A model generated the notes under the pieces. It had not been told where the DNA came from and made no database searches. It worked only from the letters and a program-made list of their open reading frames with translations. This document shows, in pieces, positions 1-64,000 of a DNA stretch of 64,000 bases (positions within the stretch are counted from its first letter, which is position 1; every line of letters starts with the position of its first letter). Both the position numbers and the translations under genes were made by a program. This stretch comes from Thiotrichales bacterium (GTDB lineage: Bacteria > Pseudomonadota > Gammaproteobacteria > Thiomicrospirales > Thiomicrospiraceae). Location of the stretch: NCBI GenBank assembly GCA_016938655.1, contig JAFGUG010000031.1, positions 1-64,000 on the forward strand, in the 5' to 3' direction.

Positions 1-144
1 GATACTGGTTCGGATGATGATACTGGTTCGGATGATGATACTGGTTCGGATGATGATACTGGTTCGGATGATGATACTGGTTCGGATAATGAAACTGGTT
101 CGGATAATGAAACTGGTTCTGACGTTGACACGGGTTCCGATGAT
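1..144 (+). repeat. 18-bp in-frame tandem repeat (at least 8 units)
   Basis: The unit GATACTGGTTCGGATGAT is repeated four times identically at 1-72. Four progressively diverged units follow (73-90, 91-108, 109-126, 127-144). Each unit is exactly six codons, so changes in copy number keep the frame. The array runs off the left edge, so the total number is unknown. Identical units next to diverged ones suggest recent expansion at the 5' side. Confidence 0.9.
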
Positions 145-450
145 GAAGCCGATTCGGAAGACTTAAACGATCAAGCTAATAACTCAGGTTCAGGAGAAGA
201 TTCTAGTTCTGATGATGACACTAATAATGAAGATGAGTCATGTGGAATAGACATTCCCGATATGCCATTTGGCATGGATGAAGTGTTTGAAGACGGGCTT
301 TGTGAGTTACAAGCGCTTTTGGGTGGCATGAGCGATGGTTCAATCACTTCAGGCGGTTCCAGCGGTTTTACTGGCTTGGATCTAGGTTTTATGAGCTCAT
401 TTTCAAGTGTTAATTCTGAAAGTAATGATAACGAGCCAGGTTATTTTTAG
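1..450 (+). CDS. Acidic repeat protein, C-terminal part (5' truncated by window edge)
   Basis: The frame is open from base 1 to a TAG stop at 448-450, giving 149 residues of a longer protein. It begins with eight consecutive six-residue repeats of the type DTGSDD (later copies NETGSD and VDTGSD). A further Asp/Glu/Ser/Asn-rich stretch follows, then a less biased tail with one Cys and a Gly/Ser/Phe-rich end. The repeat composition resembles acidic linker or calcium-binding regions of extracellular proteins, but I recognise no domain and assign no function. The start codon and any signal peptide lie outside the window. Confidence 0.75.
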   Translation, partial: DTGSDDDTGSDDDTGSDDDTGSDDDTGSDNETGSDNETGSDVDTGSDDEADSEDLNDQANNSGSGEDSSSDDDTNNEDESCGIDIPDMPFGMDEVFEDGLCELQALLGGMSDGSITSGGSSGFTGLDLGFMSSFSSVNSESNDNEPGYF

Positions 451-493
451 ATGTGTGTACTTTAATAAATAATCAGATTTAAAAACTGAGCAG

Positions 494-518
494 GCCTGGT
501 CGGTTTTATTTACCAGGC
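494..518 (+). terminator. Weak hairpin after the acidic repeat gene
   Basis: The arms GCCTGGT (494-500) and ACCAGGC (512-518) enclose an 11-base T-rich loop, 44 bases after the stop. No clean T-run follows, so terminator function is only a possibility. The left arm overlaps a one-mismatch copy of the iterated AGCAGGCCTGCT word (490-501). Confidence 0.3.
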
Positions 519-557
519 ATGTTGGTTCTTTAGCGGTGTTTTAAGGCTTTTTATGTG

Positions 558-1259
558 TTACCAATTGAGTTCTAAATCGCTTCTCTTGCTTATTTCTGCC
601 AGTTTAGTTTGATGCCGCTCTAACTCTTCGTCAGAAGCAAATAAGACTTTTAACGGCAGTCGATCGCGACTGATTTTTGCTGCCGCGCGACTGGCATCGC
701 TAAACTCGGCCTCACTCGCGGCAAGCGAGAGTTTGGTTTGCCCGCCGGTCATCATTAAATAGACGTCTGCTAGAATTTCCGAATCGAGTAGGGCGCCGTG
801 TAAGGTTCGGTTTGAGTTATCGACATACAGGCGTTTGCATAGCGCGTCTAATGAGTTTCGTTGCCCAGGATACATTTTACGCGCCATTTTGAGCGTGTCG
901 GTAATTGTGCAGTGGTCTTCTAATTTACCCCAGCGATTTTTCTTTAGCAGTGACAGTTCTTGGTTAATGAAGCCGACATCGAAGGGGGCATTGTGAATAA
1001 TGAGTTCGGCACCCGAAACGTATTCCATAAAGTCATCGACCACCTCTCTAAATGTGGGTTTACCCACCAAGAACTCGTTGGTAATACCGTGAACTTCAAT
1101 AACCTCTTGTGGTACTTCGCGTTCAGGCTGAATGTATTGATGATAATTGTTATGGGTCAATTTACGTTTAATCATCTCCACGGCACCAATTTCAACGATT
1201 TTATCGCCGCTGAGAGGGTCAATACCGGTGGTTTCCGTATCTAGTATAATCTGACGCAT
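558..1259 (-). CDS. dnaQ: DNA polymerase III epsilon subunit (3'-5' proofreading exonuclease)
   Basis: DnaQ is the proofreading subunit of the replicative polymerase core and removes mismatched 3' nucleotides. The 233-residue product has the DEDDh exonuclease motifs: DTETTG at residues 7-12 (Exo I), a central HNAPFD segment (Exo II), and HGALLDSEILADVY (Exo III) with its His and Asp. The C-terminal tail after about residue 175 is the expected polymerase-alpha contact region. The length matches the family (about 230-245). The ATG at 1259 precedes MRQIILDTETTG, the usual N terminus. It is transcribed divergently from the FKBP gene. In many proteobacteria dnaQ sits beside rnhA, which is not seen here. 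Confidence 0.97.
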   Translation of the reverse strand: MRQIILDTETTGIDPLSGDKIVEIGAVEMIKRKLTHNNYHQYIQPEREVPQEVIEVHGITNEFLVGKPTFREVVDDFMEYVSGAELIIHNAPFDVGFINQELSLLKKNRWGKLEDHCTITDTLKMARKMYPGQRNSLDALCKRLYVDNSNRTLHGALLDSEILADVYLMMTGGQTKLSLAASEAEFSDASRAAAKISRDRLPLKVLFASDEELERHQTKLAEISKRSDLELNW

Positions 1260-1326
1260 TCGAATTCTCTTTACTGTAAAATAGTGTTCATTATTTTAAA
1301 GTAAAACACGTTTAAAAAGGACGGTT

Positions 1327-1752
1327 ATGAAAATTAAAAAAGGCAGTCGCGTTACATTCAACTACGAACTACGTGACGACTCAGGTGAAGTCTTAGATTC
1401 AACCTTCGGTGATGAGCCAGTGATTTTTATCCAGGGTGAAGGTGAAATCATCCCAGGTTTGGAAGCGTTAATGATGGGAGAAGAACCCGGCTTTAAGGCT
1501 AAAGTGACCCTGTCAGCCGATGAAGCCTATGGTCCGGTTAACGAAGATTTAATTGTTTACGCTGGCCCAGAAAATTTTGATGAAGATGTTGAGTTGGTTG
1601 AAGGCGGGGAAGTTGAAACGGAAGACCCTGACGGCAACACCATTGTTTTTCAGATTATCGAAGTCACAGAAGATAAGGTTTATTTAGATGGTAACCACCC
1701 GTTAGCCGGTGAAACATTAGACTATAAAATTGAAGTTATCTCGGTTGACTAG
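1327..1752 (+). CDS. FKBP-type peptidyl-prolyl cis-trans isomerase, short SlyD-like
   Basis: The product is predicted to catalyse prolyl cis-trans isomerisation or act as a small cytosolic folding helper. The 141-residue sequence has the split FKBP fold of the SlyD/FkpB group: a VTFNYEL-type opening strand, DSTFGDEPVIF, the GEGEIIPGLEALMMG helix-turn, an IF (insert-in-flap) segment around residues 68-125, and the closing NHPLAGETLDYKIEV signature. It lacks the His/Cys-rich metal-binding tail of E. coli SlyD, so a nickel-chaperone role is not supported. AAAGGA lies 5 bases before the ATG. A strong intrinsic terminator follows, so it appears monocistronic. A second FKBP is at 21825-22304. Confidence 0.9.
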   Translation: MKIKKGSRVTFNYELRDDSGEVLDSTFGDEPVIFIQGEGEIIPGLEALMMGEEPGFKAKVTLSADEAYGPVNEDLIVYAGPENFDEDVELVEGGEVETEDPDGNTIVFQIIEVTEDKVYLDGNHPLAGETLDYKIEVISVD

Positions 1753-1779
1753 TTCAGCATGGTGTTAACGGATTTGCTT

Positions 1780-1807
1780 AAAGCCTCTCTATGCAGAGGC
1801 TTTTTTG
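1780..1807 (+). terminator. Rho-independent terminator after FKBP gene
   Basis: The stem AAAGCCTCT / AGAGGCTTT encloses the six-base loop CTATGC and is followed directly by T residues, 27 bases after the FKBP stop codon. Confidence 0.85.
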
Positions 1808-1895
1808 TTTCGGATTGACTGAGTGTTTTTATGCGATTCACTTTAATGATTAATTGATTTACACTGGTGTGATTGTCACCTGATTGGTTTTATGT

Positions 1896-2687
1896 ATGCA
1901 CATTTCATTTAGCGCGCTCATTGGTTTTATTCTTGGCTTAGGTCTGTTCTCTTTAGCGGTGTTTTTCAACACCGACAACTATTTAATGTTTTTCAGCTTG
2001 TCGAGTTTAGCGATGGTGATTGGTGGAACCGTCGCCTCAGCGATGATCTCGTTTGAGGGGCGTAATGTTTTGTTGTCCTTTAAAGAAATTGGCGCCACCA
2101 TGGTCAGTGCTAAAGTTAACCCGAAAGTGCTGTATGAAGATGTGGGTGTGCTCATTGATTGGTCTTTAATTGTTCGTCAAAAAGGGTTGGTTGCCTTAGA
2201 GCAACGTGTCGATATGACGAATGAGGACAAAAGCTTTCTCACTCAATCTTTTGTCTATTTATTAAGTGGATACAAAGGCAGTAAATTAAGACTCTTGTTG
2301 GCGCACTCTAAAGAGTCGATTTATGAACAAAAAATGGCTCAAGCCAAAGTGTTAAATACCATGGCCGCTTCAGCGCCTGCTTTCGGTATGGTGGGTACCT
2401 TAGTGGGGTTGATTATCATGCTTAATAGCATGGATGGCGACCCGTCTAAAATTGGGGGCGGTTTGGCGGTTGCCTTACTAACCACGCTTTACGGTGTTTT
2501 GTTGGCACAATTGGTCTTAAAGCCCGCGGCCAGAAAGGTTGAACAAAAACAAGATTTAGAAGCCTTTCGTAATCAGGTGCTAACTGAGGGGATTGTGTTA
2601 CTTGCGGATGGTGCTTCGCCCTCTGTAATCGAAGATTCCATGAATGCGTACCTTGAACCTAATCATCAATTCAGTCGTGCCGGGTAA
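1896..2687 (+). CDS. motA: Flagellar motor stator protein MotA/PomA
   Basis: MotA is the inner-membrane stator subunit that, with MotB, forms the ion channel driving flagellar rotation. The product (263 residues from the ATG) has two N-terminal membrane segments (about 5-25 and 30-50), a cytoplasmic loop, and two C-terminal segments. These include ASAPAFGMVGTLVGLIIML, the highly conserved third helix, and a fourth with GGGLAVALLTTLYGVLL. The length is closer to PomA and other short MotA proteins than to E. coli MotA (295). I preferred the ATG at 1896 over a TTG four codons upstream because it places the first membrane helix at the usual distance; no clear Shine-Dalgarno decides it. motB follows after 5 bases. 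Confidence 0.93.
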   Translation: MHISFSALIGFILGLGLFSLAVFFNTDNYLMFFSLSSLAMVIGGTVASAMISFEGRNVLLSFKEIGATMVSAKVNPKVLYEDVGVLIDWSLIVRQKGLVALEQRVDMTNEDKSFLTQSFVYLLSGYKGSKLRLLLAHSKESIYEQKMAQAKVLNTMAASAPAFGMVGTLVGLIIMLNSMDGDPSKIGGGLAVALLTTLYGVLLAQLVLKPAARKVEQKQDLEAFRNQVLTEGIVLLADGASPSVIEDSMNAYLEPNHQFSRAG

Positions 2688-2692
2688 TCACT

Positions 2693-3451
2693 ATGGTTGC
2701 ACCTTATAAATCACCTACCAGTCACCACCCAGAACTTGAACAACAGGCTACTCAGCAATTGTTGATAGCCGCAGCATCCCAAAAAAAACCTAAAAAAGGT
2801 GAAGAGTCTGGCGATGATTGGCTTGTCACCTATGCCGATTCCATTACTTTGTTAATGGCGTTTTTTGTGTTGATTTTGTCGGTGTCGGACATTAATCAAG
2901 AGAAGTTTGAAGCGGTGAACCAGTCTTTGAATACCAGTTTACTCAATAAAAAAGCCGCCGAAGTCATTAACCCGTTGACCGATTTGCAGTCAAAATTATC
3001 TGAGGTCTTAATGGCTTACGAGATTAATCCTTTAGAAGCGATTACTCTACAAGACAACGATTTACGAATTGATTTGCCAGGGGAGGTTTTGTTTGGCAGT
3101 GCCTCGGCCGAATTGGAGCCGAATTCACAGAATTTATTGAGTGAGGTCGCGAAAGAGTTACGCGATTTTCCTTTACCTAATTACAGTATTGAAATTGAAG
3201 GGCATTCGGATGATGATCCCATTAATACCATTCGGTTTCCCTCGAACTGGGAGTTGTCGTCCGCAAGAGCGATTTCGGTGCTAAAACTTTTTATGGCGCA
3301 GGGCGTGGATAAAGACAAGCTTAAAGCCATAGGTTATGCCGATTCTCGACCAAAAGTCGATAATCGCAATCAGTTCGGTGAGGCAATACCTGAAAATCAA
3401 AAACTCAACCGCCGAGTCGAAATTATGGTTTCTAAGAACGCTTTTGAATAA
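2693..3451 (+). CDS. motB: Flagellar motor stator protein MotB/PomB, OmpA-domain
   Basis: MotB anchors the stator to peptidoglycan and carries the ion-binding aspartate. The 252-residue product has a basic cytoplasmic N terminus (KKPKKG), then DDWLVTYADSITLLMAFFVL around residues 42-61. The Asp of TYADSITLLMAFF in this single membrane helix is the conserved ion-carrying residue. A linker precedes an OmpA-like peptidoglycan-binding domain from about residue 125 to the end, with IEGHSDDDP, SSARAISVLKLF and LNRRVEI. It forms an operon with motA. A strong terminator follows. The Na+ or H+ specificity cannot be decided from sequence alone. Confidence 0.93.
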   Translation: MVAPYKSPTSHHPELEQQATQQLLIAAASQKKPKKGEESGDDWLVTYADSITLLMAFFVLILSVSDINQEKFEAVNQSLNTSLLNKKAAEVINPLTDLQSKLSEVLMAYEINPLEAITLQDNDLRIDLPGEVLFGSASAELEPNSQNLLSEVAKELRDFPLPNYSIEIEGHSDDDPINTIRFPSNWELSSARAISVLKLFMAQGVDKDKLKAIGYADSRPKVDNRNQFGEAIPENQKLNRRVEIMVSKNAFE

Positions 3452-3472
3452 TGAGTACTCAATTTACAAAAT

Positions 3473-3501
3473 AAAAACGCCCCAATTAAGGGGCGTTTTT
3501 T
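3473..3501 (+). terminator. Bidirectional terminator between motB and persulfide dioxygenase
   Basis: The inverted repeat AAAAACGCCCC / GGGGCGTTTTT has an AATTAA-type loop. The flanking A-run and T-run allow termination from both sides, which suits the convergent genes. Confidence 0.88.
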
Positions 3502-3538
3502 GTTGGTTTGTAACCCGTTTCAAGCAACCATCAAAAAA

Positions 3539-4231
3539 TTAGTCGTCTAAGTTACCGCACTTCATGTTCCCTGGAACCGCAATATCAATGCGTTTTGGAT
3601 TAGGTAGATTTAAGCCATCCATGATCGTGCAGAAATCTTCAAACGATTTTTTCTGACCCACTCGGTTATTAAACTGCTTCTCTTCGCCAATGGTTGACTG
3701 GCTAAAGCCTTTATAATCGTGTGCCGGAAACACCATGGTGTCGTCTGCTAGAGTGAAGAGCTTTTCTGTTAATGAGTTGTACATTTGGTCATTACTGCCC
3801 AATTGGAAGTCAGTACGACCACAATCACGCACTAACAGCGTATCACCGGTAAAGGCTGCGCCATCAATTAAATAAGTAATATCATTGTTGGTATGACCTG
3901 GCGTATGCAACACTTTAATTTCTTGCTCACCCAATTTAAAGGTGTCACCTTCATTGGCTAAAATGTCTGCACATTCAGAGCCTGAATTGGTGTGAACCAC
4001 AATTTGCGCATGCGTTTGCTTACGCAATGGCCCAGCACCAGTAATATGGTCGGCGTGAATGTGGGTCTCTAATAGATATTTAACGTTTAAACCGAGTTCG
4101 GTGATGTGTTGCATATCACGATCAACCTGTTCTAAAACAGAATCAATTACAGCCGCTTCCATTGTGGCCTCATCCCAAACTAGGTAAGTGTACGTCCATG
4201 TATCGTAATCAAATAATTGACGGATTTTCAT
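3539..4231 (-). CDS. Persulfide dioxygenase (ETHE1-type metallo-beta-lactamase fold)
   Basis: ETHE1-family enzymes oxidise glutathione persulfide to sulfite and glutathione using mononuclear iron, an intermediate step in sulfide and sulfane-sulfur oxidation. The 230-residue product has THIHADH (His57, His59, Asp61, His62), HTPGHT (His113), a GDTLL segment (Asp130) and PAHDY (His171). It also has the family marker CGRTDFQ, which separates persulfide dioxygenases from glyoxalase II. The ATG at 4231 (MKIRQLFDYDTWTYTY) is preferred over a TTG two codons upstream. It is monocistronic and convergent with motB. Its presence fits a sulfur-oxidising lifestyle but does not prove it, since heterotrophs also carry this enzyme. 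Confidence 0.9.
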   Translation of the reverse strand: MKIRQLFDYDTWTYTYLVWDEATMEAAVIDSVLEQVDRDMQHITELGLNVKYLLETHIHADHITGAGPLRKQTHAQIVVHTNSGSECADILANEGDTFKLGEQEIKVLHTPGHTNNDITYLIDGAAFTGDTLLVRDCGRTDFQLGSNDQMYNSLTEKLFTLADDTMVFPAHDYKGFSQSTIGEEKQFNNRVGQKKSFEDFCTIMDGLNLPNPKRIDIAVPGNMKCGNLDD

Positions 4232-4397
4232 ATGCAAAAGACCTTTGTTTCTATTTGTTATAATGGCAACGCTTTTACCGTGCGTTTGTGGTTCCTATAG
4301 CCGATATATTTAATTTATTGTGTATAAAATTATTTTATATGGATATAAGAGCCTTCTAATATTTCCCCATTATCCAGATTTGAGTTTTCACGTCAAT

Positions 4398-7300
4398 ATG
4401 AACTTCCCTAAAGATAAGAAACAGTTAGTCGCCTTGCTTGAGCGGTGTTTAATTAAAGACCGTTTTCGTTTAAAAAACGAGTTACAGCGCATCGATTTAA
4501 GCGCACTTGATGATGCCGATCTAGAGGGTGTTCGCGGTTCAAACGTCGATGAAAAACCAGCAAAATTGTCTAAGTCGAATCATAAAAATCAGCAGGCCTG
4601 GTTACGCTGGTGTGAAAAAGTTCAAACTTCAATCGATTGGGTGGCAAGAAATGAACAGGCTCGTCCTAAAAACATTGAATACGATGAGCACCTGCCGGTT
4701 GCCGCCAGAAAAGACGAACTGTTAGACCTGATTAAAAACCATCAAGTCGTCGTCATAGCGGGTGAAACTGGGTCGGGTAAGACCACGCAAATTCCTAAAA
4801 TTTGTTTGGATGCAGGGCAAGGTGTGTTTGGGCGGATTGGTTGTACGCAACCTCGACGCTTAGCGGCACGCAGTGTTTCGGAACGTATTGCGGAGGAGTT
4901 GGGGTCTACTTTGGGCGAACTGGTCGGTTACCAAGTTCGATTCCAAGATATGGTGCACCAGCAGAGTTTGATTAAGGTCATGACCGACGGGATTTTACTC
5001 ACCGAAGTGCAAAATGACCGTTTTCTAAATCAATACGACACCATTATTATTGATGAAGCGCACGAGCGAAGCGTCAATATTGACTTTTTATTGGGTATTT
5101 TGAAACAACTTTTGCCCAAGCGTCCCGATTTAAAAGTCATTATTACCTCGGCGACCATCGACACCCAGCGTTTTGCCGAGCACTTCACCATGAACGGTGT
5201 TAAACCGCCTATTGTTGAAGTTTCTGGGCGCACTTATCCAGTTGAACTGCGTTATAACCCACTGGCCCGTTATGAAGACGATGCGGGTAATGTCATTGAA
5301 CAGGACATTCCCACCGGTATTTGCGATGCGGTTGAAGAGCTGATGCACGAAGACCCGTTTGGTGATGTATTGGTGTTTCAGATTGGGGAACGTGACATTA
5401 AAGAGACCGCCGAAGCGCTGCGTAAACGCAATTTAAAAAACACCGAAGTGGTGCCGCTGTATGCGCGTTTGTCGATGGCCGATCAAAACAAGGTGTTTCA
5501 AACCTCGCAAAAACGCCGCATCATTCTCAGTACCAACGTCGCCGAAACATCCTTGACCGTGCCGGGTATTAAATACGTGATTGACCCTGGGCAAGTTCGA
5601 ATCAGCCGTTACAGTGTGCGCAATAAAATTCAGCGTCTGCCGGTTGAGAAGATTTCGCAGGCCTCGGCCAATCAGCGAAAAGGGCGTTGTGGGCGAGTGA
5701 GTGACGGGATCTGTATTCGTCTTTATAGCGAAGAGGATTTTAATTCCCGCCCCGAGTTCACAGACCCAGAAATTCACCGAACTTCACTCGCGTCCATTAT
5801 CTTAACCATGGCGCAACTTAATTTGGGTGAAGTGAAACATTTTCCGTTTATTGAACCGCCGGCGGATAAATCCATTAACGACGGTTTTCGGCAGTTGCAT
5901 GAGTTGGGGGCGTTGGACGAGAAGCGCCGCTTAACCGAAGAGGGGCGACAAATTGCCAAGTTGCCGGTGGATCCGAGCATTGCCAAAATGGTGATTCAAG
6001 CGGAAAAGAACGGCGTATTGGCTGAGGTGTTGATTATTGCTGCGGCCATTAGTATTCAAGACCCACGCGATATTAATGAAACCACCATGCAGGCGGCACG
6101 AGAAAAACACAAGCTGTTTGAAGACGAGCGCTCTGACTTTCTGTTTTTCTTGAATCTTTGGCACTTTTACGAGCATCAGCGCCGTCATTTAACGCAGAAC
6201 AAACTGCGTAAGCTTTGCAAAACCAACTTTTTGTCGTATATGCGCATGCGTGAATGGCATGATTTGTATATGCAACTTGAGCAGAGCCTAAAGCGCACGG
6301 GTATTAAGATTTCGCTCTTGCATCTGTTTGAAGAGATTAAGCAGGGCAATGAAGTGAAAGAGCGATTGAGTGAGGTGCACAGTGTGATGGTGCACCGCTC
6401 ATTAATAGCAGGCCTGCTTGGAAACATCTCATTGCGCGACGACAATAAAGCCTATTTAGGCGCACGTAATACCCGCCTGTTTATTCACCCAAGCTCTAGT
6501 CTGTTTAAGTCAAAACCTAAGTGGATGCTTTCCGGTGAGTTGGTGGAAACCACCAAGCTTTACGCACGCAACAACGCCAATATTGATATTCAATGGGTCG
6601 AACCATTGGCCAAACACCTCATTAAATACAGTTACAACGACCCGCATTGGCAGAAAAAAACCGGTCAGGTGGGTGCGTATGAGTCGGTGACGTTATACGG
6701 TTTGCCGATTGTGAATAATCGTCCGTGTAACTATGGCCCTGTTAACCCCAAAGAGGCGCATAAGATTTTTATTCGCCATGCTTTGGTAGAGGGCCAACTG
6801 AATACCCGAGCTAAATTTTACCAACACAATCAGCGTTTAATTGGCAATATCGAGAAGGTAGAAAATAAACTGCGGAGACCGGATTACTTGGTGGATGACG
6901 AAGTGCTATACCAGTTTTACGACGAAAAAATTCCGGCACATATTTACAATCAACCGGCGTTTGAAACCTGGCTCAAAAAACTCGATAAAGCCACCGAACA
7001 GTCACTCTATTTAACTGAAGATCAGCTTATGAAACAGGGCTTAGATGAGGATTTAAGCACCGCGTTTCCAGATCAAATTCAGCTTAAAAACCAATTGCCT
7101 TTAAACGTAGATTACGAATTTGAACCGGGTAAACAACGTGATGGCGTGGTGTTTAAAATTCCATTGCACGCGCTTAATTTGGTTCAACAGTCACAATTTG
7201 AATGGTTAACTCCCGGTTTCTTAAAGGACAAGATTGTTATTTATATCAAGTCGTTACCGAAACAAGCTCGAAAACAGTTTGTGCCGACGCCGCCGGTGGC

Positions 7301-8483
7301 AGAAGCAGTGTTGCAATGGTTTGCCGATAAAAAATCTCAAGAACAGGGTGATTTTGAAACCCAGCTCGTGCAAGCGTTAAATCGCATTGCCAACGCCAGT
7401 AGCAGTGTCAAAGTTGACCAAACCATGTTTGGTGATGTGGCTTTGCCTGACTACTTAAAACCGTTTTTTATTCTGCTCGATGAGAAGGGGCGCAAACTCA
7501 CTGAAGGCGATGATTTAGCCGATATTAAAAGTCGTTATCAGCACTTAGTCGATGAGAAAATTCAGCAACAAAGCACGCAACAAGCTGGCGGCTTTGAACA
7601 ACGTGAAATCACCGAATGGGATTTTGGTGACCTGCCTGAACAGCAATCGTTAAAAGCCAAAGGCAATCAGTTGGTGGCCTATCCGTGTTTGAGTTTGCAA
7701 CACAGTGAAACGCCGCAACAAAATAAAACTCTACCCCCCGAAATTAAGGTGCTGTTAACCTTGTCCGCTGACCCAGAGCAGGCCAAATTGAGTCACGCTG
7801 AAGCGGTGCAGTTTTTGTTTAAACAACAACTGCACGATAAGATTCGTTACCTTAAAAAACATTTGCCACTTAAGCAGGCCTGCCTAATTTTCTCGCCTTA
7901 CGGAACTTGCGAACATCTGAAAATGCAGGTGATTGATCGTGCTTTGCGGCAATTAATTCCAGAACCCGAAGCGATTCGTAAACAATCTGAATTTGAGCAG
8001 GCCTGCTTACTTTTAAAAACCGATTGGCTTGGAGAAGCACAAACCCTTGCTAATTTGGTGGATGCGATTTTAACCGCCCATCAAAAGATAACTAAAAAGG
8101 TTAAAGGGAAAGTTAATCCACGCTGGTTGCTGTCAATGGGCGATATTCAACAGCAGTTAACCGGTTTGATTCACCCAGAGTTTATCGCCATGACGCCGAT
8201 GGCTTGGTTGCAACAAGTACCTCGCTATCTGCAAGCACTGGAGAAACGTCTTGAGAAAATTGACCAAGACCCTAATAAAGACCAGCTGGCGATCCGACAA
8301 ATTACCCCGCTGTTAAAACAGTATCAAGAACTGGCCAGTAACTCAGCGTATCAACAGCACGCCGATTTAATTGAGGTGCGTTGGTTAATTGAAGAGTTGA
8401 GAGTTTCGCTGTTTGCCCAGCCTATGAAAACCCTTAAACCGGTTTCGATTCAGCGCTTAGAAAAACAGTTAAAAGCGTTGTAA
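4398..8483 (+). CDS. hrpA: ATP-dependent RNA helicase HrpA (DEAH-box)
   Basis: HrpA is a DEAH-family RNA helicase implicated in mRNA processing and, in E. coli, in rescue of stalled ribosomes. The product is 1361 residues from the ATG (E. coli HrpA is 1300). It has GETGSGKTTQ (Walker A, near residue 121), DEAH (near 219), SATID (motif III), and a second RecA-like domain with STNVAETSLTVPG and QRKGRCGRV (motif VI). HA2, OB-fold and the long HrpA-specific C-terminal region follow. An upstream GTG at 4320 is in frame but adds 26 non-family residues, so the ATG was chosen. Three exact copies of the iterated GCAGGCCTGC word lie inside (6408, 7874, 7997). hrpB follows after 10 bases. Confidence 0.95.
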   Translation: MNFPKDKKQLVALLERCLIKDRFRLKNELQRIDLSALDDADLEGVRGSNVDEKPAKLSKSNHKNQQAWLRWCEKVQTSIDWVARNEQARPKNIEYDEHLPVAARKDELLDLIKNHQVVVIAGETGSGKTTQIPKICLDAGQGVFGRIGCTQPRRLAARSVSERIAEELGSTLGELVGYQVRFQDMVHQQSLIKVMTDGILLTEVQNDRFLNQYDTIIIDEAHERSVNIDFLLGILKQLLPKRPDLKVIITSATIDTQRFAEHFTMNGVKPPIVEVSGRTYPVELRYNPLARYEDDAGNVIEQDIPTGICDAVEELMHEDPFGDVLVFQIGERDIKETAEALRKRNLKNTEVVPLYARLSMADQNKVFQTSQKRRIILSTNVAETSLTVPGIKYVIDPGQVRISRYSVRNKIQRLPVEKISQASANQRKGRCGRVSDGICIRLYSEEDFNSRPEFTDPEIHRTSLASIILTMAQLNLGEVKHFPFIEPPADKSINDGFRQLHELGALDEKRRLTEEGRQIAKLPVDPSIAKMVIQAEKNGVLAEVLIIAAAISIQDPRDINETTMQAAREKHKLFEDERSDFLFFLNLWHFYEHQRRHLTQNKLRKLCKTNFLSYMRMREWHDLYMQLEQSLKRTGIKISLLHLFEEIKQGNEVKERLSEVHSVMVHRSLIAGLLGNISLRDDNKAYLGARNTRLFIHPSSSLFKSKPKWMLSGELVETTKLYARNNANIDIQWVEPLAKHLIKYSYNDPHWQKKTGQVGAYESVTLYGLPIVNNRPCNYGPVNPKEAHKIFIRHALVEGQLNTRAKFYQHNQRLIGNIEKVENKLRRPDYLVDDEVLYQFYDEKIPAHIYNQPAFETWLKKLDKATEQSLYLTEDQLMKQGLDEDLSTAFPDQIQLKNQLPLNVDYEFEPGKQRDGVVFKIPLHALNLVQQSQFEWLTPGFLKDKIVIYIKSLPKQARKQFVPTPPVAEAVLQWFADKKSQEQGDFETQLVQALNRIANASSSVKVDQTMFGDVALPDYLKPFFILLDEKGRKLTEGDDLADIKSRYQHLVDEKIQQQSTQQAGGFEQREITEWDFGDLPEQQSLKAKGNQLVAYPCLSLQHSETPQQNKTLPPEIKVLLTLSADPEQAKLSHAEAVQFLFKQQLHDKIRYLKKHLPLKQACLIFSPYGTCEHLKMQVIDRALRQLIPEPEAIRKQSEFEQACLLLKTDWLGEAQTLANLVDAILTAHQKITKKVKGKVNPRWLLSMGDIQQQLTGLIHPEFIAMTPMAWLQQVPRYLQALEKRLEKIDQDPNKDQLAIRQITPLLKQYQELASNSAYQQHADLIEVRWLIEELRVSLFAQPMKTLKPVSIQRLEKQLKAL

Positions 8484-8493
8484 TGAATTGACG

Positions 8494-11097
8494 ATGCGTG
8501 ACTTACCCATTAACAGTGTGCTTAATCAGATTGTCGATACCGTTTCCGGGTCGGCGTGTTGTGTCTTGCAAGCCGATCCAGGGGCGGGTAAATCCACTGC
8601 TGTGCCGTTGGCGATTTTACAATCGGACTGGTTTAACCAACCACAAAATGCAGGCAAAAAAATTGTCATGCTCGAACCCCGCCGTTTGGCGGTGCGTTCC
8701 ATTGCCAATTACCTTGCTAAGCAATTGGGTGAGAAAGTTGGGCAACAAGTCGGGTATCAGGTTCGTAATGACAAGGTTAGCTCCAAAGCTACGCGACTGG
8801 AGATTGTGACGGAGGGTATTTTGACTCGACGATTGCAAAGTGACCCTGAGCTATCCGATACCGCCTTGGTGATGTTTGATGAGTTTCATGAACGCTCCAT
8901 TCACGCCGATTTGTCACTGAGTTTGTGTCTGGATGTGCAAGCCGCTTTGCGGGATGATTTAAAGTTATTGGTCATGTCGGCGACCATTGACACCCTAGCG
9001 GTCAGTGCATTTTTAAACGATGCCCCCGTTATTCAATCGCAAGGCCGTGCTTACCCAGTTGAAACCGTCTATTTGAATCAATCCATTGCAACGAGCGCCA
9101 AGTTTAAGTGGGACATTCTGCCGATTCTGACCAGCGCTATTTTAAAAGCCGTGGAAAACACGCAACAAGATACCTTGGTCTTTCTGCCCGGCCAAGGCGA
9201 GATAAAGCAGACACTGCAAGCGTTGCAAGCGGTTTTGCCCAATCACTCGTGGGCGCTGTTGCCCCTTTACGGCGGTTTAAAACCCGAGCAACAAGATTTG
9301 GCGATTCAGCCGGATGCTCAGGGTCGTCGTAAAATTATCTTAACCACCAATATCGCCGAAACCAGTTTGACCATTGAAGGCGTTGATTGTGTGGTCGATT
9401 CTGGATTAGCTCGCTTGGCACTCTATGATGTCAACAGCGGCATGACCCGCTTGCAAACGCAGCGCATCTCTAAAGCCTCAGCCGAGCAACGTAAAGGCCG
9501 AGCAGGGCGCTTGCAAGCCGGTTGGTGCTATCGGTTATGGAGTGAGGCTCAACAAGCTCAATTGCGCGATTACGATGCCGAAGAGATGACCGTGACCGAT
9601 TTAACCAGCTTGTGTTTGGAGTTGGCCTTATGGGGCGTGCAATCACCGGAAGCGTTGCGTTGGTTAACCATGCCACCACAAGGGCATTTTGAGCAAGCGC
9701 AACAGCTTTTAAAACGTTTGGATTTATTAACAGACAAAGGCCACATTTCTGAGCTTGGCAAGCATGCCATTCAGCTGGGTGCCACGCCACGTTTGGCTAG
9801 GTTATTGTTGTCGGTTAAATCGTCAAATAATCCTCAATTAATGCGTTTGGCGTGTGATGTAGCGGCACTGTTATCGGAACGTGATGTTCTGCAAAATGGT
9901 TATGAAGTAGGTGCCGATTTAGCGATTCGGGTTTTGGCCATACAAGCGTATCGAGCCAATCGTAAAACGGCGCAAACTCACTACTCGATTTTTATCCCTG
10001 CCATGGAGCAGGCCTTGCAAAATTCAAGTAACTGGCAGAAGCAGCTGGGGGTCAGAGGGGAATCGACAAACGGGTCTGATACGTCTTTGGACGATTTAGG
10101 TAAATTAGTGGCTTGGGCGTTTCCGGATCGCCTTGCCATAAAACGTTCTGCCAATCAGTCTCGGTATTTAATGGCGAATGGTAAAAGTGCTTTGTTACAC
10201 GAGAATGACGCGTTAAACACCGAGCCCTGCTTGGTGATTGCCAACATTGATGGGCAAGTAAAAGAGGGGCGGGTGTTTTTAGCGACGGCTTACTCTGAGC
10301 AGACTTTGCAGACTCAGTTCAAATCGCATATTCAAAATCACGCCGTTTACCAGTTTGATGAACATCGCCAAGAGGTTGTTGGCAGTCAACAAGTAAAATA
10401 CGAGGCACTGATACTGTCTGAAAAACGCTTGGAAAAACCAGATGAATCGGCTTTGCATGACTGTATGTTAAAAACCTTAAAAAGCAAACGTTTAAGCTTA
10501 TTGCCGTGGAACGAAACCAATTTAGCGTGGTTGGAGCGAGTGCGTTGGTTGAAGTTTCAAAGCCAAGCGCAAACTCAAACTCAAGCGCAAATTCAAGAAA
10601 AATCAGCAGGCCTGCCAGATTTAACTGAAGCGGCGTTAATTGAGCATTTAAGCGATTGGCTAGCGCCCTATTTAAGCGGTGTGCAAACGATTAAAGCGCT
10701 TAAAAATCTGGATTTGTTGATGATATTACAGGCGCAAGTACCGTATGAATTGCAAGCCGAGATTAGCCAACAAGCGCCCGAATTTTATTTAACACCATCG
10801 GGTAAAAAGGTGAAGATACGTTATGCGGTCGGGCAAAACCCAACTGTGTCGGTGCAGTTACAAGAGCTATTTGGCGAGTTGGCTTCGCCAAAACTCGCAT
10901 GGAATTCGGTGCCGCTTACGTTTGAGTTGTTATCGCCCGCCAGACGACCGATTCAAATTACTGCTGACCTAGCCAATTTTTGGCAAACCTCGTATTTTGA
11001 AATTGCCAAAGAGATGCGCGGTCGTTATCCACGGCATCGTTGGCCAGAAGAGCCGTTAAAAGAGAAAGCAGGGCGCTCAATCAAGCCAAGAGTTTAA
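8494..11097 (+). CDS. hrpB: ATP-dependent helicase HrpB
   Basis: HrpB is a paralogue of HrpA within the DEAH superfamily; its cellular job is poorly defined. The product is 867 residues from the ATG at 8494 (E. coli about 810). It shows ADPGAGKST (Walker A, about residues 28-36), DEFHER as motif II (DEFH rather than DEAH is normal for HrpB), MSATIDT, TTNIAETSLTIEG and QRKGRAGRL, with the HrpB C-terminal domain ending in RYPRHRWPE. A TTG two codons upstream is an alternative start. It is almost certainly co-transcribed with hrpA. A Gln/Thr-rich stretch near residues 688-702 (repeated QTQAQ) looks like a local simple-repeat expansion. Confidence 0.94.
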   Translation: MRDLPINSVLNQIVDTVSGSACCVLQADPGAGKSTAVPLAILQSDWFNQPQNAGKKIVMLEPRRLAVRSIANYLAKQLGEKVGQQVGYQVRNDKVSSKATRLEIVTEGILTRRLQSDPELSDTALVMFDEFHERSIHADLSLSLCLDVQAALRDDLKLLVMSATIDTLAVSAFLNDAPVIQSQGRAYPVETVYLNQSIATSAKFKWDILPILTSAILKAVENTQQDTLVFLPGQGEIKQTLQALQAVLPNHSWALLPLYGGLKPEQQDLAIQPDAQGRRKIILTTNIAETSLTIEGVDCVVDSGLARLALYDVNSGMTRLQTQRISKASAEQRKGRAGRLQAGWCYRLWSEAQQAQLRDYDAEEMTVTDLTSLCLELALWGVQSPEALRWLTMPPQGHFEQAQQLLKRLDLLTDKGHISELGKHAIQLGATPRLARLLLSVKSSNNPQLMRLACDVAALLSERDVLQNGYEVGADLAIRVLAIQAYRANRKTAQTHYSIFIPAMEQALQNSSNWQKQLGVRGESTNGSDTSLDDLGKLVAWAFPDRLAIKRSANQSRYLMANGKSALLHENDALNTEPCLVIANIDGQVKEGRVFLATAYSEQTLQTQFKSHIQNHAVYQFDEHRQEVVGSQQVKYEALILSEKRLEKPDESALHDCMLKTLKSKRLSLLPWNETNLAWLERVRWLKFQSQAQTQTQAQIQEKSAGLPDLTEAALIEHLSDWLAPYLSGVQTIKALKNLDLLMILQAQVPYELQAEISQQAPEFYLTPSGKKVKIRYAVGQNPTVSVQLQELFGELASPKLAWNSVPLTFELLSPARRPIQITADLANFWQTSYFEIAKEMRGRYPRHRWPEEPLKEKAGRSIKPRV

Positions 11098-11142
11098 AAT
11101 TGAAAATCGATTTATTATCGACTTTTAGGCGCTGTAAAAGTC

Positions 11143-11154
11143 AGCAGGCCTGCT
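11143..11154. repeat. AGCAGGCCTGCT palindrome, intergenic copy
   Basis: An exact 12-mer in the 95-base gap between hrpB and a small membrane protein gene, preceded by AAAAGTC. See the finding on the iterated word. Confidence 0.9.
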
Positions 11155-11192
11155 AGAATTGAATAATCATAAAAGCGTTATTGGAATAGAAA

Positions 11193-11507
11193 ATGCAGAA
11201 AAAAACAGGGTTATTATTATTGTTGGCGTGGGCAGCAGGCCTGTTAGGTTTAGTGTTAGGATTGGTGTTTGACCCAACGTGGTTTGCCCGATTTGGTAGC
11301 TTAGTGGTGCTGTTTTCGGTGATGAGTGAGTATTCGTTGTTACATGGCGAATTGCATATTTTGTATCAGCGTTTAGAAAAGGTCATGGCCGAGGATGATA
11401 TGCCGGATTTAACGCCGTCTAAATGGCACTTAAAAAAAGTTTGGATTTCACACGTCACGATTGTAATCGGTACCTTGATTTGGGGCTTTGGAGATTTGAT
11501 GATTTAG
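11193..11507 (+). CDS. Small inner-membrane protein, unknown function
   Basis: A 104-residue protein with three hydrophobic stretches: about residues 5-25 (LLLLLAWAAGLLGLVLGLVF), 30-42, and a C-terminal one ending WISHVTIVIGTLIWGFGDLMI. A charged central segment (LEKVMAEDDMPDLTPSKWHLKK) lies between. I recognise no family. A near-copy of the iterated palindrome (AGCAGGCCTGTT at 11234) encodes part of the first helix. It may be read together with hrpB, which ends 95 bases upstream, but an exact intergenic copy of the palindrome separates them. Confidence 0.65.
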   Translation: MQKKTGLLLLLAWAAGLLGLVLGLVFDPTWFARFGSLVVLFSVMSEYSLLHGELHILYQRLEKVMAEDDMPDLTPSKWHLKKVWISHVTIVIGTLIWGFGDLMI

Positions 11508-11542
11508 GCTAGTTCTAAATTGCTTCCACTTTCTTATGGCAA

Positions 11543-11567
11543 AAAAAACCTGCGTCAAAGCAGGTTC
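11543..11567 (-). terminator. Terminator downstream of the orphan PEP-CTERM tail
   Basis: The arms AACCTGC (11547-11553) and GCAGGTT (11560-11566) are followed on the minus strand by eight T residues. On the plus strand only CTTTT follows, so it serves mainly the minus-strand fragment, with possible partial use by the small membrane protein gene. Confidence 0.75.
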
Positions 11568-11592
11568 TTTTAAATCAAAAAGCCAGTTTTAA

Positions 11593-11724
11593 TTAAGCTG
11601 CTTTTCTACGACGTGCCGCCATGAAACCAACTAACCCTAAACCACCTAACATAAGGGCATAGGTTGAAGGTTCTGGAACGGCGCTAACCGGCTGTTGCGC
11701 GAACGATAATTCAAAATTTTTCAC
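11593..11724 (-). pseudogene. Orphan PEP-CTERM sorting tail (gene remnant or 43-residue peptide)
   Basis: The minus strand encodes a 43-residue frame, openable at a GTG (11722-11724), that ends in a textbook PEP-CTERM signal. VPEPS is followed by a Gly/Leu-rich hydrophobic helix (YALMLGGLGLVGFMAA) and RRRKAA at the C terminus. Exosortase systems recognise this element on secreted proteins. Here nothing recognisable precedes it: an in-frame stop lies two codons upstream of the GTG, and the terminator of the next gene abuts. It retains its own downstream terminator. The simplest reading is the surviving 3' end of a lost secreted-protein gene; a functional micropeptide is less likely. Confidence 0.7.
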
Positions 11725-11741
11725 TTTTTAAGAAAAAATTG

Positions 11742-11773
11742 TAAAAAAAAGCCAATCAAATTGATTGGCTTTT
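11742..11773 (-). terminator. Terminator of the repeat-bearing lipoprotein gene
   Basis: The arms AAAAGCCAATCAA and TTGATTGGCTTTT have almost no loop. A further T-run follows on the minus strand, 33 bases past the lipoprotein stop. Confidence 0.85.
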
Positions 11774-11805
11774 ATCTAGGGTGCGTAAAACGTTCTGCGA
11801 TTGCG

Positions 11806-13827
11806 TTAATCGATAACGTTTAACGTGAAGGTGGCACTTGCCGTTCCAGTGTCGGCATTGGTAACTGTAATTGTGACCTGATACTCCGCTGGTGCCGTGT
11901 TACCGCTGTAGGTTGCAATACCGGTAGCACTGTTAATGGTCAGTTCTGGCAGAGCAGGGCTCACATTCATGCTGTAAGTTGCATTGTCATCAACATTACT
12001 GACGGTTGGCTCTTCTAATTCTACCGTGTTGTCAGAGGTTCCAAAGAACAACGAGGAGATTCGTCCAACAATCTCTTGATCGTTCAGGCTGATTTCCGGA
12101 GATGAAATTGCATCGGTTGCAACCATAACGGCACTTGATTGCTTGGCTTCCCATTCACCGGTAATGCCATATTTCGCTTCACCAATGGTTGCTAAGTAGT
12201 AATTTGAACCTGGGGTTAGGTTACTAAAGTCACCATTTACATTCGTGGTGATTAGCGTGTTTAGAGCCGCATCGGCGAAAAGTCCAACGGTGATGTTTCG
12301 TGTGCCATCAGCATCCGTGAAGCTGCCAGGGGTGCTATTGATGCTGCTACCAGTGACTGAGTCCAAGGTTGGCGGGGTAATGGTGGTTGCACTGTCGGTT
12401 AGATCAGCCGTGATAATCTCTATGCCAGCTGATGTTTGCGCTTCCCAAGTTTCTGACTGACCGTTAAAGGTTTCCCCTGTCATTGCTAAATAGTAAGCGG
12501 TCGAAGGCTCGAGTTCAGTAAAGTTACCCTCTACATCGGAGGTAATGAAGGTGTCTAAATCAAAATCTGAATACAGACTGACAGTAACATTTCGGGTGCC
12601 ATCGGCATCGTTAAAGGTACCGGGCGTGACATTAATTGTGGTGGTGGTTTTAGACGCTTCTGTTGGTGGTGTAATGGTCGATGGGCTGTCGGTTGAGTCA
12701 CTGGTTGAGACTTCAAGTGCTGATGATTGTTTGAACTCAAAGGTTTCAGAGAGTTCATTTTTCGCTTCACCAATCGTAGCTAAGTAATAGGTCGTTGAAA
12801 AACTGAGTCCGGAAAACTCGCCATTGATATTGGTTTGGAGCGGGTTTGTGAGAGCGGCATCCGAATATAGAGCGACCGTGACATTTTGCACGCCATCTTC
12901 GTCTTCAAACAGGCCTGGTGTTACATCAATGCTTTTGCTGGTTCTGCTTTCAAGTTCAGGGGCTTGAATGATTGTTGGGCTGTCAGTAATGGCCGTGACT
13001 GTGAATGCAAACGTGACTCTTACTGTGGCTTCAGCAGGATTCTCTTCGCCGCCAATGACACTGTTAATCTCATTAGAGATTAGACGGTATTGACCCTCGG
13101 AAAAGCTAAGATCGTTTAAATCGATGTCGGTAATTGTAAAGATGCGTTCTGATTGTTCTGCGGTGTTTGCTGGCGAAATCATGCTGCCATTAGTGATCAC
13201 ATTGTCAGATTCGTCCACGATGACAAACGGGTAGCTGTTTTCTAAAACACCTTCACCGGGAATGTCGTCATCACTTAGGCGAATCGAACCGCTTAAGGTG
13301 TCGCGCTCGGTCAGTGAGTTTGGTAGATCAAACACGGCAATGAGTGGCGAATCACTTAATAAATCTTGTTTAATGACATCTAAATTACCTGAGGCTGTGC
13401 TGTAGTTATTTGCGCAAACTAATGTCAAACGTTCTACTTCATCCGGTCCATCTGCAATATTAACGTTTGTTAGGTTAATGGTTAACAGATTGTCGTCAAC
13501 AGAGTAGATATCCGGTAGAGTGGTTGAACCGTTTGGTAAGGTCACGGTCGCAGCAATACTGTTGTTACAGCCTTCTGCAATAAGATCAACGGTTTTGGTT
13601 TCGCCCTCTTTAATGGGGACGTTGAGGGTTTCTTGTTTTAGCAGGGTGCTGGTTGTCGTCCCCGAACTGGTTGTGCTTGAACTTCCGCCGCCACCGCAGG
13701 CAGATAACAGTAATGAGCTAGAGACAAACAAGGATGAAAACAGGATTTTTCTCTTCGAACTTGGGCGAGGTGTCTGTTCATTATTAACAAAAGCGGCGTT
13801 TTGTTGCTTGTTTGTTCGATTCTTCAT
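11806..13827 (-). CDS. Secreted lipoprotein with three ~97-residue repeats and a C-terminal Ig-like domain
   Basis: The product is 673 residues from the ATG at 13827. The N terminus is charged, followed by a hydrophobic segment ending LLLSACGGGGSSS, a lipobox with Cys as the acylated residue and a Gly/Ser tether. Between roughly residues 282 and 575 are three homologous units of about 97 residues. Each has TDSxxTIxxP near its start, TPGxFxDxDGxRNVTVxLYSD in the middle, and YYLAxxGE with an aromatic/Glu segment near its end. The last ~100 residues (NVDDNATYSMNVSP to TFTLNVID) resemble cadherin-like or putative-Ig (He_PIG) domains. It is probably surface exposed with an adhesive or matrix role, but the function is unproven. 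A TTG 42 codons upstream was rejected because it disrupts the signal peptide. Confidence 0.8.
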   Translation of the reverse strand: MKNRTNKQQNAAFVNNEQTPRPSSKRKILFSSLFVSSSLLLSACGGGGSSSTTSSGTTTSTLLKQETLNVPIKEGETKTVDLIAEGCNNSIAATVTLPNGSTTLPDIYSVDDNLLTINLTNVNIADGPDEVERLTLVCANNYSTASGNLDVIKQDLLSDSPLIAVFDLPNSLTERDTLSGSIRLSDDDIPGEGVLENSYPFVIVDESDNVITNGSMISPANTAEQSERIFTITDIDLNDLSFSEGQYRLISNEINSVIGGEENPAEATVRVTFAFTVTAITDSPTIIQAPELESRTSKSIDVTPGLFEDEDGVQNVTVALYSDAALTNPLQTNINGEFSGLSFSTTYYLATIGEAKNELSETFEFKQSSALEVSTSDSTDSPSTITPPTEASKTTTTINVTPGTFNDADGTRNVTVSLYSDFDLDTFITSDVEGNFTELEPSTAYYLAMTGETFNGQSETWEAQTSAGIEIITADLTDSATTITPPTLDSVTGSSINSTPGSFTDADGTRNITVGLFADAALNTLITTNVNGDFSNLTPGSNYYLATIGEAKYGITGEWEAKQSSAVMVATDAISSPEISLNDQEIVGRISSLFFGTSDNTVELEEPTVSNVDDNATYSMNVSPALPELTINSATGIATYSGNTAPAEYQVTITVTNADTGTASATFTLNVID
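12107..12984 (-). repeat. Three tandem ~290-bp coding repeats in the lipoprotein gene
   Basis: The units are at about 12692-12984, 12401-12691 and 12107-12400. They share the protein pattern TDS...TPG.F.D.DG.RN.TV...YYLA..GE. The two downstream copies are closer to each other (both ITPP and DADGTRN) than to the first, which suggests stepwise duplication. Confidence 0.75.
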
Positions 13828-14270
13828 TGAATGTGTTCTCAAAATATTTAAAAAGATGTTTTGCCATGCCAATCTGACGTTGACCTTAAAAGTCAGACGT
13901 AAGGGTGGGTAATAAAACGTGCTGAAACACTTGTGGTTACAGGTTTTATTCAAAAAATAGAATGGAGTTTGAATGGGTAAACTTATCTAACGTATTCTAT
14001 TTAAAGGAAATTTTATTGCGCGAATTGTATCATGCTAGGTTATGTATTCATAATAAAAATTTATAACCCATGATTCTATCGTGTTTTAAATTAATGATTA
14101 CAGCCTGTTTTTTCGTCTTAAATAACGGTAAAAAGCCAACCACGAAAGTTTGCTTCACTACTCTATTCACGCTGTTGTAAGAAATTTAATTGATAAAGCC
14201 AGTCTGTTTTCTGCATAATGACCTTAAATAAGTAATCAAACCTATTTAACATTCCTAGCAGGAGTTCAGC
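13828..14270. other. 443-bp divergent intergenic region
   Basis: This is the shared upstream region of the lipoprotein gene (minus) and the cytochrome gene (plus). It contains an inverted repeat AAATAGAAT (13955-13963) / ATTCTATTT (13994-14002), and an AT-rich tract around 14036-14110. A plausible sigma-70 promoter toward the cytochrome lies at 14190-14219. I see no further open frame with credible start signals. Confidence 0.6.
14190..14219 (+). promoter_or_regulatory. Candidate sigma-70 promoter for cytochrome gene
   Basis: TTGATA (14190-14195) and CATAAT (14214-14219) are separated by 18 bases, about 50 bases before the cytochrome ATG. AGCAGGAG lies at 14258-14265 as the ribosome-binding region. 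Confidence 0.45.
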
Positions 14271-14831
14271 ATGACAGACACACAATTTAATTTTAAGAAA
14301 ACCCTGATGATTGCCAGTTTATCGGCACTGTTCGCAATCGGTTTAACGGGCTGTTCAGAAGATAAATCAGAGCCTTTAAGTTCTAACAGTGGGGCAGGTG
14401 TTTCTGCGCCAGCCGCTTCGCAGCCAAGTGCCGCAGATGTTAAGCAACCGATGCCAGAAGCGACCACAACACCAGAAAAAATGGTTGAAGCGGTTGAAGA
14501 GAAGGTGGAAGTGATTGAAGAAAAAGTGGAAGCGGCTGTAGAAACGGTTGAAACAAAAGTTGAAGAGACCATTGCCGCTGTTGCACCCACTCCAGCCGTT
14601 AAGTCTGGGGCTTCTTTGTATGCGACCTGTATTGGTTGTCACGGTGCAGCAGGCGAAGGCGGTGTCGGGCCAAAACTGTCTGGTCAAGCGCAGTCGGATA
14701 TTGCTGCTAAGCTGGTTAAGTACAAAGCAGGTGAGCAAGTCGGCCCAATGACTGCGATGATGGCTCCGATGGCACAAGGGCTAGATGATGAAGAGATTAA
14801 AGTAGTTTCAGAATACATCGCTGGATTATAG
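14271..14831 (+). CDS. Lipoprotein c-type cytochrome with helical tether
   Basis: A membrane-anchored class I cytochrome c, predicted to carry electrons in the periplasm. The 186-residue product has a signal peptide with lipobox LTGC (Cys28), a Ser/Ala/Pro linker, and a heptad-like Glu/Val/Lys segment (about residues 68-105, repeated EEKVE/ETVE). The haem domain has CIGCH (Cys120, Cys123, His124) and a Met-rich region (MTAMMAPM) that supplies the likely axial Met. The haem part resembles cytochrome c5 and small monohaem cytochromes. The long charged helix between lipid anchor and haem domain is unusual and could act as a spacer. It is followed by its own terminator. Confidence 0.88.
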   Translation: MTDTQFNFKKTLMIASLSALFAIGLTGCSEDKSEPLSSNSGAGVSAPAASQPSAADVKQPMPEATTTPEKMVEAVEEKVEVIEEKVEAAVETVETKVEETIAAVAPTPAVKSGASLYATCIGCHGAAGEGGVGPKLSGQAQSDIAAKLVKYKAGEQVGPMTAMMAPMAQGLDDEEIKVVSEYIAGL

Positions 14832-14864
14832 TTACGACTGCTTAATTTGTAGAAAGCCGATCAA

Positions 14865-14898
14865 TAAAAAAGGTAGATTTTACAATCTACCTTTTTTT
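14865..14898. terminator. Terminator between cytochrome and GGDEF gene
   Basis: The arms AAAAAGGTAGATT / AATCTACCTTTTT have a short loop. A-rich and T-rich flanks make it usable in both directions by the two convergent genes. Confidence 0.85.
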
Positions 14899-14940
14899 AT
14901 GGAATCAACAAATTTATGGCAGTAAGAAAACGAAAACGGG

Positions 14941-16086
14941 TTACAGGTTTTTTGCTATCTGATATTGATTGCGTCCCATCGCTTTGGCTTGATATAGAGC
15001 ATCATCTGCCGCTTTTAAAATGGATTCTGAATCCATCTCCTTTTGAGGGGTCATCGAGGCGATGCCTATCGAGCTGGTAACAGCGATTTTTTGTTCTTTA
15101 TGGAAACAGGCAAGCGCTTCGATCGACGCTCTAATTTGACTCGCAATTTGAGTGGCATGCGTTTCATTTGTTTCGGGTAACAGAATCACGAACTCTTCAC
15201 CACCATAACGACAGACTGTATCAGTTTGACGCAGTATTTTACTTTTTAGAAGCTCTGCGACCGACTTTAAACATTCGTCTCCGGCTAGGTGTCCGTATGT
15301 ATCATTAATATTTTTAAAGTAATCTAAATCAATCATCAAAATACTCAACGGTGTTTGCGATCGTTGTCCGTGAGCCCATGCTAACGGAAACTGTTGATTA
15401 AAGAACATACGATTTTTTAGACCGGTTAATGAGTCGGTCTCACTTTGAACTTCCATGAAAAGCGCTCGCTCTTCTAAAATTAGCTGATTGGTAATTGCAG
15501 AGAAGTAGTCATTGTGCGCTGCACGAGAGGCTTCAAGGGCATAAAGAATGGCAAATATTGCTAAAATTGACAGAATTTGCAATTCGACATTATCTACAAA
15601 AAGACCAAAGAATAAGCTAGGACCAAGAACTACAATTGGGTAGTAGATACTCACCGATTTTGAAATGCTCAGAGCAATGGTGCCGCTAATGGCAAAAACC
15701 GCTGTAATAATAATCATCGGATAGTAGAGTTGTGTGAAGGTACTACCGAAGATAATCCAAGCTGCGGTGATTCCCCAGTGCAATCCACCAAACAAAATGA
15801 GTTTGAGCAATAAATGGTACACGGTTTGATTATTAAATTCAGGCCGGTTTTTGATCAATACATAATGAGCGAGACGAATCAGTGCGAGCACTATAAAAAT
15901 TGAGGTGTTGATATAAAAAAAGGTCGGTGCAACCGTTGGCATGTCACCCCAAAAAGAGACGATTAACCACACTGAAAGATAGATTAACATTCCGCCACGA
16001 GCACGGATCGTAAGGTCGTAATGTGCTTTAGTCACGAGGAAGGATTGACCTTCTTTGCTGGTTATTTTATGTCTGTTATTCATCAT
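14941..16086 (-). CDS. Membrane diguanylate cyclase (GGDEF)
   Basis: Predicted to make c-di-GMP from two GTP. The product is 381 residues from the ATG at 16086. The N-terminal ~200 residues contain about six hydrophobic segments with no recognised sensory domain. A short linker leads to a GGDEF domain (about 215-380) with DSLTGLKNR, DLDYFKNINDTYGH, and active-site YGGEEF. RQTD sits five residues before GGEEF, so the allosteric product-inhibition (I) site is intact. A TTG seven codons upstream of adjacent ATGs is an alternative start. It is convergent with the cytochrome gene. Confidence 0.9.
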   Translation of the reverse strand: MMNNRHKITSKEGQSFLVTKAHYDLTIRARGGMLIYLSVWLIVSFWGDMPTVAPTFFYINTSIFIVLALIRLAHYVLIKNRPEFNNQTVYHLLLKLILFGGLHWGITAAWIIFGSTFTQLYYPMIIITAVFAISGTIALSISKSVSIYYPIVVLGPSLFFGLFVDNVELQILSILAIFAILYALEASRAAHNDYFSAITNQLILEERALFMEVQSETDSLTGLKNRMFFNQQFPLAWAHGQRSQTPLSILMIDLDYFKNINDTYGHLAGDECLKSVAELLKSKILRQTDTVCRYGGEEFVILLPETNETHATQIASQIRASIEALACFHKEQKIAVTSSIGIASMTPQKEMDSESILKAADDALYQAKAMGRNQYQIAKNL

Positions 16087-16166
16087 AATATTTAAAGTTG
16101 CACTCAATAAAATTGAATGTTTAAAAAATCTAAAACAGGGTTGGAATCTTGATTCATTAAGCCGTG

Positions 16167-16493
16167 CTATTGGGCGTTAGAGTCGGTTGAAACGTGGGTG
16201 TTTTTAGGTTTGTACTTTCCCCAATTCTTTTTAGCGTTAAGGTACAGTTCTTCAACTTTTTCTCTGGCCCAGGGGGTCTTTCTTAAAAATGTTAGCGTCG
16301 ACTTAATGCTGGGGTTACTTTTAAAACAGTTGATGGGGATACGCTGTGCTAATTCATCCCAGCCGTAATTGGCTTCAAGCTGCGTAACCATCTCTTTTAA
16401 GGTGATGCCGTGTAATGGATTATGGGCTTGATCGCGACGAGGTGTTTCGGCGGTTTCAATGTGAGCAGGCCTGCTGGTTTTTGAGTCGGTCAT
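16167..16493 (-). CDS. VF530 (DUF2132) family DNA-binding-like protein
   Basis: A 108-residue product matching the small VF530 family, known structurally as a DNA-binding-like fold without a defined role. Hallmarks are [37 protein letters not shown] and [16 protein letters not shown]. An extra ~25-residue polar N terminus and a short C-terminal tail flank the family core. The start ATG overlaps the stop of the upstream glycosyltransferase gene (ATGA), so translation is probably coupled. An exact AGCAGGCCTGCT copy (16464-16475) encodes SRPA near the N terminus. Confidence 0.88.
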
Positions 16494-17821
16494 TTTGAAT
16501 TTGGGTTCCTATTTTTTGCTTCTATCCATTGTGCCATATATTGCGTGCTTTTATGGTGGTGATGACGCAACATACTCCCTATAAAGTTTTGGGTGCGATG
16601 CATTTGAAGTTCATTCTGAAGTTGTAGCAAGGTGTTAATAAAAGCATGGCCTAAGTTAGGTTGTTGATAGCGTTGTTCACCCAGCTTAAAGCCGCGTTTT
16701 TGAGCCAGTTGCCAGATTTTTTTATCGGTATAAAGTGCGATTGACTGCTCAGTTAAATTTTTTTCTGTTTCACCAATGTAGCCAGGCCAAGCGTTGTTGT
16801 TTGCTGTTACTGGAAGCATTCCTTCGCTGCCAATTGGCGTTGTAATCGTTGGAGTGCCGCACAACATAGCTTCAGCGAGCTTGCCTTTTATACCGGCTCC
16901 AAAACGCAGGGGTGCAAGCATAATGCGAGCATGAGCGATGACCTCTAGTGCATCTTTTGCCCAGCCTTTGACTAAAAACCCTTGCTTTGGGTTGTGTAGG
17001 TTGGTGACTTTTTTAGCCGGATAGGCACCGTATACATGCAACTCGGCCTGCGGAAGTTGTTGCCGAATGGCTGGCCAAATGGATTCTTTTAGCCACAAAA
17101 CGGAATCCCAGTTGGGGGCGTGTCGAAAATTACCAATAAACACAAAGTGCTGTCTTCGTTCAAAATCAGGCAGTAATTGATCGAGTTTTTGATAGATAAA
17201 AGGCAGGGTAAACAGTAGGTTAGCGTTTATTTTAAATGCGTTTTGGAGAAGTTTGGATTCGAACTCAGAAATCATCAGTGTTAAATCACAGCGTAAAATG
17301 GAAGCAATTTCACGTTGCGCTAAATCGGCGTTAGCCATGGCATTAAATAGGTGAGAATCAGATTGGTTCCACAACACAGACAAATCTAAGCAGGCCTGCT
17401 CACTTTCCGTTTTATGACTCGTTTCTTGATTTGATTTTAATAACGTTTTTAGCCCTTGTTGGCGTGCTTCCCTTAAACTGTGTAAGTCTTCGGTATTTAA
17501 AATGCGCATGGCTTTTGGGCAGACGGTTTCTACTCGCCAACCAAACTGCTCTTCCATCATAAATCGGTCAAAAATTACGACTGTGGGCTGCAAAGTATTC
17601 AAAAAGTCATCAAAAGAGGCGTTGTTCAGTTCTATGTTTTGCTCTTGAATGCCAAACGGAGTTAAATCTAAGCGATGTTCTCCCAAATTTGATGGGCTGG
17701 CAAACGTTATTTCAAAATCATGGGCTTTAAAAAGATGAATCAGTTGCATCATGCGCGTGCCAGCGGCCGATGAATTGGGCTCTGGCCAAACATAGCCAAT
17801 AATTAGGAGGGTTTGATTCAT
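16490..17821 (-). CDS. Glycosyltransferase (GT-B fold, group 1-like)
   Basis: A 443-residue protein predicted to transfer a sugar from an activated donor onto an envelope or surface glycan. The N-terminal Rossmann half opens with [20 protein letters not shown], typical of GT4-like enzymes with a Gly/Ala-rich acceptor loop. The C-terminal half has [19 protein letters not shown] and [24 protein letters not shown], which carries the conserved Lys and acidic (GxKGKLxEA) nucleotide-sugar site. No neighbouring polysaccharide cluster is visible, so the substrate is unknown. The C terminus has a His run (RHHHHK). It contains an exact palindrome copy at 17389-17400 (EQACLD). Confidence 0.85.
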
Positions 17822-18030
17822 TGTCGATTCTTAATTTAATGGGTAAACGCAAAAAACGGTACTCAATAGTATAGAGGGTTTTAGTCATAACCGCTTTAGT
17901 AAACCCTAAGGGTGATAAATTCACTACGCCAAAAAACATTACGCGAATTTGATGGGACAGAACTTGAATAAATAGCCACTAAGGCCATAATACTTAGATA
18001 ACCACAATAGACGAATAAAAGTAGGCTCTA

Positions 18031-18369
18031 ATGAAAGAAAATTTAAAAATATTGCTCTTAAGTAGCTTGTTGGTATCGGTTTTAGCAGCGCCTGCAATCT
18101 CGCAGGCAAGTACTTGGGAGAGCTTAAAAGAAGGCGCCGCACAAGGCTGGGATAAGACCAAAGAGGTTGTATCAGAGTTAACCGAAGAGACCAAAGAAGC
18201 GGTGAATGATGAAGAGAATCAAGAGACTGTAAAAGCGATTTGGAAAAATGTAAAAACAGATGCTTCGCGTGCTTGGGAAGCCACTAAAGAAGGGGCCGGT
18301 GAGGTGTCTGAGAAAGTGGTGGAAACCAGTAAAGAGGGCATGGAAAAAGCCAAAGAACTCGCTGAGTAA
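18031..18369 (+). CDS. Exported amphipathic helical protein (LEA/apolipophorin-like composition)
   Basis: A 112-residue protein with a signal peptide (hydrophobic residues 5-20, cleavage probably after AISQA or QAS). The rest is almost entirely helix-forming, with recurring 11-residue-like patterns such as WDKTKEVVSE, TKEAVNDE and WEATKEGAGEVSEKVVE. Such Lys/Glu/Ala/Thr-rich sequences are typical of LEA-like stress proteins or membrane-surface helices. No enzyme motif is seen. It heads a group of three small envelope proteins on the same strand. Confidence 0.7.
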   Translation: MKENLKILLLSSLLVSVLAAPAISQASTWESLKEGAAQGWDKTKEVVSELTEETKEAVNDEENQETVKAIWKNVKTDASRAWEATKEGAGEVSEKVVETSKEGMEKAKELAE

Positions 18370-18434
18370 GGGCCGACAGCTTTGTTTAAAAGTACACAAT
18401 GAAACACGCCACTAATTTAAAAGAGAGAACGATT

Positions 18435-18749
18435 ATGAATTTGTCTTCAACCATCAAAACAGCGACTTTGATTACCATAACCGGTCTAGCCTTAAGTGGC
18501 CTTTCGGGCTGTGAAAAGGTCACGAACAGTGCTAAAAACATTCAATCTGACTGGGTAGGTCTAGATCGAACGGTAGAAGTGTACAGTTGCATGAGTGGTA
18601 AATTGCTTAAAGTATACAAGGGGGATATTCGTATAAACCCAGAAGATAATTATGGCGCGTCACTCTTGGTAAACGGTAAAAAATTGCATACAAATTTGTG
18701 TTATATTATTGCCGAAAAAGGCATCAAAGAAGAGCCATTATCTCCATAG
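18435..18749 (+). CDS. Small lipoprotein, unknown function
   Basis: A 104-residue protein with signal sequence and lipobox LSGC followed by EKV. The mature part has two Cys (in YSCMSGK and TNLCYI) and a compact beta-like sequence (VEVYSC, LKVYKGD). I recognise no family. The ATG at 18435 with AAGAGAGAAC upstream is preferred to an ATG 12 codons earlier, because the latter would add polar residues before the signal peptide. Confidence 0.65.
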   Translation: MNLSSTIKTATLITITGLALSGLSGCEKVTNSAKNIQSDWVGLDRTVEVYSCMSGKLLKVYKGDIRINPEDNYGASLLVNGKKLHTNLCYIIAEKGIKEEPLSP

Positions 18750-18794
18750 TTTCTTTGGTTTATTAACCGTTAAATCTCAAGTGAATTTTGTAAA

Positions 18795-19148
18795 ATGAAA
18801 TCAGCTTTAAAATCAGCAGGCCTGCTAATGGGTGCTGCGGCAATCTTGGCCTTAACAGGGTGTTCAACCACCGCTCAAGTAGAAAAAATGGGAGAGCAAA
18901 CCTATAAACTTACTGCGTTTTACAATGAACCGGTGCAAGGGTTTGACAGTTGGTCTTTGCGAAGTGAAGCAAAGCAGTTGTGCCCAACGGGTCACCACTA
19001 CCTTCTTCGTAAAGCGGGCAAAGCCTCGGAAATGGCCACCAATCATGCATCATGCGTGACCGGTGCTAATTGTGAATATGCTTTAGAGTGGCGCATTAAG
19101 TGCACCGATCAGCCACAAGAGAAATTTACCATCTTTGGTAAAACATAA
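18795..19148 (+). CDS. Small Cys-containing lipoprotein, unknown function
   Basis: A 117-residue protein with signal peptide and lipobox LTGC (Cys near residue 23). The mature domain has four more Cys (LCPTG, SCVTGANC, IKCTD), possibly two disulfides, and the motif AKQLCPTGHHYLLRKAGK. An exact copy of the iterated palindrome (18815-18826) encodes SAGLLM of the signal peptide. The function is unknown. It resembles small gammaproteobacterial outer-membrane lipoproteins only in general layout. Confidence 0.65.
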   Translation: MKSALKSAGLLMGAAAILALTGCSTTAQVEKMGEQTYKLTAFYNEPVQGFDSWSLRSEAKQLCPTGHHYLLRKAGKASEMATNHASCVTGANCEYALEWRIKCTDQPQEKFTIFGKT

Positions 19149-19190
19149 CGGCCAGCCAAGGCTGTATATGGTTGGGAGAGAATAATTTTA

Positions 19191-20501
19191 ATGAATGAAG
19201 TAAAAGGTTCATCCCAGCCCGTTGTTAATAAACGCCCTATCTATTTGTTTGGCAGTTTTTTGCTGATTGCTTATCTAATCATCGCATTTGTCATGATGGA
19301 TAAGGCTAGAGAAACCGTTATAGAGAGTAAGCTTTCAAATTTAAGTCAGCAATTACTCTATCAAGACGCCCTCCGCACTTACATTGCACATCAACTCAAA
19401 CCTGTGTTTTTTGAACTGCAACATGAGTCGAAACTCTCCCCCGATTTCTTTGACTCTCGCGCCCTGTCAGGTACCTACATTACTCGCCATATTTTTAGTA
19501 TCTTTGATGATAAACTGCACCAAAAACAACTCACCAGTTGGCACTATCGTTTAGCGGCTAAAGCACCTCGAAATCCGATTAATTTGGCCACCGAAGAGGA
19601 GTTAGCATTATTAGAAAAGTTTAATCAAGATCGAACCTTGAAACGTTTTCAGGAGGTAAAGTGGGTAGAGGGTGAAGAGGTCTTGTATGTTGCGTCGCCA
19701 ATGGGAGAGACTACGCCTGACTGTTTGCAATGTCACGGTGATCCGAGCTGGGCGCCTCAAGATATGGTTAATAAATATGGGCCAGTAAGGGGCTTTTATG
19801 AAAATGTGGGCGAGATTCGAGCGTTTATCTCTTACAGCTATAATCTGACTGAGAGCATTGCCAGTGCCAAGCAGACTTATATGTGGATTAGTTTGATTTT
19901 GTTGGTGTTTTTTATCACGATTTTTGGGTCTGTTAGCTTTGCCTACGTGCTTGACCAAAAGAAAAAACTGCTCGTTCTTAAGCAACAAAAAGAACTCGAT
20001 TTTGTGGCGCATCACGACTTTTTAACACAATTGAATAATCGACACGCATTAAACCGTGATTTTCCAGATGCGTTAGAGCGATTTGCAGATGGGCAAACCC
20101 TATACCAATCGATGTGGGTGATGATGTTAGACTTGGACCATTTTAAGTTGATTAATGACGACTTTGGTCATGATGTGGGCGATAAAGTATTGGTGGCTTT
20201 AGCCAGGCTATTTGAAAAACAAATTGCGACGTGTGAGGGGGCTGAGGTTTACCGTATTGGTGGTGAAGAGTTTTTAATCACGCTACCGGGTTTAAATTCG
20301 GTTGTAGTTGAACGATTATTTACGGCGATGCAAGCCGCACTTCAAACCATAGAGATTAAAGGTCTAAACCGAACATTAAGCCTTTCTGCGGGTGCGACCG
20401 AAGTGCTTCGGGGTGAGGTTCAGTTTAGTGTACTTAAACGAGCTGATGGGGCCTTGTATCAAGCCAAAAATAATGGCCGTGCCCAGCTTCATGTTGCTTA
20501 A
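19191..20501 (+). CDS. Haem-sensor (Tll0287/DUF3365-like) diguanylate cyclase
   Basis: A predicted c-di-GMP synthase controlled by a periplasmic c-type-haem sensor. The 436-residue product has a membrane segment (20-36), then a periplasmic domain with CLQCH (residues 178-182) within TTPDCLQCHGDPSWAP. The Tll0287-like (DUF3365) family is named for this covalent haem site. A second membrane segment (about 231-250) leads to GGDEF with HDFLTQLNNR, DLDHFKLINDDFGHD and GGEEF at 357-361. No RxxD precedes GGEEF, so product inhibition through the I-site is probably absent. A redox, oxygen or NO signal is plausible for the haem, but this is inference. Confidence 0.88.
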   Translation: MNEVKGSSQPVVNKRPIYLFGSFLLIAYLIIAFVMMDKARETVIESKLSNLSQQLLYQDALRTYIAHQLKPVFFELQHESKLSPDFFDSRALSGTYITRHIFSIFDDKLHQKQLTSWHYRLAAKAPRNPINLATEEELALLEKFNQDRTLKRFQEVKWVEGEEVLYVASPMGETTPDCLQCHGDPSWAPQDMVNKYGPVRGFYENVGEIRAFISYSYNLTESIASAKQTYMWISLILLVFFITIFGSVSFAYVLDQKKKLLVLKQQKELDFVAHHDFLTQLNNRHALNRDFPDALERFADGQTLYQSMWVMMLDLDHFKLINDDFGHDVGDKVLVALARLFEKQIATCEGAEVYRIGGEEFLITLPGLNSVVVERLFTAMQAALQTIEIKGLNRTLSLSAGATEVLRGEVQFSVLKRADGALYQAKNNGRAQLHVA

Positions 20502-20617
20502 GTACGCATCTTAAAATAGCGCTCTCAGAATGGGGCATACTGCACTTGTTAAGAGTGATACTTAGTTGAGAGTGGACAAATTCTTTGTCATTTTTTTAAT
20601 TTTAAAAGGACCCTAGT

Positions 20618-21850
20618 TTGGTTAAACACTATTTGTGGCTGGTGTTACTAAGTGGCTTTGCCATTTGGTCTGCACAGCAAATTTCAGGTTGGCCTGTGGG
20701 CTGGCAATCATTACTATTTTATGCACCTTACGTCATCGCCGGGATTGGCATTTTTATTAGTGTTGTCTTGAACCGAATGCAACCGATTTTAATGATGTTA
20801 ACGGTCACGTTAACCGTACTTGTTTTAACTTTATTGCCCATTGAAAACAAAGCTTATACGGTTGACATTGTTTACCCTTTGGTTGCGATTTTACTGCCAT
20901 TTAATTTGCTTATTTGGCTCTTTGTGCCAGAGCGCGGTGTTAAGCATATCAGTTATAATATTGTGCTTTTAAGTGTGTTTGTATTGCAGGCCATCGGGAT
21001 TTATTGGGTGGTCTCGACCCTGCCATTTGAATTGATGAATAAGGTCGTACTTCCGATTAGTGACGAAGAGGGATTTTTTATTAAAATTCCATTAATGGGC
21101 AGTTTGCTGATTATTTTAGCGGCAAATGTCTTGCTCATTCGTTTGGCGATGGTGCAGAAGTTAAAAGTGTTAGACCAAGTGACCTTGTTTGTCTTGGTGT
21201 TGATGGCACTGGGCATAAATGGCTTAGCGGGTTACGGTACGCTGGGTTGGCTGTCCTCAATTGCTTTATTGATGATTATTTTATCGATGATATTTGATGC
21301 GCATAAGATTGCTTATACCGATGAGCTTACGGGTATGGCTGGTAGGCGTGCGTTGTTTGAATCGTTTATGGGGTTAAACCGAAACTACTCGATTGCCATG
21401 GTTGACATTGACCACTTCAAAAAGTTTAACGATACCTATGGTCACGATATTGGTGATTTAGTTTTAAGAACCGTCAGTAAAGTGCTTAATAGTGTCGGTT
21501 CGGGTGGGAAAGCCTATCGATTTGGAGGGGAAGAGTTTACCGTGGTATTTGCTGGTAAAACACCGGAAGAGGCGCGACCGATTCTGGATGCTTTACGCAA
21601 AGCCGTGGAAGAGACCGAACTTAAATTTACGCATGAAGGCAAAGAGACCCAAACAAAGGTTGCCGTCAGTATCGGTATTGCACCTAGAAATAAAGAATTT
21701 AAAACCCCAGAAGCGGTCATCAAAGCGGCCGACCAAGCCTTGTACCAAGCTAAGGAGATGGGGCGAAATCGTGTGGTAGCATATGGTGACCCCGTTGAAC
21801 AATCACTCAAAAAAGGACAGAAAAGTGCAAGACTCCGTAAGCGAAAATAA
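20618..21850 (+). CDS. Membrane diguanylate cyclase (GGDEF), TTG start
   Basis: A 410-residue product with an N-terminal half of about seven hydrophobic segments and no recognised sensor. It then has a GGDEF domain with TDELTGMAGRR, DIDHFKKFNDTYGHDIGD and FGGEEF; no RxxD I-site is present. The start is TTG at 20618, supported by AAAGGA seven bases upstream; no in-frame ATG exists before well inside the membrane domain. The end overlaps the GTG start of the FKBP gene by 26 bases, indicating coupled expression. A basic tail (LKKGQKSARLRKRK) is encoded in that overlap region. Confidence 0.88.
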   Translation: MVKHYLWLVLLSGFAIWSAQQISGWPVGWQSLLFYAPYVIAGIGIFISVVLNRMQPILMMLTVTLTVLVLTLLPIENKAYTVDIVYPLVAILLPFNLLIWLFVPERGVKHISYNIVLLSVFVLQAIGIYWVVSTLPFELMNKVVLPISDEEGFFIKIPLMGSLLIILAANVLLIRLAMVQKLKVLDQVTLFVLVLMALGINGLAGYGTLGWLSSIALLMIILSMIFDAHKIAYTDELTGMAGRRALFESFMGLNRNYSIAMVDIDHFKKFNDTYGHDIGDLVLRTVSKVLNSVGSGGKAYRFGGEEFTVVFAGKTPEEARPILDALRKAVEETELKFTHEGKETQTKVAVSIGIAPRNKEFKTPEAVIKAADQALYQAKEMGRNRVVAYGDPVEQSLKKGQKSARLRKRK

Positions 21851-22304
21851 ATCAACTGCAACGACTTCACCCGTGCTACAAGTGGGCGAACACAGTGATA
21901 TTGAAATCAGTTTTAGTTTGTCTATTTTTGAAGGCCCTGTGGTTGAAGAGACCGAAGAAGGGGAGACCTTTCGGTTTACCGTGGGCGATGGCTCATTTTT
22001 AAATAAGTTGGATGAGTTGCTAATTGGACTAGAAGTTGGTACGACCGCGACCTTTATGATTCCCCCTGAAGAGGCGTTTGGGCATAAATCATCAGAGAAT
22101 TTCCAAACCATGACTCGCCAAGATTTTCCCGCTGACATGGCGCTGAAAGAGGGGCATGTGATTGGCTTTGATACGCCAACCGGGGATGAGATTCCCGGTA
22201 AAATTGAAAAGGTGAATGGCGATGAGATTTTAATTGACTTCAATCACCCTTTGGCTGGTTTAACGGTCAACTTTGTTGCTAAGATTGAAGCCATTCACAG
22301 CTAA
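21825..22304 (+). CDS. fkpB: FKBP-type peptidyl-prolyl isomerase FkpB/SlpA-like
   Basis: A 159-residue FKBP isomerase, split-flap type. Hallmarks are ISFSLSIFEGPVVEE, FTVGDGSFLNKLDELLIGLEVG, PPEEAFGHKSSENFQ and the closing FNHPLAGLTVNFVAKI. The GTG at 21825 has AAAAGGA eight bases upstream and lies inside the 3' end of the diguanylate cyclase gene. An earlier in-frame ATG at 21783 would only encode shadow residues of the upstream gene. In other gammaproteobacteria fkpB neighbours lspA/ispH; here it follows a GGDEF gene, so the context is different. Confidence 0.88.
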   Translation: MQDSVSENKSTATTSPVLQVGEHSDIEISFSLSIFEGPVVEETEEGETFRFTVGDGSFLNKLDELLIGLEVGTTATFMIPPEEAFGHKSSENFQTMTRQDFPADMALKEGHVIGFDTPTGDEIPGKIEKVNGDEILIDFNHPLAGLTVNFVAKIEAIHS

Positions 22305-22348
22305 AGGGAGTGGGATCTTTGGATCTTAAATAACCTATTAGTCAGGCT

Positions 22349-22388
22349 AAAAACCGAAGATTATGTCGCCTTAATCTTCGGTTTTTTG
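22349..22388. terminator. Bidirectional terminator between fkpB and PP0621-like gene
   Basis: The stem AAACCGAAGATTA / TAATCTTCGGTTT has an eight-base loop and is followed by six T. The right arm overlaps the 3' end of the minus-strand gene, including its stop codon. Confidence 0.85.
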
Positions 22389-22664
22389 TTTTGAACTGGC
22401 ATGAAACTGCTGCATATGGCCTTCACTGCAAAAGGTGTCTTTACCATCAAAATAGGCTTCAGACTGCGGTAAGTGCACACCACACTCAGCACAACGAACC
22501 ATCGCTTGTGTCTCTGAATCCTGTTTTTGGTTAGAGGCCTGCTGATTTTTACCAACACGCTCCTTTTCGCGGTTTTGTTCACGGATTTGAATAATTCGAT
22601 TGAGCGTAAAACGCACAATAAAAAACACAAGAATAACGAAAAGTAGAAAAACGATGGCTCTCAC
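22371..22664 (-). CDS. PP0621-family membrane protein with zinc-ribbon-like Cys residues
   Basis: A 97-residue product with one N-terminal membrane helix (AIVFLLFVILVFFIVRF), a charged Gln-rich middle, and a C-terminal domain with MVRCAECGVHLPQSEA and FCSEGHMQQF. The Cys-x2-Cys and Cys/His pairs form a probable metal site, a layout I associate with the uncharacterised PP0621 family. The start is GTG at 22664. A one-mismatch version of the iterated palindrome lies in its Gln-rich segment. Confidence 0.75.
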   Translation of the reverse strand: MRAIVFLLFVILVFFIVRFTLNRIIQIREQNREKERVGKNQQASNQKQDSETQAMVRCAECGVHLPQSEAYFDGKDTFCSEGHMQQFHASSKQKTED

Positions 22665-22803
22665 GGGAACTCTCTTTGAATTGTTGGTGCAATCATTGTC
22701 TAAAAAACATAAAATAAAAGCAATTTTTTATCTGTAAAACTCTTATCTAAAGGCGCATTGAACGCCGAAGAGTTAAATCCTGAAACCGGAGACGTTTTTT
22801 CAC

Positions 22804-23967
22804 ATGAATCTACATGAATATCAGTCGAAGTCTTTATTTAAAGAATACGGCATTGCTGTCCCAAAAGGGCAACTTATTACACAACTTGACGAATTAGATT
22901 CGGCCATGCAAACCGTCGGTGGTGATGCATGGGTTGTGAAAGCACAGATTCATGCGGGTGCTCGTGGAAAAGCGGGCGGTGTTAAGTTGGTTAAAAGCGC
23001 TGAGGAGGCACATCAAGTCAGCTCTGTGTTGCTTGGTTCTTCATTGGCGACGATTCAAACGGCTGGCAAGGCACTGCCTATAAACAGCTTGCTGATTGAA
23101 GAGACGCTTGCGATTGAAGAAGAACTGTATTTAAGTTTGGTGGTCGATCGCGTTACTCGAAGCCATACCTTTGTGATTTCAGCGTCCGGTGGAATGGATA
23201 TTGAAGCGGTTGCGGAAACTTCGCCAGAGAAAATTTTGAGTATTCACATTGACCCAACAGTGGGCGTCATGCCTTATCAATGCCGTGAAGTTGGGTTTGC
23301 TTTGGGCCTAACGGGCGCTGCTTTTAAACAGCTCGGTCAGTTGATGAATCAGTTTTACCAATTGGCTCTGGATAAAGATGTTTCGCAAATCGAAATTAAT
23401 CCGCTGATTCGTACCGCCGATAATACGCTGATTGCATTGGATGCTAAAGTCAACATTGATTCAAATGCCCTCTATCGTCAGCCCACCTTGGTAGAAATGC
23501 GCGATTACTCACAAGAAGATGAACGAGAGGCCAAAGCCTCTGAATACGATTTAAATTATATTGCCCTAGACGGTGACATTGGCTGTATGGTGAATGGTGC
23601 AGGCCTGGCGATGGCCACGATGGATTTAATTAAATTAAATGGCGGTGAACCCGCTAACTTTTTGGATGTGGGCGGCGGTGCAACACCAGAGCGTGTGGCC
23701 GAAGCGTTTAAACTCATTTTGTCTTCGTCACAGGTAAAGTCCATTTTGGTCAATATCTTTGGTGGTATTGTGCGTTGTGACCTAATTGCCGAAGGCATCA
23801 TTCAAGCGGTTCAAGAGGTGGGGTTAACCATTCCAGTGGTGGTGCGTTTAGAAGGCACTAATGTGGAATTGGGTAGACAAAAATTAGCAGAGAGCGGATT
23901 AAGTATTATTACCGCAAACGATTTGGCAGATGCTGCTCGCAAAGTTGTAGAAGTGGCAGGAGAGTAA
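22804..23967 (+). CDS. sucC: Succinyl-CoA ligase (ADP-forming), beta subunit
   Basis: The beta subunit of the TCA-cycle enzyme that interconverts succinyl-CoA and succinate with ATP formation. The 387-residue protein starts [17 protein letters not shown]. It has the ATP-grasp domain with [23 protein letters not shown], and the C-terminal CoA-ligase-like half ([31 protein letters not shown]). Length and motifs match the family. It lies two bases upstream of sucD. Neither sucAB nor sdh genes are adjacent, so whether it runs in an oxidative or reductive branch cannot be told here. Confidence 0.96.
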
Positions 23968-23969
23968 AT

Positions 23970-24851
23970 ATGAGTATTTTAATTAATCACGAAACAAAGG
24001 TAATCTGCCAAGGTTTTACTGGAAAACAAGGCTCATTTCACTCAGAGCAAGCCATCGCTTACGGAACCAAAATGGTCGGCGGGGTTACACCCGGAAAAGG
24101 GGGGCAGACGCATTTAGGGCTGCCAGTCTTTAATACCGTTAAAGAAGCCGTTGAAATTGCGGGTGCCGAAGCCTCGATGATTTATGTGCCACCGGCTTTT
24201 GCGGCGGACTCGATTATTGAAGCGATTAACGCCGGTATTAAAGTCATTACCTGTATTACCGAGGGCATTCCGGTTGCCGATATGCTTAAAGTGCGTGCAG
24301 TTTTAGAAAAGTCCGACTCTTATTTAATTGGGCCAAACTGCCCTGGTTTGATTACTCCGGGTGATAATCAAGACGGCTGTAAAATTGGGATTATGCCTGG
24401 GCATATTCATTTAAAAGGCAAAATTGGTGTGGTGTCACGCTCGGGAACTCTAACCTATGAAGCGGTTCATCAAACCACGCAAAATGGATTAGGGCAGTCA
24501 ACTTGTGTTGGAATTGGCGGTGACCCGATTCAAGGCATGAACTTTATTGACTGCTTAGCGCTGTTTCAAGACGATCCGCAAACCGAAGGGATTATTATGG
24601 TCGGTGAAATTGGCGGTCAAGCCGAAGAAGATGCGGCAGCATTCATTCAAGCCAATGTCACCAAACCGGTGGTTGCTTATATTGCAGGGGTAACGGCACC
24701 AGCCGGTAAACGTATGGGGCATGCTGGTGCGATTGTGAGTGGTGGTAAAGGAACGGCAGAAGCCAAATTTGCAGCCTTGGAAGCGGCCGGTGTGACGGTG
24801 GTACGATCGCCTGCAGATCTGGGTTCAGCGATCAAACAAAAACTGGGCTAG
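23970..24851 (+). CDS. sucD: Succinyl-CoA ligase (ADP-forming), alpha subunit
   Basis: The alpha subunit carries the phosphohistidine and CoA-binding site. The 293-residue product has the Rossmann opening [43 protein letters not shown], and [17 protein letters not shown] with the catalytic His. It is co-transcribed with sucC. The sequence is intact and typical in length. Confidence 0.96.
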
Positions 24852-24915
24852 TTCTTTTGGGCTTGGCTATTTTGCAGTGCTAATTAATGAACATTAACTG
24901 GATTTGAGAACAAAC

Positions 24916-26544
24916 ATGGCAGATAACGTAACCGTTGTAATGGCACAAATAAACCCCAAAGTGGGCGATATTTCAGGAAATGTCGAAAAAATAATCGAGT
25001 CCGCTGAGCAAGCAAAATTGTTGCACAACGCCGATATTGTGGTGTTTCCAGAAATGACGATTACGGGGTATCCGCCAGAAGATTTGTTACTCAGAGACGG
25101 GCTTTATTCTCAAGTTAACCAAGCGCTTACCAAGCTTTGTAAAGAAATAACCGATGTCGTTATCGTGGTTGGCTATCCTATGAAGGATGAGTTGGGTGAA
25201 CGCTTTAATATGGCGGCGTGGATTCAGGACGGCTTGATTCAAGCCAGTTACATGAAACAAAATTTACCGAATTACAGTGTGTTTGATGAACAACGCTATT
25301 TTAGTGCGGGCAATCAACCCTGTGTCATTGCGTTTAAAGGCATTAAGTTTGGTGTATTGGTGTGTGAAGACATCTGGAAAATATCGCCCGCGACTCAGTC
25401 TGTGGCAGCCGGTGCCGATGTTATTCTCAACTTGAATGCATCACCGTTTTCGTTAGAGAAGCACCAAGATCGTTTAAATGTGGTGGCTCGCCGCATCGAG
25501 GAAGTTAAAAAGCCAATTATCTATGTGAACCAAGTTGGCGGGCAAGATGAGCTGGTGTTTGATGGTGGATCGTTTGCCATGAATGCCGATGGCGAAGTCA
25601 TGGTTCAGTCGCCTGAGTTTGAAACCGCGTTAACGCCAGTCGAAATTCTTAGCCAAGCGGGTTCACTTGCTGTGGTACCGGGTCATCAAGCTGACCTTTA
25701 TGAGGATGAGGCGCGTGTTTATAAAGCACTCATTCAAGGGGTACAAGATTACATTTCTAAAAATGGGTTTCCGGGTGTTTTACTTGGTTTGTCAGGGGGG
25801 ATTGATTCGGCATTAACGCTGGCTGTAGCGGTAGATGCGTTGGGAGCAGACAAGGTTGAGGCGGTGATGATGCCTTATTTGTACACCGCTGAAATTAGCC
25901 TTGAAGATGCTCAAAAGCAAGCGCAAACATTAGGCGTTAAATACAGCGTTAAGCCGATAGAACCGATGTACCAAGCTTTTGAAGCGGCTTTGGCAGACGA
26001 CTTTGCAGGCCTGCCAATAGATGTGACCGAAGAGAATTTACAGGCACGTATTCGTGGTACTTTGCTGATGGCTTTGTCTAATAAAACCGGCAAAATGGTG
26101 TTAGCCACCAGTAATAAAAGTGAAGTCGCAGTGGGGTATTCAACCCTGTATGGAGATATGGTCGGTGGTTTTTCACCCTTAAAAGATGTGCCTAAAACAC
26201 TGGTGTATCGTCTGTCTAAATACCGTAATTCAATATCGCAATGCATTCCTGAGCGAGTGATCACCCGTCCACCCTCGGCAGAGTTGCGACCTGATCAAAA
26301 GGATCAGGACTCTTTGCCTGACTACGATGATTTAGATGCCATTATTAAGGCTTACGTTAAACACGACAGTACCCCTGATGAAATTGCGGCTTTGGGGTTC
26401 GATTTGGCGGAGGTGAAACGCGTGATTCGTATGATTGATCGCAGTGAATACAAGCGTCGTCAGGCATCGCCGGGTATAAAAATTACGCATCGCGCATTTG
26501 GCCGAGACCGTCGTTATCCGATTACCAGTGGTTATGTAGAGTAG
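24916..26544 (+). CDS. nadE: Glutamine-dependent NAD+ synthetase
   Basis: Converts deamido-NAD to NAD using glutamine-derived ammonia, the last step of NAD synthesis. The product is 542 residues from the ATG at 24916. The N-terminal nitrilase-type glutaminase domain has VFPEMTITGYPPEDLL (catalytic Glu), a Lys in MKQNLPNYSVFDEQR, and GVLVCEDIW (catalytic Cys). The C-terminal synthetase has LGLSGGIDSALTLAVAVDALG (P-loop) and TSNKSEVAVGYSTLYGDMVGG. A TTG four codons upstream is possible. An exact GCAGGCCTGC lies at 26005-26014 (AGLP). nadC is encoded about 5 kb downstream. Confidence 0.96.
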   Translation: MADNVTVVMAQINPKVGDISGNVEKIIESAEQAKLLHNADIVVFPEMTITGYPPEDLLLRDGLYSQVNQALTKLCKEITDVVIVVGYPMKDELGERFNMAAWIQDGLIQASYMKQNLPNYSVFDEQRYFSAGNQPCVIAFKGIKFGVLVCEDIWKISPATQSVAAGADVILNLNASPFSLEKHQDRLNVVARRIEEVKKPIIYVNQVGGQDELVFDGGSFAMNADGEVMVQSPEFETALTPVEILSQAGSLAVVPGHQADLYEDEARVYKALIQGVQDYISKNGFPGVLLGLSGGIDSALTLAVAVDALGADKVEAVMMPYLYTAEISLEDAQKQAQTLGVKYSVKPIEPMYQAFEAALADDFAGLPIDVTEENLQARIRGTLLMALSNKTGKMVLATSNKSEVAVGYSTLYGDMVGGFSPLKDVPKTLVYRLSKYRNSISQCIPERVITRPPSAELRPDQKDQDSLPDYDDLDAIIKAYVKHDSTPDEIAALGFDLAEVKRVIRMIDRSEYKRRQASPGIKITHRAFGRDRRYPITSGYVE

Positions 26545-26605
26545 AGGCGGAGCGGGGTTGTTTGTTTATTTGCCAAGCATTTAAGTGAGTAAGAGAGAAT
26601 AAACT

Positions 26606-26641
26606 AAAAAGGCCGAATCGCATTAGGATTCGGCCTTTTTA
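26606..26641. terminator. Terminator between nadE and bamD
   Basis: The arms AAAAAGGCCGAATC / GATTCGGCCTTTTT lie between the convergent genes, with a short GCATTAG loop. It is symmetric, so it can serve both. Confidence 0.9.
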
Positions 26642-26670
26642 ATGGATTGAGTTTTTATGATTAGAAGCGG

Positions 26671-27489
26671 TTAATCGAATAAACCGCCAAGTGTGTCGCC
26701 CAGTTTAGACCAAAAAGAGTCTTGTTCAGTGTTAGAGGCTTTATTCTCTTCTTTTAATTTCTTGTTGAAATCGATAACCTTTTGAGTGTCGCTGGCATTT
26801 TGTTGCATTCCTAAAAGCGTATAGTTTTGCTTCATTAGAGCCAAAGCTTCTAGGTTAACAATTGCTCTTGGATAGTCTTCTAATAGCTGTTTACAACGGT
26901 TAGCACTGGCAAGGTAGGCCTTTTTATCAAAATAGAATTTAGCAACCTGTAACTCATGACGCGCCATGCGATTGCGGATGATAACCATACGCTCTTGTGC
27001 TTTAGGGGCGTAGATGCTGTCTGGAAAACGCTGAATTACATCTTCGTAAGCGGCAAAGGCTCTAAGAGTTGATTTCATGTCTCGCTGGGCAGGGTCGGTT
27101 ATAAACTTATCTAACCAACTTTTGGTAACCGAATCTGCTGCCAACGCTTTAAGATAGTAGGCGTAAGGCAGTTCTTTATGTTTTGGATAGAGTTTAATAA
27201 ACTCTTCTAGCTCACGAATTGCGGATTCAGGCTCATCGTAACGATAATACGCATAAGCCAACTCTAAATAACTCTGTTCCGCGTAATTTCCATAGGGGTA
27301 GTAGGCTTTGAGTTTTTCGTAGCTTTTAATAGCGGTGTCCCACTGACCATCTGCAAAGGCTTCACTAGCATCTGCATAAAACTCCTCAACCAGCATTTCA
27401 GAATCGGGTTTTTCAGTATGAATTAAGCCAGAACAACCTTGCATTAGAAGGGTAGAAGCCAGAGCGATGGATAACAGCGATTTTTTCAT
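26671..27489 (-). CDS. bamD: Outer membrane protein assembly factor BamD
   Basis: BamD is the essential lipoprotein partner of BamA in outer-membrane beta-barrel insertion. The product is 272 residues from the ATG at 27489. It has lipobox LMQGC (Cys19), then five TPR-like repeats including YADASEAFADGQWDTAIKSYE, YYPYGNYAEQSYLELAYAYYR and a YKL-type APKAQERMVIIRNRMARHEL segment. A Lys/Glu/Asn-rich tail precedes the end FWSKLGDTLGGLFD. It is divergent from rluD, the same arrangement as in many gammaproteobacteria, which supports both calls. Confidence 0.94.
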   Translation of the reverse strand: MKKSLLSIALASTLLMQGCSGLIHTEKPDSEMLVEEFYADASEAFADGQWDTAIKSYEKLKAYYPYGNYAEQSYLELAYAYYRYDEPESAIRELEEFIKLYPKHKELPYAYYLKALAADSVTKSWLDKFITDPAQRDMKSTLRAFAAYEDVIQRFPDSIYAPKAQERMVIIRNRMARHELQVAKFYFDKKAYLASANRCKQLLEDYPRAIVNLEALALMKQNYTLLGMQQNASDTQKVIDFNKKLKEENKASNTEQDSFWSKLGDTLGGLFD

Positions 27490-27599
27490 GTTTCTTAGGT
27501 ACAATACACAAATTAATTAAGTTCCAAATTGTATCACAGTTTTATTCTAGCCTTGTTTGTTACTAAGGCTTCATTATCCAAACTTTTTAAGGCGACCCA

Positions 27600-28643
27600 T
27601 TGAGCACTCAAACATTAACCGCAGAAATACCTGATTCAAGCATGGGGCAACGATTAGATGTCGTTTTATCAAGCCTCTTTTCTGACTACTCACGTAATCG
27701 CATTCAACAATGGATTAAAGATGGCAATGTGTCAGTCAATGGCGATGTTTGGACCAAACCTCGCATGGCGGTTATGGGCGGAGAAAGCGTCATCTTAGAA
27801 GCCGATTTGGAAGAAGAGGTCAGTTTAATTGCGCAAGACATTCCACTGGATATTGTCTACGAAGATGACGCCATTATGGTGATTAATAAACCAGCAGGCC
27901 TGGTGGTGCATCCTGGTGCAGGTAACCCAGATGGCACGTTATTAAATGCACTGTTATTTCACGATAAAACCTTGCGTGAAGTTCCGCGTGCCGGCATTGT
28001 GCACCGTTTAGATAAAGAGACCTCTGGCTTAATGGTGGTCGCTAAAACGGTCCCTGCTCAAACCAGTTTGGTGAGTCAATTACAAAAACACAATGTCGAA
28101 CGTATTTACGATGCCATCGTGGTGGGCAAAGTTAAGTCTGGTGGCACGGTAGATAAGCCGATTGGTCGCAGTAACCAAGACCGCAAAAAAATGGCGGTTC
28201 GTGTGTTAGGTGGCAAAGAAGCGGTCAGTCATTATCGTGTTCTAGAGCATTTTCGTGAGCATAGCCGAGTGCGTGTTAAATTAGAGACAGGACGCACGCA
28301 TCAGATTCGTGTACACATGTCCTCGATCGGTTTTCCGTTGGTGGGCGACCCCGTTTATGGCGAGCGTTTACGCATTCCTAAAAAGATGATTGATGAGATT
28401 GTTGAAGTCTTACGTGGATTCAAACGTCAAGCTTTGCACGCGGGTGCTCTAAGCTTAACGCATCCGGTGTCTGGTAAGGTCATGAAGTGGAAAGCGCCTA
28501 TGCCGGATGACATGCTTGAATTGATTGATTCGTTACGTGATGACATGGAAGAGTTTGAGGCCATGAGTTACGGTTACGATGATTTTGATTACGACTATGG
28601 TGTCGAAGTGGAATGGGTCACAGACGAAGACATTCCTGAATAG
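27600..28643 (+). CDS. rluD: 23S rRNA pseudouridine synthase RluD
   Basis: RluD makes pseudouridines at 1911, 1915 and 1917 (E. coli numbering) of 23S rRNA helix 69. The 347-residue protein has an S4 domain (about 15-75, DVVLSSLFSDYSRNRIQQWI) and the catalytic motif GIVHRLDKETSGLMV with its Asp. It also has GRTHQIRVHMS and VGDPVYGE. A Tyr/Asp/Glu-rich tail (YGYDDFDYDYG) is unusual. The start is TTG at 27600 with AAGG seven bases upstream; the next in-frame ATG would remove part of the S4 domain. It is followed by pgeF, a common neighbour. Confidence 0.94.
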   Translation: MSTQTLTAEIPDSSMGQRLDVVLSSLFSDYSRNRIQQWIKDGNVSVNGDVWTKPRMAVMGGESVILEADLEEEVSLIAQDIPLDIVYEDDAIMVINKPAGLVVHPGAGNPDGTLLNALLFHDKTLREVPRAGIVHRLDKETSGLMVVAKTVPAQTSLVSQLQKHNVERIYDAIVVGKVKSGGTVDKPIGRSNQDRKKMAVRVLGGKEAVSHYRVLEHFREHSRVRVKLETGRTHQIRVHMSSIGFPLVGDPVYGERLRIPKKMIDEIVEVLRGFKRQALHAGALSLTHPVSGKVMKWKAPMPDDMLELIDSLRDDMEEFEAMSYGYDDFDYDYGVEVEWVTDEDIPE

Positions 28644-28728
28644 TGTGTTCTCATGCTTTAAAGTATAAATGATCAACATATCAATAGTTTGAAAGCCATA
28701 ACCTAAAACTTATATCAGCGAGCTTCTT

Positions 28729-29499
28729 TTGTTTATTACCCCAAACTGGCCAGCACCGTCTAATATTAAAGCGCTTTGCACAACTCGTAAAGCGGAGTTT
28801 GCAGATGGCTTTAAAGGCGCCAGTTTACCTCCTTATGATGCATTTAATTTAGCCACCCATGTTGGCGAGACACCCTCAAATGTTGACAAAAATCGCCAAG
28901 CTTTAAGTGAGCAGGCCTGCTTACCTTGTAATCCGTTTTGGTTAGACCAACAACACACAACCGATGCAATTTGTTTAAACACGCTTTCCAATCGTGCTTG
29001 GCAACCAGTGGTGGCCGATGCCTCTTGGTGCACGAAACCCAATACGGTTTCAGTGGTGATGACGGCGGATTGTATTCCTCTATTGATTACGAACAGAGCC
29101 GGATCCTTAGTCAGTGCCATCCATGCCGGTTGGAAAGGGTTAGCTGACGGCATTGTGACCCAGACCTTGCAACAGTTACCCGACCAACCTGAAAACTTAC
29201 TGGTTTGGATTGGGCCGTGCATTCGTCAGAATTACTTTGAGGTAGGAGAGGAGGTTTACGCCGTATTTACCGCTCGACATCCAGATAATAAAGTTTATTT
29301 TAAAAAACAGGTTTCAGGTGTGGTGCCCAAGTATTTAGCAGACTTAGCAGGCCTGCTTAAATTGGAACTGGCAAAGTTCGGTGTTACTGAGGTTTTTGAT
29401 AGCGGTCTTTGTTCGTATGCGGATTCATCGCAATTCTACTCTTACCGACGTGATGGTGTAACCGGCAGAATGGCCAGTTTAATCTGGATCCAAGAATAA
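28729..29499 (+). CDS. pgeF: Polyphenol oxidase/purine nucleoside phosphorylase family protein (YfiH, LACC1-like)
   Basis: YfiH-family proteins have been described as multicopper-like oxidases and as LACC1-type purine nucleoside enzymes; E. coli YfiH (PgeF) edits misincorporated L-Ser in muropeptide synthesis. The 256-residue product has WLDQQHTTD, VVMTADCIPLLI (Cys ligand), SAIHAGWKGLADGI (His ligand) and GPCIRQNYFEVG. The start is TTG at 28729 (MFITPNWPAP). It contains two exact copies of the iterated palindrome (28910-28921 as EQACL; 29346-29357 as AGLL), the highest density in any gene here. Confidence 0.92.
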   Translation: MFITPNWPAPSNIKALCTTRKAEFADGFKGASLPPYDAFNLATHVGETPSNVDKNRQALSEQACLPCNPFWLDQQHTTDAICLNTLSNRAWQPVVADASWCTKPNTVSVVMTADCIPLLITNRAGSLVSAIHAGWKGLADGIVTQTLQQLPDQPENLLVWIGPCIRQNYFEVGEEVYAVFTARHPDNKVYFKKQVSGVVPKYLADLAGLLKLELAKFGVTEVFDSGLCSYADSSQFYSYRRDGVTGRMASLIWIQE

Positions 29500-29610
29500 A
29501 CGTTACACTTCTTAGAATGACTGTTTAGATTACTGATAAGACCTTCCTATAAAAAAGAGGAACTTGAGGGTTCACCTTTTCTACTATTTGGAGGTAGGTA
29601 CTTTAAAACC

Positions 29611-31599
29611 TTAACTACCGGTATTCAAAAAGTGTTCAGTGCGTGCAATATCTTCAGGTAAGCCAGAAATAACAACACGGTCACTAATTCTAATAACGGT
29701 GTCTCTGTCTGGGTTTTCACCACGAATATGTCCTCGTGCAATCGCATCAACATGCACATTAAAGTCGTCAAACGGAATCTCTTTTAAGGCTTTGCCAACA
29801 CCGTAAGCTTTCTCTTCAATTAAGACACTGTGAATAATGCCATTCATAATGCTGTGCTCTTCTAATGAGTTGTCATCTTGACCTGGGTAGAGATTTTCGA
29901 GCATTTTGTAGCGGTTTTTTCGCACTTCGCGCGTTTCACGCAAGACTTTATGTGCGGGTTCGCCAATCATTAACAATAGGTGAGATGAAAGCATGATGCT
30001 CGATTCAAAGGTGTCTGGCACCACTTCTGAAGCACCGGCATCGATCATCTCATTTAAGTTTGAGTCATCCATGGTTCTTACCAAAATCGGAATGTCTTTA
30101 TTCAGACGGCGAATATTTTTTAGGATTTTGATTGAGGAGTGGTGGTCACTAAAGGTAATAATCACCGCCTTGGCTTTCTCCAGTGCGGCAGCGTGCAGTA
30201 TTTTCTCTTTAGAAGCATCGCCGTAGTAGACGCGCTCGCCAGCATTATGCGCTTCAGAAACCCGAAGTGGGTCCATGTCTAGAGCCACAAATGGCTTGTT
30301 GGCTTTATGCAAGAACCGTCCAACCGTTTGGCCAACACGTCCAAATCCACATAAAATAACGTGATTCGATAGGTAAGCATTGTCTTCAATAATACTTTGT
30401 TCAATGTCTTCATGACTCTTGGAGTAGCTGGTTTTATGCACTAGCTTGGCAATTTTGCCGTTGAATTTAACCAAAAACGGTGAAATGGCCATACTCATAA
30501 CCGCCGCGGTTAACAAAATGTTCCCCTCTTCAGGAGGCAGTAGGTTGTAAGTAAAGGCAAGTGTCATCAATACCAAACCAAACTCACCCACTTGGGCTAA
30601 CGACAGGCCTGTTCGGGTTGAAACGCCAGCATCCTTTTTAAATAAGTAGGTAATCGAATAGATAATGCTGAATTTGATAATAATGATCGCCAGCGTGATG
30701 GCCACAACCGTCCAAAAATACTCCGCCAGAATTTCAATGGAGATGAGCATGCCCACGGTGACAAAAAACAGTCCCAGTAAAATGTCTTGGAAGGGACGAA
30801 TGTCCGACTCTATTTGATGGCGGTACTCGGTCTCTCCAAGCATCATTCCGGCTAAAAACGCACCAAGTGTCATCGATAAACCGACTTCTTCGGTTAATGC
30901 CGCCGCACTTAACGCCACTAACAGTACCGCTAAGGTAAACAGCTCAGAGGACTTAGCCGAAGCCACTTCATGAAAGAGCGGACGAAGCAAATAACGGCCT
31001 ATAAAATGCATTAAAACAACAATCGCGATCCCTTTTAAAAAGGCCATTCCCAGTGTGGTTGAAAGTGATTCTCCGCCATCTCCTGTCATCGCCAAAGCGG
31101 GGATTAAGATCAGCAGTGGAATAGCCATAATATCTTGAAAAATTAAGATACCAACCGCAGAGCGACCGTGTCGGGACTGTATTTCAGATTGCTCAGTCAG
31201 TTGTTTAATCACGATGGCGGTAGAGGATAGGGCAAAGGCTGAGGCCACAACAATGGCGGTGGTGGAATCCAACCCCATTAATAGGCTAATGCCGTAGACA
31301 ATTACAAAGGTGGATAAAACTTGCGCACTCCCTAAGCCAAATACCAGTTTGCGCATGGCCATCATTTGCGATAACGAGAACTCTAAACCAATGGAGAAGA
31401 GTAAGAACACAATTCCCAGTTCTGCGAGCAGGGTGATGCTCTCTTGTTTTTCAATAAAAGCAAAGCCGAAAGGCCCAACAATAATCCCCACAATGATGTA
31501 ACTTAAAATCGGCGGAAAATGCAGACGACGAGAGATGGAAACAATAATCACGGCTAGGCCGAGTAGTAAAACGACTTGTAATAACGGGTGATCGTGCAC
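29611..31599 (-). CDS. CPA2-family cation:proton antiporter with RCK (TrkA-N/TrkA-C) domains
   Basis: A predicted K+/H+ or Na+/H+ antiporter of the KefB/YbaL type in the inner membrane. The product is 662 residues from the GTG at 31599, where AGAGGT lies four bases upstream. It opens with HDHPLLQVVLLLGLAVI and has about 12 membrane segments including the IGLEFS and GILIFQDIMAIPLLIL motifs. A TrkA-N domain follows (about residues 410-525, CGFGRVGQTVGRFL nucleotide loop), then a TrkA-C domain to the end. A TTG 25 codons upstream is also in frame. No KefF/KefG ancillary gene is adjacent, so glutathione gating is not supported. Confidence 0.9.
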   Translation of the reverse strand: MHDHPLLQVVLLLGLAVIIVSISRRLHFPPILSYIIVGIIVGPFGFAFIEKQESITLLAELGIVFLLFSIGLEFSLSQMMAMRKLVFGLGSAQVLSTFVIVYGISLLMGLDSTTAIVVASAFALSSTAIVIKQLTEQSEIQSRHGRSAVGILIFQDIMAIPLLILIPALAMTGDGGESLSTTLGMAFLKGIAIVVLMHFIGRYLLRPLFHEVASAKSSELFTLAVLLVALSAAALTEEVGLSMTLGAFLAGMMLGETEYRHQIESDIRPFQDILLGLFFVTVGMLISIEILAEYFWTVVAITLAIIIIKFSIIYSITYLFKKDAGVSTRTGLSLAQVGEFGLVLMTLAFTYNLLPPEEGNILLTAAVMSMAISPFLVKFNGKIAKLVHKTSYSKSHEDIEQSIIEDNAYLSNHVILCGFGRVGQTVGRFLHKANKPFVALDMDPLRVSEAHNAGERVYYGDASKEKILHAAALEKAKAVIITFSDHHSSIKILKNIRRLNKDIPILVRTMDDSNLNEMIDAGASEVVPDTFESSIMLSSHLLLMIGEPAHKVLRETREVRKNRYKMLENLYPGQDDNSLEEHSIMNGIIHSVLIEEKAYGVGKALKEIPFDDFNVHVDAIARGHIRGENPDRDTVIRISDRVVISGLPEDIARTEHFLNTGS

Positions 31600-31796
31600 A
31601 GTAACCTCTGTGGTGGCGGATAGTGGTAACAGGTGACATTTAAACAGACTTTTAAGAGTAAAAAGCGTGCTCAATTGCTGTTTGGGTTAACTAAGTCAAT
31701 TAACGGATTCTTCTACTCTAAAACATTGAAAACCATTTGCAAAGTCTTAGCGTTGTAAAAGGCCTAAATACCTGTAAAGAAGGTTGTTTTTAAGTG

Positions 31797-32630
31797 TTAA
31801 TGGCTAACAAAACGCATGGAAAGGTCAATGGCTCTAACGTGTTTGGTAATGGCACCGGTGGATATAAAATCAACCCCGGTTTTAGCAAGTTCGGCTAGGT
31901 GCTCAATTTCAACATTTCCTGACACTTCAAGTTTGGCACGGCCATTGACTTGTTTGACAGCGGCATGCATGTCTTGTAGCGTGAAATTATCTAGCATAAT
32001 AATATCGGCACCCGCATCAACTGCTTGCATGACTTCATCTAAGTTTTCCGTTTCCACTTCCACGGTAATGTCGGGGTGTTGGTTTTTGGCGGTTTCCACC
32101 GCTTGTTTAATACCACCGGCTGCCATGATGTGATTCTCTTTAATCAAAATCGCATCAAACAATCCAATACGATGGTTGGTTCCGCCACCACACTTGACCG
32201 CATACTTTTGCGCTAATCGTAAATTGGGTAGGGTTTTGCGAGTATCAAGCAATTTGGTTTTGCTGTCCCCTAACTGGGCAACGTATTGTGCGCTGACTGA
32301 TGCGGTTGCAGAGAGTGTTTGTAAAAAGTTTAAAGCGGTGCGTTCTGCGGTTAAGATATTTCTGGCAGAGCCGGTCGCGGTGCACAGTAGGGTATCGGCG
32401 GCTACTTTTTGTCCTTCGGTTACCTGCCACTCAAGGGTGATGGTTGGGTCAATTTGTTTAAAGACTTCATCAAACCACGGACGACCACAAATAACGGCGT
32501 TCTCTCGACATAGGATGGTAGCGGTCGCTTGGTTAGCTTCGGGAATTAAACCAGCGGTTAAATCGCCCGTTTGAATATCCTCTTTTAATGCCGTCTTTAC
32601 CGTTGCGCTTAATGTTTCAAAAAAGTCCAT
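31797..32630 (-). CDS. nadC: Nicotinate-nucleotide pyrophosphorylase (carboxylating)
   Basis: Makes nicotinate mononucleotide from quinolinate and PRPP in de novo NAD synthesis. The 277-residue product has the expected N-terminal helix bundle (KEDIQTGDLTAGLI) and NILTAERTALNFLQ. Substrate loops are DTRKTLPNLRLAQKYAVKCGGGTNHR (Arg/Lys/His cluster), ILIKENHI, VEVETENLDE and the closing barrel strand DFISTGAITKHV. The length is normal. ampD is the divergent neighbour, a frequent nadC neighbour in gammaproteobacteria. Confidence 0.95.
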   Translation of the reverse strand: MDFFETLSATVKTALKEDIQTGDLTAGLIPEANQATATILCRENAVICGRPWFDEVFKQIDPTITLEWQVTEGQKVAADTLLCTATGSARNILTAERTALNFLQTLSATASVSAQYVAQLGDSKTKLLDTRKTLPNLRLAQKYAVKCGGGTNHRIGLFDAILIKENHIMAAGGIKQAVETAKNQHPDITVEVETENLDEVMQAVDAGADIIMLDNFTLQDMHAAVKQVNGRAKLEVSGNVEIEHLAELAKTGVDFISTGAITKHVRAIDLSMRFVSH

Positions 32631-32828
32631 TATTCTGCCTTACCAATCCCATTGTTAAATTACCTGTATCTTTGTTGACTCTGACATTCAAAGACACCCA
32701 GAAGTCGAGTATTATACCGTAATGCGCGGGTTTTACCCGATAGGTTTAAATCTGACATAAAAACGATTAAGCAGTCTATGATGCTCTGAAAGGGGTAAGC
32801 AGATAAATAGAATGACAGTGGAGAGGGT

Positions 32829-33392
32829 ATGACATTTCAAGTGAATGCGCAAAACGGTTTATGTGAGCAAGCCGAATTTATCAAAAGCCCTAATGCAGAC
32901 CATCGCCCTAACAATGAGTTGCCAAGTTTAATTGTGGTGCATGGCATTAGCTTGCCGCCTAATCAGTTTGGCGGCGACGCCATCACTCAGCTCTTTACTA
33001 ACCAACTTAATCCTGAAGAAGATCCTTATTTTGAAAAAATCAAAGATTTAAAAGTCTCTGCGCATGCCTTAATTAGACGAGATGGGCATTTGATTCAATA
33101 TGTTCCATTTCAAGAGCGGGCTTGGCATGCAGGGCTTTCAGAGTATAAAGGTCGCGCTCGCTGTAATGATTTTTCGATTGGCATTGAGCTTGAAGGTACC
33201 GATGATACGCCTTATACCTCGGCTCAATATAAAACATTGAGCCATTTAATTAAAGGTTTGTGGCAGGCCTACCCAACCTTACAATCGCAAGCGTTAGTTG
33301 GACACTGCGACATTGCACCGGGGCGAAAAAGTGATCCGGGAGCGTATTTCCAGTGGGCGGCATTAGAGCGGTTGTTAGAGCATTCTGCTTAA
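32829..33392 (+). CDS. ampD: 1,6-anhydro-N-acetylmuramyl-L-alanine amidase AmpD
   Basis: A cytosolic zinc amidase of peptidoglycan recycling that cleaves anhydromuropeptides. The 187-residue product has the amidase_2 fold with LIVVHGISLPP (first zinc His), the RAWHAGLSEYKGR segment, NDFSIGIELEGTDD, and GHCDIAPGRKSDPG (zinc His and Asp plus the catalytic Lys region). GAGAGG lies 4 bases before the ATG. No ampE follows, so the pair known from enterics is incomplete here. Confidence 0.94.
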   Translation: MTFQVNAQNGLCEQAEFIKSPNADHRPNNELPSLIVVHGISLPPNQFGGDAITQLFTNQLNPEEDPYFEKIKDLKVSAHALIRRDGHLIQYVPFQERAWHAGLSEYKGRARCNDFSIGIELEGTDDTPYTSAQYKTLSHLIKGLWQAYPTLQSQALVGHCDIAPGRKSDPGAYFQWAALERLLEHSA

Positions 33393-33450
33393 AGAATAAG
33401 GCGTGCTGTATGACTTTGGTGAGCTAAGTGTTTAAGTTTAATCCAGCAGA

Positions 33451-33672
33451 TTAGGCAATCCAGCCTTTCTTCTTGGAGGGGTTTTTCGATTGATCTTGTT
33501 CGGGTTTTGGGGAGTATTTTAAACACTCCGCACCCGATGTTTCAAACACCACGATACTTGGCATTTGTTTGGTTTTAAAACCAAAGGCTTTGCAGCCACG
33601 GGATTGATTGGCGTCCCAAGTAATATAAAAGTGTCTGCACTTAAAGCAGTCGATGGAATTAGTTTTTTTCAT
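33451..33672 (-). CDS. Small Cys-rich protein, probable zinc-binding, unknown function
   Basis: A 73-residue protein with Cys9, Cys12, Cys27 and Cys50 arranged as CFKC...RGCKAFGF...AECLKY, which could hold one zinc ion. The core ITWDANQSRGCKAFGFKTKQMPSIVVF is typical of a short family widespread in proteobacteria that is sometimes mislabelled as uracil-DNA glycosylase. The C terminus is Lys/Ser/Pro rich. It lacks any glycosylase motif, so I give no activity. Confidence 0.75.
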   Translation of the reverse strand: MKKTNSIDCFKCRHFYITWDANQSRGCKAFGFKTKQMPSIVVFETSGAECLKYSPKPEQDQSKNPSKKKGWIA

Positions 33673-33881
33673 GCTTAGAGATAAGTATTAGTGAATTTAC
33701 TATTTTAATGGCTGTGCTATTATTCGCAGCAATTATTTTAATGGTTTGGTCATAGGGGTTGTTTTACCGCTAAATTAAACTAGAATGCTGATAAAGAATA
33801 AGTAAATTACCCGTCTTTAATTATTATGATTAACGTCGGTTATTCTACAAAATTTTAAGAATTTTTCAAAAGGGTATAAGC

Positions 33882-34397
33882 ATGAGCAAAGTTGGCCTAT
33901 TCTACGGAACGGATACAGGTAATACAGAACGTGTTGCAGATATGATTAAAGACAAGATTGGTGCCGATATCGTTGATGTCCATGACATCTCAACGGCCAG
34001 TGCAGAGGATTTTGCACAATATGACAAGATTATCTTAGGTCAACCAACTTGGTACTACGGCGAACTACAAAGCAGCTGGGATGACTTTTGGGAAGACTTT
34101 AAAGGCATCGATTTTACTGGCAAAACCGTCGCTTGTTTTGGTTTAGGTGACCAAGCCGACTATTCTGAGTATTTTCTAGATGCGATGGGCATGATGCATG
34201 ACATTGCAATTGAAAACGGTGCGGTGCCTGCGGGTTATACCTCAACCGATGGTTTTGAATTTGACGAGTCTAAAGCCGTTACTGAAGATGAAGAATTCTT
34301 TGTTGGTTTAGGCATTGATGAAGACCAACAGCCAGAGTTGACCGCTGGTCGAATTGACGAATGGGTTGACCAAATTAAAGAAGAGATGGGTCTTTAA
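33882..34397 (+). CDS. fldA: Long-chain flavodoxin
   Basis: An FMN electron carrier. The 171-residue product has the phosphate-binding loop FYGTDTGNTERVA, the Trp-containing 50s loop (QPTWYYGELQSSW), and the second FMN loop CFGLGDQADYSEYF. It also has the ~20-residue insertion that defines long-chain flavodoxins. It is acidic overall. A strong terminator follows. It could reduce pyruvate:ferredoxin/flavodoxin or biosynthetic enzymes; no partner gene is adjacent. Confidence 0.95.
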   Translation: MSKVGLFYGTDTGNTERVADMIKDKIGADIVDVHDISTASAEDFAQYDKIILGQPTWYYGELQSSWDDFWEDFKGIDFTGKTVACFGLGDQADYSEYFLDAMGMMHDIAIENGAVPAGYTSTDGFEFDESKAVTEDEEFFVGLGIDEDQQPELTAGRIDEWVDQIKEEMGL

Positions 34398-34454
34398 TCA
34401 AGGGGGTCAAAATTAGAGTTTAGCTCTAATTGAATCAAACCGATTCTCTACTAA

Positions 34455-34496
34455 CCAAAAAGCCGAGTATGTCATTAAGATATACTCGGCTTTTTG
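34455..34496. terminator. Terminator after flavodoxin
   Basis: The arms AAAAAGCCGAGTAT / ATACTCGGCTTTTT form a long stem with a nine-base loop. It lies between the convergent flavodoxin and anti-sigma genes. Confidence 0.9.
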
Positions 34497-34509
34497 GGTT
34501 TTGAAATAA

Positions 34510-34531
34510 AGTTAGCAGGCCTGTCAACTTT
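34510..34531. repeat. Imperfect copy of the iterated palindrome
   Basis: AAAGTTAGCAGGCCTG followed by TCAACTTT keeps the outer AAAGTT/AACTTT dyad although the core's right end has mutated (GCAGGCCTGT). It lies between the flavodoxin terminator and the anti-sigma gene. Confidence 0.7.
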
Positions 34532-34569
34532 AAAGTTTAACTCGGTAACTTCTTTTTAAGACATTTTAA

Positions 34570-35316
34570 TTAAAGCGTTAAAACAGCTCGGCCAATTGAC
34601 TGAATAGGGCCCGTTGGTTTACCGGTTGGTGAACCGGTCTCTTCTTCAACCGTTAATTCAAACAGTTGATTCTCTTCTAAAGGCGGTAAGCTGTCTAAAT
34701 TAACCGTTAAGGTTTCACCTTTTTTAACTAACCCTAGAGAAACCGGTGCGTTCCAACCGTCGGCTTTCGTCCAAAACTGCAACGCTTTTCCCTCTGGAAT
34801 TTGCACGGCACCTAAAGGGGTTAATTGTATTTTATTGGATTCACTGGCTTGAATGACCCAGCCCGGTGACTTATCTTGAGGGGCAACCAAAACGGCCATA
34901 TACACTGTTTCACCTGCTGCTTCCGGTGCGAGCTGAACTTTCACGCCCAAAATAACAGATGCAAGAAAACAGGCGGCTGCAATCCCTTGCCATACGTGTA
35001 AACTTTGCCAAAACTTTGTCCAACCTTGAACCGCTAAAGCACTCGCAGGTTCTGTTGAACGGTTTTTATCTTGTACGTGGTGTTCGCTCAATGCATCTAA
35101 GCTTCGTTCAATGCGCGCACTGAGAGGGCGAGAAGGCTTAACAGGTGGTAGGGCATCGTTTAACGGTAGGAATTGCATTTGCCAATCGTTCACCATCTTT
35201 TGCAGTGCGCTATCTTGAGCCATCTCTTTTTCAAAGTCTTGTCGTTCTTGTTCATTCAATGAACCCAGAACATACTCTCCGGCTAATAGTTGTTTTTCTT
35301 GTGTAGTGCGTTTCAT
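34570..35316 (-). CDS. Anti-sigma factor, RskA-like
   Basis: A predicted membrane anti-sigma factor holding the adjacent ECF sigma factor. The 248-residue product has an N-terminal cytosolic sigma-binding segment (QLLAGEYVLGSLNEQERQDFEKEM, residues ~7-30), one membrane helix (about 112-132, GIAAACFLASVILGV), and a C-terminal RskA-type periplasmic domain with LQFWTKADGWNAPVSLGLV. The ATG at 35316 overlaps the sigma stop (ATGA) and has AAGGAG eight bases upstream. There is no HxxxCxxC zinc motif, so it is not a ZAS-type anti-sigma. Confidence 0.88.
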   Translation of the reverse strand: MKRTTQEKQLLAGEYVLGSLNEQERQDFEKEMAQDSALQKMVNDWQMQFLPLNDALPPVKPSRPLSARIERSLDALSEHHVQDKNRSTEPASALAVQGWTKFWQSLHVWQGIAAACFLASVILGVKVQLAPEAAGETVYMAVLVAPQDKSPGWVIQASESNKIQLTPLGAVQIPEGKALQFWTKADGWNAPVSLGLVKKGETLTVNLDSLPPLEENQLFELTVEEETGSPTGKPTGPIQSIGRAVLTL

Positions 35317-35891
35317 TGCATACACTCCTTTAGCATATGTAAACTGCGTTTAATCCAAGACTTAACCGTACCGAGGGGTTTTTTAAGTTGTTGCGCAATT
35401 TCATCCTGAGTATAACCTTCCACGTAGGCATACAAAATGCAGGCTTTGCGTTCCGGTTCCAATGTTTCCAAACAGCGGTGTAGGTTGTTGGAATCACTCG
35501 AATCACTTAAACCGTCAAGCACATTCGAAACCGATGAATCAGATTCCGATAAACGTTGTTCGTCCATGATGTCGGTTAATAAATCATGATCAACATTGAC
35601 TTGTCTGTCGCTGTAACGAATGGCATTGAGGGCCAAGTTACGAGTCAGCGTGTAAATCCACCCTCGCGCAGAACCCAGTTCTGGATTAAAGCTACCTGCA
35701 TGGGTCCATATTTTTATAAACGCATCATGCACAATGTCTTCTGCCAATGCTCTATTTTGCAAAACGCGGAGCACAACAGCCAATAATCTTGCGGATTCTT
35801 GATCATACAAAGCTCGAAGTGCTTTTCGCTGACCTTTAGAGCAACCGAGCAGAGCGGCTTCATAATTAAAAGATGTTGATTGGGAGGTCAC
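35313..35891 (-). CDS. ECF-family RNA polymerase sigma factor (SigK-like)
   Basis: A group 4 sigma factor of about 192 residues from the GTG at 35891. Region 2 includes LRVLQNRALAEDIVHDAFIKIWTHAGSFNPELGSARGWIYTLTRNLALNAIR. Region 4 includes LEPERKACILYAYVEGYTQDEIAQQLKKPLGTVKSWIKRSLHML, a clear helix-turn-helix. A Ser/Asp-rich linker joins them. The frame is open 12 codons further to a TTG, but that stretch crosses a terminator hairpin (35914-35936), so the GTG is preferred. It forms an operon with the anti-sigma gene. Its signal and regulon are unknown; the DUF3455 gene upstream is the best candidate target. Confidence 0.9.
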   Translation of the reverse strand: MTSQSTSFNYEAALLGCSKGQRKALRALYDQESARLLAVVLRVLQNRALAEDIVHDAFIKIWTHAGSFNPELGSARGWIYTLTRNLALNAIRYSDRQVNVDHDLLTDIMDEQRLSESDSSVSNVLDGLSDSSDSNNLHRCLETLEPERKACILYAYVEGYTQDEIAQQLKKPLGTVKSWIKRSLHMLKECMQ

Positions 35892-35905
35892 AAAAATGAG
35901 CCTAT

Positions 35906-35936
35906 AAAGAAAAAACCCAGTATACAAAACTGGGTT
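35906..35936 (-). terminator. Terminator/attenuator between DUF3455 gene and ECF sigma gene
   Basis: The arms AACCCAGT (35914-35921) and ACTGGGTT (35929-35936) are followed on the minus strand by six T residues, about 20 bases before the sigma GTG. It ends the DUF3455 transcript and may leave a fraction of read-through into the sigma operon. Confidence 0.75.
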
Positions 35937-36033
35937 ATTTAAGTCACTCTAAAGTCGTTAGCCTGCTGGTTAAGTGTGCTTACATGATTCAGCCATCAAA
36001 ATACCAAGCGAGATTTAACGAACAGTCACTGTT

Positions 36034-36585
36034 TTATTTAGCTTTGTAAAAAACGTAATCGCCGGCGTAATTAACAACAATCTTGTGACCGATTTTATCA
36101 GTTGAACAACCCGTTGCAGGTGCCGCACCGCCTTTTAAGTTGATACGTTGAATATAAGTCACACCCGACATCATCCCGTCACGGTTTGCAGGATTGGCTT
36201 TGACTAACTGCATAGGAATGCTGCCTTTAGCTGAAGGTGAAACCGCCAGTTGCTTCCCTGTTACAGCTGAACCATCAAGCGCTTCCCATGTTGCTGGAGG
36301 TCCAAAGTAAGAAACAACGTGGTTTCCTTTAGTGTCGGTTAAGATGGCTCTTGGCCCTGCAAAAGCCCATTTTGCAGCGCCTGAATTTTTTGCATCTGCT
36401 TTACATTCCCAAGTAATGTTGCCTTTTGCATTTGTATACATTGCGACTTCGTTACCAGCAGGAACTTGAACCGCTGCAGGTAAATTTGCTTGAGAATAGC
36501 TACCAGCCAATGCTGTGTTTGAGGCGAGTAGGTATGTTGATGCGCCAACTAGTGCAAGGGCGTGAATCATAGTGGTCTTTTTCAT
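36034..36585 (-). CDS. DUF3455 family exported protein
   Basis: A 183-residue protein with a signal peptide (cleavage about after ALAGS, residues 1-28) and the DUF3455 core. Hallmarks are VQVPAGNEVAMYTNAKGNITWECKADAK, a GPRAILTDTKGNHVVSYFGPPATWEALDGSAV segment and VTYIQRINLKGGAAPATGC. Two mature Cys may pair. The family's function is not known; members often sit with ECF sigma/anti-sigma pairs, as here. A possible role in an envelope stress response is inferred only from context. Confidence 0.85.
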   Translation of the reverse strand: MKKTTMIHALALVGASTYLLASNTALAGSYSQANLPAAVQVPAGNEVAMYTNAKGNITWECKADAKNSGAAKWAFAGPRAILTDTKGNHVVSYFGPPATWEALDGSAVTGKQLAVSPSAKGSIPMQLVKANPANRDGMMSGVTYIQRINLKGGAAPATGCSTDKIGHKIVVNYAGDYVFYKAK

Positions 36586-37003
36586 GTGAAGCTCCTAATG
36601 GAATTGTAAGTAATTAATGTGTAATTTCTTGGCAACAATCATTTGCTGTTATAAGTACTACAATTCAAATTAGGATTTGGATGCACTGGGTTTAATAAAA
36701 AACTAAAAAAAGTTAATTAATGCGTGTTTGAATTTGTTTTTATTTAATTAATTCATTTAGTTATGAACTAATCAATTTTATTTTATTTTTTATATAAAAA
36801 GTTAGCAGGCCTGCTAAAACCTTAAAACCTTGGATAGTGAATCGGATGTTTGGGGAAATGAATCAATAGAGTTTGGTCAATAATGGGGAGTACTGTATAA
36901 AACTGCTTATTATTGTGCAAGACAACCGTTACATGCAGACTGAAAAGGTCATTGCAAAAACATAAACGGTTGTATTTTTAGAGAATTGACTGCATCGGCT
37001 TAT
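36586..37003. other. 418-bp AT-rich intergenic region
   Basis: This stretch lies upstream of the DUF3455 gene and downstream of the HAD phosphatase gene, which is on the same strand. AAGCTCCTAATGG near 36589 contains the DUF3455 ribosome-binding site (AGGAG on the minus strand). It is very AT-rich at 36690-36800. An extended palindrome copy is at 36802-36817. I see no open frame of note and no confident ECF-type promoter. Confidence 0.5.
36802..36817. repeat. TTAGCAGGCCTGCTAA palindrome, intergenic copy
   Basis: A 16-base perfect dyad around the iterated core, preceded by AAAAAG. It lies in a long AT-rich gap where a GC-rich word stands out strongly. Confidence 0.92.
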
Positions 37004-37657
37004 TTATCTTAAGCTAATACTTTTCCAGCCTTTTTCATTAGCGACCGCTAACAATTTATCATCACCATCCACAACCACTGGATAGGTTACTAACTCCAGC
37101 AAGGGTAAATCGTTGTGCGAGTCTGAGTAGAAGTAACTGCCCTCTAAGGTTTCATTTTCACGCTCAAGCCACTCATTCAAACGGGTCACTTTGCCTTCCT
37201 GAAAGGTCGGTACACCTTCTACTTCACCTGTATAGCGGTTATTTTTAATTTCGCCATTCGTGCCCAGCAGTTCGGCAATACCATAACGCAAGCCAATTCT
37301 GCGAGTGATAAAGGTGTTGGTGGCGGTAATAATCATGACACGATCGCCCTTGGCTTTATGCTCATCCACCAAGGCTTGCGCTTTAGGCAATAAGATCGGT
37401 TCAATAAACATTTCCATAAATTCAGCGTGCCACTGGTTTAAGGTTTCCATGCTGTGTTCACTTAATGGCTTCAAGGCAAAACGTTGATACGCCATGATAT
37501 CTAAGCAACCGGCTTTATAATCTGCATAAAACTGAGCATTTTGTGCAGCAAATGATTCAGCATTCACGTAGCCTTTTTTTACTAAAAACTCGCCCCAAGA
37601 GAAATCACTGTCGCCTGCGATTAAGGTGTTATCTAAATCAAAAATTGCTAATGCCAT
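37004..37657 (-). CDS. HAD-IB family phosphatase (SerB-like)
   Basis: A 217-residue haloacid-dehalogenase phosphatase, subfamily IB. It has the nucleophile motif FDLDNTLIAGDSD (Asp7, Asp9), motif II IITATNT, a Lys in QEGKVTRL (motif III), and YFYSDSHNDLPLLE (motif IV acidic pair). The family includes phosphoserine phosphatase-like and histidinol-phosphatase-like enzymes. The GDSDFSWGEFL opening is typical of the uncharacterised proteobacterial group near rppH. The substrate is not determinable from sequence. Confidence 0.88.
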   Translation of the reverse strand: MALAIFDLDNTLIAGDSDFSWGEFLVKKGYVNAESFAAQNAQFYADYKAGCLDIMAYQRFALKPLSEHSMETLNQWHAEFMEMFIEPILLPKAQALVDEHKAKGDRVMIITATNTFITRRIGLRYGIAELLGTNGEIKNNRYTGEVEGVPTFQEGKVTRLNEWLERENETLEGSYFYSDSHNDLPLLELVTYPVVVDGDDKLLAVANEKGWKSISLR

Positions 37658-37841
37658 GTTTTTAAACTCTTAAATTGAAATTGCGCTAATGCTACCTGAT
37701 GAATCGAGGGGCGACAAGGCTTGGGTCATAAAATCATGTTTGAAAAACTCTTTGGTGGTCATTAACAAAATTTGGATTGTAAATTGCACGAAAATTAGGC
37801 AATATTACGGTATATTTGTATTTATATGACGCTTTACAACT

Positions 37842-37879
37842 CTGTTCACGACCTTAAGCTTGTTAATCGTCGTGAACAG
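37842..37879. promoter_or_regulatory. Long inverted repeat upstream of rppH
   Basis: The perfect 11-base arms CTGTTCACGAC (37842-37852) and GTCGTGAACAG (37869-37879) flank a 16-base spacer containing TTAAGCTTG. It lies between the divergent HAD phosphatase and rppH genes, ending 37 bases before the rppH GTG. No T-run follows, so an operator or 5'-UTR stem is more likely than a terminator. Confidence 0.7.
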
Positions 37880-37916
37880 CGTGCGTAAATGCGTTCTAAA
37901 GAGTTTAAGGTTTCCC

Positions 37917-38405
37917 GTGATAGATGAAGATGGATATCGGCCAAATGTCGGTATTATTATAGCAAGTAAAGAGGGCCAACTCTTCTGGGGTAAGCGTATC
38001 CAGCAAGATGCTTGGCAGTTTCCGCAAGGGGGCATTCGACAGAATGAAACCCCACAGCAAGCGGTGTTTAGAGAGTTAAAAGAGGAAGTTGGTTTAGAAC
38101 CATCTGATGTTCGTGTGTTAGGACGAACAGAAGATTGGTTATGTTATGACCTGCCTAAGCATTTAATTCGACACTACAGCCAGCCGGTCTGCATTGGTCA
38201 AAAGCAAATTTGGTTTATGCTTGGGCTTGAAAGTGACATTGACCGCATTAATCTCAATTTGCATGATACCCCTGAGTTTGAAGATTGGGCGTGGGTAGAT
38301 TATTGGCGACCGGTTCAAGAGGTGGTCAGCTTTAAGCAGGGCGTTTATCACCAGGCTTTAACCGAACTGCAAGACGTGCTTGATAAGTTTTGGTTGCCAA
38401 AGTAA
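37917..38405 (+). CDS. rppH: RNA pyrophosphohydrolase
   Basis: RppH removes pyrophosphate from mRNA 5' ends and triggers RNase E-dependent decay. The 162-residue product (E. coli 176) starts at GTG 37917, giving MIDEDGYRPNVGIII, the standard N terminus; AAGG lies seven bases upstream. It has WQFPQGGIRQNETPQQAVFRELKEEVGL, a full Nudix box with REL.EE, and QKQIWFML. In-frame codons upstream to 37860 would add non-family residues. It ends WVDYWRPVQEVVSFKQGVY, as in other RppH. Confidence 0.95.
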   Translation: MIDEDGYRPNVGIIIASKEGQLFWGKRIQQDAWQFPQGGIRQNETPQQAVFRELKEEVGLEPSDVRVLGRTEDWLCYDLPKHLIRHYSQPVCIGQKQIWFMLGLESDIDRINLNLHDTPEFEDWAWVDYWRPVQEVVSFKQGVYHQALTELQDVLDKFWLPK

Positions 38406-38530
38406 CTAACTACTGTAAACGGCACTTAAACTTAACTGACTAAACAGAATTTAAGGTTGGACTCTCGCAGATAAACGCAGATAAAAGACCTAAATTAGCG
38501 GCTTTAACCCTGTTAAACCGTTTATAAATT

Positions 38531-38553
38531 GCCTCCAAGTTGGAGGTTTTTTT
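38531..38553 (+). terminator. Terminator downstream of rppH
   Basis: The short stem GCCTCC / GGAGGT encloses AAGTT and is followed by seven T. It is 126 bases past the rppH stop. Confidence 0.65.
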
Positions 38554-38623
38554 ATGTCTAAAAAAGCTTGTTTTTTTAGAGAACTCTATTTTATTCAACG
38601 ATTTAAGGTTTCCTTTAAAACTT

Positions 38624-38635
38624 AGCAGGCCTGCT
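38624..38635. repeat. AGCAGGCCTGCT palindrome, intergenic copy
   Basis: An exact 12-mer, preceded by TTTAAAACTT and followed by TATTTTG, in the rppH-aceE gap. Confidence 0.9.
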
Positions 38636-38854
38636 TATTTTGCTGAGGATGTAAAAATACTCAAAAAATGGTATTATGCTCCAAATTTATTGGACGGTTT
38701 GAGACGGTCAATTCGCCTTTATTTCGCCTGTTTGCGCTTAATAAAAAGTGGCTTGCTGAACACATGTTAATGTGGCTTGTTTTATCAAGATTAAATCTTT
38801 CGCGTTTTGGAAATACTAAGTAGCTGGAACCCAAAACGTTTATATCTATGTTGG

Positions 38855-38881
38855 CAATATCGATAAGAACTATCGATGTTG
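38855..38881 (+). promoter_or_regulatory. Dyad upstream of aceE (candidate operator)
   Basis: The left arm CAATATCGAT (38855-38864) and right arm ATCGATGTTG (38872-38881) match at 9 of 10 positions around the seven-base spacer AAGAACT, 63 bases before aceE. The arms do not resemble the E. coli PdhR box (AATTGGTnnnACCAATT). A transcription-factor site for pyruvate dehydrogenase control is inferred. Confidence 0.6.
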
Positions 38882-38943
38882 ACTAAACTTCAGGCTTACC
38901 CAGCTCCTGAAGAGAACGTACCAACCCATGAGGAAATCACGCT

Positions 38944-41604
38944 ATGAGCGAAAATTTTGTAGACCAAGATCCGCAAGGAACCCAAGAGTGGCTAGATGCA
39001 TTAGAAGCCATTGTTTCGTTTGAAGGATCCGATAAAGCACAACACATTATTGCGACACTGATTGAAAAAGCACGTGTCCATGGTATTGATATTCCTTATG
39101 CGGCCAACACGCCTTACTGCAATACCATTGCAGAAGAAGAGCAAGCACACTATCCGGGTAACCAAACACTTGAACAAAAAATGCGTGCCATCCTTCGTTG
39201 GAATGCGATGGCGATTGTTTCCGGTGCCAACAAAGAAACCAGCGTTGGTGGACACATTGCCTCTTACGCATCCAGTTGTACCTTATATGAAGTTGGAATG
39301 AACCACTTCTTTAAAGGGCCTAAGCACGAAAAAGGCGCAGACATGATTTTCTTCCAGGGGCACACTGCACCTGGTATGTACGCTCGCTCTTTTATGGAAG
39401 GGCGTTTAACACAAGAACAACTTAGAAACTACCGTCAAGAAGTAGGTGGTAATGGTTTATCTTCTTACCCACACCCGTGGTTAATGAGTGATTACTGGCA
39501 GTTCCCAACCGTATCGATGGGTTTAGGTCCGCTTATGGCGATCTACCAAGCACGATTCATGAAATATATGGAAGCACGTGGTTTGGCTAAAACCGACGGC
39601 CGCAAGGTTTGGGCGTTTTTAGGTGATGGTGAGATGGATGAGCCAGAATCACGTGGTGCGTTACAGCTAGCAAAACGCGAAAAGTTAGATAACTTAGTGT
39701 TTGTTATTAACTGTAACCTACAACGTTTAGATGGGCCGGTTCGAGGTAACGACAGCATCATTCAAGAATTAGAAGGCGTGTTCCGTGGAGCAGGTTGGGC
39801 CGTAACCAAAGTTATTTGGGGTTCTGAGTGGGATCGCCTCCTTAAGAAAGATACCTCTGGTAAATTAATTGAGCGTATGGGTGAAGTCGTCGATGGTGAG
39901 TACCAAGCGTACAAAGCCAAAGACGGTGCCTTCGTTCGTGAACACTTCTTCGGTAAATACCCAGAAACCGCAGCCTTAGTTGCGGACATGACCGATGACC
40001 AAATCTTTAGATTGTCACGTGGTGGCCATTCTCCTCGTAAGATATATAACGCTTATAAACGTGCCGAAGAGACCAAAGGTCAGCCAACCGTTATCCTTGC
40101 TAAAACCGTTAAGGGTTACGGCATGGGGCCATACGGAGAGTCGGCTAACACCGCTCACCAACAGAAAAAATTAGATTTTGAAGGGTATAAATACTTCCGT
40201 GACCGTTTTGCGATTCCGTTCTCAAACGAAGACCTAGAGAAAAAAGTACCGTTCTACGTTCCTGAAGACGATTCTGACGTGATGCAGTATATGCGTGAGC
40301 GTCGTGAAGCCTTAGGTGGCGCTCTACCAAGTCGTCAAGACAATGCAGAGCTATTACCGGTTCCAGACTTAGCGACATTCAAAATGCTAACAGATGGTAC
40401 GGGTGAGCGTGAAATGTCAACCACGATGGCCTTTGTTCGTATCGTCTCTATCTTGTTACGTGACAAGACGATTGGTCCACGTGTTGTCCCAATCATTCCG
40501 GATGAAGCACGTACCTTTGGTATGGAAGGGTTGTTCCGTCAGGTCGGTATTTACGATCCAGCTGGCCAGCTTTACGAGCCAATGGATAACGACCAATTGA
40601 TGTGGTACAAAGAGTCATCACAAGGTCAAGTATTTGAAGAGGGGATTAACGAAGCGGGTGCGATGGCGAACTGGATTGCCGCTTCAACCGCTTACGCAAA
40701 CTATGGCGTGAGCATGATTCCGTTCTACATCTACTACTCCATGTTTGGTTTCCAACGTATTGGTGACTTGGCTTGGGCAGCGGGTGACTCTCGTGCCCGT
40801 GGTTTCTTAATTGGTGGAACAGCAGGTCGTACAACCCTAGAGGGTGAAGGTCTGCAACACCAAGATGGTCATAACTTAATTCAGTACGATCACATTCCTA
40901 ACTGTGTCAGTTACGATCCAACGTTTGCATTCGAAATGGCCGTTATTATTCGTGACGGTATTAAACGTATGTTCAATGAAAAAGAGGACGTTTTCTATTA
41001 CATCACTGCGATGAACGAAAACTACTCACACCCTGCTATGCCAGAGGGTTCTGAAGACCATATCTTAAAAGGTCTTTATAAGTTTAAAAACTCAGACGCT
41101 AAACACAAAAACCGTGTTCAGTTGATGGGGTCTGGAACGATTTTCCGTGAAGTGATCAAAGCAGCGCAAATGCTTGAAGCGGACTGGAAGGTTTCGGCCG
41201 ATATCTGGGGTGTACCAAGTTTTAACTTGCTACGTCGCGACGGTATTGAAGCGACGCGTTGGAACACCATGAATCCAACTGCAACGCCAAAAGTGCCTTT
41301 TGCAACGCAAATGTTGCAAGGTTCGGAAGGGCCTTTCGTGGTCGCAACCGATTACATTCGTGATTACCCAGAGCGTATTCGTCAATACGTACCAGGTGAA
41401 TATTATGTATTAGGGACCGATGGTTTCGGTCGCTCTGATACCCGTGAACAGCTACGTAAGTTCTTTGAAGTCAGCAGCGAATACGTTGTGGTCGAAGCAC
41501 TGAAAGCCCTTGCGGATTCAGGCGCGATTAAAGCCGAAGTGGTTGCTCAAGCGATTGAAAAATATGGCATTGACAGCAACAAAACTTACCCAGTACACGC
41601 CTAA
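38944..41604 (+). CDS. aceE: Pyruvate dehydrogenase E1 component (homodimeric)
   Basis: The thiamine-diphosphate-dependent decarboxylase of the pyruvate dehydrogenase complex. The 886-residue product has GGHIASYASSCTLYEVGMNHF, the ThDP motif GDGEMDEPESRGALQLAKREKLDNLVFVINCN, EGINEAGAMANWIAAS and the C-terminal transketolase-like domain ending YVVVEALKALADSGAI. The length equals the E. coli enzyme (887). GAGGA lies 9 bases before the ATG. Codon use looks that of a well-expressed gene (many GGT, CGT, AAC), and no palindrome copy is found inside. Confidence 0.97.
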   Translation: MSENFVDQDPQGTQEWLDALEAIVSFEGSDKAQHIIATLIEKARVHGIDIPYAANTPYCNTIAEEEQAHYPGNQTLEQKMRAILRWNAMAIVSGANKETSVGGHIASYASSCTLYEVGMNHFFKGPKHEKGADMIFFQGHTAPGMYARSFMEGRLTQEQLRNYRQEVGGNGLSSYPHPWLMSDYWQFPTVSMGLGPLMAIYQARFMKYMEARGLAKTDGRKVWAFLGDGEMDEPESRGALQLAKREKLDNLVFVINCNLQRLDGPVRGNDSIIQELEGVFRGAGWAVTKVIWGSEWDRLLKKDTSGKLIERMGEVVDGEYQAYKAKDGAFVREHFFGKYPETAALVADMTDDQIFRLSRGGHSPRKIYNAYKRAEETKGQPTVILAKTVKGYGMGPYGESANTAHQQKKLDFEGYKYFRDRFAIPFSNEDLEKKVPFYVPEDDSDVMQYMRERREALGGALPSRQDNAELLPVPDLATFKMLTDGTGEREMSTTMAFVRIVSILLRDKTIGPRVVPIIPDEARTFGMEGLFRQVGIYDPAGQLYEPMDNDQLMWYKESSQGQVFEEGINEAGAMANWIAASTAYANYGVSMIPFYIYYSMFGFQRIGDLAWAAGDSRARGFLIGGTAGRTTLEGEGLQHQDGHNLIQYDHIPNCVSYDPTFAFEMAVIIRDGIKRMFNEKEDVFYYITAMNENYSHPAMPEGSEDHILKGLYKFKNSDAKHKNRVQLMGSGTIFREVIKAAQMLEADWKVSADIWGVPSFNLLRRDGIEATRWNTMNPTATPKVPFATQMLQGSEGPFVVATDYIRDYPERIRQYVPGEYYVLGTDGFGRSDTREQLRKFFEVSSEYVVVEALKALADSGAIKAEVVAQAIEKYGIDSNKTYPVHA

Positions 41605-41615
41605 GCAAAGTTGTT

Positions 41616-41645
41616 AACCGCTCAAAGTTGGAGCGGTTTGTTTTA
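41616..41645 (+). terminator. Hairpin between aceE and aceF (possible partial terminator)
   Basis: The arms AACCGCTC (41616-41623) and GAGCGGTT (41631-41638) enclose AAAGTTG and are followed by TGTTTT. Its position between two genes of one complex suggests partial termination or mRNA 3'-end stabilisation. Confidence 0.65.
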
Positions 41646-41698
41646 CGACTTAAACAGACGAATTAAACTTATTACAGAATTTTTAGGAAGACGATATT

Positions 41699-43027
41699 AT
41701 GGCTATCCAGCAAATTAATATTCCTGATATTGGTGATTTCGATTCAGTAGAAATCATTGAAATCTTAGTAGCTGTCGGTGACATTGTTGCCGTTGACGAC
41801 TCTTTATTAACACTCGAATCTGACAAAGCGACCATGGAGATTCCCTCTCCAGTTGCTGGAACGGTGACCAAAATTGCCGTCGAAGTGGGCGGCAGTGTGG
41901 CTGAAGGCGATTACGTTTTAGACATCGAAGTGTCCGGTGATGCAGCGGCTCCAGCAGAAGAAAAACCGGCACCTGCACCCGTTGCAGCGGCGCCAGAGCC
42001 ACCCAAAGAAGCACCGGCTCCAAAACCGGCACCGGCTCAACATGCATCCGTTGAAAACTCCCCGATTGTCGCTGCTGCGGCCAACAAGCCAGTGAATGCA
42101 CAAGACATGGGCGCAAAATCCCACGCATCGCCATCCGTTCGTGCCTTTGCCCGTAAGTTAGGGGTTGATCTTAATAACGTGACCGGAACCGGCCCTAAAG
42201 GCCGTATTCAACAAACAGACGTTGAAGCCGCAATCAAAGCTGTGATGTCTGGTGCCACTGCTGCACCCGGTCAAGCTGCGATGAGCGGAACGGGTATTCC
42301 GCCAATTCCTGAAGTCGATTTCAGCAAGTTTGGTGAAACCACAACGGAAGAGTTGGGCAGAATTAAGAAAATCTCTGGTAAATTCCTTCACGCCAGCTGG
42401 TTAAATGTGCCACACGTTACGCAGTTTGATGAAAGTGACATCACCGAGATGGATCAGTTCCGTAAAGATCAAAAAGCCGCCGCTGAGAAGCAGGGCATTA
42501 AATTAACCCCGCTTGTTTTTGTAATGAAAGCCGTGGTTAAAGCGCTACAAGACTTCCCAAGCTTCAACGCTTCACTGTCTGCGGATGGTCAATCGATTAT
42601 CAAAAAACAGTATTACAACATCGGTATCGCGGTGGATACACCAAATGGCCTAATGGTTCCAGTGGTGAAAGACGTCGATAAAAAAGGTATTTACGAACTT
42701 TCTCGTGACCTAATGGAAATTTCTGCGAAAGCCCGTGATGGTAAGTTAGGGCCAGCCGATATGGCGGGTGGAACCTTCACTATTTCGAGCTTAGGCGGCA
42801 TTGGTGGCACCCAGTTCACGCCAATCGTTAACGCTCCGGAAGTGGCGATTATGGGTCTGTCTAAAGCTAAAATGCAGCCCATTTGGAACGGGTCAGAATT
42901 CATTCCGCGTCTAATCATGCCGTTCAGTGTTTCTTACGATCACCGTGCCATTGATGGTGCAGAGGGCGTTCGCTTTACCACCACGGTTGGCAACTACCTA
43001 ACTGACCTTCGTCAGCTAATTCTTTAA
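41699..43027 (+). CDS. aceF: Dihydrolipoamide acetyltransferase (E2) of pyruvate dehydrogenase
   Basis: E2 transfers acetyl groups from lipoyl-lysine to CoA and forms the complex core. The 442-residue product has one lipoyl domain (1-78, ESDKATMEIPSP with the lipoylated Lys). An Ala/Pro-rich linker (about 80-125) follows, then a peripheral subunit-binding domain (about 141-178, SPSVRAFARKLGVDLNNVTGTGPKGRI) and a catalytic domain with SYDHRAIDGAEGV (His and Asp). Enteric E2 has three lipoyl domains; here only one is present, with a second on the adjacent E3. AGGAAG lies 7 bases before the ATG. Confidence 0.96.
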   Translation: MAIQQINIPDIGDFDSVEIIEILVAVGDIVAVDDSLLTLESDKATMEIPSPVAGTVTKIAVEVGGSVAEGDYVLDIEVSGDAAAPAEEKPAPAPVAAAPEPPKEAPAPKPAPAQHASVENSPIVAAAANKPVNAQDMGAKSHASPSVRAFARKLGVDLNNVTGTGPKGRIQQTDVEAAIKAVMSGATAAPGQAAMSGTGIPPIPEVDFSKFGETTTEELGRIKKISGKFLHASWLNVPHVTQFDESDITEMDQFRKDQKAAAEKQGIKLTPLVFVMKAVVKALQDFPSFNASLSADGQSIIKKQYYNIGIAVDTPNGLMVPVVKDVDKKGIYELSRDLMEISAKARDGKLGPADMAGGTFTISSLGGIGGTQFTPIVNAPEVAIMGLSKAKMQPIWNGSEFIPRLIMPFSVSYDHRAIDGAEGVRFTTTVGNYLTDLRQLIL

Positions 43028-43039
43028 CAGGAGCTTAAG

Positions 43040-44824
43040 ATGAGTAAGATTATTGACATCGTTGTTCCTGATATTGGAGATTTCGCCGAAGTTGACATTA
43101 TTGAGGTGCTGATTTCAGCGGGTGACGAAGTGTGCCAAGATGACTCACTAGTCACGCTTGAATCCGATAAAGCGACCATGGAAATTCCAGCGCCGTTTGC
43201 CGGTAAAATTGTCTCTTTTTCTGCCGCTGTTGGCGATAAAGTAAAAGAAGGTTCAATTCTGGGCACCATGGAAATTGCCGCACAAGACACCGTTGCTGCC
43301 AACGTCGAAGAGAGCATTAAACCGGCTCCAGCGGCGGAAACAGCAAATACACCAAAAACTGAAACGCCTGCTCCACAAGCCGTATCTGCAAGCGATTTAC
43401 CGCCAGCGGATATTCAGTGTGAAGTGCTTGTATTAGGTTCTGGCCCTGGTGGTTACACCGCGGCATTTCGTGCGGCTGACTTAGGTAAAAAAGTCGCCAT
43501 GGTAGAGCGTTACAGCAATATCGGTGGGGTTTGCCTAAACGTCGGGTGTATTCCGTCGAAAGCCTTATTGCACATGTCTGTGGTGTTAAACGAAACCAAA
43601 GAGATGGGCGCACACGGTATTACCTTTGCCGAGCCACAAATTGATATTGATAAAATCCGTGAATTCAAAGACGGCGTTATCAATAAACTAACGGGAGGCC
43701 TGTCAGGTTTAGCCAAAGCACGCAAAGTCGAAGTAGTGACCGGTTACGGTAAGTTTACTTCGGGCAATACGGTTGCAGTTGAAGCTGATGATGGCTCAAT
43801 CAAAACCATCGCGTTTGAAAAAGCGATTATTGCCGCCGGTTCTCGTGTGGTTAAACTGCCTTTCATTCCACATGACGACCCACGTGTTATGGATTCAACG
43901 GGCGCATTAGCCCTAGAAGAAATTCCAAAACGTCTATTAGTAATTGGTGGTGGAATTATCGGTTTAGAAATGGCGCAGGTTTATGATTCTTTAGGATCAA
44001 AAATCACCGTCGTTGAATTGGGCGATACCATTATCCCGGGTGCCGACAAAGACATCTCTAAACCACTTCTTAAACGCATTAAGAAAAAGTACGAGAACGT
44101 TTTCTTAAAATCAAAAGTGACCAATGTTGAAGCCAAAGAAGAAGGTTTATTGGTTACGTTTGAAGGTAAAGACTGCCCAGAAACCGATCTATTTGACCGT
44201 GTGCTAGTCGCCGTCGGTCGTGCCGCAAACGGTAAACTGATTGATGCTGAAAAAGCCGGTGTTGCCGTTAATGATTGGGGCTTCATTGAGGTCAACGAAC
44301 GTTTAGAAACCAATGTCGATAACATCTACGCCATCGGTGACATCGTTGGTCAGCCGATGTTGGCGCACAAAGCGGTACACGAAGGTAAAGTCGCAGCAGA
44401 AGTCATTAACGGCATGCCAAGTGCGTTTACCCCAATGTCGATTCCATCGGTTGCCTATACCGATCCAGAAGTCGCTTGGGCAGGTAAAACCGAAGAAGAA
44501 CTCAAAGCCGAAGGCATTGAGTACGAAAAAGGTGCCTTCCCTTGGGCAGCTTCAGGTCGTAGCTTAAGTATTGGTCGTGACGAAGGTCTAACCAAAGCCA
44601 TGTTCTGCGCCAAAACACACCGTTTATTAGGGTGTGGAATGGTCGGGCCAAATGCCGGTGAACTGATTGCCGAAGCCATGCTAGCGATAGAGATGGGTGC
44701 CGATATGCAAGATATCGGATTGACGATTCATCCGCATCCTACTTTGTCAGAGACACTTTGTTTTGCGGCTGAGATGGCGGAAGGGACCATCACCGACCTA
44801 ATGCCACCCAAGAAAAAGAAATAG
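43040..44824 (+). CDS. lpdA: Dihydrolipoamide dehydrogenase (E3) with N-terminal lipoyl domain
   Basis: E3 reoxidises dihydrolipoamide with FAD and NAD+. The 594-residue product is longer than usual (about 475) because it begins with a lipoyl domain (1-80, ESDKATMEIPAP) and a linker. The flavoprotein part has LGSGPGGYTAAFRAADLG (FAD), GGVCLNVGCIPSKALL (redox Cys pair), VIGGGIIGLEMAQVYDSLG (NAD) and HPHPTLSET (catalytic His). It lies 12 bases after aceF with AGGAG upstream. This E3-with-lipoyl layout is known in Neisseria and some other proteobacteria. Confidence 0.96.
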   Translation: MSKIIDIVVPDIGDFAEVDIIEVLISAGDEVCQDDSLVTLESDKATMEIPAPFAGKIVSFSAAVGDKVKEGSILGTMEIAAQDTVAANVEESIKPAPAAETANTPKTETPAPQAVSASDLPPADIQCEVLVLGSGPGGYTAAFRAADLGKKVAMVERYSNIGGVCLNVGCIPSKALLHMSVVLNETKEMGAHGITFAEPQIDIDKIREFKDGVINKLTGGLSGLAKARKVEVVTGYGKFTSGNTVAVEADDGSIKTIAFEKAIIAAGSRVVKLPFIPHDDPRVMDSTGALALEEIPKRLLVIGGGIIGLEMAQVYDSLGSKITVVELGDTIIPGADKDISKPLLKRIKKKYENVFLKSKVTNVEAKEEGLLVTFEGKDCPETDLFDRVLVAVGRAANGKLIDAEKAGVAVNDWGFIEVNERLETNVDNIYAIGDIVGQPMLAHKAVHEGKVAAEVINGMPSAFTPMSIPSVAYTDPEVAWAGKTEEELKAEGIEYEKGAFPWAASGRSLSIGRDEGLTKAMFCAKTHRLLGCGMVGPNAGELIAEAMLAIEMGADMQDIGLTIHPHPTLSETLCFAAEMAEGTITDLMPPKKKK

Positions 44825-44853
44825 GGTCTAAAACACTTAACTTCTTTGTTGGT

Positions 44854-44931
44854 GAAATGGTCACATGCTACAGCATGCTCAACATTTCCCTGCGAAAATG
44901 ATCACATACTTTTAGTATGCTCAACATTTTC
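44854..44931 (+). repeat. Two tandem hairpins with compensatory changes
   Basis: Hairpin A: GAAATG-gtca-CATGCT-ac-AGCATG-ctcaa-CATTTC (44854-44888). Hairpin B: GAAAATG-atca-CATACT-ttt-AGTATG-ctcaa-CATTTTC (44894-44931). Both stems keep pairing although bases differ, and the internal loops (nTCA and CTCAA) are conserved. It could be a REP-like element or RNA 3'-end structure of the pdh operon. Confidence 0.75.
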
Positions 44932-44984
44932 AAGCCTTGAACTGACAAGTTTTTTCTCGCAACTAACTCTAGTCTTGATTTGAA

Positions 44985-45009
44985 GAAACCGCCTTTTGGC
45001 GGTTTTTTT
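44985..45009 (+). terminator. Terminator of the aceE-aceF-lpdA operon
   Basis: The arms AAACCGCC / GGCGGTTT enclose a T-rich tetraloop and are followed by a T-run, 160 bases past lpdA. Confidence 0.88.
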
Positions 45010-45236
45010 AGTTTAATTACGTATTTTTTGTGTATGTTGGTTTACACATTATAGTTGTACATTTAATTTTATTCTGATGTCAATTATTCCCGATTCTCAT
45101 TTTCCTTAAAGCAAGTTTGCGCGCTAAAAGGTCATTGCCATCTCTAATAAAGATGGCCACCAGATTACTTAGTTGTATAAAAAAAATTGTGCTAAAACAT
45201 TAAGTTGTGTTGAGTTAATAAATCCGCTTACAATTG

Positions 45237-45248
45237 AGCAGGCCTGCT
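45237..45248. repeat. AGCAGGCCTGCT palindrome, intergenic copy
   Basis: An exact 12-mer, preceded by CAATTG and followed by AATTTTTAAAAA, about 90 bases upstream of the CHASE-GGDEF gene. Confidence 0.9.
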
Positions 45249-45337
45249 AATTTTTAAAAAAACAACGTAATTATTCGAATTGCTTAAATCCCTTAATTTA
45301 AATAATATTAATGAGTTAAATGAGGATTAAGGTAAAT

Positions 45338-46930
45338 ATGGGCAATAACACGAGTGTTAAAAAGGCGAATCGTCTAAATTTTTTGAGTTTAGCCACTGTT
45401 TCTTTATTGATTACCTTCTTGGCACTGCTTGTCTTAACTTTTTTGTTTGTGGGCAATCAAAAGTCCAACCTGATCCATTCTCAACTTGAAGATCGAGCGA
45501 CCAAGTTTTCTATCAAGATGGCAGAGACCGTCAGGTTGTCGGTCGAAAACCTCCAAGCCGCTTCTGGCATTATCGTTTTTTTTGAAGACACCCGTTTTGA
45601 GCAATTTAAAGGGGTGAGTGCCAACTACTTTAAGTCTGATCCAGGATTGATTGTCATCGAGTGGCAACCGGTGGTTAAATCGGCATCTCGTCAACAGTTT
45701 GAGTTGGATGCAAGGGAAAAAGGTTTACCAGATTTTTATTTATGGGAACCCGATGAACAGGGCAACCCTATTCCCGCTAAAATTCGTCAAGAACATATTC
45801 CGGTGCTATATATGGCCGCGAAAAACAGTGGTGCGAACGACGTCAATACCATTGGCCTAGATTTGGCTTGGTCAGAGAATCGTATTGAATCAAAACACCT
45901 CGCTCGTGATACTGGTAGAGCGCAGTCATCTGAACTTTTTAAAGTGGTGACCGGTAAAACTAACGATTATGAACCGCTTGGGTTTGCAATTACATTACCC
46001 GTTTATAAAAACGGTTACATACCCGATAGCCAAGCAGGGCGTCAAAAAAATCTAATGGGTTACATGGCAGGGGTGTATTCGATAGAGATGTTGATGCAGC
46101 CGCAAATTAAACAGTTATTGCAAGAAGGATTTAATATTGATGTGTTTGATCATTTAAATAATGAAAACCGTCTTGTTATGAACGCAGGAGTCCCCTCTAA
46201 TTTCTCAACCGAAATCGACATGGAATTTTTTGGCAATACGTTAAAATTAAAACTCACCGCAACCAAAGCTTATATTGATAAGCAAGAACAACTTAGTTGG
46301 ACGCTTCTTCCTGGCGTCTTGGTTTTATTCGGCCTACTAGCGTTTGTTTTTCTCTTTTTGTTGAAAATCAAAAACCAGCGTTTAAGACAGATTCAAACTG
46401 AGTTGTTAGTTTCAAATGAACAACTCGATAAACTTTCTCGTCGTGATCCCTTAACGGACTTGTATAACCGTCGAGCCTTTAATAGCAATTTAAAGCATGA
46501 ACTTGAACGGCTTGAGCGTCATGAATATGCAGTCGCTTTACTAATGCTGGATTTGGACTTATTTAAGAATGTCAATGATCGTTGGGGTCATAGCGTGGGC
46601 GATGAGGTGTTAATTGCTTTTGCTAAAAACTGTCGTAAGGCGTGCCGAAAAATTGATACCATTGCTCGACTAGGTGGCGAAGAGTTTGCCATTTTACTTC
46701 CTGAAACTACCTCTGAAGATGCAATGATTTTTGCCGAACGTATCCGCCAGCAAACCGAGCTTCTACAAATACCGATTGCTGACACCACGCACTTTTGCAC
46801 GATAACCGTGAGTGTCGGTATTAGTATCATCAGTCAGCCAATGAGCCCAGATAAACTGATTGAACAGGCAGACAAAGCACTTTATGTGGCCAAGCAGAAG
46901 GGGCGTAATCGGGTTGAGACGTATCAATAA
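45338..46930 (+). CDS. CHASE-domain diguanylate cyclase
   Basis: A predicted sensory c-di-GMP synthase. The 530-residue product has a membrane helix (about 18-40, LATVSLLITFLALLVLTFLFV) and a periplasmic CHASE domain (about 70-270, with DPGLIVIEWQPVV, FYLWEPDEQGN and GLDLAWSENRI). A second membrane helix (about 325-347) leads to GGDEF with RRDPLTDLYNRRAF, DLDLFKNVNDRWGHSVGD and LGGEEF. RKID precedes it by five residues, so the I-site is intact. The ATG at 45338 has AAGG five bases upstream; an ATG six codons earlier lacks this. CHASE domains bind small organic ligands in other systems; the ligand here is unknown. Confidence 0.9.
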   Translation: MGNNTSVKKANRLNFLSLATVSLLITFLALLVLTFLFVGNQKSNLIHSQLEDRATKFSIKMAETVRLSVENLQAASGIIVFFEDTRFEQFKGVSANYFKSDPGLIVIEWQPVVKSASRQQFELDAREKGLPDFYLWEPDEQGNPIPAKIRQEHIPVLYMAAKNSGANDVNTIGLDLAWSENRIESKHLARDTGRAQSSELFKVVTGKTNDYEPLGFAITLPVYKNGYIPDSQAGRQKNLMGYMAGVYSIEMLMQPQIKQLLQEGFNIDVFDHLNNENRLVMNAGVPSNFSTEIDMEFFGNTLKLKLTATKAYIDKQEQLSWTLLPGVLVLFGLLAFVFLFLLKIKNQRLRQIQTELLVSNEQLDKLSRRDPLTDLYNRRAFNSNLKHELERLERHEYAVALLMLDLDLFKNVNDRWGHSVGDEVLIAFAKNCRKACRKIDTIARLGGEEFAILLPETTSEDAMIFAERIRQQTELLQIPIADTTHFCTITVSVGISIISQPMSPDKLIEQADKALYVAKQKGRNRVETYQ

Positions 46931-47092
46931 AAAATGCGTATTTGCGACTAACTCAAGTTATTTAAGGTTGTTTTAGGATATTAGGTATTAATTCACAAAT
47001 TCATATTTAAATCATATATTTAGGCGTTATTTGGCAAGGTCGTTAAAGAGGTTTTTATAAAAAAACTGAAAAATTAAGTGGTTTTAAAAGTA

Positions 47093-47104
47093 AGCAGGCC
47101 TGCT
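47093..47104. repeat. AGCAGGCCTGCT palindrome, intergenic copy with T-run
   Basis: An exact 12-mer within AAAAGTAAGCAGGCCTGCTT, followed by further T residues. It lies between the convergent CHASE-GGDEF and Nudix-rhodanese genes, where it could double as a terminator-like element. Confidence 0.88.
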
Positions 47105-47203
47105 TTTTTTGAAAATCAAAGTTGAGAAAGAACCCCCAACACGCAGACTTATTTTTAAGGGTGTTTAAGTGAGCAAAGCTAACCTGATTAACTCTTTAAG
47201 TAT

Positions 47204-47959
47204 TTAAGCTTGAGGCGCAGCGGTATTGAGGCCTGCTTCTTTCCAGGCTTGCATGCCACCTTTAAGGTTGGTAACGTTGCGGTAGCCCATCTGTTTAAGG
47301 GTGTTGGCGGCAGTAACACCACGAATGCCTTTACCGCAATACACAACAATGTTTGCGTTGCGATTTGGGATTTTTGAATAGGCTTGATCTTCGACAGAAC
47401 TCAACGGAATATGCACGTCGTTGTGACTTAACACACCGCTGATTGGGCGTTCGTTGTTTTCTCGTACATCTAACAGCACTAGGTTGTTGCCAGCGTTGAG
47501 TTTATGGTTTAAATCCATGGCTGTGATGTCTTGAGCTTGATGTTCTGTCTGTTCTTTCAACTTCATTAAGATGTGTTTGTGTGAAGACTGGACGACATTA
47601 ATCGCTTCATCAAGCGGCAAAATCTGACGATCACGGTCTCGCATCTCTTTCCAGGTATCTAACACTTCAGTGACGTCCATGGTATAGACTTCAACCTGTA
47701 TTCTGCTTCCCCATTTGTTCTGCTGATAAATGCCGAACAGGGTCGGTGAGGTGTGACCAATTACGCCGGCTTCTTCAAAGGCTTCTTTGGCAGCCGACTC
47801 ATGCGCTGTCATTTGTAATTCAATTTGCCCTTTCGGAAAAATCCAGTTGCCTTTGTGTTTTGGTTTCGTGGTCACTAAGACGACGTTGATGCCATTGCGA
47901 TCTCTAATAATAGGAATAACGGCGGAACGGTCATTGAGCCAATCGGGTTTATTTGCCAT
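47204..47959 (-). CDS. Nudix hydrolase-rhodanese fusion protein
   Basis: A 251-residue two-domain protein. The N-terminal part (about 1-140) is Nudix of the diphosphoinositol-polyphosphate-phosphohydrolase-like type, with WIFPKGQIELQMTAHESAAKEAFEEAGV. The Nudix box keeps the catalytic EE but has Met for the first Glu and Lys for Arg. The C-terminal part (about 155-245) is rhodanese, with LLDVREN and VVYCGKGIRG, including the persulfide-forming Cys. This pairing could link nucleotide or phosphate-ester hydrolysis with sulfur transfer, but no substrate can be named. It is monocistronic on the minus strand. Confidence 0.88.
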   Translation of the reverse strand: MANKPDWLNDRSAVIPIIRDRNGINVVLVTTKPKHKGNWIFPKGQIELQMTAHESAAKEAFEEAGVIGHTSPTLFGIYQQNKWGSRIQVEVYTMDVTEVLDTWKEMRDRDRQILPLDEAINVVQSSHKHILMKLKEQTEHQAQDITAMDLNHKLNAGNNLVLLDVRENNERPISGVLSHNDVHIPLSSVEDQAYSKIPNRNANIVVYCGKGIRGVTAANTLKQMGYRNVTNLKGGMQAWKEAGLNTAAPQA

Positions 47960-48166
47960 GAGTGTGTGTTTGTTTATTAAATAAGCTTGGAATTATACCG
48001 AATGAAGATTGCTTTGGGTTGGTTTAAAGTGAATGGGTTTGGCGACTTTAAAAAGTGTGCATTCTTAAACTTTGCCTCTTCGGATGTGACGTTGGTCAAT
48101 ACTTTAGGGTGGTTTTCTGTTCTAATATTTTGTTCTGCAAATTAGTCATAACCATAACGAGATAAG

Positions 48167-48847
48167 ATGAAAGAATTAACGAAACTTGCAACTGCGATCA
48201 TTCCCAACAATGGCGGCGAGTTGGTGCTGTTACAGCGTGAAGATGAATTTACCATCAAGTTATCGGGGGCTCGTGGCGTATTGATGAATAGCCGAGTCTA
48301 TAACTCTGAGCAAGAACTGGCAAAGCTGGGTTGTGCGCACATTAAAAACAAAGCCGGTGCAGAGGTGTTAGTGGGCGGGTTAGGGATGGGGTATACCTTG
48401 GCCACAGCGCTGGATTGTGTGACAGAAAGTTCAAGGGTCACGGTGGCCGAACTGATACCAGAGGTAGTAGAGTGGAACAGTGGCCCCTTAGGTGAGTGCG
48501 CCGGTAACCCCTTAAAAGATACACGCAGTCAGGTACGACTAGGGGATATTGCCGAGCTAATCAAACAGCAAAAGCCCGATTTTGATGCCATTTTACTGGA
48601 TGTGGATAATGGCCCAGAAGGTATTACCAACAGTGAAAATAACTGGCTTTACTCTGCTGCGGGATTAAATGCGCTGCTAAATAGTTTGCGTCCAAAAGGC
48701 ATGTTGGCCGTGTGGTCGGCTGCACCCGATTCGTTATTTATTACGCAGCTTAAAAAAGCGGGGTTTAAGAACGTAAAAGACAAAATGGTTCGAGCCAGAC
48801 CGGGTAAGGGGAGTCGTCACATTATTTTTCTTGCTCAAAAGCCTTAG
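48167..48847 (+). CDS. Spermidine-synthase-like methyltransferase-fold protein
   Basis: A 226-residue protein with a class I SAM/dcSAM fold. It has the nucleotide-binding loop EVLVGGLGMGYTLATAL, an acidic strand end VTVAELIPEVVEW, and DFDAILLDVDNGPEG in place of the polyamine-synthase catalytic Asp region. The family is annotated as spermidine synthase-like, but many members lack a proven aminopropyltransferase activity. No speD is adjacent, so polyamine synthesis is not supported here. The DUF3820 gene follows 25 bases later. Confidence 0.8.
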   Translation: MKELTKLATAIIPNNGGELVLLQREDEFTIKLSGARGVLMNSRVYNSEQELAKLGCAHIKNKAGAEVLVGGLGMGYTLATALDCVTESSRVTVAELIPEVVEWNSGPLGECAGNPLKDTRSQVRLGDIAELIKQQKPDFDAILLDVDNGPEGITNSENNWLYSAAGLNALLNSLRPKGMLAVWSAAPDSLFITQLKKAGFKNVKDKMVRARPGKGSRHIIFLAQKP

Positions 48848-48872
48848 TTGGCGTTATTAAAAGCGTTAGATT

Positions 48873-49082
48873 ATGAATCCAGAAAACTTAAAAAAACTCG
48901 TTGAAGTCACGATGCCTTTTGGTAAATACCAAGGCCGCATCTTGGCCGATTTACCTGGAAACTACCTGAATTGGTTTGCTCGAGAGGGCTTTCCACCCGG
49001 TCACTTGGGTCAATTGTTGGCGTTGTTGCATGAGTTAGATCATAATGGATTAAGAACGCTGCTTGACCCGTTGCGAAAATAA
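48873..49082 (+). CDS. DUF3820 family protein
   Basis: A 69-residue product with the family core TMPFGKYQGRILADLPGNYLNWFAREGFP and GQLLALLHELDHNGL. DUF3820 proteins (named in some databases as putative quorum-sensing-regulated virulence factors) have no clear biochemical role. It probably shares a transcript with the upstream methyltransferase-fold gene. Confidence 0.88.
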   Translation: MNPENLKKLVEVTMPFGKYQGRILADLPGNYLNWFAREGFPPGHLGQLLALLHELDHNGLRTLLDPLRK

Positions 49083-49137
49083 CCAATTGCACAATAGTTC
49101 GAACGGTTTCTTTGTGGTTTTGTGAGGGAAAAATGAT

Positions 49138-49428
49138 ATGAACAGAATTCTAAAATTTATTCTTGAATATGAGAGTCAAGATGTCTTAGCTTTTCAAAAA
49201 GATCTTCTAAGTGGTCTTGGGTATGAAACAAAAAAGGCTTTTTTTGAGAGCGAAGAAATTCGAGCGTTTTCTGATTATGTGTACTCCAGTGAATATAGAG
49301 AGACGCTTAACACGCTCACACCGACCCAACGTTCTAATATAGGAACGGTCACGTTTGCTTTAAAAACTTCTGAGCCTCTTGGCATTGAAGTTGTCTATTA
49401 TCCAAACACCATTCCTGACCGAGATTAA
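49138..49428 (+). CDS. Hypothetical protein, 96 residues
   Basis: No family recognised. It is a soluble, mixed-charge product beginning MNRILKFILEYESQDVLAF with no signal peptide or membrane helix. GAGGG lies ten bases before the ATG. A palindrome-like element (TTAGCAGGCCTGTTAG) starts four bases after its stop. Reading-frame length and codon use support a real gene, but not strongly. Confidence 0.55.
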   Translation: MNRILKFILEYESQDVLAFQKDLLSGLGYETKKAFFESEEIRAFSDYVYSSEYRETLNTLTPTQRSNIGTVTFALKTSEPLGIEVVYYPNTIPDRD

Positions 49429-49431
49429 GCG

Positions 49432-49447
49432 TTAGCAGGCCTGTTAG
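49432..49447. repeat. Imperfect copy of the iterated palindrome after the 96-residue ORF
   Basis: TTAGCAGGCCTGTTAG differs from the 16-base dyad by one core base, and TTTTAAAAA follows. It sits within 5 bases of the upstream stop codon. Confidence 0.7.
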
Positions 49448-49620
49448 GTTTTAAAAACCGTTTAGCACTTTTGCTAAGCGTTTTTATTATTTCAGTAAAA
49501 CACTTAAATTCAATGGGGAAAAAACATAGGTTTTTCTTATTCCAAGATAAAATATTATGATTATCTTATATAAATAAATATTATAAGATTCTGCCTGAAT
49601 TTAAAAACAGGTGAAAAGAA

Positions 49621-49749
49621 ATGTCTAACAAAAACGAAAACAAAATCAAAGCGTCTTCATGGGTTAAATACAGCTTTATTCTTGCAGTGCTAATGCTTGC
49701 GCCGGTTACCTTGATTAGTCAAATTGTATTGCCAGTCGCAACGGCTTAA
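49621..49749 (+). CDS. Small single-pass membrane protein (42 residues)
   Basis: A short ATG-started frame encoding a polar N terminus (SNKNENKIKASS) and one hydrophobic helix (about 18-38, FILAVLMLAPVTLISQIVLPV). It ends in ATA. An intrinsic terminator begins 18 bases after the stop, and an AT-rich promoter-like region precedes it, so the unit looks like a complete small gene. AGGTG lies eight bases before the ATG. Function unknown; small single-helix proteins of this size often modulate larger membrane complexes. Confidence 0.6.
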   Translation: MSNKNENKIKASSWVKYSFILAVLMLAPVTLISQIVLPVATA

Positions 49750-49766
49750 CTGACGTTATAAAACGA

Positions 49767-49812
49767 TTCAAAAAAAGCTGAGTTATCTTTTAAGGTAACT
49801 CGGCTTTTTTTA
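49767..49812 (+). terminator. Terminator after the 42-residue membrane protein
   Basis: The arms AAAAAAGCTGAGTTA / TAACTCGGCTTTTTT form a long stem (one G.U pair) with a TTTTAA-type loop and T-run. Confidence 0.85.
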
Positions 49813-49841
49813 TTTAAAATGAAAGGCGATTCAAATCGTTT

Positions 49842-49859
49842 GTTAGCAGGCCTGCTAAC
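49842..49859. repeat. GTTAGCAGGCCTGCTAAC palindrome, intergenic copy
   Basis: An 18-base perfect dyad, the longest perfect extension of the word in this window. It lies between the small membrane protein's terminator and the HNH gene. Confidence 0.92.
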
Positions 49860-49910
49860 GTTTAATAAGCGAACATGGTCGTTTGCTTAAAGGCTGGTTT
49901 ATTCATTGTC

Positions 49911-50207
49911 TTATTCCGTGGTTTCTTTTTGTTTGGCGACCCATTGAACGTGGTTTTGCACTTGCGAATCGTGTTTCAGCGCATCGAGTGAGTTTAGGGT
50001 TTTAGCCAGCGTCATCTCATCGTAAAGTTTGTGAATACCCCGATGACATTGTCGGCATATCCAAATCCCGTTATTTAAAAAATTCTTATCGTAGTGTTTT
50101 CTGAAATAACTGCGACGATGCATCTTTCTTGGAATCAAATGATGAAACGTTAAATGCACTTTGCGTTGGCAAAGGGCGCAATGTTCAGATTTTTTTGATT
50201 GATTCAT
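49911..50207 (-). CDS. HNH-endonuclease-like small protein
   Basis: A 98-residue product with a zinc-ribbon HNH layout: CALC (Cys10, Cys13), TFHHLIPRKMH (His22-His23), NNGIWICRQCHRGIH (Asn, Cys51, Cys54, His59). This bare-domain type is common in proteobacteria; nuclease activity is plausible but unproven, and no toxin-antitoxin or restriction partner is adjacent. It is transcribed opposite to its neighbours. Confidence 0.82.
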   Translation of the reverse strand: MNQSKKSEHCALCQRKVHLTFHHLIPRKMHRRSYFRKHYDKNFLNNGIWICRQCHRGIHKLYDEMTLAKTLNSLDALKHDSQVQNHVQWVAKQKETTE

Positions 50208-50593
50208 GTCGATAATTCTTAATTGGGTTTGGTAAACAAAACACGATTCCAGTGCGCCGATCGGTTTATCTTAATGTAAATAAATAATGCCATTGAGTGC
50301 GTTTTAAATGCTTAGTTGTTTAAGATTCGATTTAAATTAAAAAACAGTTTTATTTGTCTGTTGCGTTTTTTGTTTGTTATTTTTGATAAGGAAAACCTGC
50401 ACTCTAAAACCCAGCAGGCCTGCTGACTTTTAAAAGCTGTTTTTAAGATTTAAGTGCTTTAAGTGAGTTAAAAATAAGTTGAGTAAGGTTCGGTAGGCGT
50501 TAAAAAACGCCAAGGTTTAAACGTTTTGGTTTTTTAATATTTTATACTGTAAGGTTTAAAACAATATTTAAACATTTTGGAGAAGCCGTTTTC
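50208..50593. other. 386-bp intergenic region upstream of the symporter gene
   Basis: It is AT-rich, with a palindrome copy (50413-50424) followed by GACTTTTAAAAG. A small hairpin GGCGTT/AACGCC is near 50497-50512. Promoter-like AT-rich sequence lies at 50530-50560. No open frame of note. Confidence 0.5.
50413..50424. repeat. AGCAGGCCTGCT palindrome, intergenic copy
   Basis: An exact 12-mer with the right flank GACTTTTAAAAG, mirroring the AAAGT-type left flank of other copies. Confidence 0.9.
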
Positions 50594-51949
50594 ATGTCTG
50601 ATACAAATAAAATGAGCCTAACAACCAAGGTTTTAATTGGGATGGCGCTGGGTATTGCCGTCGGGTTAATAATTAACCTAACCGGCCTGAATGCACAAGG
50701 CAGTTTAGTAAATACCTATGTCGTGGAAGGGCTGTTTTATGTGATTGGGAAGTTGTTTGTTAATGCGTTAAAAATGCTGGTTGTGCCGTTAGTGTTTTTC
50801 TCTTTGTTGGGCGGGGTCTGTGGCATTGGCAGTCTTAGGTCATTGGGGCGTGTGGGCGGTAAATCGTTTGCGCTGTATATGCTGACCACTGCGTTTGCGA
50901 TTACCGTCTCACTGAGCATTGCGGCTTTCTTTGGCATTGGTCAAGGCATGAACCTAGTCAGTGATGTGAGTTTTGTTGGCGCGGCGGCACCACCTTTATC
51001 TGAAGTGTTTATTAATATCATTCCAACCAACCCGATTGATACCATGGCTAAAGGCCAAATGTTGCCTTTAATCTTCTTTACCATTTTGTTGGGTATCTCA
51101 ATTGTTATGGTGGGTTCCAAGGCCAAGAACATTGTTAATGCAATTGAGGTTTCGAATGAAATCATGATGAAAATGGTCACCATTGTTATGGCGGTTGCGC
51201 CATATGCGGTGTTTGCCTTAATTGCAAAATCCATGTCTGAATTGGGGCTTGATTTACTGGCAGAATTAGCCGGCTATGTCATGGTGCTGATTGGCGCGTT
51301 GATGTTTCATCTGTTTATTACGCAAATGATTGTTTTAAAAGTCTTTTCGGGTTTGAGCCCAAGAATCTTTATACAAAAAATCAGAGAAGCGCAAATTTTT
51401 GCGTTTAGTACCGCCAGTTCCAATGCCACCATTCCGGTGACCTTACGTGTTGTCACGCAAAAAATGGGCGTCAACAACTCAGTCGCTTCCTTTACGGTTC
51501 CATTTGGTGCCACCATTAATATGGACGGTACCGCGATTATGCAGGGCGTGGCCACGGTTTTTATCGCCAATATTTATGGCGTGGATTTGGGTATTACTGG
51601 TTACATCACCGTTATTTTAATGTCCGTATTGGCTTCGATTGGTACCGCGGGTGTGCCGGGGGTTGGGTTGATTATGTTGTCGATGGTGTTTGTTCAAGTT
51701 AGCATTCCCATTGAAGGCATTGGTTTAATCTTAGGGGTCGATCGTTTAATGGATATGGTGCGCACTGCGGTGAATGTGTCGGGTGATGCTGTGGTTTCAA
51801 CGGTCGTTGCAAAAAGTGAAAATCAATTGGATGAGCGTGTGTATACGGATCAAGAGGCGGGCATTCAAAATCGTGATTTAGAGGTAGATTTAGACGCAGA
51901 AAAAGCCTTAGCCAACTCCTATGAAGAGACCAAAAATCGGCGTTCTTAA
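50594..51949 (+). CDS. Dicarboxylate/amino acid:cation symporter (DAACS family)
   Basis: An inner-membrane secondary transporter of the GltP/DctA fold, importing C4-dicarboxylates or acidic/neutral amino acids with Na+ or H+. The 451-residue product has eight membrane helices and two re-entrant loops. Signatures are STASSNATIPVT (serine-rich hairpin HP1), FGATINMDGTAI (NMDGT), SIGTAGVPGVG (HP2) and LILGVDRLMDMVRTAVNVSGD. The polar C terminus is Asp/Glu rich. The substrate cannot be assigned with confidence. Confidence 0.92.
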   Translation: MSDTNKMSLTTKVLIGMALGIAVGLIINLTGLNAQGSLVNTYVVEGLFYVIGKLFVNALKMLVVPLVFFSLLGGVCGIGSLRSLGRVGGKSFALYMLTTAFAITVSLSIAAFFGIGQGMNLVSDVSFVGAAAPPLSEVFINIIPTNPIDTMAKGQMLPLIFFTILLGISIVMVGSKAKNIVNAIEVSNEIMMKMVTIVMAVAPYAVFALIAKSMSELGLDLLAELAGYVMVLIGALMFHLFITQMIVLKVFSGLSPRIFIQKIREAQIFAFSTASSNATIPVTLRVVTQKMGVNNSVASFTVPFGATINMDGTAIMQGVATVFIANIYGVDLGITGYITVILMSVLASIGTAGVPGVGLIMLSMVFVQVSIPIEGIGLILGVDRLMDMVRTAVNVSGDAVVSTVVAKSENQLDERVYTDQEAGIQNRDLEVDLDAEKALANSYEETKNRRS

Positions 51950-52076
51950 ATGATGGTATTTAAGGGACTGGTTGAGTGTTGCCAGCGGTGCTTTCATGAC
52001 AGACAACAATCGGAACGAACCTTCTTTTTGAGAGAGATTTAAGCAATTCGATAATCTGATTGATTCTCTAAAAGTG

Positions 52077-52088
52077 AGCAGGCCTGCT
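52077..52088. repeat. AGCAGGCCTGCT palindrome, intergenic copy
   Basis: An exact 12-mer preceded by CTAAAAGTG in the 275-base gap between the symporter and DUF1840 genes. Confidence 0.9.
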
Positions 52089-52224
52089 GCTTTCAAACCC
52101 CATGTTTTAAGTCGTTTTTTAATTGGTTATAGAAACCGGTTTGTGTGTATGATGATTTATTAGCCTTAGAGTTTGTTAAGTTCGCTCTAATCCTAATTAT
52201 ATTAATGGGATAAGGAGAAAATTA

Positions 52225-52554
52225 ATGCTAATTACATTTAAAACAGAGGCGCACGCTGGGGTTACGATGTTTGGCGACGTTGCGAAAAGCATGCTAAAAA
52301 AAATGGGACATTCTGGAACGATACCGGGGGCTATTCTCGCCGAGGATGTTCCCGAATACCTTAACCGTTTAACCAAGGCAATGAGTGCGGGTTCAAGTAA
52401 CGTTCAAGCAACAAAAAATGCTTGGGATGACCAGAGTGTTAGCGAGCAAAGTCGCGCCACCCCGCTCATTGAACTATTAAAAGCCGCCGCAGAGCAAGAG
52501 TGCAATGTTAGATGGGATCAGGCAGGCACCACGGAGCCTGGGATTTCGATTTAA
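52225..52554 (+). CDS. DUF1840 family protein
   Basis: A 109-residue product with the DUF1840 core: LITFKTEAHAGVTMFGDVAKSMLKKMG, GTIPGAILAEDVPEYLNRL and TPLIELLKAAAEQECNVRWD. The family is conserved in beta- and gammaproteobacteria with no assigned function. AAGGAG lies seven bases before the ATG. An inverted repeat TTAGAG (52165-52170) / CTCTAA (52184-52189) lies about 36 bases upstream. Confidence 0.88.
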   Translation: MLITFKTEAHAGVTMFGDVAKSMLKKMGHSGTIPGAILAEDVPEYLNRLTKAMSAGSSNVQATKNAWDDQSVSEQSRATPLIELLKAAAEQECNVRWDQAGTTEPGISI

Positions 52555-52841
52555 AAAAACTGACTGGGTGGTTAGATTTTGTTTGAGCGCAATCGCGAAG
52601 CCGCATTTTGGTGGTGAAAGAGCGTAAATAAAAAAGGCTGGATAGGCTGATCAATGTCTCGTAAATGTCTAGTCAATTCTGACTTAATAGCCTAAGGCTA
52701 TTACAAAAGCCATAAACTTTAATTAGCACCATTTTCCACGCTTGTTTATAGTGAGCAAAGCGTTGGATGCCGCAAGCGATTTGTGCCGGCTCTAACCCCG
52801 ATTCATTAATTACCCTTTTGTAAGTTTGGAGACAATCAACC

Positions 52842-53303
52842 ATGATTAAGAAGATACTATTAGCGTTAACATTTTTTACCATGAGTGCCGTGGCTTATGC
52901 CCAGCAAACTTTAGTACCGGCTGAGTTTTTGGATCAGTGGGAGAAGCCTCAAGCGTTAAATGCCGACACTAAGTGGGTCATTTTTACTTCGACCAAAGAG
53001 GCCGGAAAATGGGTGAAAGAGACCCTAGAAACCATGCAGGTGGAAGATATGGCGGCTAAGCAGTGGTTATATGTTGCGGATATTTCAGGGATGCCAAGCT
53101 TAATCACCAAGTTTATGGCGATTCCAAAAATGCAGGATTACAAGTTTCCGATTGCGTTGGAAAGAGAAGGGGATATTACACAAGCTTGGCCTAAGCAAGA
53201 AGACGCCGTGAATGTTTATAAGATGGATGGATTAACCATTCAAAAAGTGTATGCGTTAACTTCAGAACCTGAAGTGGTTGAGTTTTTTAAAACCATGAAC
53301 TAA
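52842..53303 (+). CDS. Exported protein of unknown function (thioredoxin-fold-like)
   Basis: A 153-residue product with a signal peptide (MIKKILLALTFFTMSAVAYA, cleavage before QQT). The mature part has KWVIFTSTKEAGKWVKETLE, WLYVADISGMPSLITKFMAIPKM and FPIALEREGD. The order resembles a degenerate thioredoxin-like fold without CxxC, so redox activity is not supported. Similar proteins occur in marine gammaproteobacteria as hypotheticals. Two copies of the iterated palindrome follow its stop. Confidence 0.75.
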   Translation: MIKKILLALTFFTMSAVAYAQQTLVPAEFLDQWEKPQALNADTKWVIFTSTKEAGKWVKETLETMQVEDMAAKQWLYVADISGMPSLITKFMAIPKMQDYKFPIALEREGDITQAWPKQEDAVNVYKMDGLTIQKVYALTSEPEVVEFFKTMN

Positions 53304-53358
53304 AACCAAAACCAAAACCATCAACTAACATCGTCTAAAACTAAGACGCTTTAAAGTT

Positions 53359-53407
53359 AGCAGGCCTGCTCGAAATCTATGGGTTTCAGCAGGCCTGTTT
53401 GTTTTTG
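53359..53407. terminator. Paired palindrome copies forming a terminator-like hairpin
   Basis: The exact copy AGCAGGCCTGCT (53359-53370) and the near-copy AGCAGGCCTGTT (53388-53399) can pair with each other. The stem CAGGCCTGCT-c-GAAA / TTTC-AGCAGGCCTG encloses TCTATGGG and is followed by TTTGTTTTT. It lies between two convergent genes. Confidence 0.7.
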
Positions 53408-53440
53408 GAGCCTTATTCTTTAAGGCTTAATTCGTAATTA

Positions 53441-56196
53441 TTATGGGTGTTGTTCATAATTTAAATCTTCAAGCCGTTTGGGTTTATCAAACAGGTAACC
53501 CTGCATAATTGGGCAGCCCAGTTTGATTAAAAAATCCCTTTGCTGTTCGGTTTCTACGCCTTCGGCAATGGTGGTGAGTCCCATGGTTTTAGAAAGCGCC
53601 AGTATGGTTTTTACAATCGCTTCATCCTGTTTATTATTTAGCATGTCACGCACAAACGATTGGTCAATTTTAAGCCAATCAATCGGTAGTTTTTTCAAGT
53701 AATTCAGTGAAGAGTATCCGGTTCCAAAATCATCAATGGCAAAGGTCACGCCTTGCTTGCGAAGTTTCTTGATTTTGGTAATGGAGCTGTCTAAGTCAGT
53801 CATTAAAATACTTTCGGTAATTTCAAGCTCGAGTCGATTCGGGTTAAATTGATGGGTCTGAATTTGCTGAGTGACCGTCGTGACAAAATCCTCTCTGCGT
53901 AACTGATGTTCACTGATATTAACCGCAATCGTTAAATGTTGGGTTTGCTCAGATTGACTCCAAATCTCCAATTGTTGGCAGGCCTGTTGCAAGACCCATT
54001 GACCATCTCCACAATCAGTCCGCAACTCTCGGCCACTTCAATAAATACACCTGGCGACAGTAAGCCTTTAATTGGGTGCTGCCAGCGAATTAAGGCCTCA
54101 TAACCAAGTATATGGGCTTGTTGGTCTAATTTTGGTTGATAGAATAGTACAAATTCATTTTGGGCAATGGCTTTGCGTAAATCGTTTTCAAGTAGGCTGC
54201 GCTCTAAAATTGAGGCTTGCATACTTGGGTCAAAGAATCGAACACTGTTGCGGCCTGCCGATTTGGCTTGGTACATAGCAAGGTCTGAGCGCACCATTAA
54301 CTCTTCAACCGATTCAAAGTGGTCAGATGAAAGACTCACACCGATACTGGCACTGATAATGCATTCATGCCCTTTGATTAAGTAGGGCATGGATACTTGT
54401 GTGAGTATTTTGTCGCCAATGTGTTTGGCTTGTGTAGCCGCGTCTTCTTCGGTGGCACCGATTTTTTCTAGTAACACAATAAACTCGTCACCGCCGGGTC
54501 TGGCCACGGTGTCAACCTCTCTGACACAAGCTTCCAAGCGTTGGCCGACTTGAATTAATAGTTGATCCCCGTAATCGTGGCCTAAGGTATCGTTTAAATT
54601 CTTAAAGTGGTCAAGGTCAATAAACAGTACGGCAAAGTAATCTTTATTTCGGGCACTCTGTGCGCGTGCCTGTTTTAAGTGGTCTTGCAAGAGTCTGCGA
54701 TTTGCAAGGTTGGTTAGGGGGTCATAAAACGCTAAATTTTGAATCTGCTCTTGGTTGCTTTTATAAACGCTAATATCATTAAAGGTCGAGAGATAGTGGC
54801 TGACATTGCCCTCGTCATCTTTAACCGCTGTGATGTTTTGGCGAACAGGGTACTGCTCGCCATTTTTACGTTGATTAATAATCTCACCTTGCCAGTATCC
54901 ATTGGTTTTTATGTCTTGCCATAAGTCGTCATAAAACTTTTTACTATGGGTGTGTGAGCTTAAAATTCTAGGGGTTTTTCCCAACACCTCTTTATCGGTA
55001 AAGCCGGTTACTTGAGTAAAGGCATTATTGGTGCGGATAATTTTTTCGTTATGGTCGGTAATAAAAATTGCCTCTTGCGTGTCAAATGCGGCCGCCGCGA
55101 GTCGGTGAGATGCGTTGAGTTCTTGCAGATTTGCGTAACTGGTGTGCAGGCGTCGGTTATAAATAAATAACAGCACAATCAAAAATCCGATAATCGTTAA
55201 AGCCAACAGGCCTGCGATGATTTGCTGACGATTTTGTTGCCAAATATCCGCAAAGGTTATTTTGGTAAGTTTGTTATAAGGATACACTTTTAGGGCTCTT
55301 AACACCTCTCTCACCGGCTCATAATCGGCTGGAATGCTGAAGCCGTAAATACCGATGGCATTGGTGGTTGCATTGTCATGGGGCAGTGCCAGCAATGCCG
55401 CAGTGACTCGGCCGGCTAAATTTTCACCGACATGGGGCATGGCCACCAATGGCCACTCTGGGTACAAGCGGGTGGACGTTAAAAAGGGAAAGTTGGCTTG
55501 GTTTTGTGCATTTAAAACTCGAAATTGGTTGGGTTTGATGTCACCTGATTTTTCAAGGCTTTCGAGCACGCCACTGCGAACAAACGCCGCATCGGCTTGG
55601 TTGGTGATTAGGCTTTGTACGGCTTTATCATGCGGCATAGTGGTTTGAATGATGGTGATGTCTTCATCAATGTTTATGCCCACTTGCAACAGTTCAAACG
55701 CCTGCATTTCAAATCCGCCAAACGATTTAATGGAGGGCGTTGCAATGGTTTTACCCTGCAAATCCTTTAGGGTTTGAATGGCGTTATTGTCATTTTTGAC
55801 TAAAATCGTGCCACCAAAACTGCGCACAACTTGACCGCTTTTTTTATTAATTAAGGTCACGAGAGGCGAAGACATTTTGGTTGAGTACGCTAATTGAACA
55901 TAGTGCGCAGAGTTGGTAAAAACAAAGTCAACATTTTTGCGGGCAATGGCGTCTTCTAACTCGCCGTAGTTGAGTGGAATTAATTTAAACTCCAGCCCAG
56001 GAACGTGTTGGTTTAGATAGTTAACAAGCGGTTGCCATTTTGCTTCTTCAACCGGTTTAGGGCGAAATGCCAACAAGCCAATGGTGATTTTCTCTTGCGC
56101 CATAATGAGTGCTGGAAAAAGCATCAGGCCTGCTAATAAACTGGTTATGATTGGCAGCAGTATTAATCGATGGATGTGATTAAGCAAAAGTTGCAT
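53441..56196 (-). pseudogene. PhnD-PAS-GGDEF-EAL c-di-GMP enzyme, frameshifted in the EAL domain
   Basis: The intact ancestor would be 918 residues. It has a signal/membrane N terminus and a PhnD-like periplasmic binding domain (about 35-310, ITIGLLAFRPKPVEEAKWQPL). A membrane helix (about 325-350), PAS (about 365-480) and GGDEF (VARPGGDEF with REVD I-site) follow, then EAL (GYEALIRWQHP, then NISEHQLR, ELEITES, IDDFGTGYSSL and IAEGVET). A single missing base near 54003-54010 shifts the frame within AESCGLIVE, so the first frame ends at 53932 and the second continues to 53441. All EAL catalytic motifs survive across the two frames. It may be a real pseudogene, a sequencing error or a rare programmed shift. 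An ATG start at 56196 was chosen. Confidence 0.85.
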
Positions 56197-56371
56197 GGTT
56201 GGCAAACCTATTTCTAGTGATAATAGTCAGGTTATCTTAACGTGTTAAAAGCCTAACACCATCCGAAAGCGTTGTCTTCTAAGTAGTTTACACCGTTTTA
56301 ATAAGGAATTTAATAATCAATCCTAAAGATAAGAAAAGGCTAATATTTATGTTTGTAAAAAGAGTTAAATT

Positions 56372-56875
56372 GTGACTAATATTTGCGAAGGCTTTGAGCC
56401 CATTGTGCCATCAAAGCCAGCCATAATGATTTTGGGTACGATGCCCAGCGTGGCCTCTTTGGAGCAGTCATTTTACTATGCACATCCGCGTAATGCCTTT
56501 TGGCCGATCATGCAAATACTCTTAAATAAAACGCTGGTGACCGATCAGGAAAAGGCACTGGCATTGAAAGAGCGAGGGATATTTCTGTGGGATGTGTTGC
56601 AAGGTTGTGAACGTAAGGGCAGTTTGGACAGTGCCATTAAACACCCGCAAGCCAATAACTTTGAGGCGGTGTTTAAACACTATCCCAATTTAAACGTGGT
56701 GGCTTTTAATGGTCAGGCGGCCGAAAAACTTTTCAAACAGCAAGTGCTTAAAAAACAAACGTTACCCGATGATTTAACCTACCTCTGTTTGCCGTCTACC
56801 AGTCCGGCGAATGCACGATTATCTTTGCAAGATAAAGTCTTGTTATGGCAAGAAAAATTAAATAATTTGTTGTAA
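56372..56875 (+). CDS. DNA-deoxyinosine glycosylase (HDG-type uracil-DNA glycosylase superfamily)
   Basis: Predicted to excise hypoxanthine from DNA. The 167-residue product carries the superfamily motif 1 as MILGTMPSVASLEQSFYYAHPRNAFWPIM (family 6 HDG hallmark, Asn in RNAFW) and motif 2 as LPSTSPANARLS. The start is GTG at 56372. It may alternatively act on other deaminated bases; Mug and HDG families share this fold. Monocistronic. Confidence 0.88.
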   Translation: MTNICEGFEPIVPSKPAIMILGTMPSVASLEQSFYYAHPRNAFWPIMQILLNKTLVTDQEKALALKERGIFLWDVLQGCERKGSLDSAIKHPQANNFEAVFKHYPNLNVVAFNGQAAEKLFKQQVLKKQTLPDDLTYLCLPSTSPANARLSLQDKVLLWQEKLNNLL

Positions 56876-56975
56876 AATACCCAGCTTATTTCATGGGGCT
56901 TATCTTGTTATCCCATTATCGAAAATTTAACGTATTTATTTACTCGTAACTTAACGTATTGAAAGGAGCTTTGCC

Positions 56976-58550
56976 TTGGAAGCAAACAGACTTGAAAACG
57001 TAGTTCGTTCGGAACTACTCTCACCCGCCGGCACAATGAAGAACATGGAGTATGCGTTTGCATACGGTGCCGATGCGGTATATGCAGGGCAACCTCGTTA
57101 CAGTTTACGGGTACGTAACAATGAATTTGACGCGGAGAATCTTAAAAAGGGCATCGACCGTGCGCATCAGTTGGGCAAAAAGTTTTATGTGGTGAGTAAC
57201 ATCGCCGCACACAACTCAAAAGTAAACACCTACATGAAAGACATTGCCCCTGTGATTGCCATGAAACCGGATGCGTTGATTATGTCTGATCCGGGTTTGA
57301 TTTCGATGGTCCATGCCGAGTATCCAGAGCAAGAGATTCATTTGTCTGTTCAGTCGAATGCGGTGAACTGGGCAACGGTTAAGTTTTGGTATCAAAACGG
57401 CGTGCGTCGTGTGGTGTTGTCACGTGAATTGTCGATGCAAGAGATTCGTGAAATCCGTGAAAAAGTGCCTGAGATGGAACTGGAAGTGTTTGTTCACGGT
57501 GCGTTGTGTATTGCGTACTCTGGGCGTTGCTTGTTGTCGGGTTACATTAATAAACGCGATGCCAACCAAGGCACCTGCACCAATGCTTGTCGTTGGAACT
57601 ACAACACCTACGAAGCTAAAGAGGACATTACTGGGGATGCGGTGGGTGTGCCTAGAATTGAAGTCGCGAACATTGAAAACATCACCGATTTAACGGTTGA
57701 ATCGAATGTACCAGACAAGGCCGCAGACACCAACGCTGGGCCGGATGTTGCCGATTACAGCAATGCGGATGTCGATGAGTACGCACCTACTTTAGGGTTG
57801 GGTGCCACCACCGACAAGATGATGTTGTTAGAAGAAGAGGGGCGTCCGGGCGAGTTTATGCCTGCTTTTGAAGACGAACACGGCACTTACATCATGAACT
57901 CAAAAGACTTGCGTGCAGTCGAGTTGATTCCAGAGATGGTCGATATGGGTGTGCACTCACTGAAAATTGAAGGGCGCACTAAGTCACACTATTACGTGGC
58001 GCGTACCGCTCAGGTTTATCGTAAAGCGATTGATGATGCGTTGGCAGGCAAGCCATTTGATACTTCGTTATTATCCGATTTAGAGAGTCTAGCTAGCCGT
58101 GGTTACACCGAAGGGTTCTTGCGTCGTCACGTACACTCGGAATATCAAAACTACGAATACGGGGTGTCTAAATCAGACCGTCAGCGTTTCGTGGGCGAAG
58201 TGGTGGATGTCATAGAACGCGATGGTCGATCCATGCTTGAAATTGATGTTAAAAACAAGTTTTGTGTGGGCGATTCCATTGAGATTATGAGCCCTGCGGG
58301 CAATGTGTCTTTGGTGTTAGACCATATGCAAACGCACCATGATGAAGTCGTTGATTGTGCGAAAGGCTCTGGCTGGTTAGTGCGTATTCCTAACCCATTC
58401 AAAGACTTAGATGACGAGACCTTAAAGTTTGGTTTGGTCATGCGTAATGAGTCTTGGGGTGGCGATGTGAAACGTGATTCGGCGGCTAAAAAGGTTAAAG
58501 AGCAGCAAGACGCTCAAGATGCTGTTAACCGTGCGGCAGCGCAGGCTTAA
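56976..58550 (+). CDS. trhP: tRNA 5-hydroxyuridine synthesis protein TrhP (YegQ, peptidase U32 family)
   Basis: TrhP/YegQ is needed for 5-hydroxyuridine at tRNA position 34, using prephenate. The 524-residue product begins at TTG 56976 (AGGAG seven bases upstream). It has ELLSPAGTMKNMEYAFAYGADAVYAGQPRYSLR and the U32 signature LEVFVHGALCIAYSGRCLLSGY with GTCTNACRWNY (Fe-S-binding Cys), then SLKIEGRTKSHYYVA. An acidic insert of roughly 70 residues (about 210-285, VPDKAADTNAGPDVADYSNADVDE region) makes it longer than E. coli YegQ (about 453). A ferredoxin gene follows by 2 bases. Confidence 0.93.
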   Translation: MEANRLENVVRSELLSPAGTMKNMEYAFAYGADAVYAGQPRYSLRVRNNEFDAENLKKGIDRAHQLGKKFYVVSNIAAHNSKVNTYMKDIAPVIAMKPDALIMSDPGLISMVHAEYPEQEIHLSVQSNAVNWATVKFWYQNGVRRVVLSRELSMQEIREIREKVPEMELEVFVHGALCIAYSGRCLLSGYINKRDANQGTCTNACRWNYNTYEAKEDITGDAVGVPRIEVANIENITDLTVESNVPDKAADTNAGPDVADYSNADVDEYAPTLGLGATTDKMMLLEEEGRPGEFMPAFEDEHGTYIMNSKDLRAVELIPEMVDMGVHSLKIEGRTKSHYYVARTAQVYRKAIDDALAGKPFDTSLLSDLESLASRGYTEGFLRRHVHSEYQNYEYGVSKSDRQRFVGEVVDVIERDGRSMLEIDVKNKFCVGDSIEIMSPAGNVSLVLDHMQTHHDEVVDCAKGSGWLVRIPNPFKDLDDETLKFGLVMRNESWGGDVKRDSAAKKVKEQQDAQDAVNRAAAQA

Positions 58551-58552
58551 TC

Positions 58553-58810
58553 ATGGCGCTTAAGATTTTAAAAGGCTGCATCAATTGCGATATGTGCGAG
58601 CCGGAGTGCCCAAACAAAGCGATTTACATGGGCGAGAAAATCTACGAGATTGACCCTGACCTATGTACTGAGTGCGTGGGGTTTTATGACAACCCAACGT
58701 GCATCAGTGTTTGTCCGTTGGATGTGATTATTACCGACCCTGATCGGGTAGAAGATAAAGAAAGCCTCTATCAAAAGTTTACCGATTTGGTGAATGCCGA
58801 TAAGATTTAA
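58553..58810 (+). CDS. yfhL: YfhL-family 2[4Fe-4S] ferredoxin
   Basis: An 85-residue ferredoxin with two cluster motifs: INCDMCEPECPNKAI (CxxCxxxC) and LCTECVGFYDNPTCISVCP, with the longer loop between Cys typical of YfhL/Alvin-type ferredoxins. It starts 2 bases after trhP, so co-transcription is near certain. Its likely job is electron supply or Fe-S support for TrhP; that is inference from context. Confidence 0.93.
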   Translation: MALKILKGCINCDMCEPECPNKAIYMGEKIYEIDPDLCTECVGFYDNPTCISVCPLDVIITDPDRVEDKESLYQKFTDLVNADKI

Positions 58811-58846
58811 GTCTATTCAGTGATTCAAACTCAGTAAACGCTCAAA

Positions 58847-58880
58847 TAAAAGCACTGCGATTCGTCCAGTGCTTTTTTTA
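58847..58880 (+). terminator. Terminator after yfhL
   Basis: The arms AGCACTG (58851-58857) and CAGTGCT (58867-58873) are flanked by A-run and T-run. Confidence 0.85.
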
Positions 58881-58904
58881 TTTGAAAGCGCCCATTTAAA
58901 AGTC

Positions 58905-58916
58905 AGCAGGCCTGCT
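58905..58916. repeat. AGCAGGCCTGCT palindrome, intergenic copy with extended dyad
   Basis: An exact 12-mer in ATTTAAAAGTC...AACTTTATTTAAA, so AAAGT and ACTTT extend the dyad across one mismatched pair. It lies between yfhL and the GST gene. Confidence 0.92.
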
Positions 58917-59047
58917 AACTTTATTTAAAAACCGTGTTAATCGATGTTCTTAATCAAGAAACGGTTTTAATTTCTAATTAAGCATTGAACTTGTTGATGG
59001 GTTTTGTATGATGGGGTAACTTTTTTAAAAAGACTAAAGGAAAGAAC

Positions 59048-59713
59048 ATGTCACAGAAACTTGAATTAATTAGTTTTAAACTTTGTCCGTTTGTTCAACG
59101 TGCAGTGATTGTACTAAAACATAAAAATATCGACTTTGACATTACTTACATTGACTTAAATGACCAGCCGGATTGGTTCAAAGCCATTTCGCCTTTAGGA
59201 CAAGTACCGGTATTAAAAGTGGGGGATGAAGTGTTGTTTGAATCGTCGGTGATTCAAGAGTATGTAGATGAAATTACCCCACCAAGCATTCAGCCTGAAG
59301 ATCCGTTGGTTAAAGCCAAAAACCGCGCGTGGATTAATTTTGGGTCGGACATTATTTTTGCAATGCACGGTTTAGTCATGGCTAAAGATCAAGCGGCAGC
59401 CGATGAGAAAACCGCGGTGATTACCCAGAAACTTGCGCAACTTGAAGCACAACACTCCGGCGGCACTTACTTTAACGGTGACGACTTCAATATGATTGAT
59501 GCGGCCTATGCCCCGATGTTAATGCGTTTGTGTTTTATTAAAACGTTAACGGGTACGGACTTATTAGCCGACTGCCCTAAATTAGCCAACTGGACAGAAG
59601 TCTTGTTAGAGATGCCTGCGGTTCAGCGGTCGGTGGTTGAAAACTTAATGATGATGTACAAAGGCATGGTAAAACACATGGACGGTGTTTTAGCGACTAA
59701 GCTGATTGCTTAA
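59048..59713 (+). CDS. Glutathione S-transferase family protein
   Basis: A 221-residue protein with the thioredoxin-like GST N domain (ISFKLCPFVQRAVIVLKHKNI, with Cys-Pro in place of the Ser/Tyr of many classes, and LGQVPVLKVGDEVLFESSVI) and an all-helical C domain with NMIDAAYAPMLMRL. The CPFVQR motif is typical of omega/Lambda-type and DHAR-like GSTs, which act as thiol transferases rather than conjugating enzymes. AAAGGAAAG lies upstream of the ATG. The substrate is unknown. Confidence 0.9.
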   Translation: MSQKLELISFKLCPFVQRAVIVLKHKNIDFDITYIDLNDQPDWFKAISPLGQVPVLKVGDEVLFESSVIQEYVDEITPPSIQPEDPLVKAKNRAWINFGSDIIFAMHGLVMAKDQAAADEKTAVITQKLAQLEAQHSGGTYFNGDDFNMIDAAYAPMLMRLCFIKTLTGTDLLADCPKLANWTEVLLEMPAVQRSVVENLMMMYKGMVKHMDGVLATKLIA

Positions 59714-59754
59714 TTTTTGTATGTCAAAGTGCTTTATGTTTGTTTACTAACTAT

Positions 59755-60648
59755 ATGTTAAAAAAGCATTTATATTCATTATCTATTTTGTGTCTGGCGG
59801 GATTTATTTTGCCAGTACACGCCTCCATTAGCCAACCTACTCTCTTCCAAGTGAGTGCCACGCACTCAAATTCATTTAATACGTTGCCACCGCTTAGCGA
59901 TGAAGACTACCGTTGGATTGGTGGCAAAATCTATCAAAACGAATGTAACTCACAAGCCAAAAACTTAACCTTTTGGGGCAAAGGCGAAGACTTTCCATCG
60001 TTTGGCATTGGTCACTTTATTTGGTTTCCTAAAGGAATTAACCCACCTTTTAACGAGACATTTCCAGCGATGTTTGAGTCTGTGTCACAAACCGTCAGCC
60101 CACCTGAATGGTTGGTGAAACTAGAGCCTTTGGATGCACCTTGGCAAACCAAAGCCGAATTTGAGCAGGCCTGGTCGGGTTTGCAACTGTCAGAGTTAAG
60201 AGACTGGTTGGAACGAACACAGGCGCAACAAGCCGAGTTTATTGTTGCGCAATTTCAAATACGTTTAGACACGGTTTTAAAGACGTTACCCATAGAGGAG
60301 CAGCGTTTTTATAAGGCTCGTATTGCAAAACTGATGACTTTCAAACAAGGGCAATTTGCGTTAATTGATTATGTTAATTTCAAAGGTGTAGGCGGCAACA
60401 CAAAAGAGCAGTACCAAGGGGAAGAGTGGGGATTGTTGTCGGTTTTGAGAGCCATGTCAGTGCCTGAGTCTGATGGGCAAATGAATCGGGATCGTGCTGT
60501 TTTAGATGCCTTTATTCAAGCAGCAAAAGCACGCTTACTGTTAAGAACCCAATTAGCACCGATTGAGCGCAATGAGCAACGATGGTTAAAAGGGTGGAAT
60601 ATCCGCTTAGAGAACTATCATGAAGTCGATTTTAAACGGGTTAATTGA
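59755..60648 (+). CDS. Exported protein of unknown function
   Basis: A 297-residue product from the ATG at 59755, with a signal peptide (hydrophobic LYSLSILCLAGFILPVHA). The mature sequence has RWIGGKIYQNECNSQAKNLTFWGKGEDFPSFGIGHFIWFP, which suggests a peptidoglycan- or glycan-hydrolase-like fold (GIGHF resembles lysozyme-type GxGH), and LIDYVNFKGVGGNTKEQYQGEEWG. The pattern is known from uncharacterised gammaproteobacterial proteins. A TTG five codons upstream is possible. I give no activity with confidence. Confidence 0.72.
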   Translation: MLKKHLYSLSILCLAGFILPVHASISQPTLFQVSATHSNSFNTLPPLSDEDYRWIGGKIYQNECNSQAKNLTFWGKGEDFPSFGIGHFIWFPKGINPPFNETFPAMFESVSQTVSPPEWLVKLEPLDAPWQTKAEFEQAWSGLQLSELRDWLERTQAQQAEFIVAQFQIRLDTVLKTLPIEEQRFYKARIAKLMTFKQGQFALIDYVNFKGVGGNTKEQYQGEEWGLLSVLRAMSVPESDGQMNRDRAVLDAFIQAAKARLLLRTQLAPIERNEQRWLKGWNIRLENYHEVDFKRVN

Positions 60649-60729
60649 TTGGTTTATTGATTGGTTAATTGGCTAAGTCCATGTGTACGCGGATTGGAGC
60701 CGTTAATGAAACGGTGTGTTTAAATTAAC

Positions 60730-60790
60730 CAAAAAAAAGCCCCTGACTCTTCATGCGTTTAAGCGTTTAGGAGCAGGGGCTTTTTGGTTT
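60730..60790. terminator. Terminator between the exported protein and chemoreceptor genes
   Basis: The arms AAAAGCCCCTG / CAGGGGCTTTTT lie across an internal loop of about 28 bases. It lies between convergent genes. Confidence 0.8.
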
Positions 60791-60828
60791 TTGCGCGGCA
60801 CGCAGCCGCAATTTATTGCATGGTTTAA

Positions 60829-63477
60829 TTAAAATTCTGACCACTCATCCGAACTGGCATGCGGTGCAAGCGGTTTTTCTGCTTCTGAGCGGATACTTTT
60901 AACGACCGGCTTGGCGGGTTTGGGTTGCGACTTAGCCGGTGCAGGCATGCTTTTTACCGTCGGCTCAGCCTTGATGGGTTGTGGTTGTTTGGCCATCTGT
61001 GGTGGACGAGGTGACGACTGGTTTTTGGTTTTAAAGAACGCCATATTGGCGGACAGTTCTCCGGCTTGTCTATTCATGTTATCTGCAGTTGCAGAGGTAC
61101 TCTCGACTAAAGCCGCATTTTCTTGGGTTGCCGTATCAATATCGGTAATTGATTGGTGCACCTGACTTACGCCTTCCGCTTGCTCGGCAGAAGCGGTACT
61201 GATTTCATGAATCATTTGCGTGACGTCATTAATCGAATTGGTTATGGCACGAATCACATCACCGGATTCACTCGCCAATTGAGTGCCGTCATTAATACGC
61301 TGCACGTTGGAATTGATTAAGTGCTTGATGTCTTTAGCGGCATCGGCAGATTTTTGCGCCAATGCACGAACTTCGCCAGCGACTACGGCAAACCCTCGAC
61401 CATGTTCTCCGGCTCTCGCTGCTTCAACAGCCGCGTTCAGCGCCAGTAAGTTGGTTTGGAAAGCAATGCTGTCAATTAAGGTGACAATTTCTGAAATCTC
61501 ATTACTGGATTTTTGAATGCCAGACATTGCCTCAATGGTTTTTTCCATAACACTGCCCGCTTGAATCGTCTCAGTCTGCACTTTTTCGACTACCGTCGTG
61601 GCTTGCAGGGCATTTTGCGTGTTGTTTTGTACCGCAGCATTCATCTGTTCCATCGTGGCCGAAGTCTCTTCAATCGCGGCCGCTTGTTGCTGAAGCCTTG
61701 AACTTAACGAGTTTGCATCATTTGATAGTGTACGAGCCCCGTTATTGACTTCATTAGCCGATTGCATAGCGTCAAAGACACTGCTCGATAATTTTTCAAG
61801 TGATTGGTTAATGGCATTTTTAAGGGTGAGTAGGTCGCCTTGATACGCATTCTGAATCTCTTGGGTTAAGTCGCCATCGCTTTGTGCGGTAACCACGTGG
61901 GTAATGTCTTTAATGGCCTTGTCTAGCGAATCCATTGACGTGTTAATACTTTGTTTTAAGGTATCTAATTCGCCTTTAGCTTCGACTTCGATGCGCGATT
62001 GGAATTGACCTTTCTGCATATCATTCATGACACTGTTAATGTCTTGAATGGTTAAGTTGGTCTCATTCATGGCTTGTTGTGCATCATCCATAATCTGTTT
62101 GTAAACACCGGAGGCTTGGTTGTTTATTTGCAGGTTATAGCGGCCATTGACCATCGCACTCATGACTTTAGACAGTTCATTCATTACCGTTGAAATATTG
62201 TCCGTACTGCGGTTAATGCCCGATTTAAGTTGTGCTAAATCGCCTTGGTAATCGCCTGTCATTGGGTGTTTAAAGTCACCTTCAGAGATCAATTTAACTG
62301 TATGGTTTGCGCCTTTTAAAGCCTCACTAACATTGTGCAACAGTTCATTGAGTGCTTTTGCCGTTTGACCTACTTCATCATTACTCTTTACTTCGGCACG
62401 AATCGAGAAGTTACCTGTGTTAAGAATGTTACTGGTGACTTGCTGAACTTTTTGTAGAGGTGAGATAACCATGCGATTTACGGCCACGACCATTATGAAA
62501 GTTAAGGCAAAAATACCAAACAAAATCCCTGCTAAAGAGATCAAAGCGGCATTTATTGCCGTATCAATCGGTTGCTGATAGACCTGTTCATCCAAAATGA
62601 AGAGGTGACGACCAAAGACTTTTTGTTCTTCGTCATAGGCAGGGATGTCAATTAAAACTTTGCCGTTATGGGTGTAAACTTTTCGCTGTTCACCATCGAT
62701 AGGTGAGAAGGCATTCTTGGCAAAATTAACCACATCCTCTTCAAACCATTTATTGTTTGCGAGAATGTAATCGTCATTAAAAGAGGTGTTTTGATCAATG
62801 ATTGGCATACTGCCATATCGTGCTTTTACATAGCGTTTATCAACTAATAAAACCCATTGCCCGTCTTTTTCTTTAGTAAAGCTTTTACGAACGGAAGCAA
62901 GCCCTTGTATCATTGAGATCATGCCTAAAAACTCTTTGTCTTGCATGACTGGAGAGATGGCGATAACAGAAACGCCACGCGCACCCAACGCCAAGGTACC
63001 AAAGGCTTGTTTCTCTGCTATGGCGCGTTTAATTATTGGGCTATTTAAAAGGTTTTGGCCGTAACTGTCTAAATCCCATGACTTAATTAAAGAGCGGCCA
63101 TCTGCGGTAATTAACTGTGTGGCAATATTTTTGTAGTTGGTTTGATTACGGTAACGTTCACGTATATTGCCAAAGAAATTTACAACATCATCACGCTCTT
63201 CAACCGATAGTGCTTCCGCAATGTAGTCTTGGATGGCCAGTGCCGAAGAACCAATAATGCCGCCTTGAATTTTCAGATCTATTTGGCTGTTGATGTAACT
63301 GGTCATCTCCTCAATCATTTTATCTTCCACTTGACCCTTTACTGGGCTGACCGTTGTGGTGTAAATAATTGAGCCAATGATAACGGCGATGATAATACCG
63401 ATTATGGCGGCTATGCTGAGCACTTTAGCGCGAAGAGATGCATTAGACAACATGGTTATTGCTCTGGTGGATGACAT
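60829..63477 (-). CDS. Methyl-accepting chemotaxis protein with CACHE-like sensor and poly-HAMP array
   Basis: An inner-membrane chemoreceptor of about 882 residues from the ATG at 63477. ATGs at 63453 and 63492 are alternatives; none has a strong Shine-Dalgarno. A membrane helix (about 15-38) is followed by a periplasmic dCACHE-type sensor (about 40-300) and a second helix. Three to four consecutive HAMP-like units ([68 protein letters not shown]) follow. The signalling tip has [41 protein letters not shown], and a Pro/Lys/Ala-rich tail ends DEWSEF. That terminal pentapeptide resembles the CheR/CheB-binding NWETF motif. The ligand is unknown. Confidence 0.93.
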
Positions 63478-63797
63478 ATAAACAATTGCCATCTCTGTTT
63501 TTAGTATCTGTCTGATTCTTATAACCAGACTGTGACTTGATTGTAGAGAAGCAATTAAACTTTTGTAATAAGCAAAACTCTCTATAATTAAATCAGCCAA
63601 CGGCATGAGCTTGATTCGTTTGTTGAATAAGCGATGAATATGCCAGTTTTATAAAATGCTTCAATATGGCTTAATTATTGATGAAAATAATCGCCTAATA
63701 GAGCTTCTTTAAGGATTCATCATGAAAATAAGTGTGATTAAAATAGGGTTAAATTAATTCATATTTTTAAATTAAATAAAAAGAGTTGGAGCCTTCT

Positions 63798-64000
63798 TTG
63801 AATTCAAACCTTGTAAACCACTTTAAAACGGTGTTTGGCACCATGCGTCCTAATTTTTTACTGCTAAGTATGGTGGTGGTTTTGTTGGGCACGGCTTTGG
63901 GCTTGTACGATGGTGCCGAATGGTCAGGCACTTTGTTTACACTCTTGATGTTAGGCGGTGTTCTGGCACACGCCAGTGTCAATATGTTGAATGAGTATCA
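63798..64000 (+). CDS. UbiA-family prenyltransferase, N-terminal part (3' truncated by window edge)
   Basis: A TTG-started frame (GGAG seven bases upstream) runs off the right edge after 67 codons. MRPNFLLLSMVVVLLGTALGLYDG is followed by LFTLLMLGGVLAHASVNMLNEY, matching the first two membrane helices and the start of the NxxxD-type prenyl-diphosphate site of MenA-like UbiA-family enzymes. It probably prenylates a quinone precursor or related aromatic. The exact subfamily cannot be fixed from the visible part. Confidence 0.78.
   Translation, partial: MNSNLVNHFKTVFGTMRPNFLLLSMVVVLLGTALGLYDGAEWSGTLFTLLMLGGVLAHASVNMLNEY

Follow-up and report, generated by a model that had tools for sequence, protein, structure and literature searches.

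A palindromic word recurs along the window

The window, i.e., the whole stretch of 64,000 nucleotides analyzed here, belongs to the draft assembly of a Thiomicrorhabdus (genome G000, estimated contamination 7.72%) and includes an hrpA-like gene, an hrpB-like helicase gene, genes for a glycosyltransferase and an NAD synthase, and sucC. The original prediction had reported 20 copies of the 10-mer GCAGGCCTGC in this stretch, and every one of them was found exactly where reported, compared to 0.02 copies expected from dinucleotide shuffles. As predicted, 17 of the 20 form the full 12-mer AGCAGGCCTGCT and 10 of the 20 are intergenic in our own ORF list, the non-coding share of the window being 16%. 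Gene calls are simple longest-ORF calls, with labels near gene ends approximate. The eight one-mismatch relatives (490, 4591, 11234, 27893, 34514, 49434, 53388, and 60164) were also real, and each contains CAGGCCTG. The word had further been described as missing from aceE, aceF, lpdA, sucC, and sucD. This is true of the 10-mer; of the 8-base core, sucC has one copy, at 23600 (the identity of sucC was checked by Pfam; the other four names are labels of the prediction). Exact 10-mers are listed first, followed by the cores CAGGCCTG; strand is "." (none assigned) throughout.

6408..6417 (.), exact 10-mer in hrpA-like gene
7874..7883 (.), exact 10-mer in hrpA-like gene
7997..8006 (.), exact 10-mer in hrpA-like gene, where conservation is poor
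10606..10615 (.), exact 10-mer in hrpB-like helicase gene
11144..11153 (.), exact 10-mer, intergenic
16465..16474 (.), exact 10-mer in short ORF
17390..17399 (.), exact 10-mer in glycosyltransferase gene
18816..18825 (.), exact 10-mer, start of short ORF
26005..26014 (.), exact 10-mer in NAD synthase gene
28911..28920 (.), exact 10-mer in ORF
29347..29356 (.), exact 10-mer in ORF
36805..36814 (.), exact 10-mer, intergenic
38625..38634 (.), exact 10-mer, intergenic, upstream of aceE (predicted label)
45238..45247 (.), exact 10-mer, intergenic, downstream of lpdA (predicted label)
47094..47103 (.), exact 10-mer, intergenic between convergent genes
49846..49855 (.), exact 10-mer, intergenic, hairpin flanks
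50414..50423 (.), exact 10-mer, intergenic, hairpin flanks
52078..52087 (.), exact 10-mer, intergenic
53360..53369 (.), exact 10-mer, intergenic between convergent genes
58906..58915 (.), exact 10-mer, intergenic, hairpin flanks
491..498 (.), core, variant flank
4593..4600 (.), core in hrpA-like gene, present at this position in 15/30 aligned genomes
11236..11243 (.), core, variant flank
12910..12917 (.), core
23600..23607 (.), core in sucC
27895..27902 (.), core, position common to T. chilensis
30604..30611 (.), core
34516..34523 (.), core
49436..49443 (.), core
53390..53397 (.), core
53979..53986 (.), core
55207..55214 (.), core
56125..56132 (.), core
60166..60173 (.), core

Genome-wide abundance and motif

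The 2,933,684 bases of G000 harbor 596 sites of the 10-mer and none of the reversed control. With 501,846 bases of this genome as training data, Markov models predict 2.2, 2.1, and 2.9 sites at the same length for orders 1 to 3, 18.8 for order 4, and 173 for order 5, the last two values being too high because occurrences of the word itself add to the short-word counts of the model. The observed number is thus far above the order-3 and order-4 expectations. The density of CAGGCCTG in the G000 sample is 472 per Mb. All four large contigs sampled carry copies in contexts unrelated to one another, and the sites in the hrpA-like gene differ from those of relatives by substitutions, with no indels, indicating that the word does not stem from one recently amplified longer repeat.

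The nearly invariant unit is CAGGCCTG, embedded in a 24-bp motif, AAAnTnAGCAGGCCTGCTnAnTTT: one-base variants number 3 within CAGGCCTG and 67 at the outer positions, compared to 158 exact 12-mers. As a description of the word, CAGGCCTG with A-tract flanks is more apt than the 12-mer. The 24-bp motif is still present deep inside genes, more weakly. At 75 such sites compared to 746 other GGCC sites, the flank bases at −8, −7, and −4 gave p values of 2e-9, 1e-9, and 2e-12 (both sides of every palindromic site were entered, so that it counts twice, and the value reported is that of the best base out of four). No A-tract was evident in the genes of two g5 species.

We considered whether an ordinary intrinsic terminator, with the word as its stem, would suffice as an explanation. 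Of 115 G000 10-mers, 68 are intergenic compared to 12.8 expected, and 27 of the 67 classified intergenic copies lie between convergent genes, such gaps representing 50 of 271. Of the 10 other CAGGCCTG genomes, 9 also have more intergenic sites than expected, with G030 barely so, and 4 of 6 window copies fold through the word (−5 to −8.4 kcal/mol). However, more sites are coding than intergenic in all but one (G017) of these 10 genomes, the flanks persist deep in genes, and the extra pairing at mirrored free positions is modest (p 0.002 at −3; p 0.02 to 0.04 at −9 and −10). The best z score of the six folds is no better than −1.8, and a scan of 36001 to 54000 for terminators gave 24 hits (19.6 in shuffles) with no word hairpin among them. 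A terminator stem and nothing else is thus a highly improbable explanation.

Restriction to one family

At least 100 copies of ANCAGGCCTGNT were found in 31 of the 58 genomes searched from the family (Thiomicrospiraceae), compared to a maximum of 22 copies in 365 other Gammaproteobacteria. The nine g5 genomes contain 522 to 798 words each. Word-less species occur as well, and the presence of the word changes at least 4 times on a tree of 30 genomes, indicating that it is dispensable. A search for a substitute word in the word-less genomes G003, G012, G019, G024, and G076 (67 to 127 kb each) yielded no convincing candidate, the lists of G019 and G076 being crowded by clustered repeats. NCBI taxonomy places the genus under Piscirickettsiaceae.

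The density of 472 per Mb falls within the range of HIP1, which reaches 300 to 2700 per Mb in most cyanobacteria outside one group (PMC4390886). HIP1 is likewise a highly iterated, GC-rich palindrome, and in some species other palindromes replace it (PMC4390886). A HIP-like word would be made by a methyltransferase together with methyl-directed repair and not by selection. A cognate methyltransferase was found in every HIP genome (PMC4390886), whereas the two methyltransferase families tested here, PF00145 and PF01555, both gave no match in 13 of the 31 genomes that bear the word, and PF00145 is found in none of the nine g5 genomes. The associated methyltransferase suggested originally therefore found no support in these families. 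In addition, the motif within genes reaches as far as A-tracts lying 8 bp away from the core and has an asymmetric offshoot, and a resident plasmid of T. aquaedulcis is word-poor (see below), unlike what a HIP would show. We thus regard a HIP-like origin as very unlikely.

Dialects and an asymmetric offshoot

Among the family genomes compared, the word occurs in species dialects that follow phylogeny while the inner core is constant. The outer bases are AG, AC, AA, or CC, and ACCGGCCGGT is also found. GGCC is constant throughout, but in the CAG/CTG shoulder, CTG gives way to CGG in G023 and in one of the two halves of the T. cannonii form. At orthologous positions, the site is kept and dialects replace each other by substitution; of 8 T. 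chilensis CAGGCCTG sites aligned to G005, 5 retain the core. Site turnover is high, the core being kept at 3 of 13 G000 sites in T. chilensis and at 4 of 13 in G005.

The dialect of T. cannonii is the asymmetric AAAAAACTCAACAGGCCGGGTAG. In 220 kb of this genome, AACAGGCCGG occurs 50 times compared to 5 times for CAGGCCTG, and none of nine aligned T. chilensis CAGGCCTG sites is palindromic in T. cannonii, four being asymmetric. The full form is mostly intergenic (18/26), with 3/26 deep in genes, and genes carry CAGGCCGG copies with weaker flanks. In the same 220 kb, 29 copies of AACAGGCCGG run with and 21 against the G-rich strand (p 0.32), so that the strand bias raised in the prediction was not seen. 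This argues against a Chi-like recombination hotspot. A REP-type transposed element would also account for a frequent, short, genome-wide word, but REP elements are expected to insert between genes, whereas 47 of the 115 G000 10-mers are coding, and the absence of indels at the hrpA sites does not fit transposition. We give almost no credence to either origin.

Plasmids and chromosomal spread

The chromosome of T. aquaedulcis carries 839 words and its 97-kb plasmid pTmrp1 only 5, compared to 33 expected (P 1.4e-9). This plasmid could be a recent arrival, since its GGCC density is 2.1/kb compared to 5.2 in two chromosome samples. A second, plasmid-like contig was not significantly poor (3 words compared to 7 expected, P 0.08). 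A gap of 17.75 kb without words on contig C3 is not an obvious phage, since it carries carboxysome and RuBisCO genes. On the G030 chromosome, 5 to 12 cores were found in each of 14 pieces of 20 kb, with a dispersion index of 0.64, i.e., an even spread. matS-type ter sites were considered and set aside, as the cores are not confined to one domain. No ori-ter pattern, the other bias raised in the prediction, was seen in G030.

The main rival to an uptake signal is a chromosome-wide site for a sequence-specific, probably dimeric protein, such as a nucleoid organizer or a segregation or replication factor, selected site by site. The palindrome with its symmetric A-tract flanks, the presence of the word on the chromosome rather than on the plasmid, and its even spread are all in agreement with such a site. 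It is nevertheless unlikely, given the repeated changes in presence on the tree, the turnover of positions, and the lack of ori-ter pattern. Furthermore, the asymmetry of the T. cannonii form is not what a homodimer should favor.

A putative DNA uptake sequence

The general claim of a selected genome-wide word, be it of the HIP1, uptake-signal, or chromosome-site type and with no known precedent for the exact sequence, holds; among these three options, the evidence favors the uptake signal. Judging from sequence comparisons, the word is probably an uptake sequence for natural transformation, analogous to DUS and USS, palindromic in most species and perhaps re-used in terminators. A DNA receptor of the transformation machinery would read it as a tag, so that DNA of its own kind would be imported preferentially. 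Word-bearing fragments would be imported and recombined more often, and the word would build up at tolerated chromosomal positions (molecular drive). A shift in receptor preference would rewrite the spelling genome-wide, and its loss would let the word decay. The unit read would span about 24 bp, with a GGCC center, CAG/CTG shoulders, one dialect base per side, and, further out, T followed by an A-tract at a distance of about one helical turn. This unit would be two-sided in most dialects, with T. cannonii having a one-sided version. Intergenic palindromes may be re-used as weak terminators, often between convergent genes.

This reading is supported by what was observed directly: enrichment of a dense word, its motif with a near-invariant core and flanks recurring deep in genes, dialects within the family and their replacement by substitution at orthologous positions, family restriction with word-less species, depletion on one plasmid, and even spread in one chromosome. 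The presence of ComEC in 31/31 genomes with at least 100 words, compared to 23/27 other family genomes (p 0.04), and the parallels with DUS point in the same direction. The receptor, the uptake, the drive, and the terminator activity are the parts that we infer. Several observations count against the proposal, namely, that ComEC is also found in word-less species, that a perfect palindrome points equally to a dimeric DNA-binding protein, that most copies of the full T. cannonii form lie between genes and the A-tract is not evident in genes of the two g5 species, and that site turnover is high. The possibly recent arrival of the plasmid and the second contig weigh on the same side, as do receptor searches that gave no candidate. 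PF16732 (ComP_DUS) had no match in G000, in a search where no control matched either, and PF12019 (GspH/FimT) matched in 3/58 genomes, all three word-less. A solitary pilin (L179:11375-11905) has close orthologs (>190 bits) in 10/58 genomes; G003, which has no word, is among them, whereas the word-rich G008, G017, G018, and G027 and the nine g5 genomes all lack one, so that this pilin is not the general receptor. Literature searches listed no study of DNA uptake or transformation in these organisms.

To our knowledge, just two bacterial families have been described to take up DNA by means of a self-recognition tag. We tentatively suggest, with somewhat more doubt than confidence, that Thiomicrospiraceae represent a third, independent family with an uptake word, here a two-sided palindrome whose receptor would be symmetric or dimeric, and that in T. 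cannonii the reader changed and one half of some hundreds of sites was rewritten, leaving the word one-sided. If true, self-tagged DNA uptake evolves repeatedly, also outside host-adapted life, as in these free-living sulfur-oxidizing autotrophs. The natural series of palindromic dialects, asymmetric offshoot, and word-less sisters would allow a receptor hunt by covariation and a test of how an uptake word changes its spelling, and might open a route to genetics in carboxysome-bearing Thiomicrospiraceae.

Comparison with known uptake sequences

The DUS of Neisseriaceae, read by the receptor ComP, similarly are short words around a constant core that number in the hundreds to thousands per genome, and their CTG is the shoulder of most dialects here. 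Dialects, word-less relatives, and terminator use are all described for DUS (PMC3630211); shared features are species dialects along phylogeny, two dialects in one genome, and inverted pairs at terminators, and Simonsiella has 1294 overlapping dyad-symmetric DUS pairs (PMC3630211). In contrast, the word studied here is another one, in another bacterial class, its main form is the palindrome with A-tract flanks, and CGG replaces CTG in the variants described above. Uptake is putative here, and ComP_DUS was not matched in G000, in the search where no control matched either.

The USS of Pasteurellaceae is also gammaproteobacterial, has a GCGG core followed downstream, at a distance of about two helical turns, by two AT-rich regions, and is re-used in terminators (PMC12616744). 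Our word differs in its GGCC core with CAG/CTG and in A-tracts about one turn from the center, most dialects having one on either side. In layout, the USS is best matched by the one-sided form of T. cannonii.

Abundance of the word in the window and in the genome

All 20 window copies of the palindromic 10-mer GCAGGCCTGC listed in the original prediction were recovered, each at its exact position. The full 12-mer AGCAGGCCTGCT was present at 17 of these sites and 10 of the 20 copies were intergenic, both as proposed. The 8-base core CAGGCCTG occurred 34 times in the window. The genome-wide excess suspected from the window was borne out: the draft assembly of this presumed Thiomicrorhabdus (G000; 2,933,684 bases, 108 contigs) contained 596 copies of GCAGGCCTGC, with zero for the reversed control. 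Under Markov models fitted to 501,846 bases of the genome, 2.2, 2.1 and 2.9 copies were predicted at orders 1 to 3, 18.8 at order 4 and 173 at order 5, the last two values being inflated because the word contributes to its own short-word counts.

The core is nearly constant. Counting both strands of 428,597 bases, we found 158 exact copies of AGCAGGCCTGCT, 67 one-base variants at the two outer positions and 3 inside CAGGCCTG. Alignment of 201 CAGGCCTG sites (402 oriented rows) gave the consensus aAa.T.AGCAGGCCTGCT.A.tTt, and the intergenic copies alone gave AAA.T.A...T.A.TTT. These A-tract and T flanks are not confined to intergenic copies. We compared 75 sites lying at least 150 bp inside open reading frames of at least 200 codons with 746 other GGCC sites from such regions, entering each site once per side and showing the best of four bases. 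Enrichment was found for A at -8 (p = 2e-9), A at -7 (p = 1e-9) and T at -4 (p = 2e-12). The signal was weaker, with the same direction, in genes of three relatives (G005, G023 and G080), partial in G030, and not evident by the same test in G063 and G067, two g5 genomes. Within genes, flank scores on one side of the word were not significantly correlated with those on the other (r = 0.14, permutation p = 0.09).

Dialects across the Thiomicrospiraceae

In samples of 7 to 87 kb per relative, a word centred on GGCC recurred in differing spellings.

Spellings of the word in sampled relatives
ACCAGGCCTGGT: eight Thiomicrorhabdus (G008, G009, G014, G015, G018, G021, G027, G030), and G033, G064, G067, G072
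AACAGGCCTGTT: G005, G017
CCCAGGCCTGGG-like: G080, G081
ACCGGCCGGT: G023
Mixed AGC/ACC: G035, G063, G071, G075
Mixed: T. chilensis (G025)

Genome-wide, ANCAGGCCTGNT reached at least 100 copies in 31 of the 58 family genomes and at most 24 in the other 27, while its reversed control did not exceed 4 in any of the 58. Two of the 27, T. cannonii (G020) and G023, use another dialect. Outside the family, the maximum was 22 in 365 genomes of a class-wide draw (n = 369). At least four gains or losses of the word were required on a 30-genome tree built from hrpA. Sisters lacking the word include G012 (T. marina), G019 and G026 for G023, and G074, G076 and G078 for G072, G080 and G081.

The T. cannonii spelling, AAAAAACTCAACAGGCCGGGTAG, is asymmetric, with an A-tract on one side only. 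Its 220 kb contained 50 copies of AACAGGCCGG and 39 of AACAGGCCGGGT, and only 5 of CAGGCCTG. The full T. cannonii 12-mer was intergenic in 18 of 26 cases and deep in genes in 3; for CAGGCCGG, 19 of 53 copies were deep in genes, with the same but weaker flanks. Strand bias was not clear for the asymmetric form (29 versus 21, p = 0.32). One would not expect a homodimer site, a hairpin or a palindrome recognized for methylation to turn one-sided, whereas a receptor reading one face of the DNA can do so. The asymmetric form is the most telling point for the inferred role as an uptake sequence in natural transformation.

Replacement at orthologous positions

The HrpA-like helicase of the window (DUF3418, OB_NTP_bind and Helicase_C domains) carries a copy at 7997, in a poorly conserved stretch whose residues were the same in none of 29 relatives. 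The four closest named relatives of this helicase all belong to Thiomicrorhabdus (T. chilensis, T. cannonii, T. marina and one MAG), the basis for placing the window in that genus. At one hrpA position, a codon alignment showed the core in 15 of 30 genomes, with outer bases AG, AA or AC by species and no indels there. When aligned to T. cannonii, nine CAGGCCTG sites of T. chilensis were asymmetric in four cases, palindromic in none and other in five; 14 sites of G005 gave 4, 0 and 10. The CAGGCCGG/CCGGCCTG sites of T. cannonii corresponded to CAGGCCTG at 4 of 12 positions in T. chilensis and 4 of 14 in G005, where 1 of 14 was unchanged. The core was kept in G005 at 5 of 8 T. chilensis sites, and sites of our genome kept it at 3 of 13 positions in T. 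chilensis, 1 of 3 in G017 and 4 of 13 in G005. Turnover of word sites is high, in counts that are small.

Genomic location and mobile DNA

In a sample of our genome, 68 of 115 exact 10-mers fell outside genes, where 12.8 would be expected (binomial p = 2e-35). Of the 67 classified, 27 lay between convergent genes, compared to 50 of 271 gaps (p = 3e-5). The CAGGCCTG sites were split into 92 intergenic and 109 coding. Coding sites outnumbered intergenic ones in nine of ten other CAGGCCTG genomes (for example 24 to 4 in G030 and 27 to 2 in G063), G017 being the exception (8 to 11). Intergenic sites exceeded expectation in nine of the ten, barely in G030, and did not in G063.

Six window copies had fold energies of -4.8 to -8.5 kcal/mol; four of the six folds passed through the word and none was better than z = -1.8. 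Among 104 intergenic sites, mirrored free positions paired more often than expected at -3 (39 versus 26.3, p = 0.002) and slightly more often at -9 (p = 0.02) and -10 (p = 0.04). A simple terminator scan of 36001-54000 returned 24 sites, compared with 19.6 in shuffled sequence, and did not pick out any word hairpin. A secondary role of intergenic copies as terminators is plausible.

The 124 cores on one 260-kb contig were exponentially spaced (KS p = 0.77). Across the single-contig chromosome of G030, whose GC skew changes sign twice, 14 pieces of 20 kb held 5 to 12 cores each (dispersion 0.64). The longest word-free gap on the 260 kb spans 17.75 kb (contig C3, about 162.8-180.5 kb), a length at which 8.4 cores would be expected; it harbors genes for carboxysome shell proteins, CsoS2, carboxysomal carbonic anhydrase and RuBisCO.

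Of the 844 words in the assembly of T. aquaedulcis HaS4 (G018), the plasmid pTmrp1 (96,830 bp) holds 5 against 33.3 at chromosomal density (P = 1.4e-9). With 7 cores, where a Markov model predicts about 0.9, it is poor in the word, not free of it. GGCC itself is less dense on the plasmid as well (2.1 per kb versus 5.2 in two chromosome samples). Since the plasmid is exposed to the same cell enzymes as the chromosome, the depletion is not what a mutational or methylation process acting throughout the cell would predict, unless pTmrp1 arrived recently. On a plasmid-like contig of our genome, 3 cores were counted where 7 were expected (P = 0.08). On plasmid-like contig C67, apparent type IVb pilus genes were recognized by eye, including an ATPase 61% identical to one on pTmrp1.

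Enzymes and transformation genes

The comparison with HIP draws on Elhai 2015 (PMC4390886). PF00145 (C5 methyltransferases) had matches in 21 of the 58 genomes and PF01555 (N4/N6 methyltransferases) in 22; neither family was found in 13 of the 31 word-bearing genomes. ComEC was present in all 31 of these and in 23 of the 27 others (p = 0.04), a difference resting partly on incomplete assemblies. No word receptor was found among ComP_DUS (own genome), GspH/FimT, solitary pilin and other pilin-like candidates. A cluster on contig C75 (L181:6711-13906) encodes pilin-like proteins of unusual length (the longest has 496 aa), several of which begin with an N terminus typical of type IV pilins.

Comparison with known systems

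Taken together, the restriction of the dialects to one family, the near-constant core, the A-tract flanks within genes, the rewriting at orthologous sites, the sisters that lack the word, its even distribution, its scarcity on the plasmid and its terminator-like positions match what uptake sequences show, and suggest that the word serves in DNA uptake. Neisseriaceae uptake sequences are described with dialects, word-less relatives and inverted pairs at terminators, and Simonsiella with 1294 overlapping dyad-symmetric pairs (Frye et al. 2013, PMC3630211). The introduction of PMC12616744 gives motif-based DNA discrimination as known solely in Neisseriaceae and Pasteurellaceae. Within open-licence literature, we found no report on transformation, uptake sequences or competence in these genera and, judged by titles, no bacterial-genome study with any of five exact spellings; over-representation of AGGCCT came up, in the portions retrieved, for E. 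coli octamers only.

Other repeats

The left edge of the window (2-105) is a tandem repeat of six ATACTGGTTCGGAT copies 18 bp apart, the last with one mismatch. Strongly repeated words unrelated to the palindrome were seen in samples of T. aquaedulcis (L109-L110), G019 (L081-L082, L149-L152) and G076 (L105-L106, L159-L161); these are possibly CRISPR or other repeat arrays.
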